From Periplaneta americana (lineage: Eukaryota; Arthropoda; Insecta; Blattodea; Blattidae), in NCBI RefSeq assembly GCF_040183065.1, contig NC_091119.1, positions 104,894,263 through 104,958,262 of the forward strand: a stretch of 64,000 bases of DNA, in the 5' to 3' direction. Shown one piece after another: positions 1-64,000 of this stretch. How positions within the stretch are numbered: the stretch's first letter is position 1; each line of letters starts with the position of its first letter. Under the pieces are notes generated by a model that was not told the origin of the DNA, searched no databases, and worked only from the letters and a program-made list of their open reading frames with translations. A program made the position numbers and the translations under genes.

Positions 1-183
1 AAGTGCCCAATTATTTTTTCTGGCACAGGATGACGACCCGTTGATTCTCTTTACAGAGCATCCTGCAGATTTAAAATGTCCATAGCATTGCCGAATGGAG
101 TTTGTGCTGGGTGGATCTTTATGAACATCGTTCTTAAGTGGCGCCGAACCGTTGTGACCAATTGATTTGAATGAAATTCGATG

Positions 184-270
184 ATAATAATAATGGCTTT
201 ATTTAACCTGGCAGAGTTAAGGCCGTAAGGTCTTCTCTTATACTCAACCAGGATTAAAACTTGCTTACTT
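184..270 (-). repeat. 3' end of a LINE (fragment)
   Basis: Read on the minus strand, this ends with an imperfect hairpin (GAAGACCTTACGGCCTT...), then CTGCCAGGTTAAATAAA and an ATT-rich tail. The same layout closes the LINE 3' end at 57560-57925 (CTACCAGGTTAAATAAATAAA). No coding sequence remains here. Confidence 0.5.
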
Positions 271-1107
271 AGTTGAACATACAACTGGATCGGATTTAAG
301 TAATTACACACTGATACGATTTAGCCACATAATGAGATCAAAAGAGGTAGTTACATAAAAATTTACCTCATAAAATAAAAATAAACATAGTGTAATACAT
401 ATTAATGTTGTTAGAATCAAATACGAATCACACAAAAAACAGAAGCCGATAACTGAATAAAAAATGTAGCCTACACAGTAAAAATGAAAATGAGCACATT
501 GGAATACATAATAGTATTAGACTATAAGTAAGTAGGATTCACATTATTAAACCAGAAACAGACAATTGAATAAAATGTACACGATAAAAATAAGATTAAT
601 AATAAAAATAATAAAAAAAACAACACAGTGGGATACATGTTGGTGGTAAGTGATAAATAAACACGATTTACAGGATTACAAAATAAAAATAAGAAACAAA
701 AAATAAAAATAGATTGGAATACATTGCATTTAATATTTGCAACTCGTTACAGCATATGCTTTCTCACCGTTTGTCGCAGTCTTATAACCGTAGCGCTCTA
801 GCGACCCGCAGGTGGAAACATAAGTTATGCTTGCCTAACAACGCAAACAAAATTTTGAGACATACTTATTCATAAGAAACGTGACCACCATATCTCTAAT
901 AATACGATCATTAGAAATCATGAAACCGCTTCAATTAATTTGTAGACACCCAGTGTTTTTTTTATTAATTCCCATGACACAAAAGTCACTTGCTAAATGG
1001 AGAAAACAACAACATTTTGAAATGACCAACTTAATATGCAGATTTTAATTCTAATTCTGAAGTAAATAATTAAAATAAAAAAATATATTTTAATATTGCA
1101 TTGTTTA
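271..1107. other. AT-rich stretch without recognisable gene
   Basis: This stretch has short A-rich and AATA-like runs. I see no coding region or repeat structure I can name. Confidence 0.6.
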
Positions 1108-1111
1108 TTAA

Positions 1112-1465
1112 CCCTAGAACACTATCCATGAGTAAATTTTACTCATTTCGCACGATTTCACTTTACTCGAGAGCCCTGATTACTTTGATCCATTGTAATT
1201 TTCTTTTTTCTGAATTTCATGTTCAAATTTACAGAGATAATGTGTTTCAGCAATACAGTAAATACTGCATGAATTAATGTTTAAATCTTAATTCACAAAA
1301 TATATCATGCTCAATTTTCTTATTCACATAAAAGAAACATGAAGGTACCGGTAATCATAAAATACCAGTAATCCCTTAAAATTTTAGTGGTGATTGAAAA
1401 ATATATGAGTAAATTTTACTCATGATTAGTATGCACGAATGTAGAATATCATTAGTATTCTAGGG
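1112..1465. mobile_element. piggyBac-like MITE
   Basis: This 354-base element is flanked on both sides by TTAA (1108-1111 and 1466-1469), the piggyBac target site. Its termini are inverted repeats, CCCTAGAACACTA against CCCTAGAATACTA, and CCCTAGAA is the canonical piggyBac terminus. Each end also carries a subterminal palindrome ATGAGTAAATTTTACTCAT (1128-1146 and 1406-1424). There is no transposase, so it is non-autonomous. Confidence 0.85.
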
Positions 1466-1469
1466 TTAA

Positions 1470-2689
1470 TTTTAACATAAAATAAATTTTCAATACAATA
1501 ACCATTATCTGTATTTCGACAGTGAAAATTCTCACTTCTATTTTTAAGTTTATTATCTTTTGACTGACCACATGTCAGTCCTCTCCATTTTCTGTCTAAT
1601 ATTATCACACCACCCGCGAAAAGTAGAACAAAACACATTTTCTAAATCAACAAAGAACAACAAGTGTTACAATGAAGTTCACTTATCACGCGATGTGAAC
1701 TCGCTTACCTTGCAAACTGCCGAAGACGGAGTGTGAAGCGCCGGCACTAAATTTGCATCCGCACTTCAACAGGGAAAGTTCGGGTTCGACTGATGAGCTG
1801 GAGCAGAAAAGCTGTAAGGGAAATTTGTGTGACGTCGACACTTCTTCGAATCCGAGTCGCCTTCTTGGTCGGTGGTACTTCCTTCAAAACCTGTCACTAT
1901 TTAATTTGTCTTACATAAGTACAGCACATTACAAGGAAACAGGTGTCGGTTTTCCCTGTTATGACTATGGGATATCGAGGCACAACTGTTCAGTTGTTAA
2001 AATTACGTAACTTAGTTTTACAGATAGAAAATTAGAAATTATCATAAAATAGTTTACCTATTTGTAGGCCTATTTATTAGATAACATAGCTAGCTATAGC
2101 CAGGAAACAATAAGGGGAAATTTGAAAATACTATCAATGCGAGCGAATCATTAAGAACAAAATCAGTAGAGATAAAATTGTTATAAAATAAGGAAGCATG
2201 CGCAAACCCTAATACACAGAAAGGAAAAGTTTAAAGAATAAAAGTAGCACAAATCATGGAGGAAAAATGTAATATAAAACAAATGAATATGGCATGTGAA
2301 ACGAACGGTGAGAAATATGGCTGGATCCTCGTTCGGTCCAACTTCCTGGTTTCAAAACCCAAATCTGCCCCGCTTGCCAAGAGAGGGGAAACCCATCTCG
2401 GTGTCGCCTTGAAAACACTAAACAACCTAACTCGATCTCGTTTGTTGATCAATGAAATTTACTGCAGTGCATAAATTTCCTTCCACATTTTAAAAGGCTT
2501 AGGACTTTCAATACACGTAAGTGTACAGGTATAGTTAAAAATTATGCATTTTATGCCTTTATGCAAGAGTTAAAATATTAATAATTGTCATATTAGAAAT
2601 CACATTAAGTAATTTCAAAACGTGCTCGGTGTTGGTAACAGGAAGGCATATGAAACTATCAACCTTGATATATTCAAATTTATAAATTG
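1470..2689. other. No gene recognised
   Basis: The open frames here (near 1753-2010 and 2231-2474, the latter overlapping on both strands) have no family features I recognise. I treat them as chance. Confidence 0.5.
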
Positions 2690-2691
2690 TA

Positions 2692-3059
2692 CGGAGTTAC
2701 GCAATAATAGACCAACCGATAATTTGAAAAAACTGAGATATTTGTAAAAATCTGTCGATGGCAGGCTAATTTAACTCTGAAAAAAATTCAATATCTGAAT
2801 TTTGCAGCTATTTATAAGCAAAAATTCGTTTATTGCATAAAATTCATTTATTTATTTTGCTTTGAAATATTAATTCAACTGTTGGTCTGTTATCAAAAAA
2901 CGGTTAGCCTTTTTTTGGTATTATTTGTGCTATTTTTTGTAATAGTATGAATGTTATAATACTTCTTGCATAAAATGTTTTATATAAAAACAGATTTATT
3001 TCAATGGCCAATATCTCGAAACAGGTTTTTGGCGTTTGGTCTCTTATTGCGTAACTCCG
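2692..3059. mobile_element. TA-flanked MITE (Tc1/mariner-like)
   Basis: Inverted ends of about 24 bases (CGGAGTTACGCAATAATAGACC on the left, the same with one mismatch on the right) are flanked by TA at 2690-2691 and 3060-3061. The 368-base length, AT-rich core and TA target site fit a non-autonomous Tc1/mariner element. The core has no transposase fragment. Confidence 0.75.
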
Positions 3060-3061
3060 TA

Positions 3062-3613
3062 GAATTAAACCATTGCCATGTTCTGTTATAAGTTCCCTCA
3101 AAAATACTCTTTATCAATCATGTTTCTCTCTCTATTCTCAATGCAATATTTCACGTAAGTATTGCAGTGAAAAATATCTTGACTAGATACTACAAATGTG
3201 TTGGGATGTGGGGAATAAAACATACTGTTCAATTTTGAATGAAATGATTCAATGCTGTTGTACTATATGAAGAAGAAGTGTGTTCAGCCAAACTTGTAGA
3301 AGGGAAGTAGAATCAGCAGTACGTTTGTCGTTCGAGGGAAGCAACCGCATTACTTAATCAGTAAAGAAATCATCCACCTACATCTTCTGGTTTCAGAATG
3401 TCAAATCATTTCAACTATGGGACCGAGTTAGGTTTACTAAGATACATGCTATGGGACCGAGGTGGGTTGTTTACAAATTATTTCTCATGGTAGCGGGACC
3501 GAGTTAGGACGCAGGGAGAAATATACAACCGACATAAAAAACACACATGGGTCAAAGAGAGACTGTTCATTTCTAAGGTAGAACCGGAAAGTTCTAAAAG
3601 CGTTCTCATTATA
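3062..3613. other. No gene recognised
   Basis: Non-coding. It contains a short internal direct repetition of a 'gggaccgag..aggt' phrase near 3420-3505. Nothing else stands out. Confidence 0.5.
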
Positions 3614-3790
3614 CAGAGTGAACCATAAGTAATGTCAATAATTTTAAGGGTTATTCTCTGAGATATTTCAAACAAAAAATGTCTAATACAATTTAAAAAG
3701 AAAATTATATGAAACATTTCATAGCGTATTTTGGGAAAGCTGCTAAAGTAATTCCCAGTATACTCAGTCAATTTAAGAGAGCAGTGTATT
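3614..3790 (+). mobile_element. DNA transposon terminal fragment
   Basis: It begins CAGAGTGAACCATAAGTAATG and continues ...GGGTTATTCTCTGAGATATTTC. This is the style of the CAGGGTG... ends of insect DNA transposons such as the one at 5839-6557. No matching opposite end is present, so it is a single-ended relic. Assignment rests on pattern memory. Confidence 0.4.
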
Positions 3791-4624
3791 ATAATAATAA
3801 AGTGACTGAAATAAATTTAATTTTGTCTTTTAAATGTGCAGAAATTTGATCTGAACAAATTTAACTTTTCGTTCTGAAAAGGAATTTTAAAAATATTACA
3901 TTTCTCTGTCTCCGATTGTTTTATTATAATTTACGCCAGCAACACATATTGTTTACGATAGTTTAAAAATACTCATCGTATTTTGATGAGATGAGGTAAA
4001 TGATTACTAATAAAAAGTAACTTGAGATGATATAGTAGCACTAAAGGCAAGGTTTGTTCTCCAGTATGAAATTCACTCGCATGCAAAATTTCATGAATGT
4101 ATCTAAAGAAAGGGTAAAATTTATGATGAAAACGGATTTGGAAAAGTTAAGTTACGGGAAATGTGCGATAAACTTACCGAAGATTAAAAGTTTTGTCCAT
4201 ATTTAAATGACCAAGTCAATTGACACATGTTTTAGATCGTAACTCGAAAAGTAAATTACAGATATTTAAACAGTTTTTACACCATACTATTGAAGAAAGT
4301 TCATTCAACAAAAAGAAAAAGAAAAGATTTGTCGACTTCCGAAGGTATATAAGTCGCCTTAAATCACTCGGCAACGTTGTAACCTGAGCCTTATCTATTT
4401 AATATGTACTTAACGATATATTAGATAAATAATAACAAATAACATCCAATCTCCCTCAACTTGGTGAGGTTGCCAAAGACAAAGAATGTTAAACAGTAAC
4501 ATTTAAGATGACATTAAAAAGTCTTACAAGAAATTTGTTGACATTAAACTAAAATTTACAGTAAATAATATTTCACATAATCAAAATTTTCAGTAAAATA
4601 AGAAATACAGATAAAAAGATAGAA
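3791..4624. other. No gene recognised
   Basis: AT-rich DNA without coding or repeat features I can support. Confidence 0.5.
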
Positions 4625-4875
4625 TGAGAAAATTCAACTGTAATTATTTGAATTCAAATACAAGTGTCGCCGTAAAATCTGCAGAGAACCCTTCAAAGCT
4701 ATTATAGAAATTTTAATTGTTGTTGTTGGGACTCCAAATTTATGACAGAGTGACACGAATTGTTTTGTTATGGTCCTTCTAGCGCCCACCATTAATCCGA
4801 TGACTTCTATATCCCTGAGTTTATAAGGGATAGTTGGTTCATAGTGAATGAAATTGACATTGCCCATCCATTTTA
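4625..4875 (-). mobile_element. LINE reverse transcriptase C-terminal fragment
   Basis: The minus-strand frame (YEPTIPYKLRDIEVIGLMVG..., then ALKGSLQILRRHLY) resembles the C-terminal region of a LINE-type protein repeated in insect genomes. It is about 77 codons, truncated at both sides. The family is assigned from memory of similar repeats, so treat the clade as unknown. Confidence 0.4.
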
Positions 4876-4949
4876 AATGTGTCGATTCCGGGATTACTAT
4901 TTGTTGATCCTTGCGCTGTAGGGCACTATTGCAAGCTTACAGAAGGCTA

Positions 4950-5836
4950 TAGACGAAATTATGAAGTTTTGTTGGAATAGAGACTTCAAAATTAACGGGA
5001 AGAGAACGAAAGTGCTAATATGCAAGAAAGAAGGAGTATGGAGTAAAAAAAAGTGGTACTTAAGCAATATTCAAATTGAGAGTATGACTAAATTTACGTA
5101 CTTAGGTATAATGTTAGACAGTAAGGGAGATGGGAAAGAACAAAATGCAAATTCTGTAAATAAAGGAAACGCAGCACTAATAGCAATAGACAAATGTTTA
5201 AAAATAAATGACCCTACATAGATAGCACAAATTAAATGATATTTACAGAGCGATTGTTGAAGAAAAGATAATATATATAATGTTGAGATCCGGGAAAATT
5301 ACTTATGACAAATAAATATTGATGAAATAAGATCAAAATTTTGTAAAAAAAATAATTGGGGATCGTATGAAATGCCTCAAATATAGCAGCCAGATAGGAA
5401 ATGGGGACGGAGGGTATTAGGGGAACAATATTTGTTTACGAAAATTACATTTTTGGGCTATATTTTAGAGAAAGAAGAAAATGGTATAATGAAAAGATGT
5501 TTTAGATTCCTGCAAATGACTAAAACTCAGTCTGAGTAAAAGAATTAGAAAATAACGTAAGCAGTTTAGGACTAAATAGGTTATGGTAAGAAATTGGTTA
5601 AATTAATATAAATTTGATAGGTAAAATTATAATGGAGAGGAGTAATGAGATAGCGAGACTGGAAATATTTATGAGTTTAAAACGATTTAAAACATTAACG
5701 GATTACAAAGAAATGAAAATCATATGGGGACACAAAGAATATAGGTACTGAAGTTAAAAATAGGGAAGAAAAGATGGGACTAACGTGGTGAAGATTTGGA
5801 ATCTGGAGGTTGAAAACAGAAGAGAACATATATATA
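4950..5836 (+). mobile_element. LINE (family B) reverse transcriptase remnant, 5' part
   Basis: This is a decayed LINE reading frame with several stops. The best segment (4961-5221) has the reverse-transcriptase thumb-type phrase KFTYLGIMLDSKGD followed by NKGNAALIAIDKCL. The same family recurs at 14990-16390 in the same order, including AASQIGNGDG-like DNA near 5385 and 15345. The copy is broken by the DNA element at 5839-6557, and its 3' part resumes at about 6625. Confidence 0.7.
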
Positions 5837-5838
5837 TA

Positions 5839-6557
5839 CAGGGTGTTTCCGAGGTGGTGTTACAAACTTTCAGGGTTGATGGCAAAGAGCACGTGTATCA
5901 ATTTGAGATAAGGAACCCTGGTCCGGAAATTACAGAGTCGAAATTTACAAGCAAAAATAGTTGTGGAAAATGAAATAATTTTATTCCTCTGTACACCTTA
6001 TTTATGTGTATTATCTGTACATATTACACATACTGTATTCATCTGACGTTGTTTACGTTGTCTACTTACAGTATTCCATTCAGTGCGCTGTCTGATGGGT
6101 GGGGATAGGAAACTACACTAAAGCAATGCAGATAGAGTAATGTGTAACGGACATGGTCGGTCCTGATATGCACGTCTGTAGACAGCAGTGTATGTCTACA
6201 AGTTGCAGTGTCCAGTCGATCAGTCCTAGTGAAATGGAGGAACACGAGAGCGGAATAAGCATTTCTGATTTTCGAATACGGATGAGCCAATGGGAACAGT
6301 AGACAAGCTCACAGATTGTATCAGGCCGAGTACCCACGTAGGAGGCATCCGGCCCATACCATCTTTCCACGACTGTTCCAAAGGTTAAGGGAAGGAGGGC
6401 ACGTGGTGCCAAATTACAATTCCATTTCCACACAACTATTTTTGCTTATAACTTTCGACTCAGTCATTTCCGGACCAGGGTTCCTTATCTCATATTGAGA
6501 CATGTGCCATTCGCCATCATCCCTGAAAGTTTGTAACACTAGCCCGCAAACACCCTG
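5839..6557. mobile_element. DNA transposon with long inverted repeats, inserted in a LINE
   Basis: The ends form inverted repeats of about 140 bases, starting CAGGGTGTTT and sharing AAGGAACCCTGGTCCGGAAAT (left near 5910-5930, right inverted near 6468-6490). The interior (6290-6420, plus) encodes a helix-turn-helix fragment, ANGNSRQAHRLYQAEYPRRR followed by LFQRLREGGHV. It resembles the DUF4817 N-terminal domain of some insect transposases. The rest of the transposase is missing. It sits within TA-rich DNA, so the target duplication cannot be read clearly. It splits a family B LINE. Confidence 0.72.
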
Positions 6558-6563
6558 TATATA

Positions 6564-6612
<49 letters not shown>
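6558..6612. repeat. TA microsatellite
   Basis: Nearly pure (TA)n beside the right end of the DNA transposon. It creates spurious Ile/Tyr-rich open frames. Confidence 0.9.
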
Positions 6613-6620
<8 letters not shown>

Positions 6621-6624
6621 TCTA

Positions 6625-6800
6625 CTGTCTTGCCCAGAAAATGAAAGGACATATTTATTGTGGAGCTACTACTAAAACTAAATGTAGAAATAGCACAGCA
6701 GTAAACGGAATAAAATTGAGGGAACGCGGAAAAATTTTGTACCCCTATACAGTAAAGGAAAAATTGGAAGGGAGAACTAAGGAATAAACATATGTATACA
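6625..6800 (+). mobile_element. LINE (family B) 3' part after interruption
   Basis: The text TTGCCCAGAAAATGAAAGGAC... and CTAAATGTAGAAATAGCA matches the family B copy at 16085-16160. It is the continuation of the LINE split by the element at 5839-6557. Confidence 0.6.
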
Positions 6801-7270
6801 GGATGGAAGTGAAATGACCTTGCAAATTGAAAGAGACGATAGAGTATATAAAATGAATAGAAAAACTATACTACATTTTCGGATTAATTGCATGGTTAAT
6901 TAGAAAATTAAGTTTGAAGTTTCAGCAGTCTACTAGGACACTCTACTCGTATACAGATGTAAGAGGTCAACAAAGTCGGCGAGTGTCCGTACGTAAGCCG
7001 CGATGTGCGGAGACTTCGCTTCGTGCAATGGTTTGAATTTAGGAATTTTAAAAATTGAATTTACACGAAATCGTGCACGCTATTGAAATACGCCAAAAGG
7101 GATAAATTATTCTTTATTAGATTTCCTATCCATATGGACGAAAATCACGATCCTAGTCGCAATAGTTACCGAATAAGAGATGTTAAACATTTGTGAAAAA
7201 AAAAAAAACATTTTTATGAAAAAACAATGAACTTTCCACCAGCATGATATTCTAGTTTTTTTTTTACATA
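6800..7270. other. No gene recognised
   Basis: No coding region or repeat that I can name. Confidence 0.5.
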
Positions 7271-8031
7271 CAACATGAGCTATGCGCTCTGGAAATCTGC
7301 ACTGCACTTCCACCCTGAATACGTATGTACAATATATTTAACTTTATTTCAATCGGTAATTATGTATGGAATTATAGGATGGGGTAGCTCATTTAAATCC
7401 AATTTTAATCCACTTTATTTATTACAGAAGAAAATAATTAAAATATGTGTTCATAAACCTACTGATTTTCCATCTCAAAATTTGTTTCTAGACTTTAATG
7501 TACTTAACGTAAGACAAATTTATTATATTGTATTAATAAAATTCATACATAAAAATTGAAATAATTTTGAATTGTCTTCTCATAGTTATGAAACAAAAGG
7601 TATGAATTCTTTAAGATTGTTTGAACCAAAATGCAACACTGTTACAGTATTTCATCACAGTAGTAATTTAGACCCAAGAATATATAACAAATTTATATTT
7701 AAATATCCTAATCTTCTCAATTCTAATAGTTCTAGTATTAAATTAAAAAAAATATGTATGGATTTTATAAAAATTGAAAAATTGTAAATTTAAATTTATA
7801 TACTATAATTGCACAGTAGACATAAGACAAATTGTATTGTATAATTATTAATTTCAATTCAGAAATCCGCCCCTGAGCACGAGTTCTACTCTTTCAGGGG
7901 CGAGCTAAAGTTTTTCTGTATATATTATATTTTATGCTACAATTATTAGCAAAATAATAAATAAATAGATAGATAGATAAATAAATAAATAAATAGATAA
8001 ATAAATAAATAAATAAACAAATAAATAAATA
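7270..8031 (+). mobile_element. LINE (family A) 3' end
   Basis: Two adjoining frames (7275-7559 and 7572-7787) carry the C-terminal part of a LINE reverse transcriptase: SVIMYGIIGWGSSFK, YLLQKKIIKICVHKP, then the motif LDPRIYNKFIFKYPNLLN. A one-codon gap with a frame change separates them. The 3' UTR has a strong hairpin (CGCCCCTGA...TCAGGGGCG, 7867-7902) and an AAAT/GATA repeat tail to about 8031. The same 3' half occurs inverted at 33057-33590. The clade is uncertain (Jockey/CR1-like style). Confidence 0.75.
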
Positions 8032-8185
8032 GAATGATTGTACGTAGTATGATGATGTTATTATTTGTAAAATGTAGTTAAGAATGGGTTCTGGAAAACA
8101 GAAATGTAACAAGACTATCATTAATATTGATATAGGCCTACAAATTGCCCATAATTTTGATAACAATACGTATACATTGGCCTAC
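8032..8185 (+). mobile_element. LINE (family B) 3' UTR remnant
   Basis: This segment (GATTGTACGTAGTATGA..., AATGTAGTTAAG, ...CATAATTTTGATAACAATACG) matches the 3' end of the family B copy at 16215-16380 and ends in the same ATACAT-type tail. It directly follows the tail of the family A LINE. Confidence 0.6.
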
Positions 8186-8299
8186 ATACACATAAATATA
8201 CATACATATACAAAGATAACAATAAGATCATCATCAGGATATGTTCATCTGATGAAGATATGTCGAAACAATTCAAACCAGCTAAAAAATTTAAAACTA

Positions 8300-9367
8300 T
8301 AGATATGTAGTATATAGGCCTAGATGGTTGTAGGTACAATAGGTTTACTATTTAGTAAGCAGGCAAATGTAGTTGGGGGTACTAATTATATAAATAGGTA
8401 ATTGTAGGGAATATTAATTAAACATAAATGTATAGATATGAATATACTTTTACAATTAAATGAAAAGTTTTAAAGATAAGAATTTTCATCAGAAATAAGT
8501 ATTCACTCTTTCCTAAGTTACTGGTAGTAATATATTTATACATAAACAAACTTTACTGTAGGCTATCAGCATGACAATACGACTTTGCAATATAACAATA
8601 ATTCAAACACTTTCGTTTTGGGTTTACATATACATTAAAGATACAAATTCTGATTAATGTACAGTTCATTCTTTTCACAAATAAGCTATAATCTGCATTT
8701 CCTTGCAATACCAGAACTATTACCAAGTGCATTATTAGTGAATTTTTCAAAGTAGCTACGTATTCTTAACACCAGACGCTCACTGGAACATCTCCACAAA
8801 CGCACTTCACATCACGATAATCATCCAACAGCCACGGTTTGGGTTTCGTCATTTTTATTTGTTTGTGATAAAATTCGTGAAAATAACCGCGATTAGTAGC
8901 TTCGATTAACTATATGTTATCATTATGTTTCAAACAATTATATTATGCTTATGTAATATTTTTATTATTTTCGTTGAAATCTAAAGTGTTATTGCGACTT
9001 AAAATTTTAAGAGAATATATGTTATTATGGATCTGTTTATTTCTTGAACTATCATTCATTATATAAGAAATTAAACAATTAATATAGTACTAAGAGCAAA
9101 ATATAAAGAGATGAACTTTACAAAATTACACAGAAGAACACATTTTCTTTATTATCTAAAATAACAGAACAGCTAACTCAATCTATCAATGTACGTTAAG
9201 CACATATATTTTATTATTTTTGCACAACTTCACATAAAAGCAACCATTTCTAATTTTTAATCGTCGACAGAAATTAACGCTATTAGTTGTTTATAATGAG
9301 ATTATATTTATTATATCTAGCAATTAGCCAAAAGTAGGTCTATTATTGAATCGAAGATTAATTCATC
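8300..9367. other. No gene recognised
   Basis: AT-rich. A short segment just before it (8230-8290) has a 'CATCTGATGAAGATATGTCGAAAC' style phrase often seen in retroelement 3' UTRs, but nothing codes. Confidence 0.45.
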
Positions 9368-9700
9368 CTTAGTTTTCTGCCCAAGGGCAGGTCTTTCACT
9401 GCAAATCAGTATTAATCAATCTTCCTTATTTTTCGCCTTCCTCTTAGTCTCCGCATTCGATTCATGTAGAGTCTACCGGTATGATGTCTTCTTGTACACC
9501 GAACTTTACTTCCGTTCACCATTCCTTCTAGTGCATCTTCGGTAGGTAGTTACTTCTTAGCTAGTGACAACCAATTCCTTTCTCTCCATCTGATCATTTT
9601 CAGCGTCATTCATTCTTCACCCACTCTTTCTAGCACGGCTTCATTTCTTATTCTGTCTATTTCACAGGTCCATTTTTCTTCATAACAATATTTCATTATA
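9368..9700 (-). mobile_element. LINE C-terminal fragment
   Basis: On the minus strand, broken frames give a basic RNA-binding-like tail (NRQNK, MNDAENDQMERK, HESNAETKRKA) and end in CTGCCCTTGGGCAGAAAAC, a small hairpin. It resembles the C-terminus and 3' end of a LINE family common in insects. There are many stops and no intact domain. Confidence 0.45.
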
Positions 9701-10134
9701 CGTGATAAATATTCATCCATGTTTACGAAAGTGAAATGTTTTTAATATTAACATATTTTGCGACTGAATACAAGCACACTGACAGTATTTAAATTGTGCG
9801 AAAATATCGACAACGGACTACTCCTTCGGGATTTAAATTAGTTTTTCCAAAAAAGAAGAGATTCTGTGATTACCTGCGAAATGTACAGAACAACACCTGT
9901 TACAGAAAAATGTATTACTTTTTTCTCTATTTTCGTAACGGGTCAGGCTATGTTAATTACATACATATGCATGTGTTTGTAAGTTTATAAAATCTTAAAT
10001 TATTTCCTCAAGTACTTTATGATTAGGTACACAATATGAAGCAGTACTTTTTGGATAGGCGTACTCGTAGTATATACAGTTTCATTTACTTCCTCTGTAA
10101 GGATAGACTCAGTGATCACCTTTCCGTCATAATC
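9701..10134. other. No gene recognised
   Basis: A short chance frame at 9796-9990 has no recognisable features. Confidence 0.5.
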
Positions 10135-10475
10135 AGGCCATCATAGTAATATGATAAAGCGTAAGTAATCGCTTTGTGATTCAAGACGGCGTCTTGTTCC
10201 GTCGGACCCCGGTCACTTAGTCACTCGTAATGAGTGCACCTCTGCACTTGTGGTTGGACAATGTGTCTACTGTCACACATACTGTGACACGGTACACAAG
10301 GGTAGGTCAACAAAGGGAAACACGTCAGGTAGAATTTAAAATGAGAGGGATTCAATCCGGCATCGGAACATGAATCCGGTGTGGCTTAGTGGATAAAACG
10401 CCAGCACGTAAAGCTGGAAACCCGGGTTCGAGTCCAGTGCCGGAGAGAATTTTTCTTCGTTCTACCGATTCTTCA
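10135..10475 (+). repeat. tRNA-derived SINE (family R1)
   Basis: This is a 340-base unit whose right end is tRNA-like. GTGGCTTAGTGGATAAAACG (A-box region), a CCAGC...GCTGG anticodon-type stem and GGGTTCGAGTCC (B box) lie at about 10380-10445. An inverted copy lies at 24545-24872 with the same body, including the CACATACTGTGACACGGTACAC phrase. The anticodon loop has C where tRNAs need U33, so it is not a working tRNA. Confidence 0.7.
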
Positions 10476-10564
10476 CCAAAGGAAACGGAGAATTACTGCA
10501 TTGAAACTCAAAATTATGTACTTCGGTACATCACAGTAATAATTTTTATAAGAATATATAATTC

Positions 10565-10760
10565 CGTATCGCAACAGCCCATTGAGGGCCAAAGCCTACT
10601 TGACTCTCAGGAGAGGCAAACGAACATCCAACCAGTGCAGGTGTAAACTGTGATCCCTCGGCCGTTAGGCTATAGCTGGCTTGCGAAACAGGATTTCGCT
10701 ACTCTCTGTAGCTCCCCAAATTCATCACCATGCTGGCCGGTTCAAAATTTATCACGTGAG
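10565..10760 (-). repeat. SINE (family S1) fragment
   Basis: It shares TATAGCTGG..TGCGAAACAGGATTTCGCTAC..CCCCAAATTCATC and the CATCCAACCA phrase with the longer copy at 24035-24540, in the same orientation. Only the body is present, without a tRNA-like head. Confidence 0.55.
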
Positions 10761-11337
10761 GAATTTATTAAATAGTAAAAACATTAATATGATTTTAAGT
10801 AAATCACCACTGTGCGTCACTTTTAAAATTAATTTTTATCAAATGGCATTACATATAGCGTGCATTATCTCTTAGATAACGAATATGAGGGAAATCCACA
10901 TAATAGTACAATAGACTTCGCTACGCACAGGTGGACAGACTGGTAGACCTGGTATAGAGAAATTACATGATATAAACCAGTTTTCTGATGCCAGTCTTAA
11001 TGCAAACGTTTACTTCTGTGAAAAACCTCAAAATCTATTTATATCGATTTGTATTCTTCATATTATGAAATATCATGAGAATTATACTGTACGTGGTAAA
11101 ATATACTAAGAATAAACGCGTCGATCCACACAATTTCTCGGAAGAAGAGAAATCACCCTCCGAGTAGAAGAGTTTTGAATATAATGTTGCGATGGTACAA
11201 GCGTTGATGCAGGTCTTGAGAACCTTCTCATAGCCACTCTATTCTCATTGATCATTTTTCCGATACGTGAACCCATGAACAACGAGAAAACTGCGAAGGT
11301 TCCTGCAGACTGCCTTGTGGTAAGTGCAGAATACAGA

Positions 11338-11424
11338 TCACGGTGCGGGAGTTGTGGTGGTGCTCGAGAAGGAGATCTGGAACTGAATGAGTATCACCAG
11401 GTACGTTGTCACCGCCCCCACAAT
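11338..11424 (-). CDS. Gustatory receptor shared exon 4 with TM7 and stop
   Basis: This is the terminal coding exon. On the minus strand an acceptor ending TTTGCATTGCAG is followed by codons for IVGAVTTYLVILIQF, a short tail (QISFSSTTTTPAP) and TGA at 11340-11338. TTYLVILIQF is the signature of the GR C-terminus (the TYhhhhhQF motif at the end of TM7), which makes this the most diagnostic exon of the locus. It joins in phase 0 to exon 3 (...LLYS), 10.3 kb upstream. Open frames called over it on both strands are in other reading frames. A candidate AATAAA signal on the minus strand lies at about 10769-10764; I did not establish the transcript end. Confidence 0.9.
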   Translation of the reverse strand: MVGAVTTYLVILIQFQISFSSTTTTPAP

Positions 11425-12313
11425 CTGCAATGCAAAGCAAAGGCAGAAACTCTACTCTATCTCGCTTTTTAACCTAACTCCTTCAATTATTTTTGTCTTC
11501 CATTTTCATGGTAGCTATACGCTGTATATTATACCTATAGTGGACATGATCTTGTTTTGAAATGAAATGAGAGCCTACTACGTATTTTATGAACTAATTT
11601 ATCATTGTCATCGGTGGTCTAGTTGTTATTATGTCTTCTATTGAGTTCAAGGTTTGCAGTTAAAACTCGGTCGAGAAATATGAAATTTAAGGGTGATACA
11701 AATCCTTAGTATGGATTTCTTTGGAAGGGAAGTAAAGCTGAGAATGAGTTTAGGGCCGGTTTTAATAGGTGTGCAATGCGTGCGTGCACGCAGGCGGCCA
11801 ATTTCCTTGGGCGGCCGAAAGAATAAATTTAATATATAATTTTAAAATAATTATTAATAATTTAGTGTTATACGAATTTTGCAAAGAAAAAAAGGTGAAA
11901 TAATGTGCTCTAATTTGATATCAATTTATTATTTCTCACACCTTCATTGACGGAAAAATACAGTAAATAAATGTTTATATTTAGCGGATTTGATTCACAT
12001 TTGAATTTACTTTAAAAACATAATGATGTGAAATGTGCACAGTTTGAATATTCACCCCACTGCATAAAATTCGTTCCTACTTCATAGTCAGCAGTGTGGG
12101 GAGGAACTTGTTGATTAAGAATTAAGTATAACAAGTGCGTATTTAGTTTTTTCATTGATTTATAAATGTAATAATTTATTTTCATTTAATTTATATTGAG
12201 CTTAGATAAGAGTTACTGTAGACAGGATTCTGCATAGAAAACCTTAAGAAAAGTTTGCGTCATTGCAACGTTTTAATTCACTCGAAAGGAGAAAATATTT
12301 TGTGCAGTATAAG
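11425..12313. other. Intron sequence, no gene recognised
   Basis: Part of the intron upstream of GR exon 4. I see no repeats or coding sequence that I can name. Confidence 0.5.
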
Positions 12314-12315
12314 AA

Positions 12316-12366
<51 letters not shown>
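12314..12366. repeat. AAT microsatellite
   Basis: A pure AAT repeat run of about 17 units, directly upstream of a LINE remnant. Confidence 0.9.
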
Positions 12367-12367
<1 letters not shown>

Positions 12368-13235
12368 TTAAGTCTGACTGTCAATTTCTTCAGAATGACA
12401 TTAATTCAATTACCAATTGGTCAGTCGATAACGGAATGATGATTAATTAATCCAAAACTTACGTAATAATATTTTCAAGAGAAACCTTTACACTAAAATA
12501 TAACTATCATCTAAAAAATGTATTAATGAATGGAAAAGATTGTATTAGAGACCTCGGTGTATTAATTGACGATAAATTATATTTTCACAACCACATTTAT
12601 TATATTTATAACCACGCAATAAGAATGTTAGGAATAATTTTGTCAATTACTTATTCCTTTTCAACATATGACTCTCTTTTAATAGATTACTATACTATAC
12701 ATTAGTGAGATCGAAACTCGAATATGAATCTGTAGTTTGGAACTGTATTACTAGTACTGATTCGGCAAAACTAGAAAATATTCAAAGGAAATTTATTTCA
12801 TTATGTTCGTACAGATTCCTGCCTAATAACTCCGGGTATAACTATGATAAAAATTGCGAGCACTTTAAATGTCGAAGCTTGTATGCTAGACATCATGATC
12901 TCGATTACTTATTCTCATGTAAGGTCCTTAAAGGTAACATTAATTGTCAATATTTCTTAAACAGTGTCAGCCTTCGTATTCCTATCAGGGACATGAGACA
13001 TCACAAACTCTTCTATATTAGAAATTCTAAATCTTCCTAGCCGGTCTCCAGATGTATTAAACATGCTAACTTACACGTAGGCGATTTCGATCCATTCAAT
13101 GTATAGAAGAATTAGAACATGACAATGTCTTTGCTAATATTATATGCATAATCTTTCTACACAAATTGGTAATAATTTTGTTAGAATCAACTCCTTTCCA
13201 TAAAATATTATAGTATTAATTCTTGTAAATTAATC
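12367..13235 (+). mobile_element. LINE (family D) reverse transcriptase C-terminal remnant
   Basis: The frame is broken but ordered: DINSITNWSVDNGM, then a 'DLGVLIDDKLYFHNH'-type phrase, then 12705-13040 with RSKLEYESVVWNCITSTDSA and KLENIQRKFISLCSYRFLP. Region YExxVWNxxTxxxxxKLExIQRKF is characteristic of Jockey/CR1-type LINE reverse transcriptase C-termini. It is truncated at the 5' side and ends in an ATT microsatellite, which probably marks its 3' tail. Confidence 0.78.
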
Positions 13236-13306
13236 ATTGCAATCTATGTCCTTCATTTTGTTGTCATCTCAATTATTTAATTTGTACCATAGTTGTTCAT
13301 TTTACT

Positions 13307-13307
<1 letters not shown>

Positions 13308-13383
<76 letters not shown>
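13308..13383. repeat. ATT microsatellite
   Basis: A run of about 25 ATT units at the 3' end of the family D LINE. It produces a spurious poly-isoleucine frame. Confidence 0.9.
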
Positions 13384-13391
13384 GATTTGAA

Positions 13392-13640
13392 GATGCCGAG
13401 CAGAAAGACTAAACGTCTCTCGGGTGCTTATTATCACAAATAGAAGAATGAAAGTGACAAGGAAAAGGAAAGATTACGATGTTCCATGCTGAAATTCGTG
13501 AAGTTAGATGAAGGTAATTCAAATGCATCAACATAAATCGGTTCGGACGTTTTTTTAAACAATAAGAACGAAATCTAAATTAAAGATGAAAAATCAGATG
13601 GGAAGAATAAAGTTTGTTTAAAATTATACCGGGAGAAAGT
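13392..13640 (+). mobile_element. hAT-like transposase N-terminal fragment
   Basis: The frame starts MPSRKTKRLSGAYYHK, has a stop, then continues KNESDKEKERLRCSMLKFVK. This resembles the short basic N-terminus (RLSGAxYRKxKxE...) of TTF-finger hAT transposase-derived proteins. There is no finger or catalytic domain. Assignment is tentative. Confidence 0.4.
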
Positions 13641-13674
13641 ATTTCTTTATTGAATAAAAGTATTTTTCAATTGC

Positions 13675-13740
13675 AGTAGACTCTTGCTAGTTCGACCATT
13701 CCTTGCACAGGGAGGTGCTGGATTAGCGAGAGTGCTTAAA
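13675..13740 (+). mobile_element. pogo/Tigger-type terminal repeat, single end
   Basis: CAGTAGACTCTTGCTAGTTCGACC starting at about 13676 resembles the CAGTAGACTCTCGCTAATTCGA ends of pogo-like elements, followed by GGATTAGCGAGAGTGCTT. A matching opposite end is not clear within 1 kb. Confidence 0.45.
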
Positions 13741-14989
13741 AATATCATTAAAATTTAATGTTATAAGTTGCGCCAACCATTCCACATGTACTTCTAGAAA
13801 ATTCCGTAAGTAGTCGGCGCGTGTACGACGTACATGTAACTTAATACAGAATAACACACGACACCTATGCAAATTTTCCAGAAAACTATTACAGTAGGAG
13901 AGATAGGAAATACGCTATGAGGCCGGATAATTGGGACGTCACATTACCGAGAGTCTAAACGACATTTCATAGAGTTGAGAGGATGCGACGGCATTTCTTT
14001 CCCCTTCTACTTGTCCTGAGTCCGTCAGTGGCAGACTGGTAGCTGTTACCTCTTATATCTGCACCCCCCCAAGCTGTACACACTAGAAAATAAAATATTA
14101 AATAATGTATATAAGTGAATATAAAATACAGTGACACAGATGTTTGACAATTACATGATAGAGTATATTTTTGTGTAGTTCTTACAATATTTTCAACTAA
14201 TATAATTAATTACATTTAGGAATACCAGTTTGTATTATGAAGTCAGGGGGAGCGACACAGTGCAGATTGTCCAGTTGTGTATGCAGTAGAGTAGCAACTA
14301 GCAGTGGAGAAAACATTTATCTTCTGTTGTCAGCAGCTTTTTAATGTGCCAGTCAATAAAATTCAATATAAACACTTAGTATGGACTTTCGAAATATAGA
14401 GTACCGTTAAACACTTTCAGAAATAAAATGTATCACTATGTAAGAAGTGAATTAGTCGAACGTTTGTGAGATCGACAGTAGTACTTTCCCCTTCACTGAT
14501 GATAGAGAGTGTGAGTAAAGGGGAAAGTCTATCAACCAAACTGAAATGGGATAGTATCTTCTCTGCGAAATGACAATATTGTAAAATACCTACTTCCTTT
14601 CCAAACCACTGATAAAATTAAATGACGAATTTTATCCATGTACAGTGTCTGTTAGCCGAATGCCCAAATTATTATTATTATTTTACTTACTTACAGAAAA
14701 AATCGAAAATTCTTGACTCGGTAAGAAGCTCTCTGTAATTGCAATTGAGAATCCTACTGTAGCAGCACTTGTGATTTATTCATAGGTCCATTGGATCAAA
14801 CGACTTAAAAGATAATTATTGCTTTTCTCGTAGATCATCAGAATCCAAGGCACATCCAACTGACAGTACGACTTTGCCCCCGTCTCCTATCTTATTGACG
14901 ATAGTAAAGGGAGAAATAACGGAATATGGCAGTAAAACCGTAACATCCTAAGAAGATGCTCCTAAAACTGTCTATATATCACCAATTGT
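13741..14989. other. No gene recognised
   Basis: Non-coding and probably partly an unrecognised element. I can support no boundaries. Confidence 0.45.
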
Positions 14990-16390
14990 GCGGAGTAAAA
15001 TAGAAAAGTGGTACCTAAACAATATTCAAATTGAAAGTGTGAGTAAATTTACATATTTAAATGTAATATTTAATAGTAAGAGAGATTGGAAAGAGCAAAG
15101 TGAAAATATCGGAAATAAAGGAAACGTAGCACTAACAGCAAGAGACAATGTTTAAATAAATGGCCCAACATAGATAGCAAAAGATTAAATGATATTTACA
15201 GAGCGACGATTGAAGCAAAAATATTATATATAGTGTTGAAATATTGAGAAATTACTTATCAGAAGTAAATGTAGATAGACTAAGATCTAAATTTTCTAAG
15301 AAATATTTGGGGATCCCATGGAATGCCTCAAATATAGCAGCCAGATAGGAAATGGTGATGGAGGGTAATAGAGGAACAATATTAGTTAGGAAAATTAAAT
15401 TTTTGGGTTATGTTGTACAGAAAGAAGAAAATTACATCTAGAAAAGAAGTTTAAGATTCCTACAAACGATGAAAACTAAGTCAAATTGGATAAAAGAATT
15501 GGAAAATAATTTAAGCAGTTTAGGACTAAATTGGTTACGGCAAGAAATTGGTGAAATTATATAAATTTGATAGGTAACATTATAACGGAGAGTAGCAACG
15601 AGATACTGAGTCAGGAAATGTTTAGCAAGCTAAATGGTTTAATATCATTAAACAAAGAAATGAAAATCATATAGAAACAGGAAGAATATACAAAAGTTAA
15701 CAACAGGGATGAAAGGGTGGTACTAGCGTAGTGGAGGTTGGGAATATGGATGTTAAGAAATAGAAGAAGAGACTTAGGAAAAGACATATCGATAGCCCAG
15801 AACCAGACGGTTCCAAGTCCATTTTACTATTTCCTTTTTCAGGAAAACTGTTTTAAGCTCCTGACATTCAAAGCTTCATGAAACACTTTGGAATAGCTTC
15901 ATAACAACCTTATGGAGAGGAATATTTACAATTTTGTTCGATTCTTATATGCAGACAAGAACTGGAACACAATGAAACATAGATTTCTTTCTTATAAAAA
16001 GTTGGACTTAGAACAGTCTGGTTCTCAGCCATCGATATGTCCTTTACGTAATAAAAAAGAAGACGCGTTACACATTCTTCTATCTTTCCCAGAAAATGAA
16101 AGAACAAAAAAAATTCTTATTCCGAAAACATTCCTGAAACTAAATGTAGAAATAGCATATACGAAATTGTATAGGATGGTAAACGGAAGAAAGTTCTTGT
16201 TAAGAAATAACTATAATGATTGTATGTAGTATGAAATAGGCTACATCGTAATAGTTATTAATAGTAAATGTAGTTAAGGGTGGTTTCCTGGAATACAGAA
16301 AAATGTAACAGGAACACCATTAACGGATGCTACGCGAATTGTACATGATTTTGATGACAATAAATATACATATACATATAATATATCACC
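14990..16390 (+). mobile_element. LINE (family B), longer copy with 3' end
   Basis: Broken frames give EKWYLNNIQIESVSKFTYL (compare the copy at 4950-5836), then after several stops the frame 15912-16229. That frame has CPLRNKKEDALHILLSFPEN, a degraded Cys-rich C-terminal domain of the CPLC...HILLxC type found at LINE C-termini. The 3' UTR ends in ACATATACAT repeats near 16385. Decay includes many stops. The clade was not determined. Confidence 0.7.
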
Positions 16391-16983
16391 AATTCTACTT
16401 AGATCAATTTCAACCTACATTTGCAGAGTGTTTATTTCTGAAGTTGGGCGATACATTTTAAACTTGTGTTGGATGATAGATAGTTTGTCTGTCTCACAGC
16501 AGTTTCCTACCACACATACTAGGGAATCAGGTGGAGTGTGAGTCTTGTATGTTTTGATTACTGACTGATATACGACTGGGACAATCGCCTTGAGATTCCT
16601 TGCGGTAACTCAGTGGGAACTAATTTGTAACTGCGGATACCTCTTTGTGACATCTCCGGCAGATAAGAGTTGGAACAATGTCGCTAGAGCACTTCATCAT
16701 TTACGAATACTTCTATTTATCGATGTCCATTTCGTTCTAATTTTGTGCCATAGTTAACTTCACCTTTTCGGCTCCTATCATAGCTTTTATCATAGCTGAG
16801 GACGGAAAACTTAGTTGCGTCAGTCTTATGGCCTTCGTACTCCCACTACATCAGATATTCTTGGTCACTACTGTTACTTCCATAAATTGCATAATATTCG
16901 TAACAATGGTAATATCTGCCACTTCTTAGAATGAATTCAGTGAGTTTCCACCATTTTTTTTTATTTTTAAATGGTCACCCTCC
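16391..16983. other. No gene recognised
   Basis: Nothing I can name; no long open frame. Confidence 0.5.
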
Positions 16984-16987
16984 TTAA

Positions 16988-18840
16988 TCCTCTAAGGACC
17001 AGGTCTAAAAAATTACGTTGAAGACCATATTATGTGATTGTCTTCTTAATATAAACATTTCATTTTATTTTATTTAAAAGGGCTTAGGATACAAACTGAA
17101 TAGTTTAAACTTTAATCAACAGTATTTTGGTATCCTCTGAAAGCATCTTACAGATCAATGAAACAAAGATCATAATGCTACTGTTAATTTTTAAGTTTGT
17201 AGTACGACTATAATAAATATTTATATAATGTTTTTAGAATATTTTAAGAAAGCAACTTTTGTATGCCAGAAACAGAATTCAAGCTTCAGCAATCATATAA
17301 ACAGAAATGGAAATTGTAATTTTTCTAACAGGATCTCACAAAAATATTGAAAATATCTCTAAAAATATCTGAGTGGCTTTCCTCTCTTCACGCGTGTTGA
17401 TATCAAATCTCAGAATACTAAGAAACACTTTGTGCATAGCATTTTATCCTCTCTGATTTATGTAGGGAACTATAGTGTCCATCATTTTATTATCAACACG
17501 ATGTTTGAACATATTTTCAACGATGTTAGTCTCATGTAAGCAGCAGGACCACATCACTTATTATGTTAGCACAACTTTTTACGCGTAGTTGGTTAGCGAG
17601 ACCTCTTCCATTTTTCTCCATTTTTGCTGCAAACGATGATTCATCGCCACTGGTGTCTCTTGAAGCTTGATCTATTACATCATTTTCACTTGTATCATCA
17701 TGAAGCTCTTCATCTAATTGTAATTGTAATTGTATCAACAAATTCCACCATCATTTCTTAACATCTTTTGTTTGAAAAACAAAGAACTTTCATTCAGCAT
17801 TACTTCTAACTCCATCAACCCCCTCCCAGTTTCCATTAAGTGACCCAGGAAATTCCAAGACTGAGTATACAGTCACACCATAAGAACGTTTGTCATTTCT
17901 ACCTGATCAGTTTGTTTCTAGTGTTCGGCAGTGAATGTACTATATAAAAATGTCGAAGCGTAAACTGTTTTCTTTGGAAGATAAGGCGAATATTATAAGT
18001 GACATTGAACGTTGTGTTTCGCAAGTGGACGTGGGTCGACAGCATAGTTTAAGTAAATCAACTGTGAGTAACAGTATACAGTGTAATCCGTTCCGCAAAA
18101 TGAAATATTTTAATTACTGTATAGTATTTTATTTTATCGTTCAAATTTTCATTCATTTCTGCCATTTAAGCTTAGGGGAGAGAGACTTCGGACATAGTGA
18201 ACCTAGGATATAGTGCTAAATATGGAAATCCGCAGAAGTTCACTACACACGGAGTTGACTGTATTTACAAAATCAGATTGGCTAATAAGTTACATAGGCT
18301 ATTAGTTATTGTTTACGAGCTACAGATACAGTTGACTGGATTCAATAATGGACTTAAGATGCAAAACCATATTATTATAATTTCTGTTACTTTTTTATTG
18401 GTGTTGGTTTTATAATAACTATCATTTTAAGTTTGTTAAAATTTTATTTTTTTAGATTTTGATTTATTAATATTTAATTATTTTATTGAAATTTTTTATT
18501 AAATTATTATTTATTTGTAATTATGCCAACATAACGAATACTTAAATTTAAACAAACCATGACATCAATAACGAAAAACTATATTTCTCGTAGCAAGGAA
18601 GAAAAAAATTATAGGCGACACAGAAGACTATCTGGGGTATTTGGACACCCTAACTACTAATAATTAATTTTATAAAGAAAATCGGAGACAGGGAGCTTTT
18701 TTCATGCGAAATGTGAAACCAGAAAGTACATTTGACACAATGCAGAAAAACCATGACCCAAAAATAAACATTACTATGTTTTGAACTGAAAAAAGAACGA
18801 TCAATGAAGTGTCAGAATACCCCATCCAGTCCTCAGAGGG
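16988..18840 (-). mobile_element. piggyBac-like element with transposase remnant
   Basis: TTAA flanks both ends (16984-16987 and 18841-18844). Termini are imperfect inverted repeats, TCCTCTAAGGACCAG against CCCTCTGAGGACTGG. On the minus strand from about 17760 down to 17330 there is an acidic segment (LHDDTSENDVIDQASRDTSG), then VDNKMMDTIV and LRFDINTREERKAT. These match the order of piggyBac transposase (acidic N-terminus, then the LRFDDxxTREERxATD block). The catalytic region is lost. A pogo-like element is nested at 17870-18261. Confidence 0.72.
17870..18261 (+). mobile_element. pogo/Tigger-like element nested in piggyBac relic
   Basis: TA flanks (17868-17869, 18262-18263) and weak inverted ends (CAGTCACACC against CAGTCAACTCC) bound 392 bases. 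Inside, an ATG at 17950 begins MSKRKLFSLEDKANIISDIE followed by VDVGRQHSLSKSTVSNSIQ, a CENP-B/Psq-type helix-turn-helix as in pogo transposases and jerky-like proteins. The frame then stops and the catalytic domain is absent, so it is an internally deleted relic. Boundaries are less sure than the domain. Confidence 0.6.
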
Positions 18841-18844
18841 TTAA

Positions 18845-19129
18845 GAATGTCTCATCTGTTGCGTGGTTGGAAGTTCAGCAGGTGGAATTATCATTATATG
18901 AGTTCACTAGCCGAGGGTGTTTCCTTAACTGACCAGTTGTAATTACTACCACACAATATAGTTCTTGCATTGCCATTATCACGAGTAATTAGTGCAGTTC
19001 GAAATTACTTATGTAGATTTCTATTTGTGACATCAGCAAAGTACTAGAGCGGTGGATACAAATTGAAGTTTTAACGAGACCAGTCAAGGAAGGCCATAGC
19101 CCTCTTGTAAACGTAGTTCCCTGCAAAGG
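18845..19129. other. No gene recognised
   Basis: Nothing identified. Confidence 0.5.
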
Positions 19130-19725
19130 AACGATACTGAAATCAAATGATAATAAACCAATGGAAGCGAAACAAATCCAAATGAAACCGAACAAAACCG
19201 AATTAAATAAAGAAGTAAGATGCTAAAGGAAACCAAACCAAATATAACCAAAGGAAGCTGAACGAATCGAGAGTAAACGTAACCAAAGGAAGCAGAACGA
19301 ATTCAAAAGAAACCGAACAAAACCAAATTAAATAAAGAGGTAAGATACTACAGGAAACCAGACCAAACCTAACCAAAGGAAGCGGAACGAATCCAAAAGA
19401 AACCCAATCAATCGAAACGGAACAAAAATGAAATTAAACGAAACGAAACTAAAGGAAATCGAAACCAAAGATAAGAAATAAAACGAAATGAAATGAAAAA
19501 AAGAAGGAAAAGAAACCAAAAAAAAAAAGACAAAGAAACTGAAAGGTAAAAAATAAAAGGTGAGACAGATCGACCTATGAGAAGGAAAGGAGATTAAATT
19601 AAATGGGAGGAGAGAAAGCCAAAGGAAGACAAGGAGACGGAAGAAAGGAAAATTCTACAAGGAAAAGGGATGAAAGATAGGGTGAAGAAACAAAATGGAA
19701 AGAAAGAAAACCAAACCACTTCTCT
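19130..19725. repeat. Tandem A-rich repeat, about 123-base period
   Basis: Phrases such as GAAACCGAACAAAACCAAATT and AAATAAAGAGGTAAGATACTA recur about 123 bases apart (near 19186 and 19309), with shorter AACCAAAGGAAGC units within. It degenerates into purine-rich GGAAAGAAAG DNA towards 19725. The strands are strongly asymmetric (A/G and AC rich on plus). Confidence 0.7.
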
Positions 19726-19740
19726 ATATCAACATTTCTT

Positions 19741-21684
19741 CTTAAATTATTAACAACTTGAAGTACTGAACTCGAATTCTTATCTTTAACATGTTTATTC
19801 GTTCTGCTGGTCTTAGAGAATTGAAACCTGTAATTCTACTTGTCAGTCTCCTAAGGAGATGATTTGCTGCACTGGCTCTTGTTTGCTTCCTATAGGCCTA
19901 CTACTATTTATGGCAGTGAAGTATTTATTATACTTCATTTACAGGCATTTTTGGGTAACTATTTCACTAACGATTGAAACTGCTGTGGTGAAACCATTGC
20001 CTAGAATGAACCTCTCGGGACCTGAATTCACATTAATTTAAGGAACATCAACAAATTGAGAAAACTGAAATCCTCCGACGAAGTGTTGAACAATGCTACC
20101 AAAAAATTCTAGGAGTACCAGGAATTCTTAATGGATAAGGTACATGATGATGCATATTAGACTTAAATCAAGTTCCAAGGAGCTCATTTTGAGCATAGTG
20201 TTGCTGTAGCAAGAAATCTAATATAACTTGAAATCAAAGCATTATCTACCACAAGTTTATAAGTATTGATTTTATTAATTTACGATTCTGAGACCTCCTT
20301 AAACTGAATATCACAAGTTATGAAACGCTCTTTCTGCTTTATTTACACGTTATTAGATCGTGGTTCGTAACATCAAACCGTTGTCGAGTCCAACTTATTA
20401 TTAAGGACCACTAATTATTGTTGGTGTGACTTATGTAAAAAAATAATTGAAGTTTAGGTTCTTTTTGTATGTTTACGACACGTATTGAAACCCTGAATGG
20501 GAGAACTCTGTAAAAAGTCAGCAACCATTTCTCGTCTCTAAACTCAGTTTCTGGAATCTGTAGAGTTATAGAGTTATAGTCAATACATTTGGGTGGAAAG
20601 GGAGATATGCGAATAGGCGGAGCCTAGTAGTGCGGGAGTGTGTTGCGGGTTGCATCGCTCGCGGCCGCTAAGGGGTAAGATATGCGTGGCAGAAATAGGT
20701 AGTGCGGCATCTAAACTGCAGTTAAGTTCAGATAGAAATGATCCCTTGTCTGCAGTCGCTCGCTCCCTTCAAGCAATGTTTTCCCTCAGAGCTGTCATTG
20801 GCCTGGTCCCTCCACTCACCACTTACACAAAGGACTTGTTTCGTCTCCTATCTCTACAGATTTCAGAAATGGAGTTTAGTTTTTTTTTTTTTTTTTTTTC
20901 ATTGACATACTCCACTGTAGGACATAGCACAAGAATCTACAGTTTACAGGAATGTCTGATGGAATATTATCATCATTGCTACTAACCAGCCGAGTAGTTA
21001 GGTTGCATCTTGATTTTCCCCCACTCATTTCTGCTGGCTTCTCTGTAAAGGTCTAGGATGTTAGGCTTTTTCCTGAAAATATTTGGTGTTCGCAAGTGGA
21101 AGTGTACGTAATATTCTACAACTGTTTAAAATAATAAAAAAATGGTCCGGTAAAGTAAATAAGTGTCACGTGACTTCCCCGTTTCGCCGACCCTGCGACA
21201 TAATCACTTGGTGGGACATTGGCATTCTTTCGAATGTTTTGAAGAGGTATGACAGGAAACGCAGTCAAAATAGTTACACAGATTAATAAACTACGTTTTC
21301 AGTGTGTTCGGTATTCCATGAAGAGGCAGGCACAATTAATCTATTAAGGTAGAGATATGAAATAGAGGTTGAACCCGCTTCCACGTGTAAAGCACCAATA
21401 AAAATAATTATCCTTATTGCCTCTGATTGGATTCTGATTGATATGTACAGTAAATCTCACTTGACGATATGTGAAGAGGAAATAACAATTTTTTACATCT
21501 GAATTCTGATTAATTTAATGCGTTACCAGTCAGCGATGTATGCAATGCAGAGGGAAAGGAACTGGTCAAGATACCCTATTAACTCTTGGCTTAGTTGCGT
21601 CATAAGTGGTGACTTCTTGGTATCCGGACACTTGACTAAACAACAACCACATTTATTCGTGTTTAAAATGACGAAATTGCTTAC
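19741..21684. other. Intron sequence, no gene recognised
   Basis: Intron between GR exons 3 and 4. It holds a T tract (about 20880-20899) and a GC-richer patch near 20590-20720. No family is recognised. Confidence 0.5.
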
Positions 21685-21774
21685 CGAATACAGCAGAGTA
21701 AAGTCAAGAGGGAAAAAGCCGCATGCTGTAAACTGGACCTTCCTGTGCAGGAGTTGGAGCGAAAACAGTTGCAA
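21685..21774 (-). CDS. Gustatory receptor shared exon 3
   Basis: This is a 90-base exon, phase 0 at both ends. It is preceded on the minus strand by a strong polypyrimidine acceptor (CTTTTCTTATTTTTCAG) and followed by a GTAAGC donor. It encodes LQLFSLQLLHRKVQF followed by a GFFPLD segment ending LLYS. This is the highly conserved segment just before and entering TM7 in insect gustatory receptors (FSLQLLHxxVxFxAxGxFxLD). It follows naturally from exon 2 (...VREE) and leads into exon 4 (IVGAVTTYLVILIQF). The exon lies 17.4 kb downstream of exon 2. The open frame around it continues into both introns and should not be read as the protein. Confidence 0.88.
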
Positions 21775-22331
21775 CTGAAAAATAAGAAAAGCTGAAATCA
21801 TGTATGAGCTAGATAAATATGTTCGTATTTTTTATGTAGACACATGAAGGCAATAATCATTCATAACAGAGCAACATTAATCAAATGAGCTAGTACAGAA
21901 GTAGAGAATACGTTTTCCTCTTTTCCAAATTAAATTCGGTTTGCTGGGAAAAACTACTGTGGTTAATATGCGATAATTTAAGGTCACTCTTCTTATATGA
22001 TTATGCAGATTTTATATAAACATCCGAGTATTTATAATTAAACTGGATGCGTTAGCCTGGATTTCCACATGATGCTCACATTTCTATCCAGTGTTTACAA
22101 TGATGATTTGATGATTTAATGAATATTTATGTTCTGGTATACTTTCTTCCGTCATTATTCTTGGATATCATACGCAAGGTTCACAGATGTTTCTGCCATA
22201 AGGAATGTTTTTCTTACTGAATTTATTTCTTACTCTTGTTGAATGTCCCCATTTTTGTACCACTCTAAATTTCTTCAGGGCTTGACTGATTGTTTTGTTT
22301 TACAATTAATTTTGTTTTCAGATAAATCTAA
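21775..22331. other. Intron sequence, no gene recognised
   Basis: Upstream of GR exon 3. Apart from its acceptor tract (21775-21800), I see nothing. Confidence 0.5.
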
Positions 22332-23333
22332 TTCAGTATCATAAATATTTTATTTCAAGTTCAATCAATACGATTTATCTATTTCGCTCAGTACGCATTA
22401 AACCACCAACAAGGATACCCACACATACGCTGAGGCATACATATACAAAACTCAATTTCCATTCCCCTCGGCACAACCGTTTACACAAGCTTTTTCGAAA
22501 TACATTTTAACATACCCTCTTAAAATCTACAAGCTTACGTTTTTCAAATATAATAGCACTCTCACAATCTATAGGAATGCAGTATTTTTTTTTTACTTGC
22601 AACTAATAAATTCAAGATTTGATGATTGACTACCGAAGAAGAGCCAAATGTATTGCTAAACAACCACTAATGATTACATCGTAATAGCATGGCACCATAT
22701 TTTTAAATATTTTTTTAATAATTTACACACAAAAACAACACACAAAAATTTTACCAATTTTATCTATTAATTATTGATTTTATACTAAATGATACTTTAA
22801 CAAACAATGTAATATGGATAATATATATCACTATTCTAATTCATAATTATTCACCGGTAAATTAATTATGAATTCAACAATTGAATTTTTCTATCAATAA
22901 TCTTCACTGATATCTTGTAGGGCCTATTATTAACTTAACATAAAGTATATGTAAAGCTCTTGTTAATTTTAATTATTTTATAACAAGTGTTTTATCTAAC
23001 AAAATGTATTGTAACATGAGTTACACGTACCAGAAGTCATTTCCATAACTTCCAAAATTATACGTCCTGGAAATTCAATTCAAAATTAAACCTTTTCCAT
23101 CAACAAGATCTAGTTACATGAAACTCATGAAAAATCAGCTACCTTGCCATGCACATTTACTGTGTACATTCTAATGGTTTAAGTTTTAGATATCGTCCTT
23201 TTAACAATATCTGATGATGCCGAACAGGCGAAAACGTTAATATTCCATTTAAAATGTTATAACAAATAAAATATTTGCAAAATAGATAAATCTTATTGAT
23301 TGAACTTAAAATAAAATATTTATCATATTTCAG
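22332..23333. mobile_element. Inverted-repeat-bounded element, family unknown
   Basis: Arms of about 53 bases at 22332-22384 and 23281-23333 are inverted copies sharing AAGTTCAATCAATA and GATTTATCTATT. About 900 bases lie between them, without a coding frame. Near the right arm is a CTGATGATGCCGAACAGGCG phrase of the kind seen in retroelement 3' ends (Penelope-like style). It could be one element or two inverted 3' ends. Confidence 0.5.
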
Positions 23334-24034
23334 GAACGTTTCACAGTAAAATTGTGTTACTTAAAGTACATGTAAATAATATCAAAATAACATATTCACT
23401 AAAAATAATTTAAAACAGTTACACAAAAACAAGTGCTCTTGTAAAGTTAATAGAAACAGGAGGAAAAGTTCTTTACTACATTTTTTCTCGTGTAAGCTTA
23501 GCATTCATGTCGGTACCTTTTTAGTGTAAAGAAATTAATAATTTACAAAATTATCGACAAAAATCGCATTTTTACTAGTCGTGAAACAAATTCATGAAAT
23601 TCAAAAACATTCGCTATGCGCAGAAATGAGGTAATAGTGATAATGATTGAAGAATATTTCCATTTACAGAAAACTATTCCGATATATCACAATATTGACA
23701 TTTATCAACAAATCGACATACTCTTGTTTATATTTCTACACTAAATTATATTATTAATTGAAACATAAAACCTTGCCTATAATGATATGTTCTAAACGAG
23801 AATTTTGTTGGTGTATTTTGTTGTCTTTTCTCATTTGGCGTTATAATTGATGATAAAACTTATATTCCGCATCATTCATAACAAGAGTAAAATATTTTAT
23901 AGATATATATGACACTCATACAAATATTTTGAGTTTTGAAATGAGTGGCCAGTGAAACTTCGGTTTTCCTCAAAGGATGTTAAATTTGGAGTATCACCTG
24001 AAAGCAACAACTCCTGCACGTCTATCTGAAATTT
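23334..24034. other. No gene recognised
   Basis: AT-rich non-coding DNA. Confidence 0.5.
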
Positions 24035-24540
24035 TCAACTCTTTCAGCAATTATAAAAGCATAAATAAGTTGTGTCTCAATCCATGAAGCGCCACATGCC
24101 TCAGCAGAGGTGAACGATCATCCAACCACTACTTGAGTAATGTATGGTTAGCACGATTATCCCCCAGGCCTATGGTCGTCAGCACTCGCTGAAATGTGCA
24201 ATGGGTACGCGGTGCTGTCCCGTGTACACTATCGTGCAACAGGGAAAGATACAGAGCATACCCGCTAGCAGCTACGGAGTGCACCCTAGTGCACTGCGTT
24301 TTCCGCGGGTAAGAGAGATTAGCCCCAGCGTGCTCTGTGCTGACGACCCCTGCCCCAGGCGATGTAGCTGGTTTTCGATACCGGATTTCCCTCCCTATCG
24401 AAGGTTCCCAAATTCGTATCGAAGTTGGAATGGGGTACTGGTCCCATACATTGACCGAAATTTCATGAGAAAATGTCTTGTTCATGAGGACACGAAACAG
24501 ATCTCATTTAGTAACACGAGTCCTAGGCATGATGTCTTAG
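24035..24540 (-). repeat. tRNA-derived SINE (family S1), interrupted
   Basis: The body includes TAGCTGGTTTTCGATACCGG, CCGAAATTTCATGAGAAAATG and, at the right end, a decayed tRNA-like head (minus strand CTAAGACATCATGCCTAGGACTCG). A hAT MITE is inserted at 24170-24352. A related fragment is at 10565-10760. Assignment to an insect SINE is from pattern memory. Confidence 0.6.
24170..24352. mobile_element. hAT-type MITE inserted in SINE
   Basis: 183 bases with imperfect inverted ends (CTATGGTCGTCAGCAC against CAGGGGTCGTCAGCAC) flanked by the 8-base duplication CCCCAGGC (24162-24169, 24353-24360). The same element lies inverted at 38500-38677 with its own 8-base duplication. It is GC-richer than its surroundings and makes spurious open frames on both strands. 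Confidence 0.8.
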
Positions 24541-24544
24541 ATGA

Positions 24545-24872
24545 ATATTCGGTAGAACGGAGAAAAACTCTCTCCGGCACCGGGACTCGAACCGAGGTTT
24601 CCAGCTTTGTCCCCTAAGTCACACCGGATTCAAGTTCCGATGCCGGATCGAATCCCTCACACTTTAAGTTCTACCTACCTACTGTGTTCCTCTTTATTGA
24701 CCTACCCTCGTGTACCGTGTCACAGTATGTGTGACAGTAGACACAATGTCCAACCACAAGTACAGAGATGCACTCATTACGAGTGACTAAGTGGCCGGGG
24801 TCCGACGGAACATGGCGCCGTCTTGAACCACGAAGTAATTACTTACGCTTTATCGTAGTAGTGTGATATCTT
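24545..24872 (-). repeat. tRNA-derived SINE (family R1), inverted copy
   Basis: Inverted counterpart of 10135-10475. It shows the B box (GGGACTCGAACC on plus), the GTGACTTA-type A box and the AGTGAC...CCGGGGTCCGACGGAAC body. Confidence 0.7.
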
Positions 24873-25369
24873 ATATCACGACGCAATGGCGTGGAGAATT
24901 CTAAAATAATTATTCTTGACATTTTTGTAAGCGAGAAAATTCCCATGGTGCACAACTGTAATATTATCAATATAGTGGAAGGGGATCGTCAATTAGAACC
25001 GCTACTCTGGTAACTTTATTGCTGCTATAACAACATGACACATACTCGTATGTCGTATTATTAAAATATGCTTACAACTCTAGCCCCCCTGGACACATGT
25101 TATAATAAATCACGAAATACTTTGTCTATATAACATTGCCTAATGTTCGTTCGTTGGCTGCATGGTATAAAGACCATCAATCTATGACGTAGATGCTGGT
25201 CGGGCCAAAGGTTTTTCTTTGAAATAGTAACACTTGTGACAAAATAAAATAGCAGTTTGGGTTTTTCTCGGAGTGCTCCTATTTCCCCATGTTAGACTTC
25301 AACATCATTCTGTCTTATCTCCATCAGATTTGCATCCTTTAGCATTCCCCAATCGCCGGCTGGTGACAC
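24873..25369. other. No gene recognised
   Basis: No feature I can support. Confidence 0.5.
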
Positions 25370-25372
25370 CTG

Positions 25373-26870
25373 GGGCCTGTTTCACAATGTTTACAAGCTT
25401 TGTAAATTGTAAACTTCTGTTTCACAATCTTTGTTTGTAATGTTGAACTTTACAAAGGAAATCAAATCTTTACAAATTAAATTTTGCTCACTTTACAAGT
25501 ATTCTGTTTCACAATGAAGAGTAATTTTACAAACATGTAAATTTTACTTGTAAAATTAGCACATTTTCTACAATACCTCTGAGATGTGTAAAGTTTGATA
25601 TTGCAACAAATTATGAATAAATACAATAAAGAAATACTTATTAAATTAATTTTTGAGTAACTGGATAATATTAAGAATTAAACTAAAGCAGTTTTGATGT
25701 TATTAAGGAGTTCTAGTGACTCAGACGAAGATACTGAATTTAGACCTAATCAAACGAAGACGTATACGTAAAATTCTCCGGCCAAGAATTAATAGCACGT
25801 TCGTATCATTGTATAAATTTAATTAAAGGTTTCGAATGAGTCCCGCGCTATACTTCAGAATACCGCATAAGTATTTATATACGAAGACTGTATTTAATAA
25901 ATACTCGCACTTAATAAAGAAGTTCCCTGCACCAAAAATAAATAATTCAATAATGCAATAGTAACACTACTTACGCTGTATTCTGAAGTCGTTTCGAGTC
26001 CCGTTTCTCTGGAATCTTTCCTACAAGATACGGGACATCATATATCCAACATCCAAAAGAGAAAATTGATACCCTAACCTCAAAGCGAGAACTGTATTGC
26101 TTTGCATTGGATGCAGTCAGTTCCGTGGGTTAGCAGATAAGCACGGAATTTCTAAGATATCAGTGTGCAAAAGTGCGCACAGGGTAGTTGATGTTATTAA
26201 AAGAGTTAAATTCGGGGCAGGTTTTTGATCACCAAAATGTTATTTACTATAGCACAGAATTTTTATGCTGCTGCTGGGATCACTAATGTTTGTGAGGTTA
26301 GGGATGAAACATTAATAAATAATACTGATGGATCAACACGATTGTGTAGTTAGACATCGTAATTATTTTATCAATTGCATATTTGTACGTGGACTAATCT
26401 GTTATTTACTTATTTGACTGAATTTGGTGCTAACTTTGGTCATTTAAGTAATAGACGTATTGGTATACTCGACCAATCACATCATATGAAATTCCATTGT
26501 CGCCAATATATAAAAATCTAAATACTTTTAATTTTCTTTAACAACACTTTATATTTTCTGTTGGTGAAATATGAATCAGCAAGCTTAGAATAATCTATTT
26601 TAGTACAAAATATAAAAATATGTATCGATAGTAAGAAAACGATAGCGACTTTAGCTCTGCTCCTTAGCGATTTTTGTAAACTGTCGTTGGCGATATTGTG
26701 TAACCAATAATGCGTATTTGTAAATTTCTTTAGCTGATTTTGTAAAGTCCGTCAAACTTTACAAACCAATAAGATAGCATTGTGAAACACAATTTACAAG
26801 CATTTGTAATCTTTTACTTGTTATTTGTAAATTGTTAATTTGTAATTTGTAAGGATTGTGAAACGGGCCC
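25373..26870 (+). mobile_element. PIF/Harbinger-like transposon, decayed
   Basis: Ends are inverted repeats GGGCCTGTTTCACAATG and GGGCCCGTTTCACAATC, flanked by a 3-base duplication CTG (25370-25372, 26871-26873). Subterminal DNA is rich in TTTACAA/TTGTAAA motifs on both sides. A frame near 26095-26215 (plus) gives GLADKHGISKISVCKSAHRV followed by VDVIKR, the helix-turn-helix region of Harbinger (HARBI1-type) transposases. The DDE domain is lost. The duplication is not the usual TWA, but its length fits the superfamily. Confidence 0.8.
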
Positions 26871-27014
26871 CTGGAGGATATTGATCTAGGAATGGATTAG
26901 GTTGTCAGCAAACTTTAACATAGTCAGCAGCCGTGGGTTGGAAATTCGCCTAGCTGGCATTCAGCGTAATAGTTCTCTGAAACGGACGTAGCACTAGGGT
27001 TCGCTTCCCCCTTC

Positions 27015-27015
<1 letters not shown>

Positions 27016-27074
<59 letters not shown>
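27016..27074. repeat. AAT microsatellite
   Basis: About 19 AAT units, seen on the minus strand as a spurious poly-leucine frame. Confidence 0.9.
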
Positions 27075-27075
<1 letters not shown>

Positions 27076-27486
27076 GGCCTAATAATACTTCATAATAGTA
27101 GACAAGTGAATTCAAAGTACATGACCTATTGCATAGTTATCTTATAAGTAAAGGTAGGAATTTACACCACAACATGAGGATATTATGTTAGTTGTGCTTA
27201 GACTGTCGTTACGTCATGAATGACGTGAAGCCTGAGGTATGGCCAGGTTACAGAAGAAATGTGTTTTATATCGCAGCAATTGAATAGGGATATATTTCTC
27301 GTGTGTGGTTTTCAGCGTTGTGCTCCGGAAATTGGTTTGTTTACATTGCACTGCGATGCGTTGATTGGTTAACCACATAAAGCAACAATCCCACCCTGCT
27401 TATACTACGGCAGAGTTCTCTAACATGCACCTGCATTGCTAGCTACTCTCACTGTCTCTTTCAACAACGAACACACTATGCATACC

Positions 27487-28165
27487 TAGGGTGACCAGAT
27501 TCACATCGATAAAAAAAGAGGACTCAGAGCTTCAAAAAGGAGGACATTGTTCGGAAAAAGAGGACAGAAAATATGTATTTATATTTAGGCTTATTATACT
27601 TTAAAGTACATCGATGTCTATTTTATTACAAAATATTTACAGTACAGATTTAGTCCTTTATCAAACTTAAAAGTATATTAATATCTATTTTATTACAAAA
27701 TAATTATGAAAAAAACTTAATAATAATGATTTTACAGTTAGCTACATAAGAAAGTCAAGGGAACTATAATTATTAAAGAGAAATAATATCTATTTAGATA
27801 TAGGTTTAGGCCTGTATTACACTTAAAATTATGTCAATATCTATTTTATTACAGCGTCCCTATGATAAAACTTAATAATATAAAATAATTTCACAGTTAG
27901 CTACATACTGTATGAAAGCAACGACCATAATAAGTAGGAGCAAAGAGAGTTATGATCTTTGGCAAAGGGTATATTCTGTCGATGCTGATGCCATCTACAG
28001 GCAAATTACTTCAGAAAGGCATCAAAGCAGATAATTTCAAAATATCAGGCATACAAGTTACGAAAAGGAGGACATTACTTGATTTTTTTAAAATCCGCCC
28101 GGACCCCGGACAAAGATCTGAAGCGGAGGACGTGTCCGGACAAAAGAGGACGTCTGGTCACCCTA
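27487..28165 (+). mobile_element. hAT-like non-autonomous element
   Basis: 679 bases bounded by TAGGGTGACCAGA and its inverse, with a perfect 8-base duplication TGCATACC (27479-27486, 28166-28173). Both length of duplication and terminus fit hAT elements of the TAGGGTGACCAGA type. The interior has GAGGAC-rich ends and a short frame near 28070 (RTLLDFFKIRPD), with no transposase. Confidence 0.82.
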
Positions 28166-28173
28166 TGCATACC

Positions 28174-28626
28174 TAACTTTGTAGTCTTTGTGTGTAAATT
28201 CTTATGTTTACATATAAGTAGACTTCGAAGTTGAGGTCCTTTAACTGACAGCGGAGTACTGGGTGGAGATTGAGGAACAGGATAGGGCTTGTTTACTTTT
28301 TATATCTTCCCATCCACTGTGTTGTTTGTCTAGGTATGATTGACGTTGAAGGTTTCGTATGTACTAGCACTGAAGCTGGGACATTTCGAACAGCGTGAAG
28401 TCATTGCGATGTCTAAAATGAAATGAAATGAAATTGGAACATTATTAACTTTCTGCCACAAGGAAAAAAATTGAAATAATATAAAATAAAATGAAACATT
28501 ACAAAAAGATGGAATTTGTTCAGGACAAAACTTACGTTGTAGAGGGTTTGTCTCAGGGTACTCCCATTCCCTTTTCGTTCCACAAAATTCTCCACCATCA
28601 TCTTCAATAGTTAAAAACAGGCTTTG
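28174..28626. other. No gene recognised
   Basis: Nothing identified beyond short AAATG runs near 28418. Confidence 0.5.
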
Positions 28627-29300
28627 TGGTTGTATTGTATTGTATTGTATTGTATTGTATTGTATTTATTAACATTACATGGTATTCATACATCGCTTAC
28701 AGTTAGAATATGGAACAAGTCAAAAAACTTAATACTATTATAAAATCTTAATTCATAGTCACAGTCTAGATGAAATATATACAGATGAGATTTACAATAT
28801 AGTCTACTAGTACAACACAAAGTTTTAGTATCATTTTCATGAAGTGTTATTGAATGTCATGAATTCACCTACAGAATAGAAGGCGTGAGAAATTAGGTAC
28901 TTCTTCAATTTGGCTCTAAATAATTTTATGTTTTGAGTTTCATTTTTTATATCGATAGGGAGGCTGTTAAAACTTTTTACTGCCATATAACGCACTCCTT
29001 TTTGATAGCACGATAGGCTTGCCGATGGAGTATGAAAGTCATTTTTTGACGTGTATTTATTCTATGAACTGTTGAATTAGTTACAAAGTTTTCACGAATA
29101 CATACGAGGAAGATTATTAATGAAAAGATATACTGACAAGCCATGGGCATTATTTGTAGTTTTTTTTAAATAGTCCTACACGATTCCCTAGATTTGGCAC
29201 CTACTATTATTCTAATTACTCTTTTTTTCATTTTCTAATTCAACAGCACAAATTTCTAAATCCCTGTCTTTGCAAAAATGTGAAAGATCAATATTTTTGA
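28627..29300 (-). mobile_element. LINE (family E) 3' end
   Basis: A (TATTG)n tract at 28627-28667 is the microsatellite tail of a minus-strand LINE. Reading minus from about 29040, broken frames give DFHTPSASLSCYQKGVRYMA, then SFNSLPIDIKNETQNIKLFR and KKYLISHAFYSVGEFM. This is the C-terminal block of non-LTR reverse transcriptases (HxxxTxxxxxxxKGxxYxGxKxFNxLPxxIK...YLxxHxFYSxxE). It is truncated upstream. Confidence 0.75.
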
Positions 29301-30198
29301 AATTAAGATCAGATTTGAGAAATACACTCACACCTCCATCGTATCGTGGGTATCGTGGTTAGCACGATTTCCATTGGTAATGTACGTAGGTTATAAAGAC
29401 TGGTGGTATAGCCAGGCAACATTCAAAATATAGCGCTTCCGCTTTCGATTCGCGCATGACGTCATACTTATACAACCACTAACTGATAATGAGAGGTGTG
29501 ATAGATAGGAGGTCATTTTAAACTTTAAAATTGACCTGAAATACACTAGCGTAGTACGAATACAACAATGCTATATTATCTATCTGGAGTAAACCGTACT
29601 TCACAGGAACTGATCTTCACTCTGCCACACACTCCAGCCAAATGACACAACTCCCACTCTATTCTGACTGGTAGGAGCATTTGGTTTCTGCACGCTATGA
29701 AATGTTTGTTGCCGGACTATACCTTGCTCGTCCGGGGTTGGGACCTGGCTCTTACAGGGCTGAAACATGATGAATCGCTTTTAAGCGTCTGATTCACCAA
29801 TAAGTGAGTGTGTCGCGAAATTTTGGAATTTGAAAAATAAATTTTATGCCACCCAGAAAGTGTCTTTACAACGCATTTTTTATTTACAACGAAGTCTTTG
29901 ATATGGTATATTTTATTTTGAGACAGACTTTACCAATGAAACGTAAAGACCTGCAACTATGTTTAGTAATTCGTTTACTGTTTCCACTTAGTAATAAATA
30001 GGCCCTAGAGTTTAGAATCGTCAGAACATTTCGGTCAGTTTCAGCATATATGTACTATTTCATGAAAAGTGCTTTATTTAGATTTCGTCATGGACAAAAT
30101 TTTAATTCAAGCTTTGGCAGTCTTAAGCAAGTTGCAGAGGAAGTCGGTTCGCTTTGTGCAAGTCAGGAGATAGTAACGTGTAGTAGAGGCGTTGACCT
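29301..30198. other. No gene recognised
   Basis: Non-coding, without named repeats. Confidence 0.5.
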
Positions 30199-31290
30199 GT
30201 GTTAAACCGGCGAATAAGGATGCGTAATAGTGAAATGGAAGACAGTACAGTGAAACAAGACCTAATGGAAATGAAGGAGAGCATGGCAGAGCTAAGGAAG
30301 AAGATGGAAGAAATTCAACTGGAAAACGAAATTCTGAAAAGCAAATGGGATCAATTTGAAGAGGAAAAGAGGAGAAAAAACTTGTTATTTTTCGGTATAG
30401 AAGAAAAAAGATAGAGAACAGAGTATCGATACATATGAGAAGATATTAGGAGTGTGTTGGGAGTGTTTTGGTATGGACGTGCGCGATGGGCAAGTACAGG
30501 AAGCATTTAGATTAGGAAAAAAGCAAATACAAATTCAGAACAAGCTAGGCCAATATTAGTAAAATTTAAGAGCGTGGTTACGAAGAAGAGGATTATGAAG
30601 AATAGAAATATGCTAGGGAACACAACGATCAGAATAGATAACGACTGGAGCTACGAAGTGAGAAGTAGAAGAAGAGTTCTAATCCCTTTTATTAACTCAT
30701 CAAGGACAAAATTGAGATAAACAATTTGGTTTTTAGTGTAGAGGAGTGCTTAGTAACATTAAAGGAACCGATCGTAGGCTCAGAATAAAAGGAAAGGAAC
30801 AGAAAATTTTTGAAAGAAAAAATCAAGAATATCGTAGCTAAAGGCGAGTTTAGTGACACAAGTGTGGTGAGTGTACGCGAGAAAAATGCAAACGAGTCGA
30901 ACTCAGTGACGATTTCCGAAAAGCAGGCATTGACGTCAACTGATGAAGAAACAGGAGTGACGCGAACTGGCATTCAACAAGCTCAGCAGAACAAGACCTC
31001 AATGTAAGCGAATGGAAATAGTGGACATCAGATGGGAGCAATTCCGAAGCGGGTGAAGTAACTAAGATCTAAATCGAGGCTGACGAGAAGCAGAGTAATG
31101 CAAGTAGGAGATAGTTCAGGGAGCAGTGATGAAGGAAGAGGGGAAAACGAGGTGAAAAAACAGCACGACTTAAGGAAATGGTGTGGAGGGGAAATAAATC
31201 GTGAGAAAAGAAAACTAAGAGCTAAAAAGTAGCAATGTGGAAAAGTGAGTAGTGAAAAGTGCAAATAATTAGATGTAGAGTGAGGGGAAA
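30199..31290 (+). mobile_element. LINE ORF1-type remnant with coiled coil
   Basis: The first frame (30199-30414) is a heptad-rich coiled coil (MKESMAELRKKMEEIQLENE) ending RRKNLLFFGIEEK. Further frames carry TYEKILGVCWECFGMDVRDG, VQEAFRLGKK, RPILVKFKSVVTKKRIMKN and WSYEVRSRRRVLIPFI. This is the layout of LINE ORF1 proteins: coiled coil, RNA-binding fold, then 'RPxLVKFxxxxxKxxIxxN' and 'S.EVRxxRxxL'. It has several stops and a frameshift near 30540. The downstream acidic tail reads to about 31260. No reverse transcriptase follows. Confidence 0.7.
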
Positions 31291-31494
31291 TGTGTCATAC
31301 AGGAGGGGGTTATAGTATTTTTGGTATAATGATGAGTTAGGTGTAATGTAGTGGAAGAATTGATGACAGACAAAAAAAGACTAGTGGAAGAATTGCAATA
31401 AGAAATTTAAACAAAGTAATGTCCTAATTGACTTGTACGAGAGGCATTGTAAAACGGGGAGACGGCACTGTATGCTAATAATGTGAAGTGCCGC

Positions 31495-32437
31495 CTCACC
31501 GAAAGGTAGATTGCTTAAAGACAAATATATACATTCATTCATATTACAATTCAAGCTTTGGGTTAGAATTAAATAACAGCAGTGCTAATTCAAGTAATGT
31601 GAGCGAAAATTCCCTTCAGGGTTCACAAAAACGTACTGCCTTTCGTAAATATAGTGATGAATACTTGCAACATGGTTTTACGTGGCGTGGAGATGAATAT
31701 ACACAAAATCCCGAGTGTCTTATATGCGGAAATGTTCTGTCAAATCAGTCGATGGTGCCGAATAAACTAAGAAGACATTTATAGGCTAACTGCCGTTTTC
31801 AACGTCATACTTGTGTGAATCAGTATTTTCTACCATGAAAATAGTGCACTCTAAACAAAGTAACAGTGTGCTGCATCTTGAAGATGATTTATATGTCCTG
31901 TGAACCATAAGGCCACATATAGAGAAATTCTGTGCAACCCACCAAGCGCAGACTTCACATTAATTTAAATAGGTAAGTTTTCAAAAACGATCATGAAAGT
32001 TTTTCATCGGACATCCATTGATAGGTTGGTATTTTTTAGACATACTAGGTTTTTTTTTCTAATCCCACTCAAGTTGCTGCTTGTTGTTTAAGAATTTTCG
32101 ACTGCGTGTTAACATCGACCTGGAACGGCGTTCCGGCACTTTTTTCTTGCATTTTTCATCAAGCAAGCGAAATATGTGTGAATAACTGTGTTTTTAATTT
32201 AATTTTCCTTTGAATTCCGCTTAGCCCTTGAAAGTCTTGATTGAACGAAAAGGAAGATAAAAACGACAAAATTCCCGTGCAGTGAACTGTAATCATCTCC
32301 CCGTCTGCTATAAAATATTCTACACAGAGTTTCACCACCTTTTCCTCCACAAGAAAATCACTAGTTGTTGTGTGTCGCGATATAGTGGGCGCTCAGTAAG
32401 TTGTGTCGTCAGTCAAAAAAGATTGGAAACCACTGAT
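31495..32437 (+). mobile_element. hAT (Charlie/ZBED-like) element, internally deleted
   Basis: The frame near 31630-31784 encodes YSDEYLQHGFTWRGDE then PECLICGNVL and LRRHL, a BED zinc finger of the type in ZBED5/GTF2IRD2-like hAT proteins (CxxC...HxxxxH-like). After a gap, 31800-31900 gives a hAT C-terminal phrase (SYLCESVFSTMKIVHSKQ, then LEDDL). The catalytic middle is missing. The right end at about 32437 reads, inverted, CAGTGGTTTCCAATC, a hAT-Charlie terminus. No left terminus was found, so the 5' end is truncated. Confidence 0.7.
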
Positions 32438-32740
32438 CTAACCCACACGTCGGATCATCTAATAGATCACACAGTGAACCTTCCCTCATCCGACTCTCGA
32501 AAGTGGAGCCGTATACTTATATATCTATTATCGCGCTATAAATTTATAGTAAGAAATGCAGTCTTTCTCTATCCTATATATCCATAGTACCCTACATTAC
32601 TGTAAGTAATGTTTATAGCAGTAGTGTCGAGTTGTAAGCTCCAAAACCGGTTGTGGAGCTAGATCGGAGCTTGGACTTGCTTATGTCTGTGGAAACACCA
32701 GAGCACGCAACCAGTCTAGTGGAGCGCTCCGCTCCGTTTA

Positions 32741-32871
32741 AGGCTGGTTCACAATAAACCGGGAACGGAAACGACAACGAGAACGGAAATAATGTTAAAA
32801 TAAATTTATTTTAACATTATTTCCGTTCTCGTTCTCGTCGTTTCCGTTTCCGGTTTATTGTGAACCAGCCT
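32741..32871. mobile_element. Near-perfect palindromic MITE
   Basis: 131 bases whose two halves are almost exact inverted copies (AGGCTGGTTCACAATAAACC at one end, its inverse at the other), differing by one substitution and a small rearrangement. TTA flanks both ends (32738-32740, 32872-32874), consistent with a 3-base PIF/Harbinger-type duplication. It can fold into one long hairpin. Confidence 0.8.
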
Positions 32872-33056
32872 TTAGTCTCTGTCTAACAACGCTGGCTTAT
32901 AGCGTTACTTGTATTGATGTACTGGAAACAAAATTTTACAATTCTACATTATTATTCTACATTTATACAACAATGCCTAATATTCATGTTTAAAGTTTTG
33001 TTCAACTTATATTCCATACATGTTGCGGTGTGGTTATTCTTGTTTACAAGATCAAG

Positions 33057-33590
33057 ATTTATTTATTTGTTTATTTATTTATTTATTTACTTATGTATGT
33101 ATGTATTTATTTACTTATTTACTTATCTATTTATTTATTTTGCTAACAAATGTAACATAAAATATAATATAAACAGAAAAACTTTAGCTCACCCCTGAAA
33201 GAGTGTAACTTGTGCTCAGGGGCGGATTCTTGAATTGAAATTAAAAAGTATATAATATAATTTTCCTTAAGTCTACTACACAATAATAATATATAAATTT
33301 AAATTTACAATTTTTCATTATTTATAAAATCCATACATAACTATTTTAATTTAATACTAGAACTATTAAAATTGAGAAGATCAGGATATTTAAATATACA
33401 TTTGTTATATATTCTTGTGCCTAAATTACTACTATAATTAAATACTGTACCAGTGTTGCATTTTGGTTCAAAAAATTTTGAAGAATTCATACTATTTGTT
33501 TCATAACTATGAGAATACAATTCAAAATTATTTCGATTTTTTATGTATGAATTGTATCAATACAATATAATAAATTTGTCTTATTACATT
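33057..33590 (-). mobile_element. LINE (family A) 3' end, inverted copy
   Basis: Reverse complement of the 3' part of 7270-8031. It has a (TTTA)n tail at 33057-33142, the CCCCTGA...TCAGGGG hairpin (33194-33227) and decayed codons for the NKxxxKYPDLLNFNSS-type end. It is truncated at the 5' side near 33590. Confidence 0.75.
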
Positions 33591-33933
33591 TCGTAATTTT
33601 GTAATGTAAAAGCTAATATATTAATATATAAGTAATTTTGAAATGTAAAGTTGCAAATTTTGATTTCCTGTAGCACGATGTAATGCGATTTGTTAAAACG
33701 AGACCCTTGCTACGGGACAACTAGATAGTTACGTAACGCTTGTTTCCTTGAACTCGTATTTCACCTTGAGTACGGAGTGTGCCAACTCGGATTCGAGTTC
33801 AGGTGTGGCGTTTTTCTAAGAAGTAACAGTCACGACCTTGATTACTTCACAATCCACCGTCTCTGCTCATCGAACATCCAATTCGAACGGGGAAAAACTG
33901 CACAATGTCGTATAGGGTGTACCTCAAGTTGGT

Positions 33934-34188
33934 TTATTTATTTATTTATTTATTTTATTGGGTTATTTTACGACGCTGTATCAATATCTAGGTTATTTAG
34001 CGTCTGAATGAAATGCCGGTGAAATGAGTCCGGGGTCCAGCACCGAAAGTTACCCAGCATTTGCTCGTATTGGGTTGAGGGAAAACCCCGGATAAAACCT
34101 CAACCAGGTAACTTGCCCCGACCGGGATTCGAACCCGGGCCACCTGGTTTCCCGGCCAGACGCGCTGACCACTACTCCAAGGTGTGGA
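33934..34188 (-). repeat. tRNA-derived SINE (family S2)
   Basis: A full-length minus-strand SINE. The tRNA-like head at the right end has GGAGTAGTGGTCAGCGCG and GGGTTCGAATCC (B box), then a body ending TACAGCGTCGTAAAATAACC and an A/T-rich (TTTA) tail on the left. It is flanked by the 9-base duplication CAAGTTGGT (33925-33933, 34189-34197). Other copies are at 37603-37864 and, as a fragment, 36063-36215. Confidence 0.85.
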
Positions 34189-34510
34189 CAAGTTGGTGTT
34201 TCTCTACTCCGAAAATAATAGGATACTATTTCAATCTAGATTTTAAGTTACTTAAGGATGTAAGAGAAAACTAACTAGTACCGTGCCAGATTCGTGTTTC
34301 GAGCTTCCGCTTGTGCCTGGGTTCTAATCCCATCTTGGGCTTAATGCCTAGTTGTATATTTTTCCTACGATTTTCTGTACAGTGTGGAGAATTATCAGAT
34401 AACTACATAGCAATTCTCACAATCATCTCACTCAAATACCAAACCCTATCACCCATTCCATCACAACGGAATTGTTGCAGCATCATTAGTAACCGACAAG
34501 TCCACCGCTG

Positions 34511-35302
34511 CACAGTGTGCAATAACGCAAATCAAGCTGGACAAAATTAATAACTACTCTGCATTCCAATGGATTGTTATGAAAGTTTGTACAGACCTTA
34601 TAAATAACACATATTTTTTGTGTACAAATTCTGACTGCTTTTGTGTACGAGGAATTACCTCTTTATAGGGGTGGTTTTAAACTAAAATATTAACTCTCTT
34701 TCATATAACAGATTTAAAAAAAAAACAGTGTACGGAAATTACAGGTAGAATATATTTTTGTGTACAAACTATATTTACGGTTCCATAAGAGGAAGTACCC
34801 TTTACAGGGAGTGCATTTACGCAAAATAAACTTCTCTCCTACATAACAAATCTTTATGAAACTTTGTACAGGAGTTATAGGTAGCATATGTACAAATACT
34901 GATTACATCTGTATGCTACCTGTAGGCCTAATTGTTGTACAATGTTTCATAAAAATATATTATATAGGAGAGAAGTTATTAATTTTGTCTAAATGCACCA
35001 CTATAAAGAGGCAGTTCCTCTTATGAAACATAATCAGACTTCGTAAACAACAAATAAAATATTCCACCTGTAACTGCTATATAAAATTTAATAAAAATCT
35101 GTTATATAGGAGAGAAGTTATTAATTTTGTTTAAATGCACCCGCTATAAAGGGATAATTTTTCTTCTGCAAACGTAATCAGAATTTGAAAACAAAACATG
35201 TGTGCCACCTGTAAGGCATGTACAAAGTTTCATAACAATCCGTTGGAATGCAGAGAAGTTATTAATTTTGTCCAGCTGTGATTTGCGTTCTGATTCACTG
35301 TG
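34511..35302. mobile_element. Foldback element with subrepeats
   Basis: The whole 790 bases form a large imperfect palindrome centred near 34905. Both ends start CACAGTG and share AACGCAAATCA and GGACAAAATTAATAACT, and the centre is AGGTAGCAT...ATGCTACCT. Within the arms, units of about 115-160 bases (AAATTAATAACTTCTCTCC..., CTCTTTATAG) repeat. No coding frame. It resembles a foldback (long TIR) transposon. Confidence 0.72.
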
Positions 35303-36062
35303 CGTTTGTTAAAGTTAGATAAAGATGTGATCACTGTATTTTTAACCTGATGTTCGATGTCATGTGAATAATTTTGCAGGCCTAAAACACTCACAAGTGA
35401 TTAAAAATTTCCTTATTCCATGATTCTTTTCTGCTCTTAAGCCAAATATGGAACAGTTGCCATATGCACCACCATTGAAAAAAATTAATTACTGATAAAT
35501 GCGCAAGAACGCGCAAACTTTAAAACACTCTAAATGATGCTGTATTAAATGGTAAAAGAATTATTGTAACTGGACGTCACCGGCTATATTAAAACTCACA
35601 TTATATTTGGAGAACTTTGAAATAATAATATTTTTTTCAATTGTAATGTTTAAACCCTTCTGTAAAAAGAATAATACTGTATACTTTACAAACTTGTAAT
35701 TGAAGTTACATTAGCAAGAACGTACCTGTCTGAACAGATTCCATGTCTCACAACACAATAAATGATTAACAATAATTGGCTCTTTTTCACCCACATAGTA
35801 AGCCTTCCTATCTACTGCTGAACACGAGCGAGAAGGGTTTGGAAGAACTCATTGTTCAAACCCTTCTAAATGTAGCTTGCCGCTGATAAAACAGTAAAAC
35901 CTGTTTCTCACAACATTCTTTAAATGTTAAAGAACATGAATTCATATTCACTATGCCTGACTAAAAAAAATCAAAATTTGATTTCTGTCCACCTAACTTA
36001 GGAAAATTGCACACTGTGTGCTGTGAAGTAACAGCATACCTACCCGTGAAACGACAAATTAC
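35303..36062. other. No gene recognised
   Basis: Non-coding. Confidence 0.5.
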
Positions 36063-36215
36063 ATGGTTGAGCTTTTTTTCGGGGTTTTTCTTCAACCAAT
36101 TAAGAGCAAATGCTGTATAACTTTCGACGCTGGACCCAGGACTTATTTCGCTGGCATTATCACTTTCACTTCGTTCAGACGATAGATGACTATCGTAGTT
36201 GATAAAGCGCCGTAA
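36063..36215 (+). repeat. SINE (family S2) body fragment
   Basis: GGGTTTTTCTTCAACCAATTAAGAGCAAATGCTG...CTGGACCC matches the S2 body in the opposite orientation to the copies at 33934 and 37603. The tRNA-like head is absent. Confidence 0.6.
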
Positions 36216-36728
36216 TTGACTATAAATTATAAGTGGGGCCGGATTTAGAGGTAGCCTATTGCCAGTTAAGAACGATTTAGATTGTAGTTGTATGGATTTG
36301 GTAATTGTTAGGAGGGTTTTTGAAGATAGTTTACAAAATTACGAAATGTAATAATGAATAACTCTATCACAATAACTGGACAATGCATCTTGTGTATCGC
36401 GCACTGACTTGTAAGTCGCGATTAGTAGCATAAATACAGTTAACGATACCAAAGGTCTCTCATTTATAAGAACAATTTGAAGCTGATCAAGAGACACAAT
36501 ATATTTGGTTCCCTTAATTGCCAAAGGCTGCAATTGTGAGAATAAATATGATAGCTATTACATTTCATGTGTAATATTCGTATCTGGTTTGAAACCCTTC
36601 TGTTCTCTTAATATTACACATTTTGTCAGTTATAAAATCCATAATTATTTTTCCAGTTATGTTTCCATACTAATCCGTGACAGTTCTTACAATTTACAAT
36701 ATCATGTTCATTGCACAATATAATATAT

Positions 36729-36836
36729 TGTGGGAGACCGGAGCGAAAAAGACCTTCCGGGAGGCCGAGACTTAGATGGGAAGATAATATTAAAATGGAT
36801 TTGAGGGAGGTGGGATATGATGATAGAGATGGTATG
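36729..36836 (+). mobile_element. LINE (family F) C-terminal fragment
   Basis: About 100 bases encode RPSGRPRLRWEDNIKMDLRE then VGYDDRDG, the same C-terminal block as the LINE copies at 56430-57262 and 63330-63864. Confidence 0.65.
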
Positions 36837-37500
36837 TTTTTGGTGTAAGGTTTTATATGTAGCCTTATGATTTCTTTTGAGACTTTTAACTGATGTCTTC
36901 CACTACCTCTTCTTTCGTTGTGCTCATAAAGAAGTTTTCGTTTGAATTCTTGCTTTATCAATTACATAAATACATTAATTCCATTGTGATCTCTAGAAAT
37001 TATATTTCTTCAACTCTACTTCATTGTTTAATCCAGGAGATTAATTTCGTTAGACATTTCATTTGCGTGAAACCCGCTAATGAACATAAATGTATAAATT
37101 GTGTTGACTTCAGGATAGCAGTTTTTTCTATCCCTTTTGTATAATACATTTCTAAACCAAGAAAAATAATAGTTGGATGTATTCTAAACAATCAATATAA
37201 TTACACAAATTGCTTCGTAAAAAGTTCCATCTACTGAATGAAAATGTTAATTTACTATGAGTCCATCTTGTTTATTAATATAAATGGCGTTATTGGAAGT
37301 ACGCTAATTAATTAATTAACTAATTAATTGGATTTTGTTAGAGATATCTGAATATTTCGTATCATAACTCACAAATACTGGGATAAAAACAAGCGGGTGC
37401 ACAGTTTTACTATTCTGTATAACTACTTGTGGGTGCGATCATTTGTCGACAGATGCATAGCTTTACCATGCTGCATATCTTTATGTAGAACTACTGTACA
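36837..37500. other. No gene recognised
   Basis: Includes a short (TAAT)n run near 37305. No coding feature. Confidence 0.5.
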
Positions 37501-38385
37501 TGTGAGTGGTGCGAGAAGTGAAACAATGAGAATATATGGAAAGCAAGGGAAAGACAATGACAACTAGAGGTACACAAGAACAGGGGGAATACAAGGAGAA
37601 AATTTATGTATTTATTTTAGTAGGTTATTTTACGACGCTTTATCAACATCTTAGGTTATTTAGCGTCTGAATGATATGAATGTGATGATGCTGATGAAAT
37701 GAGTCCGGGGTCCAGCACCGAAAGTTACCCAGCATTTGCTCATATTGGGTTGAGAAAAACCTCGGATAAAATCTCAACCAGATAACTTGCCCCGACAGGG
37801 AATCGAAACCGGGCCACTTGGTTTCGCGGTCAGACGCGCTAACCGTTACTCCACAGGTGTGGATTACGAGGAGAAAAGGGGAAATACATAGAGTACAAGA
37901 GGAATGCAAGGAGAACAAGGGAAATGCAAGGAGAACAAGGGAAATGCAAGGAGAATAAGGGAAAATAGAAAGAGAACAAGGGGAGAATAAGGAATTAAAA
38001 GTATAACAAAAAATACAAGGAGAACAAGGCGAAGACAGAGTGAACATGGAGAATACATGAGAACAACGGAAACTTAAGGAGAACAACGAGAAGTTAAGGG
38101 TAACAAAGGGAAGGCAAAGAGGACAAGGGGAAGAAAAGAAGAAGCAATGGAATGGAAGGACGGAAAGGAGAATGGACGGAGGACAAGGGAAAGACAAGAA
38201 GACCAACGGTAAGATAAGAAGAAGGGGAACACAAGGAGAGCAAGGGAACACAAAAAGAACAGTGTAAATAGATGGAAAGCAAGGGGAAGACAATGACAAC
38301 TATGAGAACACAAGGAAAATGAAAGGAAAACAATAGGAATACAAGAAAAATAAGAGAACACAAGGAGAACAAGGGAAGGTGTTGA
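37500..38385. repeat. Purine-rich degenerate tandem repeat
   Basis: Outside the inserted SINE (37603-37864), the plus strand is a run of degenerate 11-13-base units such as GGAGAACAAGGGAAATGCAA. The composition is strongly A/G on plus. Long minus-strand Ser/Pro/Leu/Phe frames up to 218 codons result from the repeat and have no protein features. Confidence 0.8.
37603..37864 (-). repeat. tRNA-derived SINE (family S2) inside tandem repeat
   Basis: The sequence closely follows 33934-34188. It is flanked by a 13-base duplication of the purine repeat, TACAAGGAGAAAA (37590-37602) against TACGAGGAGAAAA (37865-37877), one mismatch apart. Confidence 0.82.
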
Positions 38386-38499
38386 ATTTTTGTGTGCGAC
38401 CGTCAATTCTCAAGTTACCTCATACATAGAGCGGAGAAAGATGTAGTTCTACATAAAAATTGTTACAATTTAACAATTGAAATACGATATCCGATAGAT

Positions 38500-38677
38500 C
38501 AGGAGTCGTCAGCACAGAGCACACTGGGGCTAGTCTCTCTTACCCGCTGAAAACGCAGTGCACTAAGGTGTACTCCGTAGCTGCTAGCGGGTATGCATCT
38601 CTCCCTGTTGCACGACAGTGCACACGGGACAGCACTGCGTACCCTTTGCACATTTAAGCGAGTGCTGACGACCACTG
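38500..38677 (-). mobile_element. hAT-type MITE, second copy
   Basis: 178 bases, inverted relative to 24170-24352, with ends CAGGAGTCGTCAGCAC and CAGTGGTCGTCAGCAC and a perfect 8-base duplication CGATAGAT (38492-38499, 38678-38685). No coding capacity. Confidence 0.82.
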
Positions 38678-39007
38678 CGATAGATGATAAGGAGGGAAAT
38701 GGGAGGAGAGCCAATTAAAAGGTACACGATCGCGCGGCCTTCCAAGAGAATTTGGAACTGTGAAGAAGAATATAATATGTCAATTCTAAGCCTGTTGGCC
38801 ACTTGTTTTACTCCGCTATTCACAATTCGTTGAAGGAATTGAAGAGAATTAAGAGGGGGAAAAGTCGAAAATGAACGTGACCTGACAGCCACACATACGA
38901 CACACAAACCAAGTGCAATGCAAAGTCGTAGTGTAATATACACGTTAATCGTATTGTAAGTTAATTCACTACCCCACTCAGCTATTTATTAGTAACAATG
39001 GCTATGA

Positions 39008-39050
39008 AACATACATACATACATACATACATACATACATACATACATTT
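39008..39050. repeat. CATA microsatellite
   Basis: About ten CATA units, 80 bases from GR exon 2 on its 3' side. Confidence 0.9.
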
Positions 39051-39131
39051 ATACATAAAGCATACATACATAAGCATACAACTTGGGTACGCATAAAGAC
39101 GCACACATAATTACTGTATAGAAAAAGTTAC

Positions 39132-39200
39132 CTCTTCCCTAACTTCAGGATCCTTCGTTTTGCTGAGAAGTTTGTGAACCAGAACTGCAGTCCGATTTGC
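39132..39200 (-). CDS. Gustatory receptor shared exon 2
   Basis: This is a 69-base exon, phase 0 at both ends. On the minus strand a pyrimidine-containing acceptor ending TTACTATTTCCAG precedes the codons for ANRTAVLVHKLL and a charged tail ending VREE, followed by a GTAACT donor. The Ala-Asn-Arg-Thr / Leu-Val-His-Lys-Leu block is the conserved segment that follows TM6 in insect GRs. It continues in frame from all three upstream first exons (...TSE, ...TSQ, ...RYE). It is too short for ordinary ORF calling and lies beside a CATA microsatellite. I saw no other copy in the window. Confidence 0.87.
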
Positions 39201-41035
39201 CTGGAAATAGTAACAGTTATAAGAATATTAATAATGCAGCATTTATAACTATACTTCAACTAGGAATGCATCGTACCTATTATTTACTTTCATTTACAAG
39301 ATGTCACCTGTTTGTAAACGTTCAATTCTATAAGCCACCCAGTTATTGATTTAATGTTTCTAACAAAGTTCCTTGCAAACGAGTCGTCTGAAAAGTAATG
39401 CGATTATCATAAAAAGCTCTACTCAGTTATTAATTTTGGTCTCTGTAGAATACTTGACATGTCGTCCTTGTTTTTACGAAACCTTCTATGTGACAGTACA
39501 GAAAATTAATTATAAATCAATAGGCGTACATAAGAATATGAACCAATTCGGTATAAAACGTTGGTGAATGGGTATAAAAAACTGATGAACATAAATTAAT
39601 GAGATCATTGAGTATCAGTGTAGGCCTATCGATTTTTAATTAATTTTTTCTTTCCCCTAAAAAATATTTTCTTTACTGTCACATAGGAAGTTTCATAAAA
39701 ACAACGATGATATATTATTATCCCTCAGATATAAGAAAACTCCATAAAAAAACCCACAAGTAGAGCATTGTAACATTCATAAACTGGCATTTGGTGTGTA
39801 TGTACTGTATGTGTTTATATAGGTGTATAACTTATTGAGTGCAGTGGAGCCGCGGGCGTAATGTGAACTATGGTGATGCAGTATTACGAAATCATGGACA
39901 GCAGAATGCATAACGGCTCCTGGTTGCAGGACTCCACTGGCCTCGGTCGAGTAATACTGAACTGGTCAGACTCGTCTCCCACTAGAAGAACTCTGAGAAA
40001 TCATCCGAGGAGCATGAGAAGAGGTGGCAAAAGAATCTGGATATATAGCTGGTCGAATCCGATGCTTCTTTCAGTAAAAAGATCAGGGATGGAGAACTGA
40101 CAGAGAGAGGGGTGGAAACATGGGAAAAGCATTGCTTCCCCTTCCACAATCCAAGGGCATTGGATGACGTATCCGTAATTCGTCCACAACTATGTGGCGG
40201 AATACAAGAAATTGATGATCACGAACAAAATTACGAAAAGTATTTCTGACCACAATAATTATAACACTAAACTTAACCAACAAATTAGAATTTAATGCAT
40301 TACTTATATAATATTATGTAAACGAATACAATACATTTAAATATAAGAAAAAAGATTTGGAAATATTTGAATGTACAATCTCTCACTTAAATTCAATTGG
40401 TTAAAAGTGAATTGATGATGCTAAATGTTGAAATAAAACCTATTCCTGTTGTAGTCTTAACATATTAGGGAAACTTTAGTCATGAATAAAAATACGTATT
40501 AAGTACTTGCTTTCTAAACGAATTGCTTTACACTACGCTTGGGCACTAATAATTAAATAATTGAGGTACTGCAGATTTTCCTTTAACTCCCCACTGCACA
40601 TTCCCAGACTGAGACGAGTACACAGGAAGGTAAACCTTGTTCAGTGACTGATTGTGTAAGGATTTTACGAACTTCTGGCTCTCACTGATCGCCTGAAATC
40701 CATCACTGATACACAGTGCTTACTGTGCGTTAGTTTATAAGGCAGTGTAAGCGAAAAGGACATTGGTGGTGGTTTCTGAGTTCCGTTTTATTTTGCCGTT
40801 GTCCCCAGGGTTGTTCTAAACAATACTATTAAATACCTTATTTTTATTGGTATTTAGGCCTGTATAATACGATTATAAAATTTATAGCCTGAATAAGACT
40901 TTTAAAAGTATAAAATTACATAACATCTAGTTTAAATGAAATTGACTGTATTGACCTCATAATAGAAACTAAAATGAATTTCATTTCTTATACGAATATA
41001 AAGGAAAATTATTCTTGCAATCTAATACTTCCTAG
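39201..41035. other. Intron sequence, no gene recognised
   Basis: Between first exon A and exon 2. Short frames near 39373 and 39870-40100 have no family features. Confidence 0.5.
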
Positions 41036-41180
41036 AGTTTCTTTACATGCCACTAAATTTAGAGACATGAACCTGTCACATTTAAGTACACTTAAATGCT
41101 ATGAACCTAGGCCGGGATGGAAACCCGCAACCTCGAGCACATAAGTCCAGAGTTATACCGACTTCGCCACTCAGGGGACA
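41036..41180 (-). repeat. tRNA-derived SINE (family S4) fragment
   Basis: It shares TTTACATGCCACTAAAT, GACATGAACCTGTC and ACCCGCAACCTCGAGCACA with 59011-59226, including the inverted B-box region. Confidence 0.6.
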
Positions 41181-42364
41181 CAACCACTGAATGTTGGCTT
41201 CTTTCATGGAATGAACGTTGTCTGGCGACAAGTATTAACTGAATGAAGAAATTATGTGGTTGTACTTCCTAAGCAACGGTTTCCAACTCTGTTGGAAAAA
41301 GTTCTTGATTTTATGGAACCAAAACTGAAGAAAAACGTAACAAGTGCTTCTTTCAGAGAAATGTGGAATAGTTTCATGTGATGTTGAGCGATTGCTAGAA
41401 CGCATCATACGGAAGGAAGTGTACCAATATGCATTAAATGGTTAATTCTTAAAAATTCTTTAAAAAAGAACATGTTTAAGTATAAATGCAAATGCATAAA
41501 AAGAAAGATTATTTCTGTTCCAAAGAGAAAAATTGCGTCTCATTCCATACCGAATGTCAATAATGTTGCAGCAGATGTTGTTCTTCATGGACCTCCAGGC
41601 CAAGAGAAAAACATCCGAAAAGCAAACAAATTATCGGAGAGCAATGAAGTGTCACACCAAACTCTTCTGAGAAAGAAAACTGGAGATCGTATAGACAGGT
41701 ATATCTTCAAGGATTAGAGGATGAGGGTGATGGTGATGGTGATGATTAAGATGTATCAGCTCTCGAGCTACACAGAATAAACCTATCAGGAAGCAAGTTT
41801 GACCATTTGTGATTGAATAAGAGAATAATTTATATCTAGGTGACAGTGGAAGTTGCAACGAAAGTGATGCATCCATAAGTGCAATGATTAAATCGCTGAT
41901 ATCTTGAAAGTGGTCATCCAAAGATGTATTCTTTTTATTAATGGAAAATCATGGCTGTATGCAGTGAGCCAACAAAATTATTACATATTTAGAGATTTCT
42001 TCCAAGTTTTTGAATTGAAAAGTGCTTAGTAGTGCGAAAAATTTTGTTTCGGCCTGTTGAAGACTCCTACTTTATTTGTATTATTTCTCATTTCACTATG
42101 AGGAAAGAGCTCAAAATAAGTTGTACATGCGTGAAGAATAATCATACACATTATACTTTATAATTATGTTTTATTGTTTTTTTTTCAGAAAAATTGTTTC
42201 CTAATAATTTTGAATGAATTTTCCTAATAAGAGAGGATTTCTTTTCATTCTGCAAAAGGATAACCCTTAAGGAGTATAGTTGTGTTAAATAAACAACGAT
42301 TAACATTGCAGCACAGAATAATTATTGCATTAAGATAATACAGATTTTGAGTTTTTTGAAATTG
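41180..42364. other. Intron sequence, no gene recognised
   Basis: A frame at 41472-41717 (basic, 81 codons) has no recognisable domain. I leave it uncalled. Confidence 0.45.
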
Positions 42365-42612
42365 CTAATTAACGACGCTTTTCAACTACAGTATTGAGTT
42401 ATTTAGAGTTGATGAAAGTGGGGATAGCAAGATTGTATTTGGCGAGATAAGACGGATTTGCTACAGAATACATAACATCCGACACACAGTTGGAAGAAGC
42501 TCGGAAAAAAACCAAACCAAAAAGTCAGCCCAAACGGGAAGCAAACCCATGCCCGAGCGCAACTCGTGATCAGCAGGCAAGCGCCTGTGCTAACTGACCT
42601 ACACCTATGGCT
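42365..42612 (-). repeat. tRNA-derived SINE (family S3), duplicated copy A
   Basis: The minus-strand tRNA-like head (inverted ...CGAGCGCAACTCGTGATCAG, GCAAGCGCCTGTGCTAACTG) is followed by a body ending in the AACGACGC...CAACTACAGTATTGAG phrase. It lies in the duplicated GR segment; its partner is at 45667-45890. Confidence 0.7.
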
Positions 42613-42837
42613 GATTTGGAAATTTTAACTAAATAACCCATCCTCATGGAATACTCCTAATTATCTGATGTTCTAGTTAACACCGTGCGATATCAGGATG
42701 TTTTTGGCATTTAAAAACAGAATTTACAGAAGTTCTTATATACTGAAGCAATGTAGCCTTACGGTACCTATTACAAGACTGAGTTTAAATGACATAGTAT
42801 TTGACACAAGGAGAGAAGTATTCAGGACCATCAACAA

Positions 42838-43392
42838 CAGAAAGGTTATGACTACCGTGTTTTGGCACCAAAAATTGTCGCTTGTTGAGTTTAAGAAACC
42901 GAAGACTACGATGAATGCAGCTGTTTACTGTCAGACTTTGCGACGACTGCAGCGAGTCATTCAAAATAAAAGAAAAGACATGCTGACTTCTGATTCATAA
43001 CAATGCCCGCCTTCACAGTGCTGCTGTATCCTAACACATTCTTCAGCAATTTCGATGGAAAGTGTTTGAACACCCGACGTATAGCCCCGACTTAGCGCCG
43101 GGCAACTTCCACCTCTTCCCTGAAGTGAAAAGTGGCTAGGAGGACAGATGTTCCAGAGTAATGAGGAGCTCCAAAACAACGTTAAGGCCCATCTCAACTC
43201 ACAGGCAGCAACATTCTATAAAGAGGGGATTACAAAACTCGTCCACAGATATGACAAATCCCTCAATCTTCACTGTGAGTATGTCGAAATTTAACCATGT
43301 TTCTACATAACTTTTGGTAATAAATTCATTTTGTTATTTACACTTGTCTTTTTATTGACCATCGGAGGTTAATATATAGACACACACTGTAT
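42838..43392 (+). pseudogene. mariner transposase relic, 5'-truncated
   Basis: The C-terminal half of a mariner-family transposase. Frame 1 gives KVMTTVFWHQKLSLVEFKKP then TTMNAAVYCQTLRRLQ. After frameshifts come an HNAR-like remnant, YSPDLAPGNFHLFPE (the DLAPxDxHLFP motif holding the third catalytic Asp of DD34D in intact copies, here Asp to Asn in the APxD position) and NSQAATFYKEGITKLVHRYD. It ends near a TGTATA terminus. The N-terminus and left repeat are missing. It lies in the intron after first exon A and is absent from duplicate copy B. Confidence 0.82.
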
Positions 43393-43494
43393 ATTAAATT
43401 TTAGTGAATTTTGAATATTTGCAACTCGTTAAAAATGGTTGCACATTACACAAGAATGAAAAATTTTGCATACTCGCAACATCGTTTGTCTTAC

Positions 43495-44733
43495 CTCGGA
43501 CGTACAAGTGGTGCAAGAGTGCGTTAGCCAGCACATACCATAAACCTGGGACAAGACGTTGAAGGTGTGTGTGACTGTGTCACAGTAGCGATGGTAGTCC
43601 AGGTGCACGCTATTGCTCAACAGGTCGTACAGCAAGTATGTGAGAGCCCCGAAGATGCAAGAGATGTTCAGGAGACAGTTCGTCGAGTACACCGACTCCA
43701 TGCGCTCAGCTGTGACGCACAGAGAAGAGTGCAGCTGGTCGAGAGAACTTAACCCGTCTGCCCACGGAATAGGACGAACGGGAGGCTTATGTTCAATTCT
43801 TGAGAAAGTAGGTGAATCAAACGATTGGGATTTCATTCTCATGATAATTGGTGGACCAGAGGGTTCAGATTTAATTGTTGAAGATAACATAGCTGAACTA
43901 GGAAAATTCGAATTAATTTCGGAGGAAATAGGAGAACGAGGCTGTTTCAACCCTTTTCTCGAGACAATATGTGCACTAAGCAGTTTTAGTGCAATTGCTG
44001 AGGGAACGGGTCGACCAAATGCATCCACGTCTGTTCTATGAAGAACAAATGAGCCGAGAGGCTCTGATTCCATTGTTGAGGATGTAGATCGACGATATGT
44101 TCGTAACTGCACTGTTGATAATATTGTAGGTGGACTGGTTGGTTGCCTATGAAGTGCACATAAACGTTCAATTGTTTCGTTTAGATGTGTGAAGTGCTGC
44201 TTCAGTATTGTGACAAAAGTCATAAACTGTAATTGTATCATACAATTCGTGAAAATGAGACAATACAATGGAATTAAGGAGTAGACAGTGTACAGGCTGC
44301 GAGTGTCTACCATGATGATCAAAAAGCTCATAGTAGGAAAAGTCATTTTCATAGCTATGAAAATAATTATGAGACAAACTAACGACCGATTTACGTGGCA
44401 CTTTGCCCCGTTGAGCGCGCTCATAATTAGCCGGATTTGTCTACCTTTCCAAAAACACGTAACAATTGAAAATAAGTAGCATAGTATCAAGCAACTTTTC
44501 AAATACACGACTAATTTCTGTGCGACGCTGTGGTTGGCGAGATTCATCAAATGAGGCATCTGGAACACAATCCATGACACTGCGAACACACTAATAGTAG
44601 TGAACACTACGACACTATGCACTGCAATTAGTCGGGAGAACTCGAATTTCCCGTGTTTGTGAACAAATGGAAACAATCCAATGATTCTACATATTACGAA
44701 AACTGTCTTCAGATCTCCACGCAGCCCTGACAT
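43495..44733 (-). CDS. Gustatory receptor, alternative first exon A
   Basis: This exon encodes 413 residues of a 7tm_7 gustatory receptor from an ATG at 44733. Predicted membrane segments are TM1 35-57, TM2 75-95, TM3 118-141, TM4 147-176, TM5 351-372 (ALTYLLYDLLS) and TM6 389-407 (CWLTHSC). The stretch from about 185 to 335 is a hydrophilic Ser/Pro-rich insertion in the loop between TM4 and TM5, far longer than in first exon C. This loop is expected to be cytoplasmic in insect GRs. The exon ends ...CTTCTSE at a GAG|GTAAGA donor (intron starts 43494). Joined to ANRTAVLVHKLL at 39.2 kb it restores the usual GR sequence after TM6, and the full product would be 494 residues. The open frame runs 21 codons past the donor before a stop, so an ORF caller overextends it. 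Confidence 0.9.
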
Positions 44734-44937
44734 GGCATCCGTAAAGCAACGCAGAGAGTAATGTACTGGGGAGGCTATTAGTAATATTGTTATGAGACAT
44801 GACTCAAAGATGTTATCGACTTTACTGTAGGTGATGAGACCTGGATATCATTTCATCATATATTCTATCTGCCTTTACCCTCATAAAAGCAATTATAAAT
44901 TATTACCACTTTCTAATTACACATTTCATGTATTAAG

Positions 44938-45455
44938 GGGTTAAGTACAGCTTACAGCAGTAAAATTTTGATAATATCCGACATTTTTTGTTCCATTACG
45001 TGTCTTGTAGAATAATGAAAATTAGTATGTGTAAAACATTGTCCTTGTGCTATATGATAAAATTATTCTTATGTTTAAAAAAAATTATTTACATTTTTTT
45101 TTTTCAAAATTCAATCCACTGTGCAATGATGAAGCGTTTCCCACATAAGTAAAAGACTGTCCAACATTCTGTGATAAAATGTTTTGTGTGTATTTATGAA
45201 TGTCTTATCTACAATATGATGAAAGATCATTTCCCTACCTTTGATAGATTGTCTGATAAAATATAAGTTCATTTAAAAACTTATCAAATATCAGTATTTT
45301 TTATTACTCGAAATAAAAAAAAATTATTAAGAAATGTAGTTGAAAGTGCATGATATTGTAAACATGAGTTTCAGTAATAAAATAAAAGAGAGAGAACATG
45401 AAAAAGTTAACAAGTTTATGAGTTATAAGGGTAACGCTTCATTGTACATTATTTT
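44938..45455. other. Spacer between duplicated segments
   Basis: AT-rich unique spacer with no gene and no sign of GR constant exons. Confidence 0.5.
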
Positions 45456-45666
45456 GTATTATGTTTTATAATTATGTTTTAGTGTATTTTGTTTGACAAG
45501 AATTCTTTCCTAATAACTTTCAGTGAATTTTACAATAAGGGAGGATCTCTTTTCATTCTGTAAGAAGTTAACCCTTTAGGAATATAACTGTGCAAAATAA
45601 ACTGCATTTAATACTGATGCATTATATTCCATTAAAATAACTCAGATTTTGATTTTCTTAAAGTTA

Positions 45667-45890
45667 CTGTTTAACGACGTTCTATCAACTACAGTATTAG
45701 GTTATTTTGTGTTGACGAAAGTGGGGATAGGAAGATTGTATTTGGTGAGATAAGACGGATTTGCTACAGATTACATAACATCCTACACACAGTTGGGAGA
45801 AGCTCGGAAAAAACGAAACCAGAAAATCAGCCCAAACAGGAAACAAACCCATGCACGAGCGCAACTCGTGATCAGCAGGCAAGCGCCTGT
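45667..45890 (-). repeat. tRNA-derived SINE (family S3), duplicated copy B
   Basis: Partner of 42365-42612. It is truncated exactly in the head at GCGCCTG, where copy A continues, and the following DNA aligns to the far side of the mariner relic in copy A. Confidence 0.7.
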
Positions 45891-45996
45891 ATATTCCAGT
45901 TCAGTGAATTTTGAATATTTAAATTTCGGTCAATATGCTTGCACATGACACAAGAATGAAAAAATTTTGCATACTCACTAACATCGTTTGTCTCAC

Positions 45997-47217
45997 CTGG
46001 GACGTACAAGTGGTGCAAGAGTGCGTTAGCCAGCACATACCATAAACCTGGGACAAGATGTTGAAAGAGTGCATGACTGCGTCACAGTAGCGATGGTAGT
46101 CTAGGTGAACTCTATTGCTCAACAGGTCGTACAGCAAGTATGTGAGAGCCCCGAAGGTGCAAGAGATGCTCAGGAGACAGTTCGTCGAGTACACTGACTC
46201 CATGCGCTCAGCCGTGACGCATAGAGAAGAGTGCAGCTGGTCGAGATAACTTAGCCCGTCTGCCCACGGAATAGGACGAACGGGAGGCTTATGTTTAATT
46301 CTTGAGAGAGTAGATGAATCCAACGATTTGGATTTCATTCTCATCATAGTTGGTGAACCAGAGGGTTTAGATTCCATTGTAGTAGAAAACATAGCTGAAC
46401 TAGGAAAATTCGAATTAATTTCGGAGGAAATAGGAGAACGAGGCTGTTTCAACCCTTTTCTCGAGATAATATGGGCACTAAGCGATTTTAGTGTAATTAC
46501 TGAGGATACGGGTCGACCAAATAGATGCACGTCTGTTCTATGAAGGACGAACGAGCCGAGAGGCTCTGATTCCATTGTTGAGGATGTAGATCGACGATAT
46601 GTTCGTAACTGCACTGTTGATAATATAGTAGATAGACTGGGTGCTTGACTATGAAGTGTTTCGTTTAGATGTGTGAAGTGCTGCTTCAGTATTGTGACAA
46701 AAGTCATAAACTGTAATTGTATCATATAATTCGTGAAAGAGAGACAATACAATGGAGTTAAGGAGTAGACACTGTACAGGCTGCGAGTGTCTACCATGAT
46801 GATCAAAAAGCTCACAGCAGGAAAAGTCATTTTTATAGCTACGAAAATAATTATGAGACAAACTAACGACCGATTTACGTCGCACTTTGTCCCGTTGAGT
46901 GTGCTCATAATTAACCGGATCTGTCTACCTTTCCAAAAACACGTAACAATTGAAAATAAGTAGCATACTATCAAGGAACCTTTCAAATACTCTACTAATT
47001 TCTGTGCGACGCTCTGGTTGGCGAGGATCAACAAATAAGGCATCTGAAACAGAATCTACGACACTGCAAATACACTAATAGTAGTGAATAGTACGACACT
47101 ATGCACTGCAATTAGTCGGGAGAACTCAAATTTCCCGTGTTTGTGAACAAATGGAAACAATCCAATGATTCTACATATCACGAATACTGTCTTCAGATCT
47201 CCACGCAGCCCTGACAT
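45997..47217 (-). pseudogene. Gustatory receptor, alternative first exon B, with in-frame stop
   Basis: This is a close tandem duplicate of first exon A. Reading from the ATG at 47217 (MSGLRGDLKTVFVICRIIGL...), codon 54 is TAG (plus-strand 47056-47058), where copy A has TGG (Trp) inside TM1. Beyond the stop, the frame is open through TM6 and ends ...CTTCTSQ at a CAG|GTGAGA donor (45996). The copy is six codons shorter than A just after TM4 (near HFTHLNET) and keeps the long Ser/Pro-rich TM4-TM5 loop. The frame is otherwise intact, so it is either a very young pseudogene, an assembly or sequencing error, or a read-through case. An internal Met at 47043 would lack TM1. With the shared exons the product would be 488 codons including the stop position. 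Confidence 0.85.
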
Positions 47218-47418
47218 GGCGTCTGTAAAGGAACGCAGAGAGTAATGTACTGGTGAGGCTATTAGTAATATTGTTATGGTACATGACTCAAAGATATTAT
47301 CGACTTTACTGTAGACGATGAGACCTGAATATCATTTGATCACATATTCTATCTGCCTTTATGCTCATAAAAGCAATTATAAATTATTACCACTTTCTAA
47401 TTACATAGTTCATGTATT

Positions 47419-47831
47419 AAGAAACGAAGAATCTTGCCGCGTTGACTGCTACATATAGCAGTGTTAAATGAAATCACATCAGCCTTAGGCTTAAGATGTA
47501 TTCTTACTATAATATTCATATTACATTTTTCTCTGCTTTTTTTAGTACTACAATGCTGCATTATACTGTGACATAGCCAATTATGTTACACATTCTCTAG
47601 TATTAACTGCATTATCTTTTTTCGTGCTTATAAAATAATACTGGTCCTCCAGTCTACTTTACCTGTCCTCTGCTTGTGAAGAAAGATATCGCGATATGAG
47701 CAGTTAACATCGTCAAGAAAGAATGTGATATTTGCACTGAGTTTACAAGAACTTCCTACATGTCTGATTGCTTCTCGTGTGCATTGTAATCAATAGAGGT
47801 AGGAAGTTCGTACCAAGGCTGTTAACTTGTA
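47419..47831. other. No gene recognised
   Basis: Nothing that I can name, except the TA target site at 47830-47831. Confidence 0.5.
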
Positions 47832-49174
47832 CAGTAGCGTGCAAATTAATCCGAAGAACGTAATTACTTATGCAAAAACACTGAAACAGGATAAAAAAGG
47901 ATCTAAGACATACCTCAGTAATCTATGTGGCCTCCCTTGTTCCTAATAATAGCTCTGAGACGATTTGGCATGGATTCCACTAATTTCCCACAGATATTCT
48001 TCATTTCTTTATCGCGAAACCATACACCAATGAGGGCAGAAATCATCTTCTCCTTTGTGGAACAATCCATTTTTTGCATTCTTGTTTTGCAAATTAACCA
48101 GAAGTTCTCAATGGGGTTGATGTCGGGCGAGTTGCCTGGCCAGGGGAGTACCTGAATATTCTTCTTGTTGAAAAATTCTGTAGTTTTTCGAGACGTATGG
48201 CATGGTGCCAGGTCTTGTTGGAACACACCTCTGCCATCCGGAAATGATTTTTGCAGCTGGGGTACGATTCTGGTTTCCAATAAGTGAATATATTTGTCAG
48301 AATTCATCATTCCCTTGATAGGTATTAATGCTCCAGGCCCTTCATGTGTAAAACAACCCCAAAACATTACTTTAGGGGGGTATTTGGGTGCTTGTTGGAG
48401 ATGAGCTGCTGTTACTTTATCAGATCCTTTCCGTACATAAGAAACACGGTGGCCGTGGACCTCGAAATGAGCCTCATCGGAAAAAAGTACATTCTTCCAG
48501 TCATTCACTGTCCAGTGTTGATGCAATTTTGCTCACATTAAGCTTTTTTTGCACATAACAGGGGTTAGCAGTTGCTTCTTAATAGGCTTACGAGCCCTTC
48601 GTCCAGCTTCCAAAAGCCTACGCCGCACTGTTGTGACGTGAATATTCGCCCCAGTGGTAGCCATTAACTCGCGGGTAAAGTCGACAGCAGTTAGTCTAGG
48701 ATTTAATTTACTTTTCCTGACAATTAAACGATCATCTGCAGGTGAAGTCTTCCTTTTCCGGCCACAGTTTCCTTTTTTCTGGAGTGTGATGGATCCAGCC
48801 TCCCTGTATCGTTTTATGATTGAATTAACAGTAGCCAAACCGATGTGACATTCTGCAGCAATTTGCCTCTGTGTCATAGAAGAATGCTCTGCTAATGTTA
48901 TAATTTTAGACCGTTTTCGTGGAATTGTATCCATTTGTGAAGACGACAGAATGTACACAGGATTGCAGTATTAAGTCTTCAACACAACTGAAATGCTTAT
49001 AAGTACAAAACGACAGGCAAAATGTCACATATTATAAAAAAAATAATGACAGACCTTCAACAATGGAATTACACGTACTACAGATGTCAATTAAAGCGGT
49101 ATGAGCAGCTGTGAGGCCAACAATGACAGAAAATGTGAAAATATGTCGTGTTCGGATTAATTTGCACGCTACTG
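47832..49174 (-). mobile_element. Tc1-like transposon, nearly intact
   Basis: 1343 bases between TA dinucleotides (47830-47831 and 49175-49176). Terminal inverted repeats of 24 bases begin CAGTAGCGTGCAAATTAATC and are identical at both ends. It contains one transposase frame on the minus strand, interrupted by a single stop. The sharp ends and near-complete frame indicate recent activity. Confidence 0.92.
47915..48934 (-). pseudogene. Tc1 transposase, single nonsense codon
   Basis: A 340-codon frame from ATG 48934 (MDTIPRKRSK) to a stop at 47915, normal Tc1 length. The N-terminal paired-type helix-turn-helix (QRQIAAECHIGLATVNSIIK) spans about 15-50 and the second HTH with GRKRKTSPADD about 55-120. 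The DDE domain has FSDEAHF, QQDLAPCHTS and NPIENFW; 34 residues separate the second Asp and the Glu (DD34E). The frame is broken only by TGA at 48535-48533 (codon 134), where the family normally has Trp before AK-x-H. No frameshift is needed to read through, although the two halves are usually called separately. Confidence 0.9.
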
Positions 49175-49281
49175 TATAAGATTGGACTCTATCCAACGAA
49201 TGAACAATAGTAACGCAGCTCTCACCCTAATTATAAACATATAAAAACACATATGTACAGTCGGATTGTAATATAACTTGC

Positions 49282-49329
49282 CGGAGCCGGGTATCGAACC
49301 AAAGGTCCCGGGTTCGATACCCGGCTCCG
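49282..49329. repeat. Perfect inverted tRNA T-arm palindrome
   Basis: Two 19-base arms (CGGAGCCGGGTATCGAACC and its exact inverse) surround a 10-base loop. Each arm is the T-arm and acceptor side of the tRNA-like unit found at 49545. It is a head-to-head fusion at the 3' end of the tRNA-like sequence. Confidence 0.85.
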
Positions 49330-49620
49330 TAACAAATTTTTCCCTCGAAATTATTCAAATCAACTTTACAGGGAGTTATACCTGAAATCTTGATTTGCAT
49401 AATACACGTCACTGTTCGTTAACAGAAAACCACAATTTAAGTCACACGGAGTTAGTGTGCACTCGAAGTTGGTTGCTTGACGGTTGTCAGCCCACTTTGA
49501 GGTCTGTGGATATAGAGGGAAAAATTAGATCGGTGTCGGTTAGAGTTCCCGGGTAGCTCAGTGGTAGAGCGTTGGTACGTTAAACCAAAGGTCCCGGGTT
49601 CGATACCCGGCTCCGGAACA
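49311..49620 (+). repeat. Tandem tRNA-like repeat unit (first locus)
   Basis: A T-arm remnant at 49311, a spacer (CAAATTTTTCCCTCGAAATTATTCAA ... TGTGGATATAG) and a full tRNA-like sequence at 49545-49620, giving a period of 286 bases between T-arms. The 76-base cloverleaf has paired GTTCC/GGAAC acceptor ends, a D arm with GCTCAGTGGTAGAGC, a TTGGT/ACCAA anticodon stem and a CCGGG/CCCGG T arm. Anticodon position 33 is C instead of U, and the isotype is unclear, so I call it tRNA-derived rather than a gene. Confidence 0.7.
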
Positions 49621-49689
49621 ATTTTTCCCTCGAAATTATTCAAAAATCGAATTGTTAACAAATAAGAAAAACTACTTCAGAAAACCAAA

Positions 49690-49930
49690 TTAACAAACTT
49701 ATATGAATAAACATTTCTTAAAACAACAAAATAAACGTTTATCATAAGAGATACACTTTTATGTTCAGAAGAACAATATTTGCACCCAGAAATTATTCGC
49801 TCTACGAGGCAAGACGTAACTGGTGCAAATCTGAAATATGATACATTATTCCTTTCTGTATCACCAAGTGAACAACAGCCTTGTGAATCTGATACTACAT
49901 TTCTTATATGACACATCACATTAAACCTTC
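49690..49930 (-). mobile_element. hAT transposase C-terminal fragment
   Basis: The minus-strand frame contains YFRFAPVTSCLVERIISGCK, the hAT dimerisation-region motif (FAPVTSCDVERSFS) also seen at 50700 and 53180. It continues about 25 codons before a stop. No termini are visible. Confidence 0.6.
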
Positions 49931-50238
49931 CACTTCAAAGAAACTTTTCATTTTTGCTTTAATGATTATTGGGACTTCTGCGGATTAGTAAAAACAATAA
50001 TTTTTTTCCACGTCTCGCGGCGTCAGTCATTTCAATAGTTCTAGACTGCAGCAGAGTGATTGCTGCAGGCAATAAATTGTTTGAAGGGATATAGAAACAG
50101 ACCGACATTACATGAGAGCCAGATTTTGTATAATCATAGCACAGTGTCCCTGAAGTAATATTCGTCTTGTAGATTATATTTCCACATTACATTATTTACA
50201 ATACAATTTTTCTCCATTTGTTGATATATGATTATCAG

Positions 50239-51134
50239 CAGGCTTCGAGACTTCGGACCCAATAGAGCAGTTCAGTGGGAAATCCGCATAACGGCGTACT
50301 GAGTATAGTGGTAAAGCGTACAGTGGGTGGGGTACTGCAGAATGAATGCCAACAAATACGCAAAGGAAAACGCTCTGGATTTGGAGGTTCTGAAGAATAA
50401 TTTGGTTTTCCTACAAACCTATTTTCAAACTGTGTCTGAAACTATTACACTGTTAGAGAAGTCAGAGCAAGAGATGGCGGAAGCCCTCAAATTAATTTAG
50501 AAAATGATGCAGAGAATTAATGAGACATCAAGTACACCGGTTACTGAACGTGTAAAACAGAAGTGGAAATCAATTTTATGTAAAAATAACGGATATGGAA
50601 CATTGTGTAACATAAACAGCAAATTAGTGGACATAGAGTCACCCGAGAATAAAGGACTGTCTCTTAGAGACTGCAATGATGTTAGGTTTTTTCGTTTTGC
50701 TCCTATCACGTCATGCGACGTAGAGCGTTGCTTTCTAAAGTACAAACTTTGGCAGATAACAGAAAAAGATTTACGTTTGAGATACTGAAAATGTATCTTG
50801 TAGTAGGTACATTGCAATTCGGTACTGTAACTGCACTTCCTAAAGACGACCAATAGGGTAAATGAAAAAATTAAAATTGCTATATGCTTATTTCCACCAT
50901 TAACACTGTATAATTAAACACAAATGCTTATAAAAGACATTCTTTTGACATTATCATTGTGTAATGTATATTTACTTTCAGAATGTACATATGTGTGTTT
51001 CCCCATACTACCGCACTCTACTCTAAATAGCAACGTTGTTACCTCAACACAACTCTATCTACCTGCAGCGAGTCAACAACCTATAGTGCATGCACAGTAA
51101 ACTTATTGTATCGGGTCCAAAGTCTCGAAGCCTG
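50239..51134 (+). mobile_element. hAT element, internally deleted
   Basis: 896 bases with inverted ends (CAGGCTTCGAGACTTCGGAC, one mismatch) and a perfect 8-base duplication ATTATCAG (50231-50238, 51135-51142). The remaining frame (50341-50785) has a coiled segment (LEKSEQEMAEALKLI) and, after a stop at about 50500, the hAT C-terminus FFRFAPITSCDVERCFLKYK. The N-terminal zinc finger and most of the catalytic domain are deleted. Confidence 0.88.
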
Positions 51135-51597
51135 ATTATCAGCAAATCTTGAAAGTATTGCATTCAACTTCTTGTCATTGGAAGATATAAATTTTAAATT
51201 CTGTCATGTTATAAACCGCTCAACTCTTATGCGAACGTTAACACGTAATGAAACTGTTCTCCACTGTGCATATTGCTGTGTTGCTTCCTATTATGAAGGC
51301 TAAACATTTAAGCGCACATCGCGATGGAGTTGCATAAGGAATTCATTTAGATATTGCTCGTCTAAACTAACAGATAATATCACGGAAATAACCTACTTAC
51401 AAGAAGAAGAATCATGTCAATGACATTATCAGGTAACGTTTCGATTATGAGTCATTCCACGTCAAATCGCACAGCAATAAAACACTACCTCCTCGTAAAT
51501 GGTCGAATTTTTTTCATGAATTCCAGACATCAAATAAGGAGACTCGTGGGCCTACTGTTTTATTTTCACAATTATTAATTATTTGTGTAGTTATGAC

Positions 51598-53503
51598 CAG
51601 GCCACGGATGTTCGGTACGTCTGTGTTCTCCGCGCGACTACGGCTTCAGATAGGACGGGGGGATTGTGCTGGTAGTTTGCGTTGCAAGTGCACAGTGACA
51701 GTCACAACTAATAACAAAGCGGGCACATACAAGTACAGCATACGGACGAGGTAACCGAGTCATGGCGAAGCCAATTACATTCAAAGAAGTGCAGGTAAGC
51801 GGACGTTTTGAGAACTCACAACATACGTGTTATTAGAAGCGGTGTTATAAAAGTTTAACAATACTTCTTTGAATTGTAGGTGAATTGTTTCGTGGAGGAA
51901 TTTGGAGGAGGTGAAATATTTTCTTCGAATGGAGAATTTATAATTTGTAGATTTTTCCGCACACAAACTAGAGGCTGGAAACGAGCATTCATTGAAAGAC
52001 ATTGCAACACCAAACAACATAAGGCAAGTGTAGCTTTATTGGACCAGGAAGTAAACAAAGTTCCATCTACTTCTCTCTCAAGTCGGAAGTATACATTTTT
52101 TCGGGACGTCTGTGAGATAATGGTGGGGGCCAACATTCCATTCCATAAAGTAGAGAATGTTTTTTTAAGAACTTCATAGAAAAATATACAGAAAAACAAC
52201 TTCCTTCCGAATCAACTCTTCGCAAAAACTATCTGCCAGATTGTTATGCAGATGTTTTAAATCAGATAAGGAAAGCGGTAGGAAATAATAAGATTTGGGT
52301 TTCTGTGGACGAAACGACTGATGAAACAGGGCGATTTGTAGCATATGTCGTTGTCGGAACATTGAGTCCTGATGGACCTGGTGAAAAGTTTTTGTTAACC
52401 GCAGAGGTACTTGATAAAGTGAATCATGCATCCATTGTAACACTATTTGAAAACTCAATGTCTCTTTTATGGCCAGACGAAGTTAAACGTGAAAATATCC
52501 TCATGCTAGTCACCGATGGCGCTGCTTACATGATGAAAGCAGGCAGACAAATAAAATTAAGCTACCCTAACATCTGTCACATGACTTTTCTTGCTCATTG
52601 TCTTCACAGAGTAGCCGAGACTGTGAGGAGTTCCTATCCAGATGTGGACCGGTTCACATCAAATATGAAAAAATATATTTTTAAAGGCACCTACTAGGTT
52701 ACAAGTATTTAAAAATATAGCGCCAGAAATTCCCTTACCTCCAAAGCCAATCATAATACGTTGGGGTACTTGGTTGGATGCTGCAAGCTATTATGCAAAA
52801 TATTACGAAAAAATAGTAGACGTGTTAGCAGTGCTCAATAGTGAGGATTGTTCTTCAGTTGCCATAGCTAAAAAGTTAGTGTCGGAACAGCTGAGAGACC
52901 ACATTATGTTTATTGAACAGAAGTTCAAGGATATGTCAAAATATATTAAGCTGTTGGAAACAAGTGCCATGGAAATATCTAAGTCTCTTAAAGTAGTACA
53001 AGACTTGCCCACAGCCGTAGATCAAGTCAGAGAGGGGCCCGCCTAAGCAGTGACACAAAAACTGAAAACAATTATTGACAAAAATGTTGGATATTCTGAT
53101 CTTTGCCAAATACGTGATCAGCTAGCAAGTACTGAAAATCAAACACATAACAGTGACAGTGAATACATTCAGTATTTTAAGTTTGCACCCGTCACGTCTT
53201 GTGACGTGGAAAGAAGTTTTTCGCGCTTAAAATCGGTTCTGACAATCGAAAAAGTTTTTAATTCGAAAACCTTCGAATGTACATAGTCTTACACTGTAAT
53301 AAAATGTACAGAGCACACCATTAAATTCAATGTATTTTCCAAGGTTATTAATAAAATATATGTTGTTCTAGACGGAAGTCACTTTTCAAGCGGATCTGAC
53401 AGTACCTCCTTTACGGAAGCGGGGTTGGAATGAGTTTATGTTGACATTGAAGTCGGTTACTTACGTACGTGCAGCAACACAAGTCTCCAAGATCCGGGCC
53501 TTG
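51598..53503 (+). mobile_element. hAT transposon inserted in the Sola-like element
   Basis: 1906 bases between perfect 8-base duplications GTTATGAC (51590-51597, 53504-53511). Ends are CAGGCCACGGATGTTCGG and, inverted, CAAGGCCCGGATCTTGG. It contains the transposase pseudogene at 51762-53286. It lies wholly between the inverted ends of the 51449-56172 element, so it arrived later. Confidence 0.9.
51762..53286 (+). pseudogene. hAT transposase (CGGBP1-like family), frameshifted
   Basis: The start MAKPITFKEVQ is followed by a plausible 85-base intron (GCAG|GTAAGC at 51795, TTGTAG| at 51879). A BED-like finger region follows (IICRFFRTQ...RHCNTKQHKAS), then the catalytic region (VSVDETTDE, LVTDGAAYM, THLAHCLHR-like FLAHCLHRVAE) and the C-terminal dimerisation motif KFAPVTSCDVERSFSRLKSV. 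Frame changes occur near 52160 (a T run) and near 52690, and a stop lies at 53044. The family matches hAT proteins related to CGG-triplet-binding protein 1. Confidence 0.82.
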
Positions 53504-54419
53504 GTTATGACCATTTGAAATTACGCAAATTATGCGCGCACTATTACATAAACTTACTTGGAACTCTGTGTCTACGTATAATTGAGATTTGGGGTTTGGC
53601 GCATTTGAAAGACTAAATACAACACTTTTCATTAATTTAGGCCTATCACAAATAAATTAAAAATTTGGCCTAATTTTTAACCATTTCTTTTTCAAAGCAA
53701 AATTGCTATATTAAATAGCCAAGTTAAAAATCTGAAAAAAAAAAAAAATATATAGACTTGTTCCCTGATGTATTATCTATAAACTACTGGATTTAGAAAT
53801 GTGGGATCTGTACACATACTTTTGTAACAATTTATTTTTCGGAGGCATGCACGCGTTCGCAATTCCCAGCTAATGAACTGCTTGCGGACGTTGGCTAGAA
53901 GGTTGGCCGCGGAAAGTTTTACGAAATCCCCCGTTGCATATAACTGATGTCGCCACATTACAAAACAAATGCATTCATTCATCAAGTGATTAATACCTTA
54001 AGTTAAGGAACAGTAAATATCTTATCTAAACTTATTTTATTATTGTCAGCTCAGCTAAGAGGGGGAGCCCTTCACAATCCTGTATGTTTATACTGTATTA
54101 TAGCCAAGTGTTTAACGATAGCAAGACTGGGTAAGGCAGTAAACTTTATGGCAGTAAACACATGGTAGGAGGCAAAACATAGAAGAGAAAAATAAGGAGT
54201 CAGGGATTGAATTTCATGGAGTGGCGTGACTTCTATACAACATAAGTGACGGTAAAGATCGCGTAATATATAACAAGTGTTTAAATCCATTTACCTTCCT
54301 AATCACGCTTTTAAAAAGAAAAGTACACTAAGACGCGTAAGTCGCGATTTATTGATAAAGCTCATTTTAAAGGAGTCTTTGAATGTGCAAATATGTGATT
54401 CGTTCCGTTAAAAATCTTT

Positions 54420-55470
54420 CAACTTCTGGATAGGTCAGGTGAAATTATATGTGAAGCCGGTAGTTCTTGTAATATTAATAAACATGAATCAAATGAAAGT
54501 GCGGACAGAGAAAGTGATTATCCCAGTTCTTCTTCTAGTAGTTCTATGGATACAACGCTAGAAATCAGTAATATTGAGGAATTAAACGAAAGTTTGATGT
54601 CAATAGAATCCCCTATCAAGAAAAGAAAACTACAACAAAAACGATACTCCCGTGAAAAGTTTCCAAAAGTATAAGGGTCCTTAGCAAGTAAAGTTTTTCA
54701 TGTAGAAGATGCATCTTCATCCCTTCAAAAGTCGGCCATATTTTATTTTTGACAGAATGCAAATAACACGTACAATCTGAAAATTACATAGTCATTGCAG
54801 ACTTTTCTGAAAATTATTAATTTGTAATGCAAGATTCAGTACAATGTGTGCATTGGAACAAATGCCAAGCCACAATACATCCTTTCGTAGTATATTTCAA
54901 AGAAGATACAGAAATTTGTCACAAAAGTATTGTGGTCATCTCAGAAAGCATGAAACATGACACCGATTCCTTTCACTTTTTTTAATCCAAAGAAATCAAT
55001 TTCTTAAAGCGAGAATTCAACGATATGAAAAAAATCTACTTTTCCGATGGCTCAAGTTCACAATACAAAAACAAAAAGAATTTTAAAAATAATTGCTTAC
55101 ATGAAGACGATTATGGAATTAGCGTTGAATGACACTTCTTTGCAACGTCGCATGGTAAAGGTCCATATGATGGCATTGGAGGATCCGTTAAAAGACTTGC
55201 CATGAGAGTCAGCCTATACAAGATATTATAACAACACGAAAAAAATAACCGTTTGATTGGTCACAAAAAACATTTCTAATTTGTCATTTATATTTTGTCC
55301 ATTGAATAAGCACAAAAACCACTCTGAAAATTTGCAGGCCAGATACCGCAATCTAAAAGCAATAAATGGTACATTAAAATTACATTCTTTCATTCCGTTG
55401 TCAAAAACTGAAGATTTAGTAAAACAATTTTCTTTCGAGAAAAAAGGTAGGCGAATGAAAATTTAAAGTG
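54420..55470 (+). pseudogene. Transposase remnant of the Sola-like element
   Basis: Discontinuous frames. A Ser/Glu-rich, nuclear-signal-like part near 54480-54670 (SDYPSSSSSSSMD, then IKKRKLQQKRYSREKF) is followed, after gaps, by HWNKCQATIHPFVVYF (about 54850) and KKIYFSDGSSSQYKNKKNF (about 55025). The last recognisable phrase is HFFATSHGKGPYDGIGGSVK (about 55135). The D-G-x-x-x-Q-Y-K-N-x-K-N-F and FFATSHGKGPCDGIGGxVKR motifs recur in a widespread arthropod transposase. Stops and frameshifts disable it. Confidence 0.65.
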
Positions 55471-56429
55471 TAGTGTGAATGAAAACAAACGTTAAAAAAG
55501 CATAATGTACAAATATTTGAAGATAGCATAATAAGTAAATTAGCAATGTTTCCTCGAGTGACTTGATCCATACTGGGTGTAATGTTGCAACGTTCACTGA
55601 TCATCCAGCGCCGATAAATCTCCCAGCGAGCTTCTACGCTTCCCGTCCACTGCTGCTGCACCGACCGCTACACGTTGTTTCGTAAGTAATTAAATTTCCA
55701 TTAAACTATTGGAGATCCCATTGTGATTTTTTCTGGGATTATTAAGAATACTTCAGTGCACCTAGTAGGCATTATTTTTTATTTATTTTTTTTTTTTTAG
55801 ATTTTTAATACGGCTATTTCACATTGATATCTAACTTTTAAGAATTGAATCATAAAAATATTTGTAATAATTATATTAAAATCAGTTAGTAAATATTTAA
55901 CAAAAGACAGTACTTTAAGCTTTTAAATTCATTTTTCAAAAAAAATTTTAACATCAATATCCTCAGGAATGTGATGCTTTAAATATTGCATTGTGCGACA
56001 TTTTTAGCGAATTTTAACATGCAATATTTTAAAAACCTGTGGACTTAGAAGGAAATAAAAATACACTTGTTGGTTTATTAGACCTATAGAGTTGGTAAAA
56101 AAATATAAACGCAATCAGAAATACGAAGGTCAAAATTTGTATAATTTTGTGCGATTTGACGTGGAATGACTCTTATATAACCTCAGACTTTGCTGATATG
56201 TTAAGTTTAAGGATATGATAGCTATAGCTTCTTGTTTCTTTACGGGGCTTTTTAAGTAGTTTCATGAACATGCAGAACAAGAAATGTTAACGTCATCGAG
56301 TACGTGGATAGCCTATATACAATTCTAAGCAGAGACAAGAAACTTATGAGAGTTGTTTACAGAAAAGAATATCAGAATAATTATATCTATTAGAGAAAAA
56401 AAAATGTCATTAGGAAAATCCAGAATAAC

Positions 56430-57225
56430 AGGAAAGGTTTGCAATTGAACGGGTTGTTTATATGTTAGAAGATAATCCACAAACGATTAGGGAAAGACGG
56501 GAATTTTACTTGAAGCAAGTAAGGAAATAGGTTTGAAAGTAAACAACGAAAATACAAAGTATATGATTATGTCCCGTGATCAGAACATAGTACGAAATGG
56601 AAATACAGAAATTGGAAATTTATTCTCTGGAGCAACAGTAACAAATAGAAATGGCACTCGAGAGGAAATTAAATGCAGAATAAATATGGGAAATGCCTGT
56701 TATGATTTTCGGTTGAGAAGCTTTCACCATTCACTCGGCTCTCGAAAAATCTGAAAGAATTTATAAAACAGTTATATTACCGATTATTCTGTATGTTTGT
56801 GAAACTTGGGCTCTCACTTTAAGAGAGGAACAGAGGTTAAGGATGTTTGAGAATAAGGTGCTTAGGAAAATATTTGGGGCTAAGAGGAATGAAATTATAG
56901 GAGAATGGAGGAAGTTACACAAAACAGAACTGTACGTATTGTATTTTTCATCTGACATATTTAGGAAAATTAAATCCAGACGTTTGAGATGGACAGGGCA
57001 TGTAGCACGTATGGGCGAATGCATAGGGCCAATAGAGTGTTAGTTGGAAGATTTGAGGGGGAAAAAACCTTTGGGGAGGACGAGGCGTAGATGCGAGGAT
57101 AATATTAAAATACATTTAAGGGAGATGGGATATGATGGTAGGGACTGGATTAATCTTGCTCAGGATAGGGGCCGATCGCGGCTTATGTGAGAGCGGCAAT
57201 GAACCTCCGGGTTCCTTAAAAGTCA

Positions 57226-57261
<36 letters not shown>

Positions 57262-57262
57262 A
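56430..57262 (+). mobile_element. LINE (family F) C-terminal region and tail
   Basis: Broken frames run from the reverse transcriptase (NTKYMIMSRDQNIVRNGN, INMGNACY) through ILYVCETWALTLREEQRLRM and FENKVLRKIFGAKRNE to RRLRWTGHVARMGE and LREMGYDGRDWINLAQD. It ends ...NLRVP at about 57218, followed by a (TAAG)n tail (57231-57262). The GRPRxRWEDNIKxDLREVG block also occurs at 36729 and 63330. Probably an RTE-like or related LINE; the clade was not verified. Confidence 0.82.
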
Positions 57263-57559
57263 GATTAATAGGACACTGAGACAATTCTAGAAAGAAACAG
57301 ATCGGATAATTTATTTTTAAAATGGTTATACCATTCTTAGAAACAACACAAATTTTGAACGTTTTATTTCTGAAACATTTATAGAATATTTATTCAGTGT
57401 TTAATGTAGTTTATTTATAATCCCGTGTCCCCATAATAATATGTGTTTCGTTTATTTTAACAAAACGATGTACGGATGTCTGACGGCAAAGAAAACATTC
57501 AAGTGTTTTTGTGCCGTTACTAAAAGGAAAGTTGATCTGCAGAAGAAATTTTAAGGTTG

Positions 57560-57925
57560 AAGTTGATAACGAAGAACAACATGAATTTGGTTCAAATGTT
57601 TCAAAGACACAACTGCAGGCTATTTAGGTTGGATGGCCATCTGAGTTTTATAGTGATGGTAGGAAACTTCTACCAAGCACACAAAGGCTGTCGCCATAAC
57701 TTGGCCTTCACCATGTAACTTATTCCGTCTCTAAAATTTAAGCTTACGTTGATTTTTATTGTAATTGTAAATTTAATACTAATTTTAATTTTATTTGTAA
57801 TTGTAATTGTAAATTTAATACTAATTGTAATTTTATTCTTCATATTATAGTTGTAATCTCCTGGTAGAGGGGCAGAGAAGGCCTGACGTCCTTATCTCTA
57901 CCAGGTTAAATAAATAAATACTACT
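57560..57925 (+). mobile_element. LINE 3' end with hairpin
   Basis: The end of a broken frame (the GRKLLPSTQRLSP-type phrase at about 57660) is followed by variable TAATTGTAA repeats and a terminal stem GGTAGAG...CTCTACC, then AGGTTAAATAAATAAATA. The same closing layout occurs inverted at 184-270. Confidence 0.65.
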
Positions 57926-59010
57926 AAATACTACTACTAACCGGCCTTCACAAGTCTGGAATGAATTGAAAAATTCATAAACCTTGAGATGTTTGAGTTG
58001 ACATACGTTTCCAGCTATTCTAAAATGCTTCATGTAATCAATTTTGTAGAGGATCGTCTCATGCGATGAAGTATGTATCTTTTTAAGCAGTGGAGTAAAA
58101 CAGAACAGTGTTCAACAAGCGGAACTGTTTGTTCCGTGATTCGATAATACCTCTTTGAGCATAGGACTATGCTATGTGTTTGTGTAATGTTGAAGGTGTA
58201 ATTCACTTTTATCGGATATAGAACCATTGATGCTGAAATGTACTCTCAATAATAGGATCACATAGCCTACACGATATTTTTGAATAATCGCTATTCGTCT
58301 ATAGTTGACCGAAAGTGAATTATTTGCAGAAATGATAACGCTCCAGCCAACAATGATGGTAAATTGTAGAAGACGTAACGTGTGGCTTAGACGAAAGGAC
58401 CTTGGACTGATATTTCTTACAGTATAATTGAATTAAGACACCATCTGCACATATATAACGTACTATATGATTACCTTATAAGAGAGTCAGAAAAACTTTG
58501 AGAGCAAGATCTGGTGGAAATACTGAGTAGACTCTATAGGCTACTGAAGGTATTACATGGATAATGATATATCTTTCAATAATACAGTGCATGTCTGTTA
58601 ATAAGTTAGGTTAAGGTAGGCCTATATGTTGTTAAACTGTTCAATTTACATGTTAATCCATATGTGGTTTGATTTTAATTTTAGGTTAGGAAGGCGCAAG
58701 ATAGTAAGGTATGTTATGCAATGCAAAGCACGTACGGTCAAAATATCAGTGCACTGGATTTAAGGGCAAATTCTATATGTGTATTATGTATGTCTGACTG
58801 TTGAATAAATCCATAGTCATCTAAAAAATCATTATGTTAACACGTGGATCGCTAATTAAAAAAAAATGCCCAAACGAAAAGGTGTTACAACTCGTAGAAC
58901 TATTAGGCCTACATTATTGTAGGAAGTCTCTCAGAAGCAACACAAAGAACGGGAGAAAATGAAGGTTTGTTTCAGTATCACACTATAGGTATTAAAAAAT
59001 TTAAATTATG
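57926..59010. other. No gene recognised
   Basis: Intronic DNA with no named feature. Confidence 0.5.
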
Positions 59011-59226
59011 GTTTATTTTATGACGCTCGCAACTGCCGGGGTTATATCAGCGCCGCCGTTGTGCCGGAATTTAATCCCGCAGGAGTTCTTTTACATGCCA
59101 GTAAATCTACTGATATGAACCTGTCGCACTTAAGGACACTTAAATGCCATAGACCTGGACCGGGATCGAACCCGCAACCTCGAGCACAGGATGCCAGCAC
59201 TATACCGACTACGCTACCGACGCCGA
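59011..59226 (-). repeat. tRNA-derived SINE (family S4)
   Basis: The minus-strand head at the right end (GTCGGTAGCGTAGTCGGTAT, then GGTTCGATCCCGG) is followed by a body with CACTTAAGGACACTTAAATG. The partial copy is at 41036-41180. Confidence 0.7.
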
Positions 59227-61604
59227 CTTATAGGTATATGATCAATACTCGAAGTGGACAGAAAAATCCATCACCATTATGAGACTAGTTATTTCGCGAA
59301 AAATCAAAATTGGAAAAGACAAAAAAGTATGTAATTGGTGCTGAGTCAGGCTGTGGCCTGCTATAAAATATGTACGACCTCGTAACATTTCTTGATTCTT
59401 CCTCTAATCCTACGGATCCTACGAGTATATTAGGAAACAAGGATGTTAGAAATGTATTATCTCATAGTATCATGGGTTATCTCCATCGTGGTAATCTTTC
59501 CGGCCGCATTATAACCCTGGGCGGCAAGAACGTAGGACTGAAATCCCTACTGCTACTAATATTGTGTGCAAACTTGAGACCTTGACTCCTCTACCATGAG
59601 GGCATCAATGGTCTGTAATAGAGAACACTTTACCTTTTTACATATTTATTTTCTAAAATAAAATATGTTACATCATAAACATACTGTACTTCGTATAAAT
59701 ATTAACATAGGTACCTTTAATTATCTGTGTAATTTAAAGGCACCATGTTCTACCACGGCATAATACTATGCTGTGTCATGAGGGCAGCAAACTCATATAT
59801 GATCTTTTTTTGCTTTTATCTTTCAGCTGATGTAATTCTGTACGAAACATTGAATCTCTTCTCCAACTACATATAAAAATATTCGACAACTTGTGGTGTT
59901 AGTGTGATAAAGATTTTAAAACCTTCCGAATCAGTATATAACCACATTCTGGTATATACAGTCACGAAGCTCAGTACGTAGTAAATATGTATCCATAGAT
60001 AGTTGCTAACCACTAGGATCGCTACTAACGCCTCATTACAGACAATGCGAAATAGTAGCTGCACAGTCTATTGTTTCTAGTACCCTCAACAACTCAAACT
60101 TCGTGATTGTATATACTAGACTGTGATATAACTCTCCCATAAATTTTAATCAATCACAATTTTCCCATTTTCTATAGCAACTAGCCAAACCCATACCTTC
60201 TTCTTTCCTCCTTAACTCATGGACACGTGGCAATAACTATGCAAGAGCATCTACTCCTCCGACATTCGAAGCACAACTGTTCTTATAACATGTGAATGAA
60301 CTCTGTTACGTAATGGTCTGTTTCAAATATGCTATTAACTTCGCTTGAAGTCCCGGTATGTAGTTACTGAGACGCAAGAAAGGTTATGTATCTTCGTGTG
60401 GATGTAGCCTTACAATGACACAGGAACATCATTTTATTTTTACTAACATTTCTAATATTAACCTGGCTATACCTTTGGTTTAACGGTTGAGAACCGGAAA
60501 CACCGTTTGCTACACCCTTCACGACTGGAGTTAGATGATACTGGCGTAAAATACAAACAGATCGCTTTACTAGATATAAGAGGGAAGAAAAGTAGTTCAT
60601 CCATTTACGTAAACTAGGAAATATCCCAATTTTAAGTTTGATCATTTGCATTAGGTTTTTGTTTAATCAAAATACAGTACTGTATTAACAATAATTGTTT
60701 TTACTCACGAACTGAGCTATCCATTCGGACGCATTCATTATGCAGTATATATTATATTGTCTACAGTACATTAGCGTACAATATAGAGAATGAAGTTAAA
60801 TGGAAAAATAATCATAATATGGATAATTAAACACAATTTTGAAAATGGTGACCGTTCATTTCGATACAGGCTACAGTTCTTTTGTACATATTATCGCAGT
60901 ATAGACTATTGTACCTAATTCCAATTATCAGTTTCGTCCTTCGTAATAGTAACTCATGTTGAAATAATTCTTTACTTACTCTATAAAAGAGTACCTTACG
61001 TACTTTAAATTCAATCTTCACTTCTGACCAATCTGAAAAGATAAAATTGTCCGTCCAAGTGGTTTTGTCGTAGGGTCGTAGAAAGCGGGGGGGGGGGGAA
61101 TCATGTAACAGTTAATTACTTTTATTTAAATTATTTAAACAGTTGTATAATATTACATAGACGTTAAATTCCTAACGGAAATTAATGTTTTCAGAAAAGA
61201 GCTAAGACAACCCAGCCACTAGACTTTACAGAGGGGCGAGCAGAAGCAGGTGGGGGAAATCGGGATGGGACGTAGGCAAACGGACGACAGTACCTGTGCG
61301 AAAATATGATTCAATATCGAAAGCTCTTTCGTCACTGGAAAACGCGAATATATTTCTGGAACTTGCTATACTCTACTAACTGATTACCGTTTACTATGAC
61401 CGTAAGGCGAGTTTGACTGCATACGCGGCCTTGGTTCTGTGTGGAGGACAGTTGGAAGTTTACTAGTAGAGGGGGTGGGAGTGAAGTACATTTAAATACT
61501 CAGGTACAATAAAAACTGAATGAAAAATAAAATGATGTCTCTGTACTTCTCAGAATTCAACTGAATAAAGTCTGTGGGCAAGCAGCTTGCACTGCCTGAC
61601 TTAC
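59227..61604. other. Intron sequence after first exon C, no gene recognised
   Basis: Contains a G homopolymer at about 61086-61099. I looked for a GR constant exon here on the minus strand and saw none. Confidence 0.5.
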
Positions 61605-62474
61605 CTCATATCTGCCGGCACTGCAGGAATAAGTGAGCCAGAGCAAGTTCCACAAACAGTGCCATAGAGTGCATAGGTGGAAGAGTTCGGACTGATGCTG
61701 CTGGGACTCTAATCGAATGTAGGTGCTGATGAGGTCGTACAGCACGTACGTGAGCTGAATGAAGGAAGAGCTGACACTAACCAACGTGATTGCAGAGTAA
61801 GTCGTGTGCGTCTCGTCAGCTGTACGGCACACGGACTCGTACAGGGAACTTACTCGATGGACTGTCTCAGCGACATGGTCCGTGCCTCCTAGTTGTTCAT
61901 TGAGACTCAAGAACTGTTGACGGAGTAGCAGCGAGAATATCACTAACTGGAGCTGCACGATATCACTTACACTCACTACAAAGAAGAGAGGAAGCGCGCT
62001 TAAAGTCACTGGTAAGTTAACAGAGGGCACATTTAAGATGGATATCACTGAGAACAGAAATTTAGCAATTACAGCTAATATGAGAACTGGAAATACATTC
62101 CTCACACAAACTTTTATCTCACATACGTAGTCCCAGGAATGGAAACCAGTCATTAAGAGTAGAACATTTCGAGTTTTGTAAATAACAAAGAATATGCAGA
62201 ACAAGGAGCAAAGAATTGTGTAATTGCCAACGACTAAGCCAGCGGCGTTCAACACGCTTGAACATCTTAAACAGGTGAGTGATGGCACTTCCACCGCAAG
62301 CCAGGCCAGTGAACAGACAGGCGTGGTCACATTTAACAGCAGAGAATACAGAAACATCGCTTTACTAAGTCTGAACTCTGATTCCTCATGCCATTTGTAT
62401 GGAAATAAGCCCACCGCCTTGGACAGGCAATGTATAGGCTTCAAGTGTGGGTTGAGGGTACAAGCAGTCCTCAT
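61605..62474 (-). CDS. Gustatory receptor, alternative first exon C (most upstream)
   Basis: This exon encodes 290 residues of a 7tm_7-family gustatory receptor. The start is the ATG at 62474, with A at -3; the longer open frame begins at a non-ATG codon. Hydrophobic segments fit TM1 (about 38-60), TM2 (75-97), TM3 (125-145), TM4 (155-185), TM5 (235-255) and TM6 (270-288). The loop between TM4 and TM5 is short, about 40 residues, as is normal for the family. Conserved GR features include GLFPY near the N-terminus, LTYVLYDL in TM5 and the W-L-x-Y-S-C motif at the end of TM6. The exon ends ...GRYE, immediately followed by GTAAGT at 61604-61599. Joined to the exons at 39.2, 21.7 and 11.4 kb it gives 371 residues, a typical GR length. 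It is only distantly similar to first exons A and B. Confidence 0.88.
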
Positions 62475-62957
62475 GTTAGATGTGACGAGAATCAATTTTC
62501 TCTGAGGAATTTGTGTTACGAGTGAGTTTCACATCGACATATCCCGGAGACGATATAAAGGAATATAGAGCCACAATCAACTCGCTTCGGTTTTACTCGT
62601 ATTTAATAACTAATGATGTTTATCACGTGCAGATGAAGGTCGAATGATTGTGTCCATTGATATCGATTAATACATATTATGTGGCATGTTTGAAATAGCT
62701 ATTCAAACATTTTCGCGAAGAGCAAATGAAGATAAGTGGGAACATTGTCATATGTTACAGTACTTAACTTTAAGTTGTGTGCTATCTATTAAATATTTCT
62801 ATATTATTAATTATGCATTTATATTATAATTGCTTGAAAGAGCAATGACGAAAATTTCGATTTATAAGACGCAGTCGATATCGACAAGATCCACAGAAAT
62901 TCACAAATGCACAAGCCGAATAAAAGATTTTGATTTGAATAATTTCAAGACAAAAAT
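62475..62957. promoter_or_regulatory. Region upstream of GR first exon C
   Basis: If first exon C has its own promoter, it should lie here. I see no TATA box or other element that I can defend; this is position only. Confidence 0.25.
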
Positions 62958-63034
62958 TGTTCCGGGACCGGGTATCGAACACGGGACCTTTGGCTGAGTG
63001 CGCCAAACCTCTACCGAATAAGCTACCCAGGAAC
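62958..63034 (-). repeat. tRNA-like sequence, inverted partner
   Basis: A 77-base tRNA-like unit on the minus strand, with GTTCCTGGGTAGCTTATTCG (A-box side) and GGTATCGAAC (inverted B box) on plus. It faces the plus-strand unit at 63072, forming a long inverted repeat with a spacer of about 37 bases. Confidence 0.65.
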
Positions 63035-63071
63035 TGTAACCGAAACCGGCTCAATTCATGTGTCGGTTTCA

Positions 63072-63329
63072 GTTCCTGGGTAGTTCAGTGGTAGAGCGTT
63101 GGCGCGCTCAGCCAAAGGTCTCGGGTTCGATACCCGGCCCCGGAACAATTTTTCCCTTGAAATTATTCAAGTCAGCTTTACAGGGATCTATACCTGAAAG
63201 CCAGATTTGCATAATACAAGTCACTGTTCGTTAACAGAAAACCACAATTCAAGTCACAAAGAGTTTGTGTGCACTCAGTGTTGGATTCTGGCTTCTTGTC
63301 AGTCCACTTGAGGTATGTGGATATAGGCT
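63072..63329 (+). repeat. Tandem tRNA-like repeat unit (second locus)
   Basis: A tRNA-like sequence at 63072-63147 (GTTCCTGGGTAGTTCAGTGG, TTGGC/GCCAA anticodon stem, GGGTTCGATACCC), then the same spacer as at 49321-49515, ending TGTGGATATAG. The next unit starts at 63901 after a LINE insertion. Without that insertion the period is about 289 bases. The anticodon loop GCGCTCA has C at position 33. Confidence 0.7.
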
Positions 63330-63864
63330 TGCTTACTTACTTACTTACTAGCTTTTAAGGAACCCGGAGGTTCATTGCCGCCTTCACATAAGCCCGCCAC
63401 TGATTTCTGTCCTGACCAAGATTAATCCATTCTCTATCATCATATCCCACCTCCCTCAAATACATTTTAATATTATCTTCCCATCTACGTCTCGGCCTCC
63501 CTAAAGGTATTTTTCCCCCTCCGGCCTCCCAACTAACACTCTATATGCATTTCTGGATTCGCCCATACGTGCTACATGCCCTGTCCATCTCAAACGTCTG
63601 GATTTAATGTTCCTAATTATGTCAGGTGAAGAATACAATGCGTGCAGTTCTGTGTTGTGTAACTTTCTCCATTCTCCTGTAACTTTATCCCTCTTAGCCC
63701 TAAATATTTTCCTAAGCACCTTATTCTCAAACACCCTTAACCTATGTTCCTCACTCAAAGTGAGAGTCCAAGTTTCACAACCATAAAGAACAACCGGTGA
63801 TATAACTGTTTTATGAATATTCTAACTTTCAGATTTTTTGACAGCAGACTGGATGATAAAAGCT
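63330..63864 (-). mobile_element. LINE (family F) 3' end inserted in tRNA-like repeat
   Basis: A minus-strand C-terminal region (RVFENKVLRKIFRAKRDK, LRWTGHVARMGESRNAYRV, GRPEGE...) with a (CTTA)n tail on the left. It is flanked by TAGGCT on both sides (63324-63329 and 63865-63870), a likely target-site duplication. It is 5'-truncated, as is common for LINEs. Confidence 0.85.
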
Positions 63865-63900
63865 TAGGCTAAATGGAAAAACTGAGCCGGTGTCGGTTCA

Positions 63901-63977
63901 GTTCCAGGGTAGCTCAGTCGATAGAGCGTTGGCGCGCTCAGCCAAAAGTCCCGGGTTCTATACCCGTTTCCGGAACA
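63901..63977 (+). repeat. tRNA-like sequence, next tandem unit
   Basis: GTTCCAGGGTAGCTCAGTCG with TTGGC/GCCAA and GGGTTCTATACCC; the B box has a C-to-A type change (GTTCTA for GTTCGA). The spacer begins again and runs off the window end. Confidence 0.65.
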
Positions 63978-64000
63978 ATTTTTTCCTTGAAATTATCCAA

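Follow-up and report, generated by a model that had tools for sequence, protein, structure and literature searches.

A gustatory receptor (GR) locus, in which alternative first exons are each joined to a common set of exons 2 to 4, is very probably encoded on the minus strand of the Periplaneta americana genome (3.23 Gb in 91 contigs) within and beyond C3:104894263-104958262, a stretch of 64,000 nucleotides referred to here as the window. The best-supported reading of the region is that a series of long first exons leads to a single 3' set used in common, an arrangement known from Drosophila Gr39a, Gr28b and Gr23a. The gustatory receptor exons identified in the window, numbered from its first base, are as follows:

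61605..62474, minus strand: first exon A, 290 codons, intact, coding for segments S0-S6 of a gustatory receptor; phase-0 donor GAG/GTAAGT
45997..47217, minus strand: first exon B, 407 codons, with an in-frame TAG; phase-0 donor CAG/GTGAGA
43495..44733, minus strand: first exon C, 413 codons, intact; phase-0 donor GAG/GTAAGA
39132..39200, minus strand: exon 2, 23 codons, 69 nt, phase 0/0; predicted inner end of S6 and start of S7a
21685..21774, minus strand: exon 3, 30 codons, 90 nt, phase 0/0; predicted remainder of S7a and start of S7b
11338..11424, minus strand: exon 4, 28 codons plus stop TGA, 87 nt; predicted remainder of the S7b pore helix

First exons of the window

An initial sequence-only reading of the window had proposed that three long exons each end at a phase-0 GT donor, and such donors are indeed present at 61605, 45997 and 43495 (exons A, B and C), where they rank 4, 1 and 8, respectively, among 3766 minus-strand GTs ordered by U1 pairing energy. 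The longest open frame of the window comprises 472 codons, compared with 114-190 codons in 20 first-order Markov shuffles. Exon A is clearly related to C (BLASTP E 5e-17), and B and C share 85% amino-acid identity; in exon C the S4-S5 loop carries a long Ser/Pro-rich insert. The frame of B is shut by a TAG at 47056-47058, the corresponding codon in C being TGG. The earlier proposal that all joins keep frame therefore stands as far as the junction phases are concerned, those of B included, but not for the reading frame of B itself: because of the TAG, B and exons 2-4 do not constitute one open frame, even though the join is in phase. As assembled, B would not yield a receptor, although polymorphism or an assembly error could feasibly account for the stop codon. 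The notion that B might be an internal exon was also considered, since an acceptor-like AG lies 5 nt 5' of the B ATG (rank 37 of 3123), but was set aside, as C has GG at this position.

Predicted proteins and fold

Joined proteins were scanned with the Pfam 7tm_7 profile (PF08395; curated cut-off 26.6 bits), the check suggested by the sequence-only reading. Exon A plus exons 2-4 (371 aa) scored 134.6 bits in a single stretch covering profile positions 1-369 of 370, and exon C plus exons 2-4 (494 aa) scored 133.6 bits in two stretches, both values being well over the cut-off. The 81-residue constant part scored 91.0 bits by itself, compared with 29.7 for exon C alone, and no match to 7tm_7 was returned by exon A alone. 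Sequence searches against solved structures (E <= 0.001) returned insect gustatory receptors as all five matches for A and, likewise, five of five for C.

An AlphaFold2 model of exon A only, computed with 41 other sequences (pLDDT 87.8, pTM 0.85), comprises S0, a beta-hairpin and then helices ordered as S1-S6, which fits the earlier suggestion that the first exons end after TM6. When the model was used as a Foldseek query, ranks 1-9 were occupied by BmGr9/Gr43a structures (query TM 0.82-0.85), followed at ranks 10-18 by insect odorant receptors. Passages of the work on BmGr9 (PMC11100771) place S6 at residues 345-389, S7a at 395-409 and S7b at 424-444, and describe a pore lined by S7b, a ligand pocket made by S0-S6, and a TYhhhhhQF motif in S7b. 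The last of these is recognisable in exon 4, which encodes TYLVILIQF. In the alignment between the A protein and a BmGr9 chain, 157 residues of each are aligned (203-359 to 293-449). With this alignment taken as an ungapped offset, and the QF that closes the S7b motif (443-444) as its anchor, exons 2, 3 and 4 start at approximately residues 377, 400 and 430 of BmGr9. On the basis of these offsets, the constant exons are predicted to code for the inner end of S6, S7a and S7b, and the variable exons for the remainder of the receptor.

The downstream exons

All three constant exons are preceded by an AG acceptor, exons 2 and 3 are followed by a GT donor, and all of the lengths are multiples of 3. 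The donors of exons 2 and 3 rank 54 and 19 among the same 3766 GTs, whereas the acceptors of exons 2, 3 and 4 rank 131, 8 and 141 of 3123 under a simple pyrimidine-based score devised here. Profile HMMs for exons 2, 3 and 4 were prepared from 149, 162 and 151 rows, respectively, one row in each being the window's own exon. Each HMM matched the window once, at the positions given above, with scores of 40.6, 69.7 and 34.6 bits; runner-up matches scored 2.2, 2.4 and 2.8 bits, and the best of 10 shuffles for each HMM was no higher than 4.8, 5.3 and 4.2 bits. Removal of the window's own exon, together with rows identical to it, left HMMs of 148, 158 and 150 rows that returned 40.5, 69.6 and 34.6 bits. 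A second constant set was sought by HMM scans of the whole window and was not found. Hence, the three exons at 39132-39200, 21685-21774 and 11338-11424, previously described as the sole visible constant set, are each present once in the window and with scores far above those of shuffled sequence.

Several weaker signals were set aside. A weak tblastn cluster at 7780-8318 proved to be a low-complexity ATTT run as opposed to a receptor piece, and HMM scans revealed no constant exon at weak clusters located at 12.3-13.5 kb and around 27 kb.

Extent of the locus

The sequence surrounding the window was also examined, giving 151,838 joined bases that contain no N. Three additional first exons were identified on the minus strand, upstream of A and approximately 3-32 kb past the window end (positions are given in the numbering of the window):

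67388-68250, minus strand: first exon D, with a mid-exon frameshift; donor CAG/GTGAGT, -11.7 kcal/mol
73516-74502, minus strand: first exon E, 329 codons, open; weaker donor GAC/GTAAGT, -5.2 kcal/mol
94447-95382, minus strand: first exon F, 312 codons, open; donor GAG/GTGAGT, -10.3 kcal/mol

The earlier count of three first exons was thus set by the edge of the window. No ATG was seen in the open stretch ahead of the first conserved part of D. With the constant exons attached, E and F scored 162.8 and 170.4 bits against 7tm_7, compared with 60 and 70 bits for the long exons alone. The F exon shares 43% identity over 281 residues with the first-exon part of a Zootermopsis receptor.

The sequence-only reading had named a separate exon 2-4 set between the first exons as an observation that would count against sharing; in HMM scans of the interval from 39200 to 110302, no additional spliced constant exon came to light. 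The interval does contain two exon-3-like matches, scoring 23.5 and 18.2 bits, but they fall within two single-exon receptor genes that are nested at approximately 80.5-81.8 and 85.3-86.5 kb. Spliced constant exons are next encountered with an exon 4 at 110302-110349, followed by an exon 3 at 111896-111985; as both lie upstream of F, neither can serve it. With D, E and F lying upstream of A, and with no other spliced set found, six first exons, four of them intact, face one constant set. It seems likely, then, that the unit spans approximately 84 kb (the extent of the F isoform) and includes at least six first exons, of which four (A, C, E and F) are intact.

Tandem duplication and relationships of the first exons

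Exons B and C lie within a tandemly duplicated unit:

45458..47421, minus strand: duplicated unit, B copy
42150..44937, minus strand: duplicated unit, C copy

The copies align in two parts, 45887-47421 with 43387-44937 (91.1% identity, 1553 columns) and 45458-45890 with 42150-42588 (83.7% identity, 441 columns), the C copy being split by approximately 0.8 kb of extra sequence (42589-43386). The duplication took in the first exon plus intron sequence and stops within the intron, approximately 3 kb short of exon 2, indicating that the copying event brought no constant exons of its own. The position of this end point favours the sharing of exons 2-4. The comparison of B with C gives a dS of 0.106 and a dN/dS of 0.61, the latter being 1.22 in the loop and 0.42 outside it. 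Amino-acid changes are fewer than expected under neutrality overall (one-sided binomial, 0.031) and outside the loop (0.0025), compared with 0.66 in the loop, equal rates being assumed throughout.

Two incidental features of this region can be recorded. The extra sequence in the C copy looks mariner-like by eye, and a third match between B and C (80.9% over 136 columns) was taken as a dispersed repeat.

A tree of first exons was constructed from 28 sequences, D being left out; several branches are long and the deep joins are unsure. A single clade (99/97) unites exons A, B and C, F pairs with Zootermopsis P0003 (100/100), and E groups weakly with exons from another cluster (86/75). A tentative and rather unlikely extension of this pattern is that first exons from differing receptor lineages share a single constant set, with first exons perhaps having moved between such sets. 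If this were true, an old pore cassette would have gained new ligand pockets by exon shuffling and not by tandem duplication alone.

Predicted transcripts and alternative explanations

Splicing, start sites and function at the locus are predictions from the arrangement of the exons, and would proceed as follows. Each first exon would encode S0-S6, and with it the ligand pocket, and would end at a phase-0 donor; the donor of any first exon would be joined to exon 2 at 39200, and thence to exons 3 and 4. Transcription most likely starts separately at each first exon, in which case a transcript started upstream would hold the downstream first exons within its first intron, where they would be skipped. 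Every mature mRNA would accordingly combine a single pocket with a pore and a portion of the tetramer anchor that are common to all. Isoforms from B (nonsense) and D (frameshift) would be broken, whereas A, C, E and F appear intact. Predicted first introns range from 4.3 to 55.2 kb and are followed by introns of 17.4 and 10.3 kb. The corresponding introns in flies are much smaller.

An alternative explanation is that only C, the nearest intact first exon, is spliced to exons 2-4, with A, E and F representing stranded relics of older genes whose own 3' exons have been lost. The visible decay of B and D could be viewed in this light, as could the length of the introns that would have to be removed from A, E and F transcripts (22, 34 and 55 kb). 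Additionally, a search of a protein database that includes P. americana proteins, conducted with the A, C and F joins, revealed no near-identical protein joining A, C or F to the constant exons among the matches listed (80 of 80, 120 of 175 and 120 of 218). However, A, E and F retain open frames of 290, 329 and 312 codons as well as phase-0 donors, features that unused relics should lose, and the similarity between F and the Zootermopsis receptor described above also argues against the relic explanation. Moreover, intron-containing receptors of Blattella often have several first exons, at least some of the splices being backed by RNA-seq, according to passages of Robertson et al. 2018 (PMC6175461). 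Exclusive use of C is therefore considered improbable. That the locus instead comprises two or more genes, with a divergent or unassembled constant set located between the first exons serving some of them, is more improbable still: E and F do fall outside the A/B/C group in the first-exon tree, and very divergent exons could escape the HMMs, but the 151,838 bases are free of N and, the single-exon genes aside, the best matches between 39200 and 110302 are 3.2 (exon 2), 5.7 (exon 3, on the other strand) and 2.7 bits (exon 4), the corresponding maxima from the shuffles being 4.8, 5.3 and 4.2.

The sharing of one constant set by several first exons has a bearing on how such loci are counted. Receptor diversity in cockroaches can be greater than gene counts suggest, in that one locus could give four working receptors with differing pockets and one pore, and annotators should be aware of this, since constant exons are easy to overlook at distances of 4 to 55 kb. 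Knowledge of the underlying mechanism is unchanged by the locus.

Related clusters in the P. americana genome

A search of the genome with exon C returned 20 matches, six of which correspond to parts of A, B, C and D. Eleven of the remaining 14 fall in two clusters, with six on contig C12 (148.94-148.99 Mb) and five on contig C3 (104.47-104.67 Mb). The 14 were scanned for donors, taken as in-frame GTs within 60 codons of the end of the longest frame. GTAAGT (-10.2 kcal/mol) was found in all six members of the C12 cluster, while those of the C3 cluster have GTGAGT (two cases), GTAATT, GTAATC and GTAAAT, with energies of -6.9 to -10.3 kcal/mol. Of the other three matches, one is a receptor exon located outside the C3 cluster but on the same contig (GTCAGT), another, on C8, is a complete receptor encoded by a single exon, and the last, on C17, is a short frame of doubtful status. 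Sets of exons 2-4 are located downstream of both clusters, at approximately 149.025 Mb on C12 and at 104.44 Mb on C3; the matches to exons 2, 3 and 4 in the two sets scored 14.7, 59.0 and 21.5 bits (L048, in which the exon 4 match is partial) and 35.2, 69.7 and 34.6 bits (L049). Exon sharing is likely in these two clusters also, and their resemblance to the locus of the window supports the reading proposed for it.

Comparison with known systems

The 2018 genome paper for the American cockroach reports 522 GRs (passages of PMC5861062). The string 'alternative splic' is absent from the main text of that paper, and the locus may already stand in its supplement. Models of the kind proposed here have been accepted on the basis of gene arrangement, even in cases without reads, as in passages of the 2018 eLife paper on odorant receptor origin (PMC6080948).

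Among insects, the closest architectural counterparts described in excerpts of PMC6175461 are the alternatively spliced loci of Blattella germanica (Gr51-94 and Gr418-430, e.g. Gr60a-m), which have the same architecture and include pseudogenic isoforms. Blattella Gr60 has 13 first exons, in contrast to the six found at the P. americana locus. With regard to sequence, the closest protein to F among the matches listed is a putative Gr28a isoform X1 of Zootermopsis nevadensis (P0003), which is 46% identical to the joined F protein over 88%; the gene model for P0003 differs in having a second exon-3-like piece ahead of exon 4. In Drosophila, as set out in passages of PMC6307266, the four alternative 5' exons of Gr39a encode the N-terminus and first six TM segments, and its shared last three exons encode TM7 and the C-terminus, while Gr23a and Gr28b give rise to two and five proteins, respectively, through alternative splicing. 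The same excerpts describe Gr214 of Tribolium castaneum, which follows the same plan but with far more first exons than the P. americana locus, 30 alternative long 5' exons being combined with three shared 3' exons. The P. americana locus is, in this company, a real and ordinary example of a layout that is well known in insects, and one that is larger than the window had shown.

Sequence features of the alternative first exons

In the loop between S4 and S5, first exons C and B, as opposed to A, carry a Ser/Pro-rich insert:

43768-44175, minus strand, Ser/Pro-rich insert of ∼130 residues in the S4-S5 loop of C, with a counterpart in B

Comparison of B with C gave a dN/dS of 1.22 within the insert versus 0.42 elsewhere, although the former value was not different from neutral when tested. 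Additionally, a strong acceptor-like sequence, TTTACAG (47223-47229; rank 37/3123), ends 5 nt ahead of the ATG of B, and the equivalent place in C (44739-44745) reads TTTACGG. The motif adjacent to B may mark a 5'UTR intron.

Other features within and upstream of the locus

The following were also recorded, the last two, upstream of the window, being numbered by continuing its coordinates:

10375-10445, tRNA-like, Tyr (ARAGORN)
47915-48970, minus strand, between A and B, two consecutive open stretches in one frame with a stop between them (by eye)
49547-49619, tRNA-like, Asn (ARAGORN)
63074-63146, tRNA-like, Ser (ARAGORN)
80528-81817 (L030:7890-9179), same strand as the first exons, single-exon gustatory receptor gene
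85261-86472 (L031:2723-3934), same strand as the first exons, single-exon gustatory receptor gene

By eye, the paired open stretches look like a broken Tc1-type transposase, and the tRNA-like sequence at 63.1 kb, which is surrounded by repeats, may be part of a tRNA-derived SINE. Both single-exon genes are placed between first exons E and F, in a stretch that would be spliced out of an F transcript as intron.

Gene models of database proteins

The P. americana protein P0077, named sodium/hydrogen exchanger 9B2-like isoform X3, ends in sequence from exons 2 and 4 of a gustatory receptor, with none from exon 3; this is probably a gene-model fusion or a read-through. In the gene models P0001 (Timema californicum), P0002 and P0003 (both Zootermopsis), more than one exon-3-like piece precedes a single exon 4, with several exon 2-3 pairs in P0001 and P0002. 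This arrangement suggests either that tandem genes were merged or that these are arrays whose constant exons have been duplicated.
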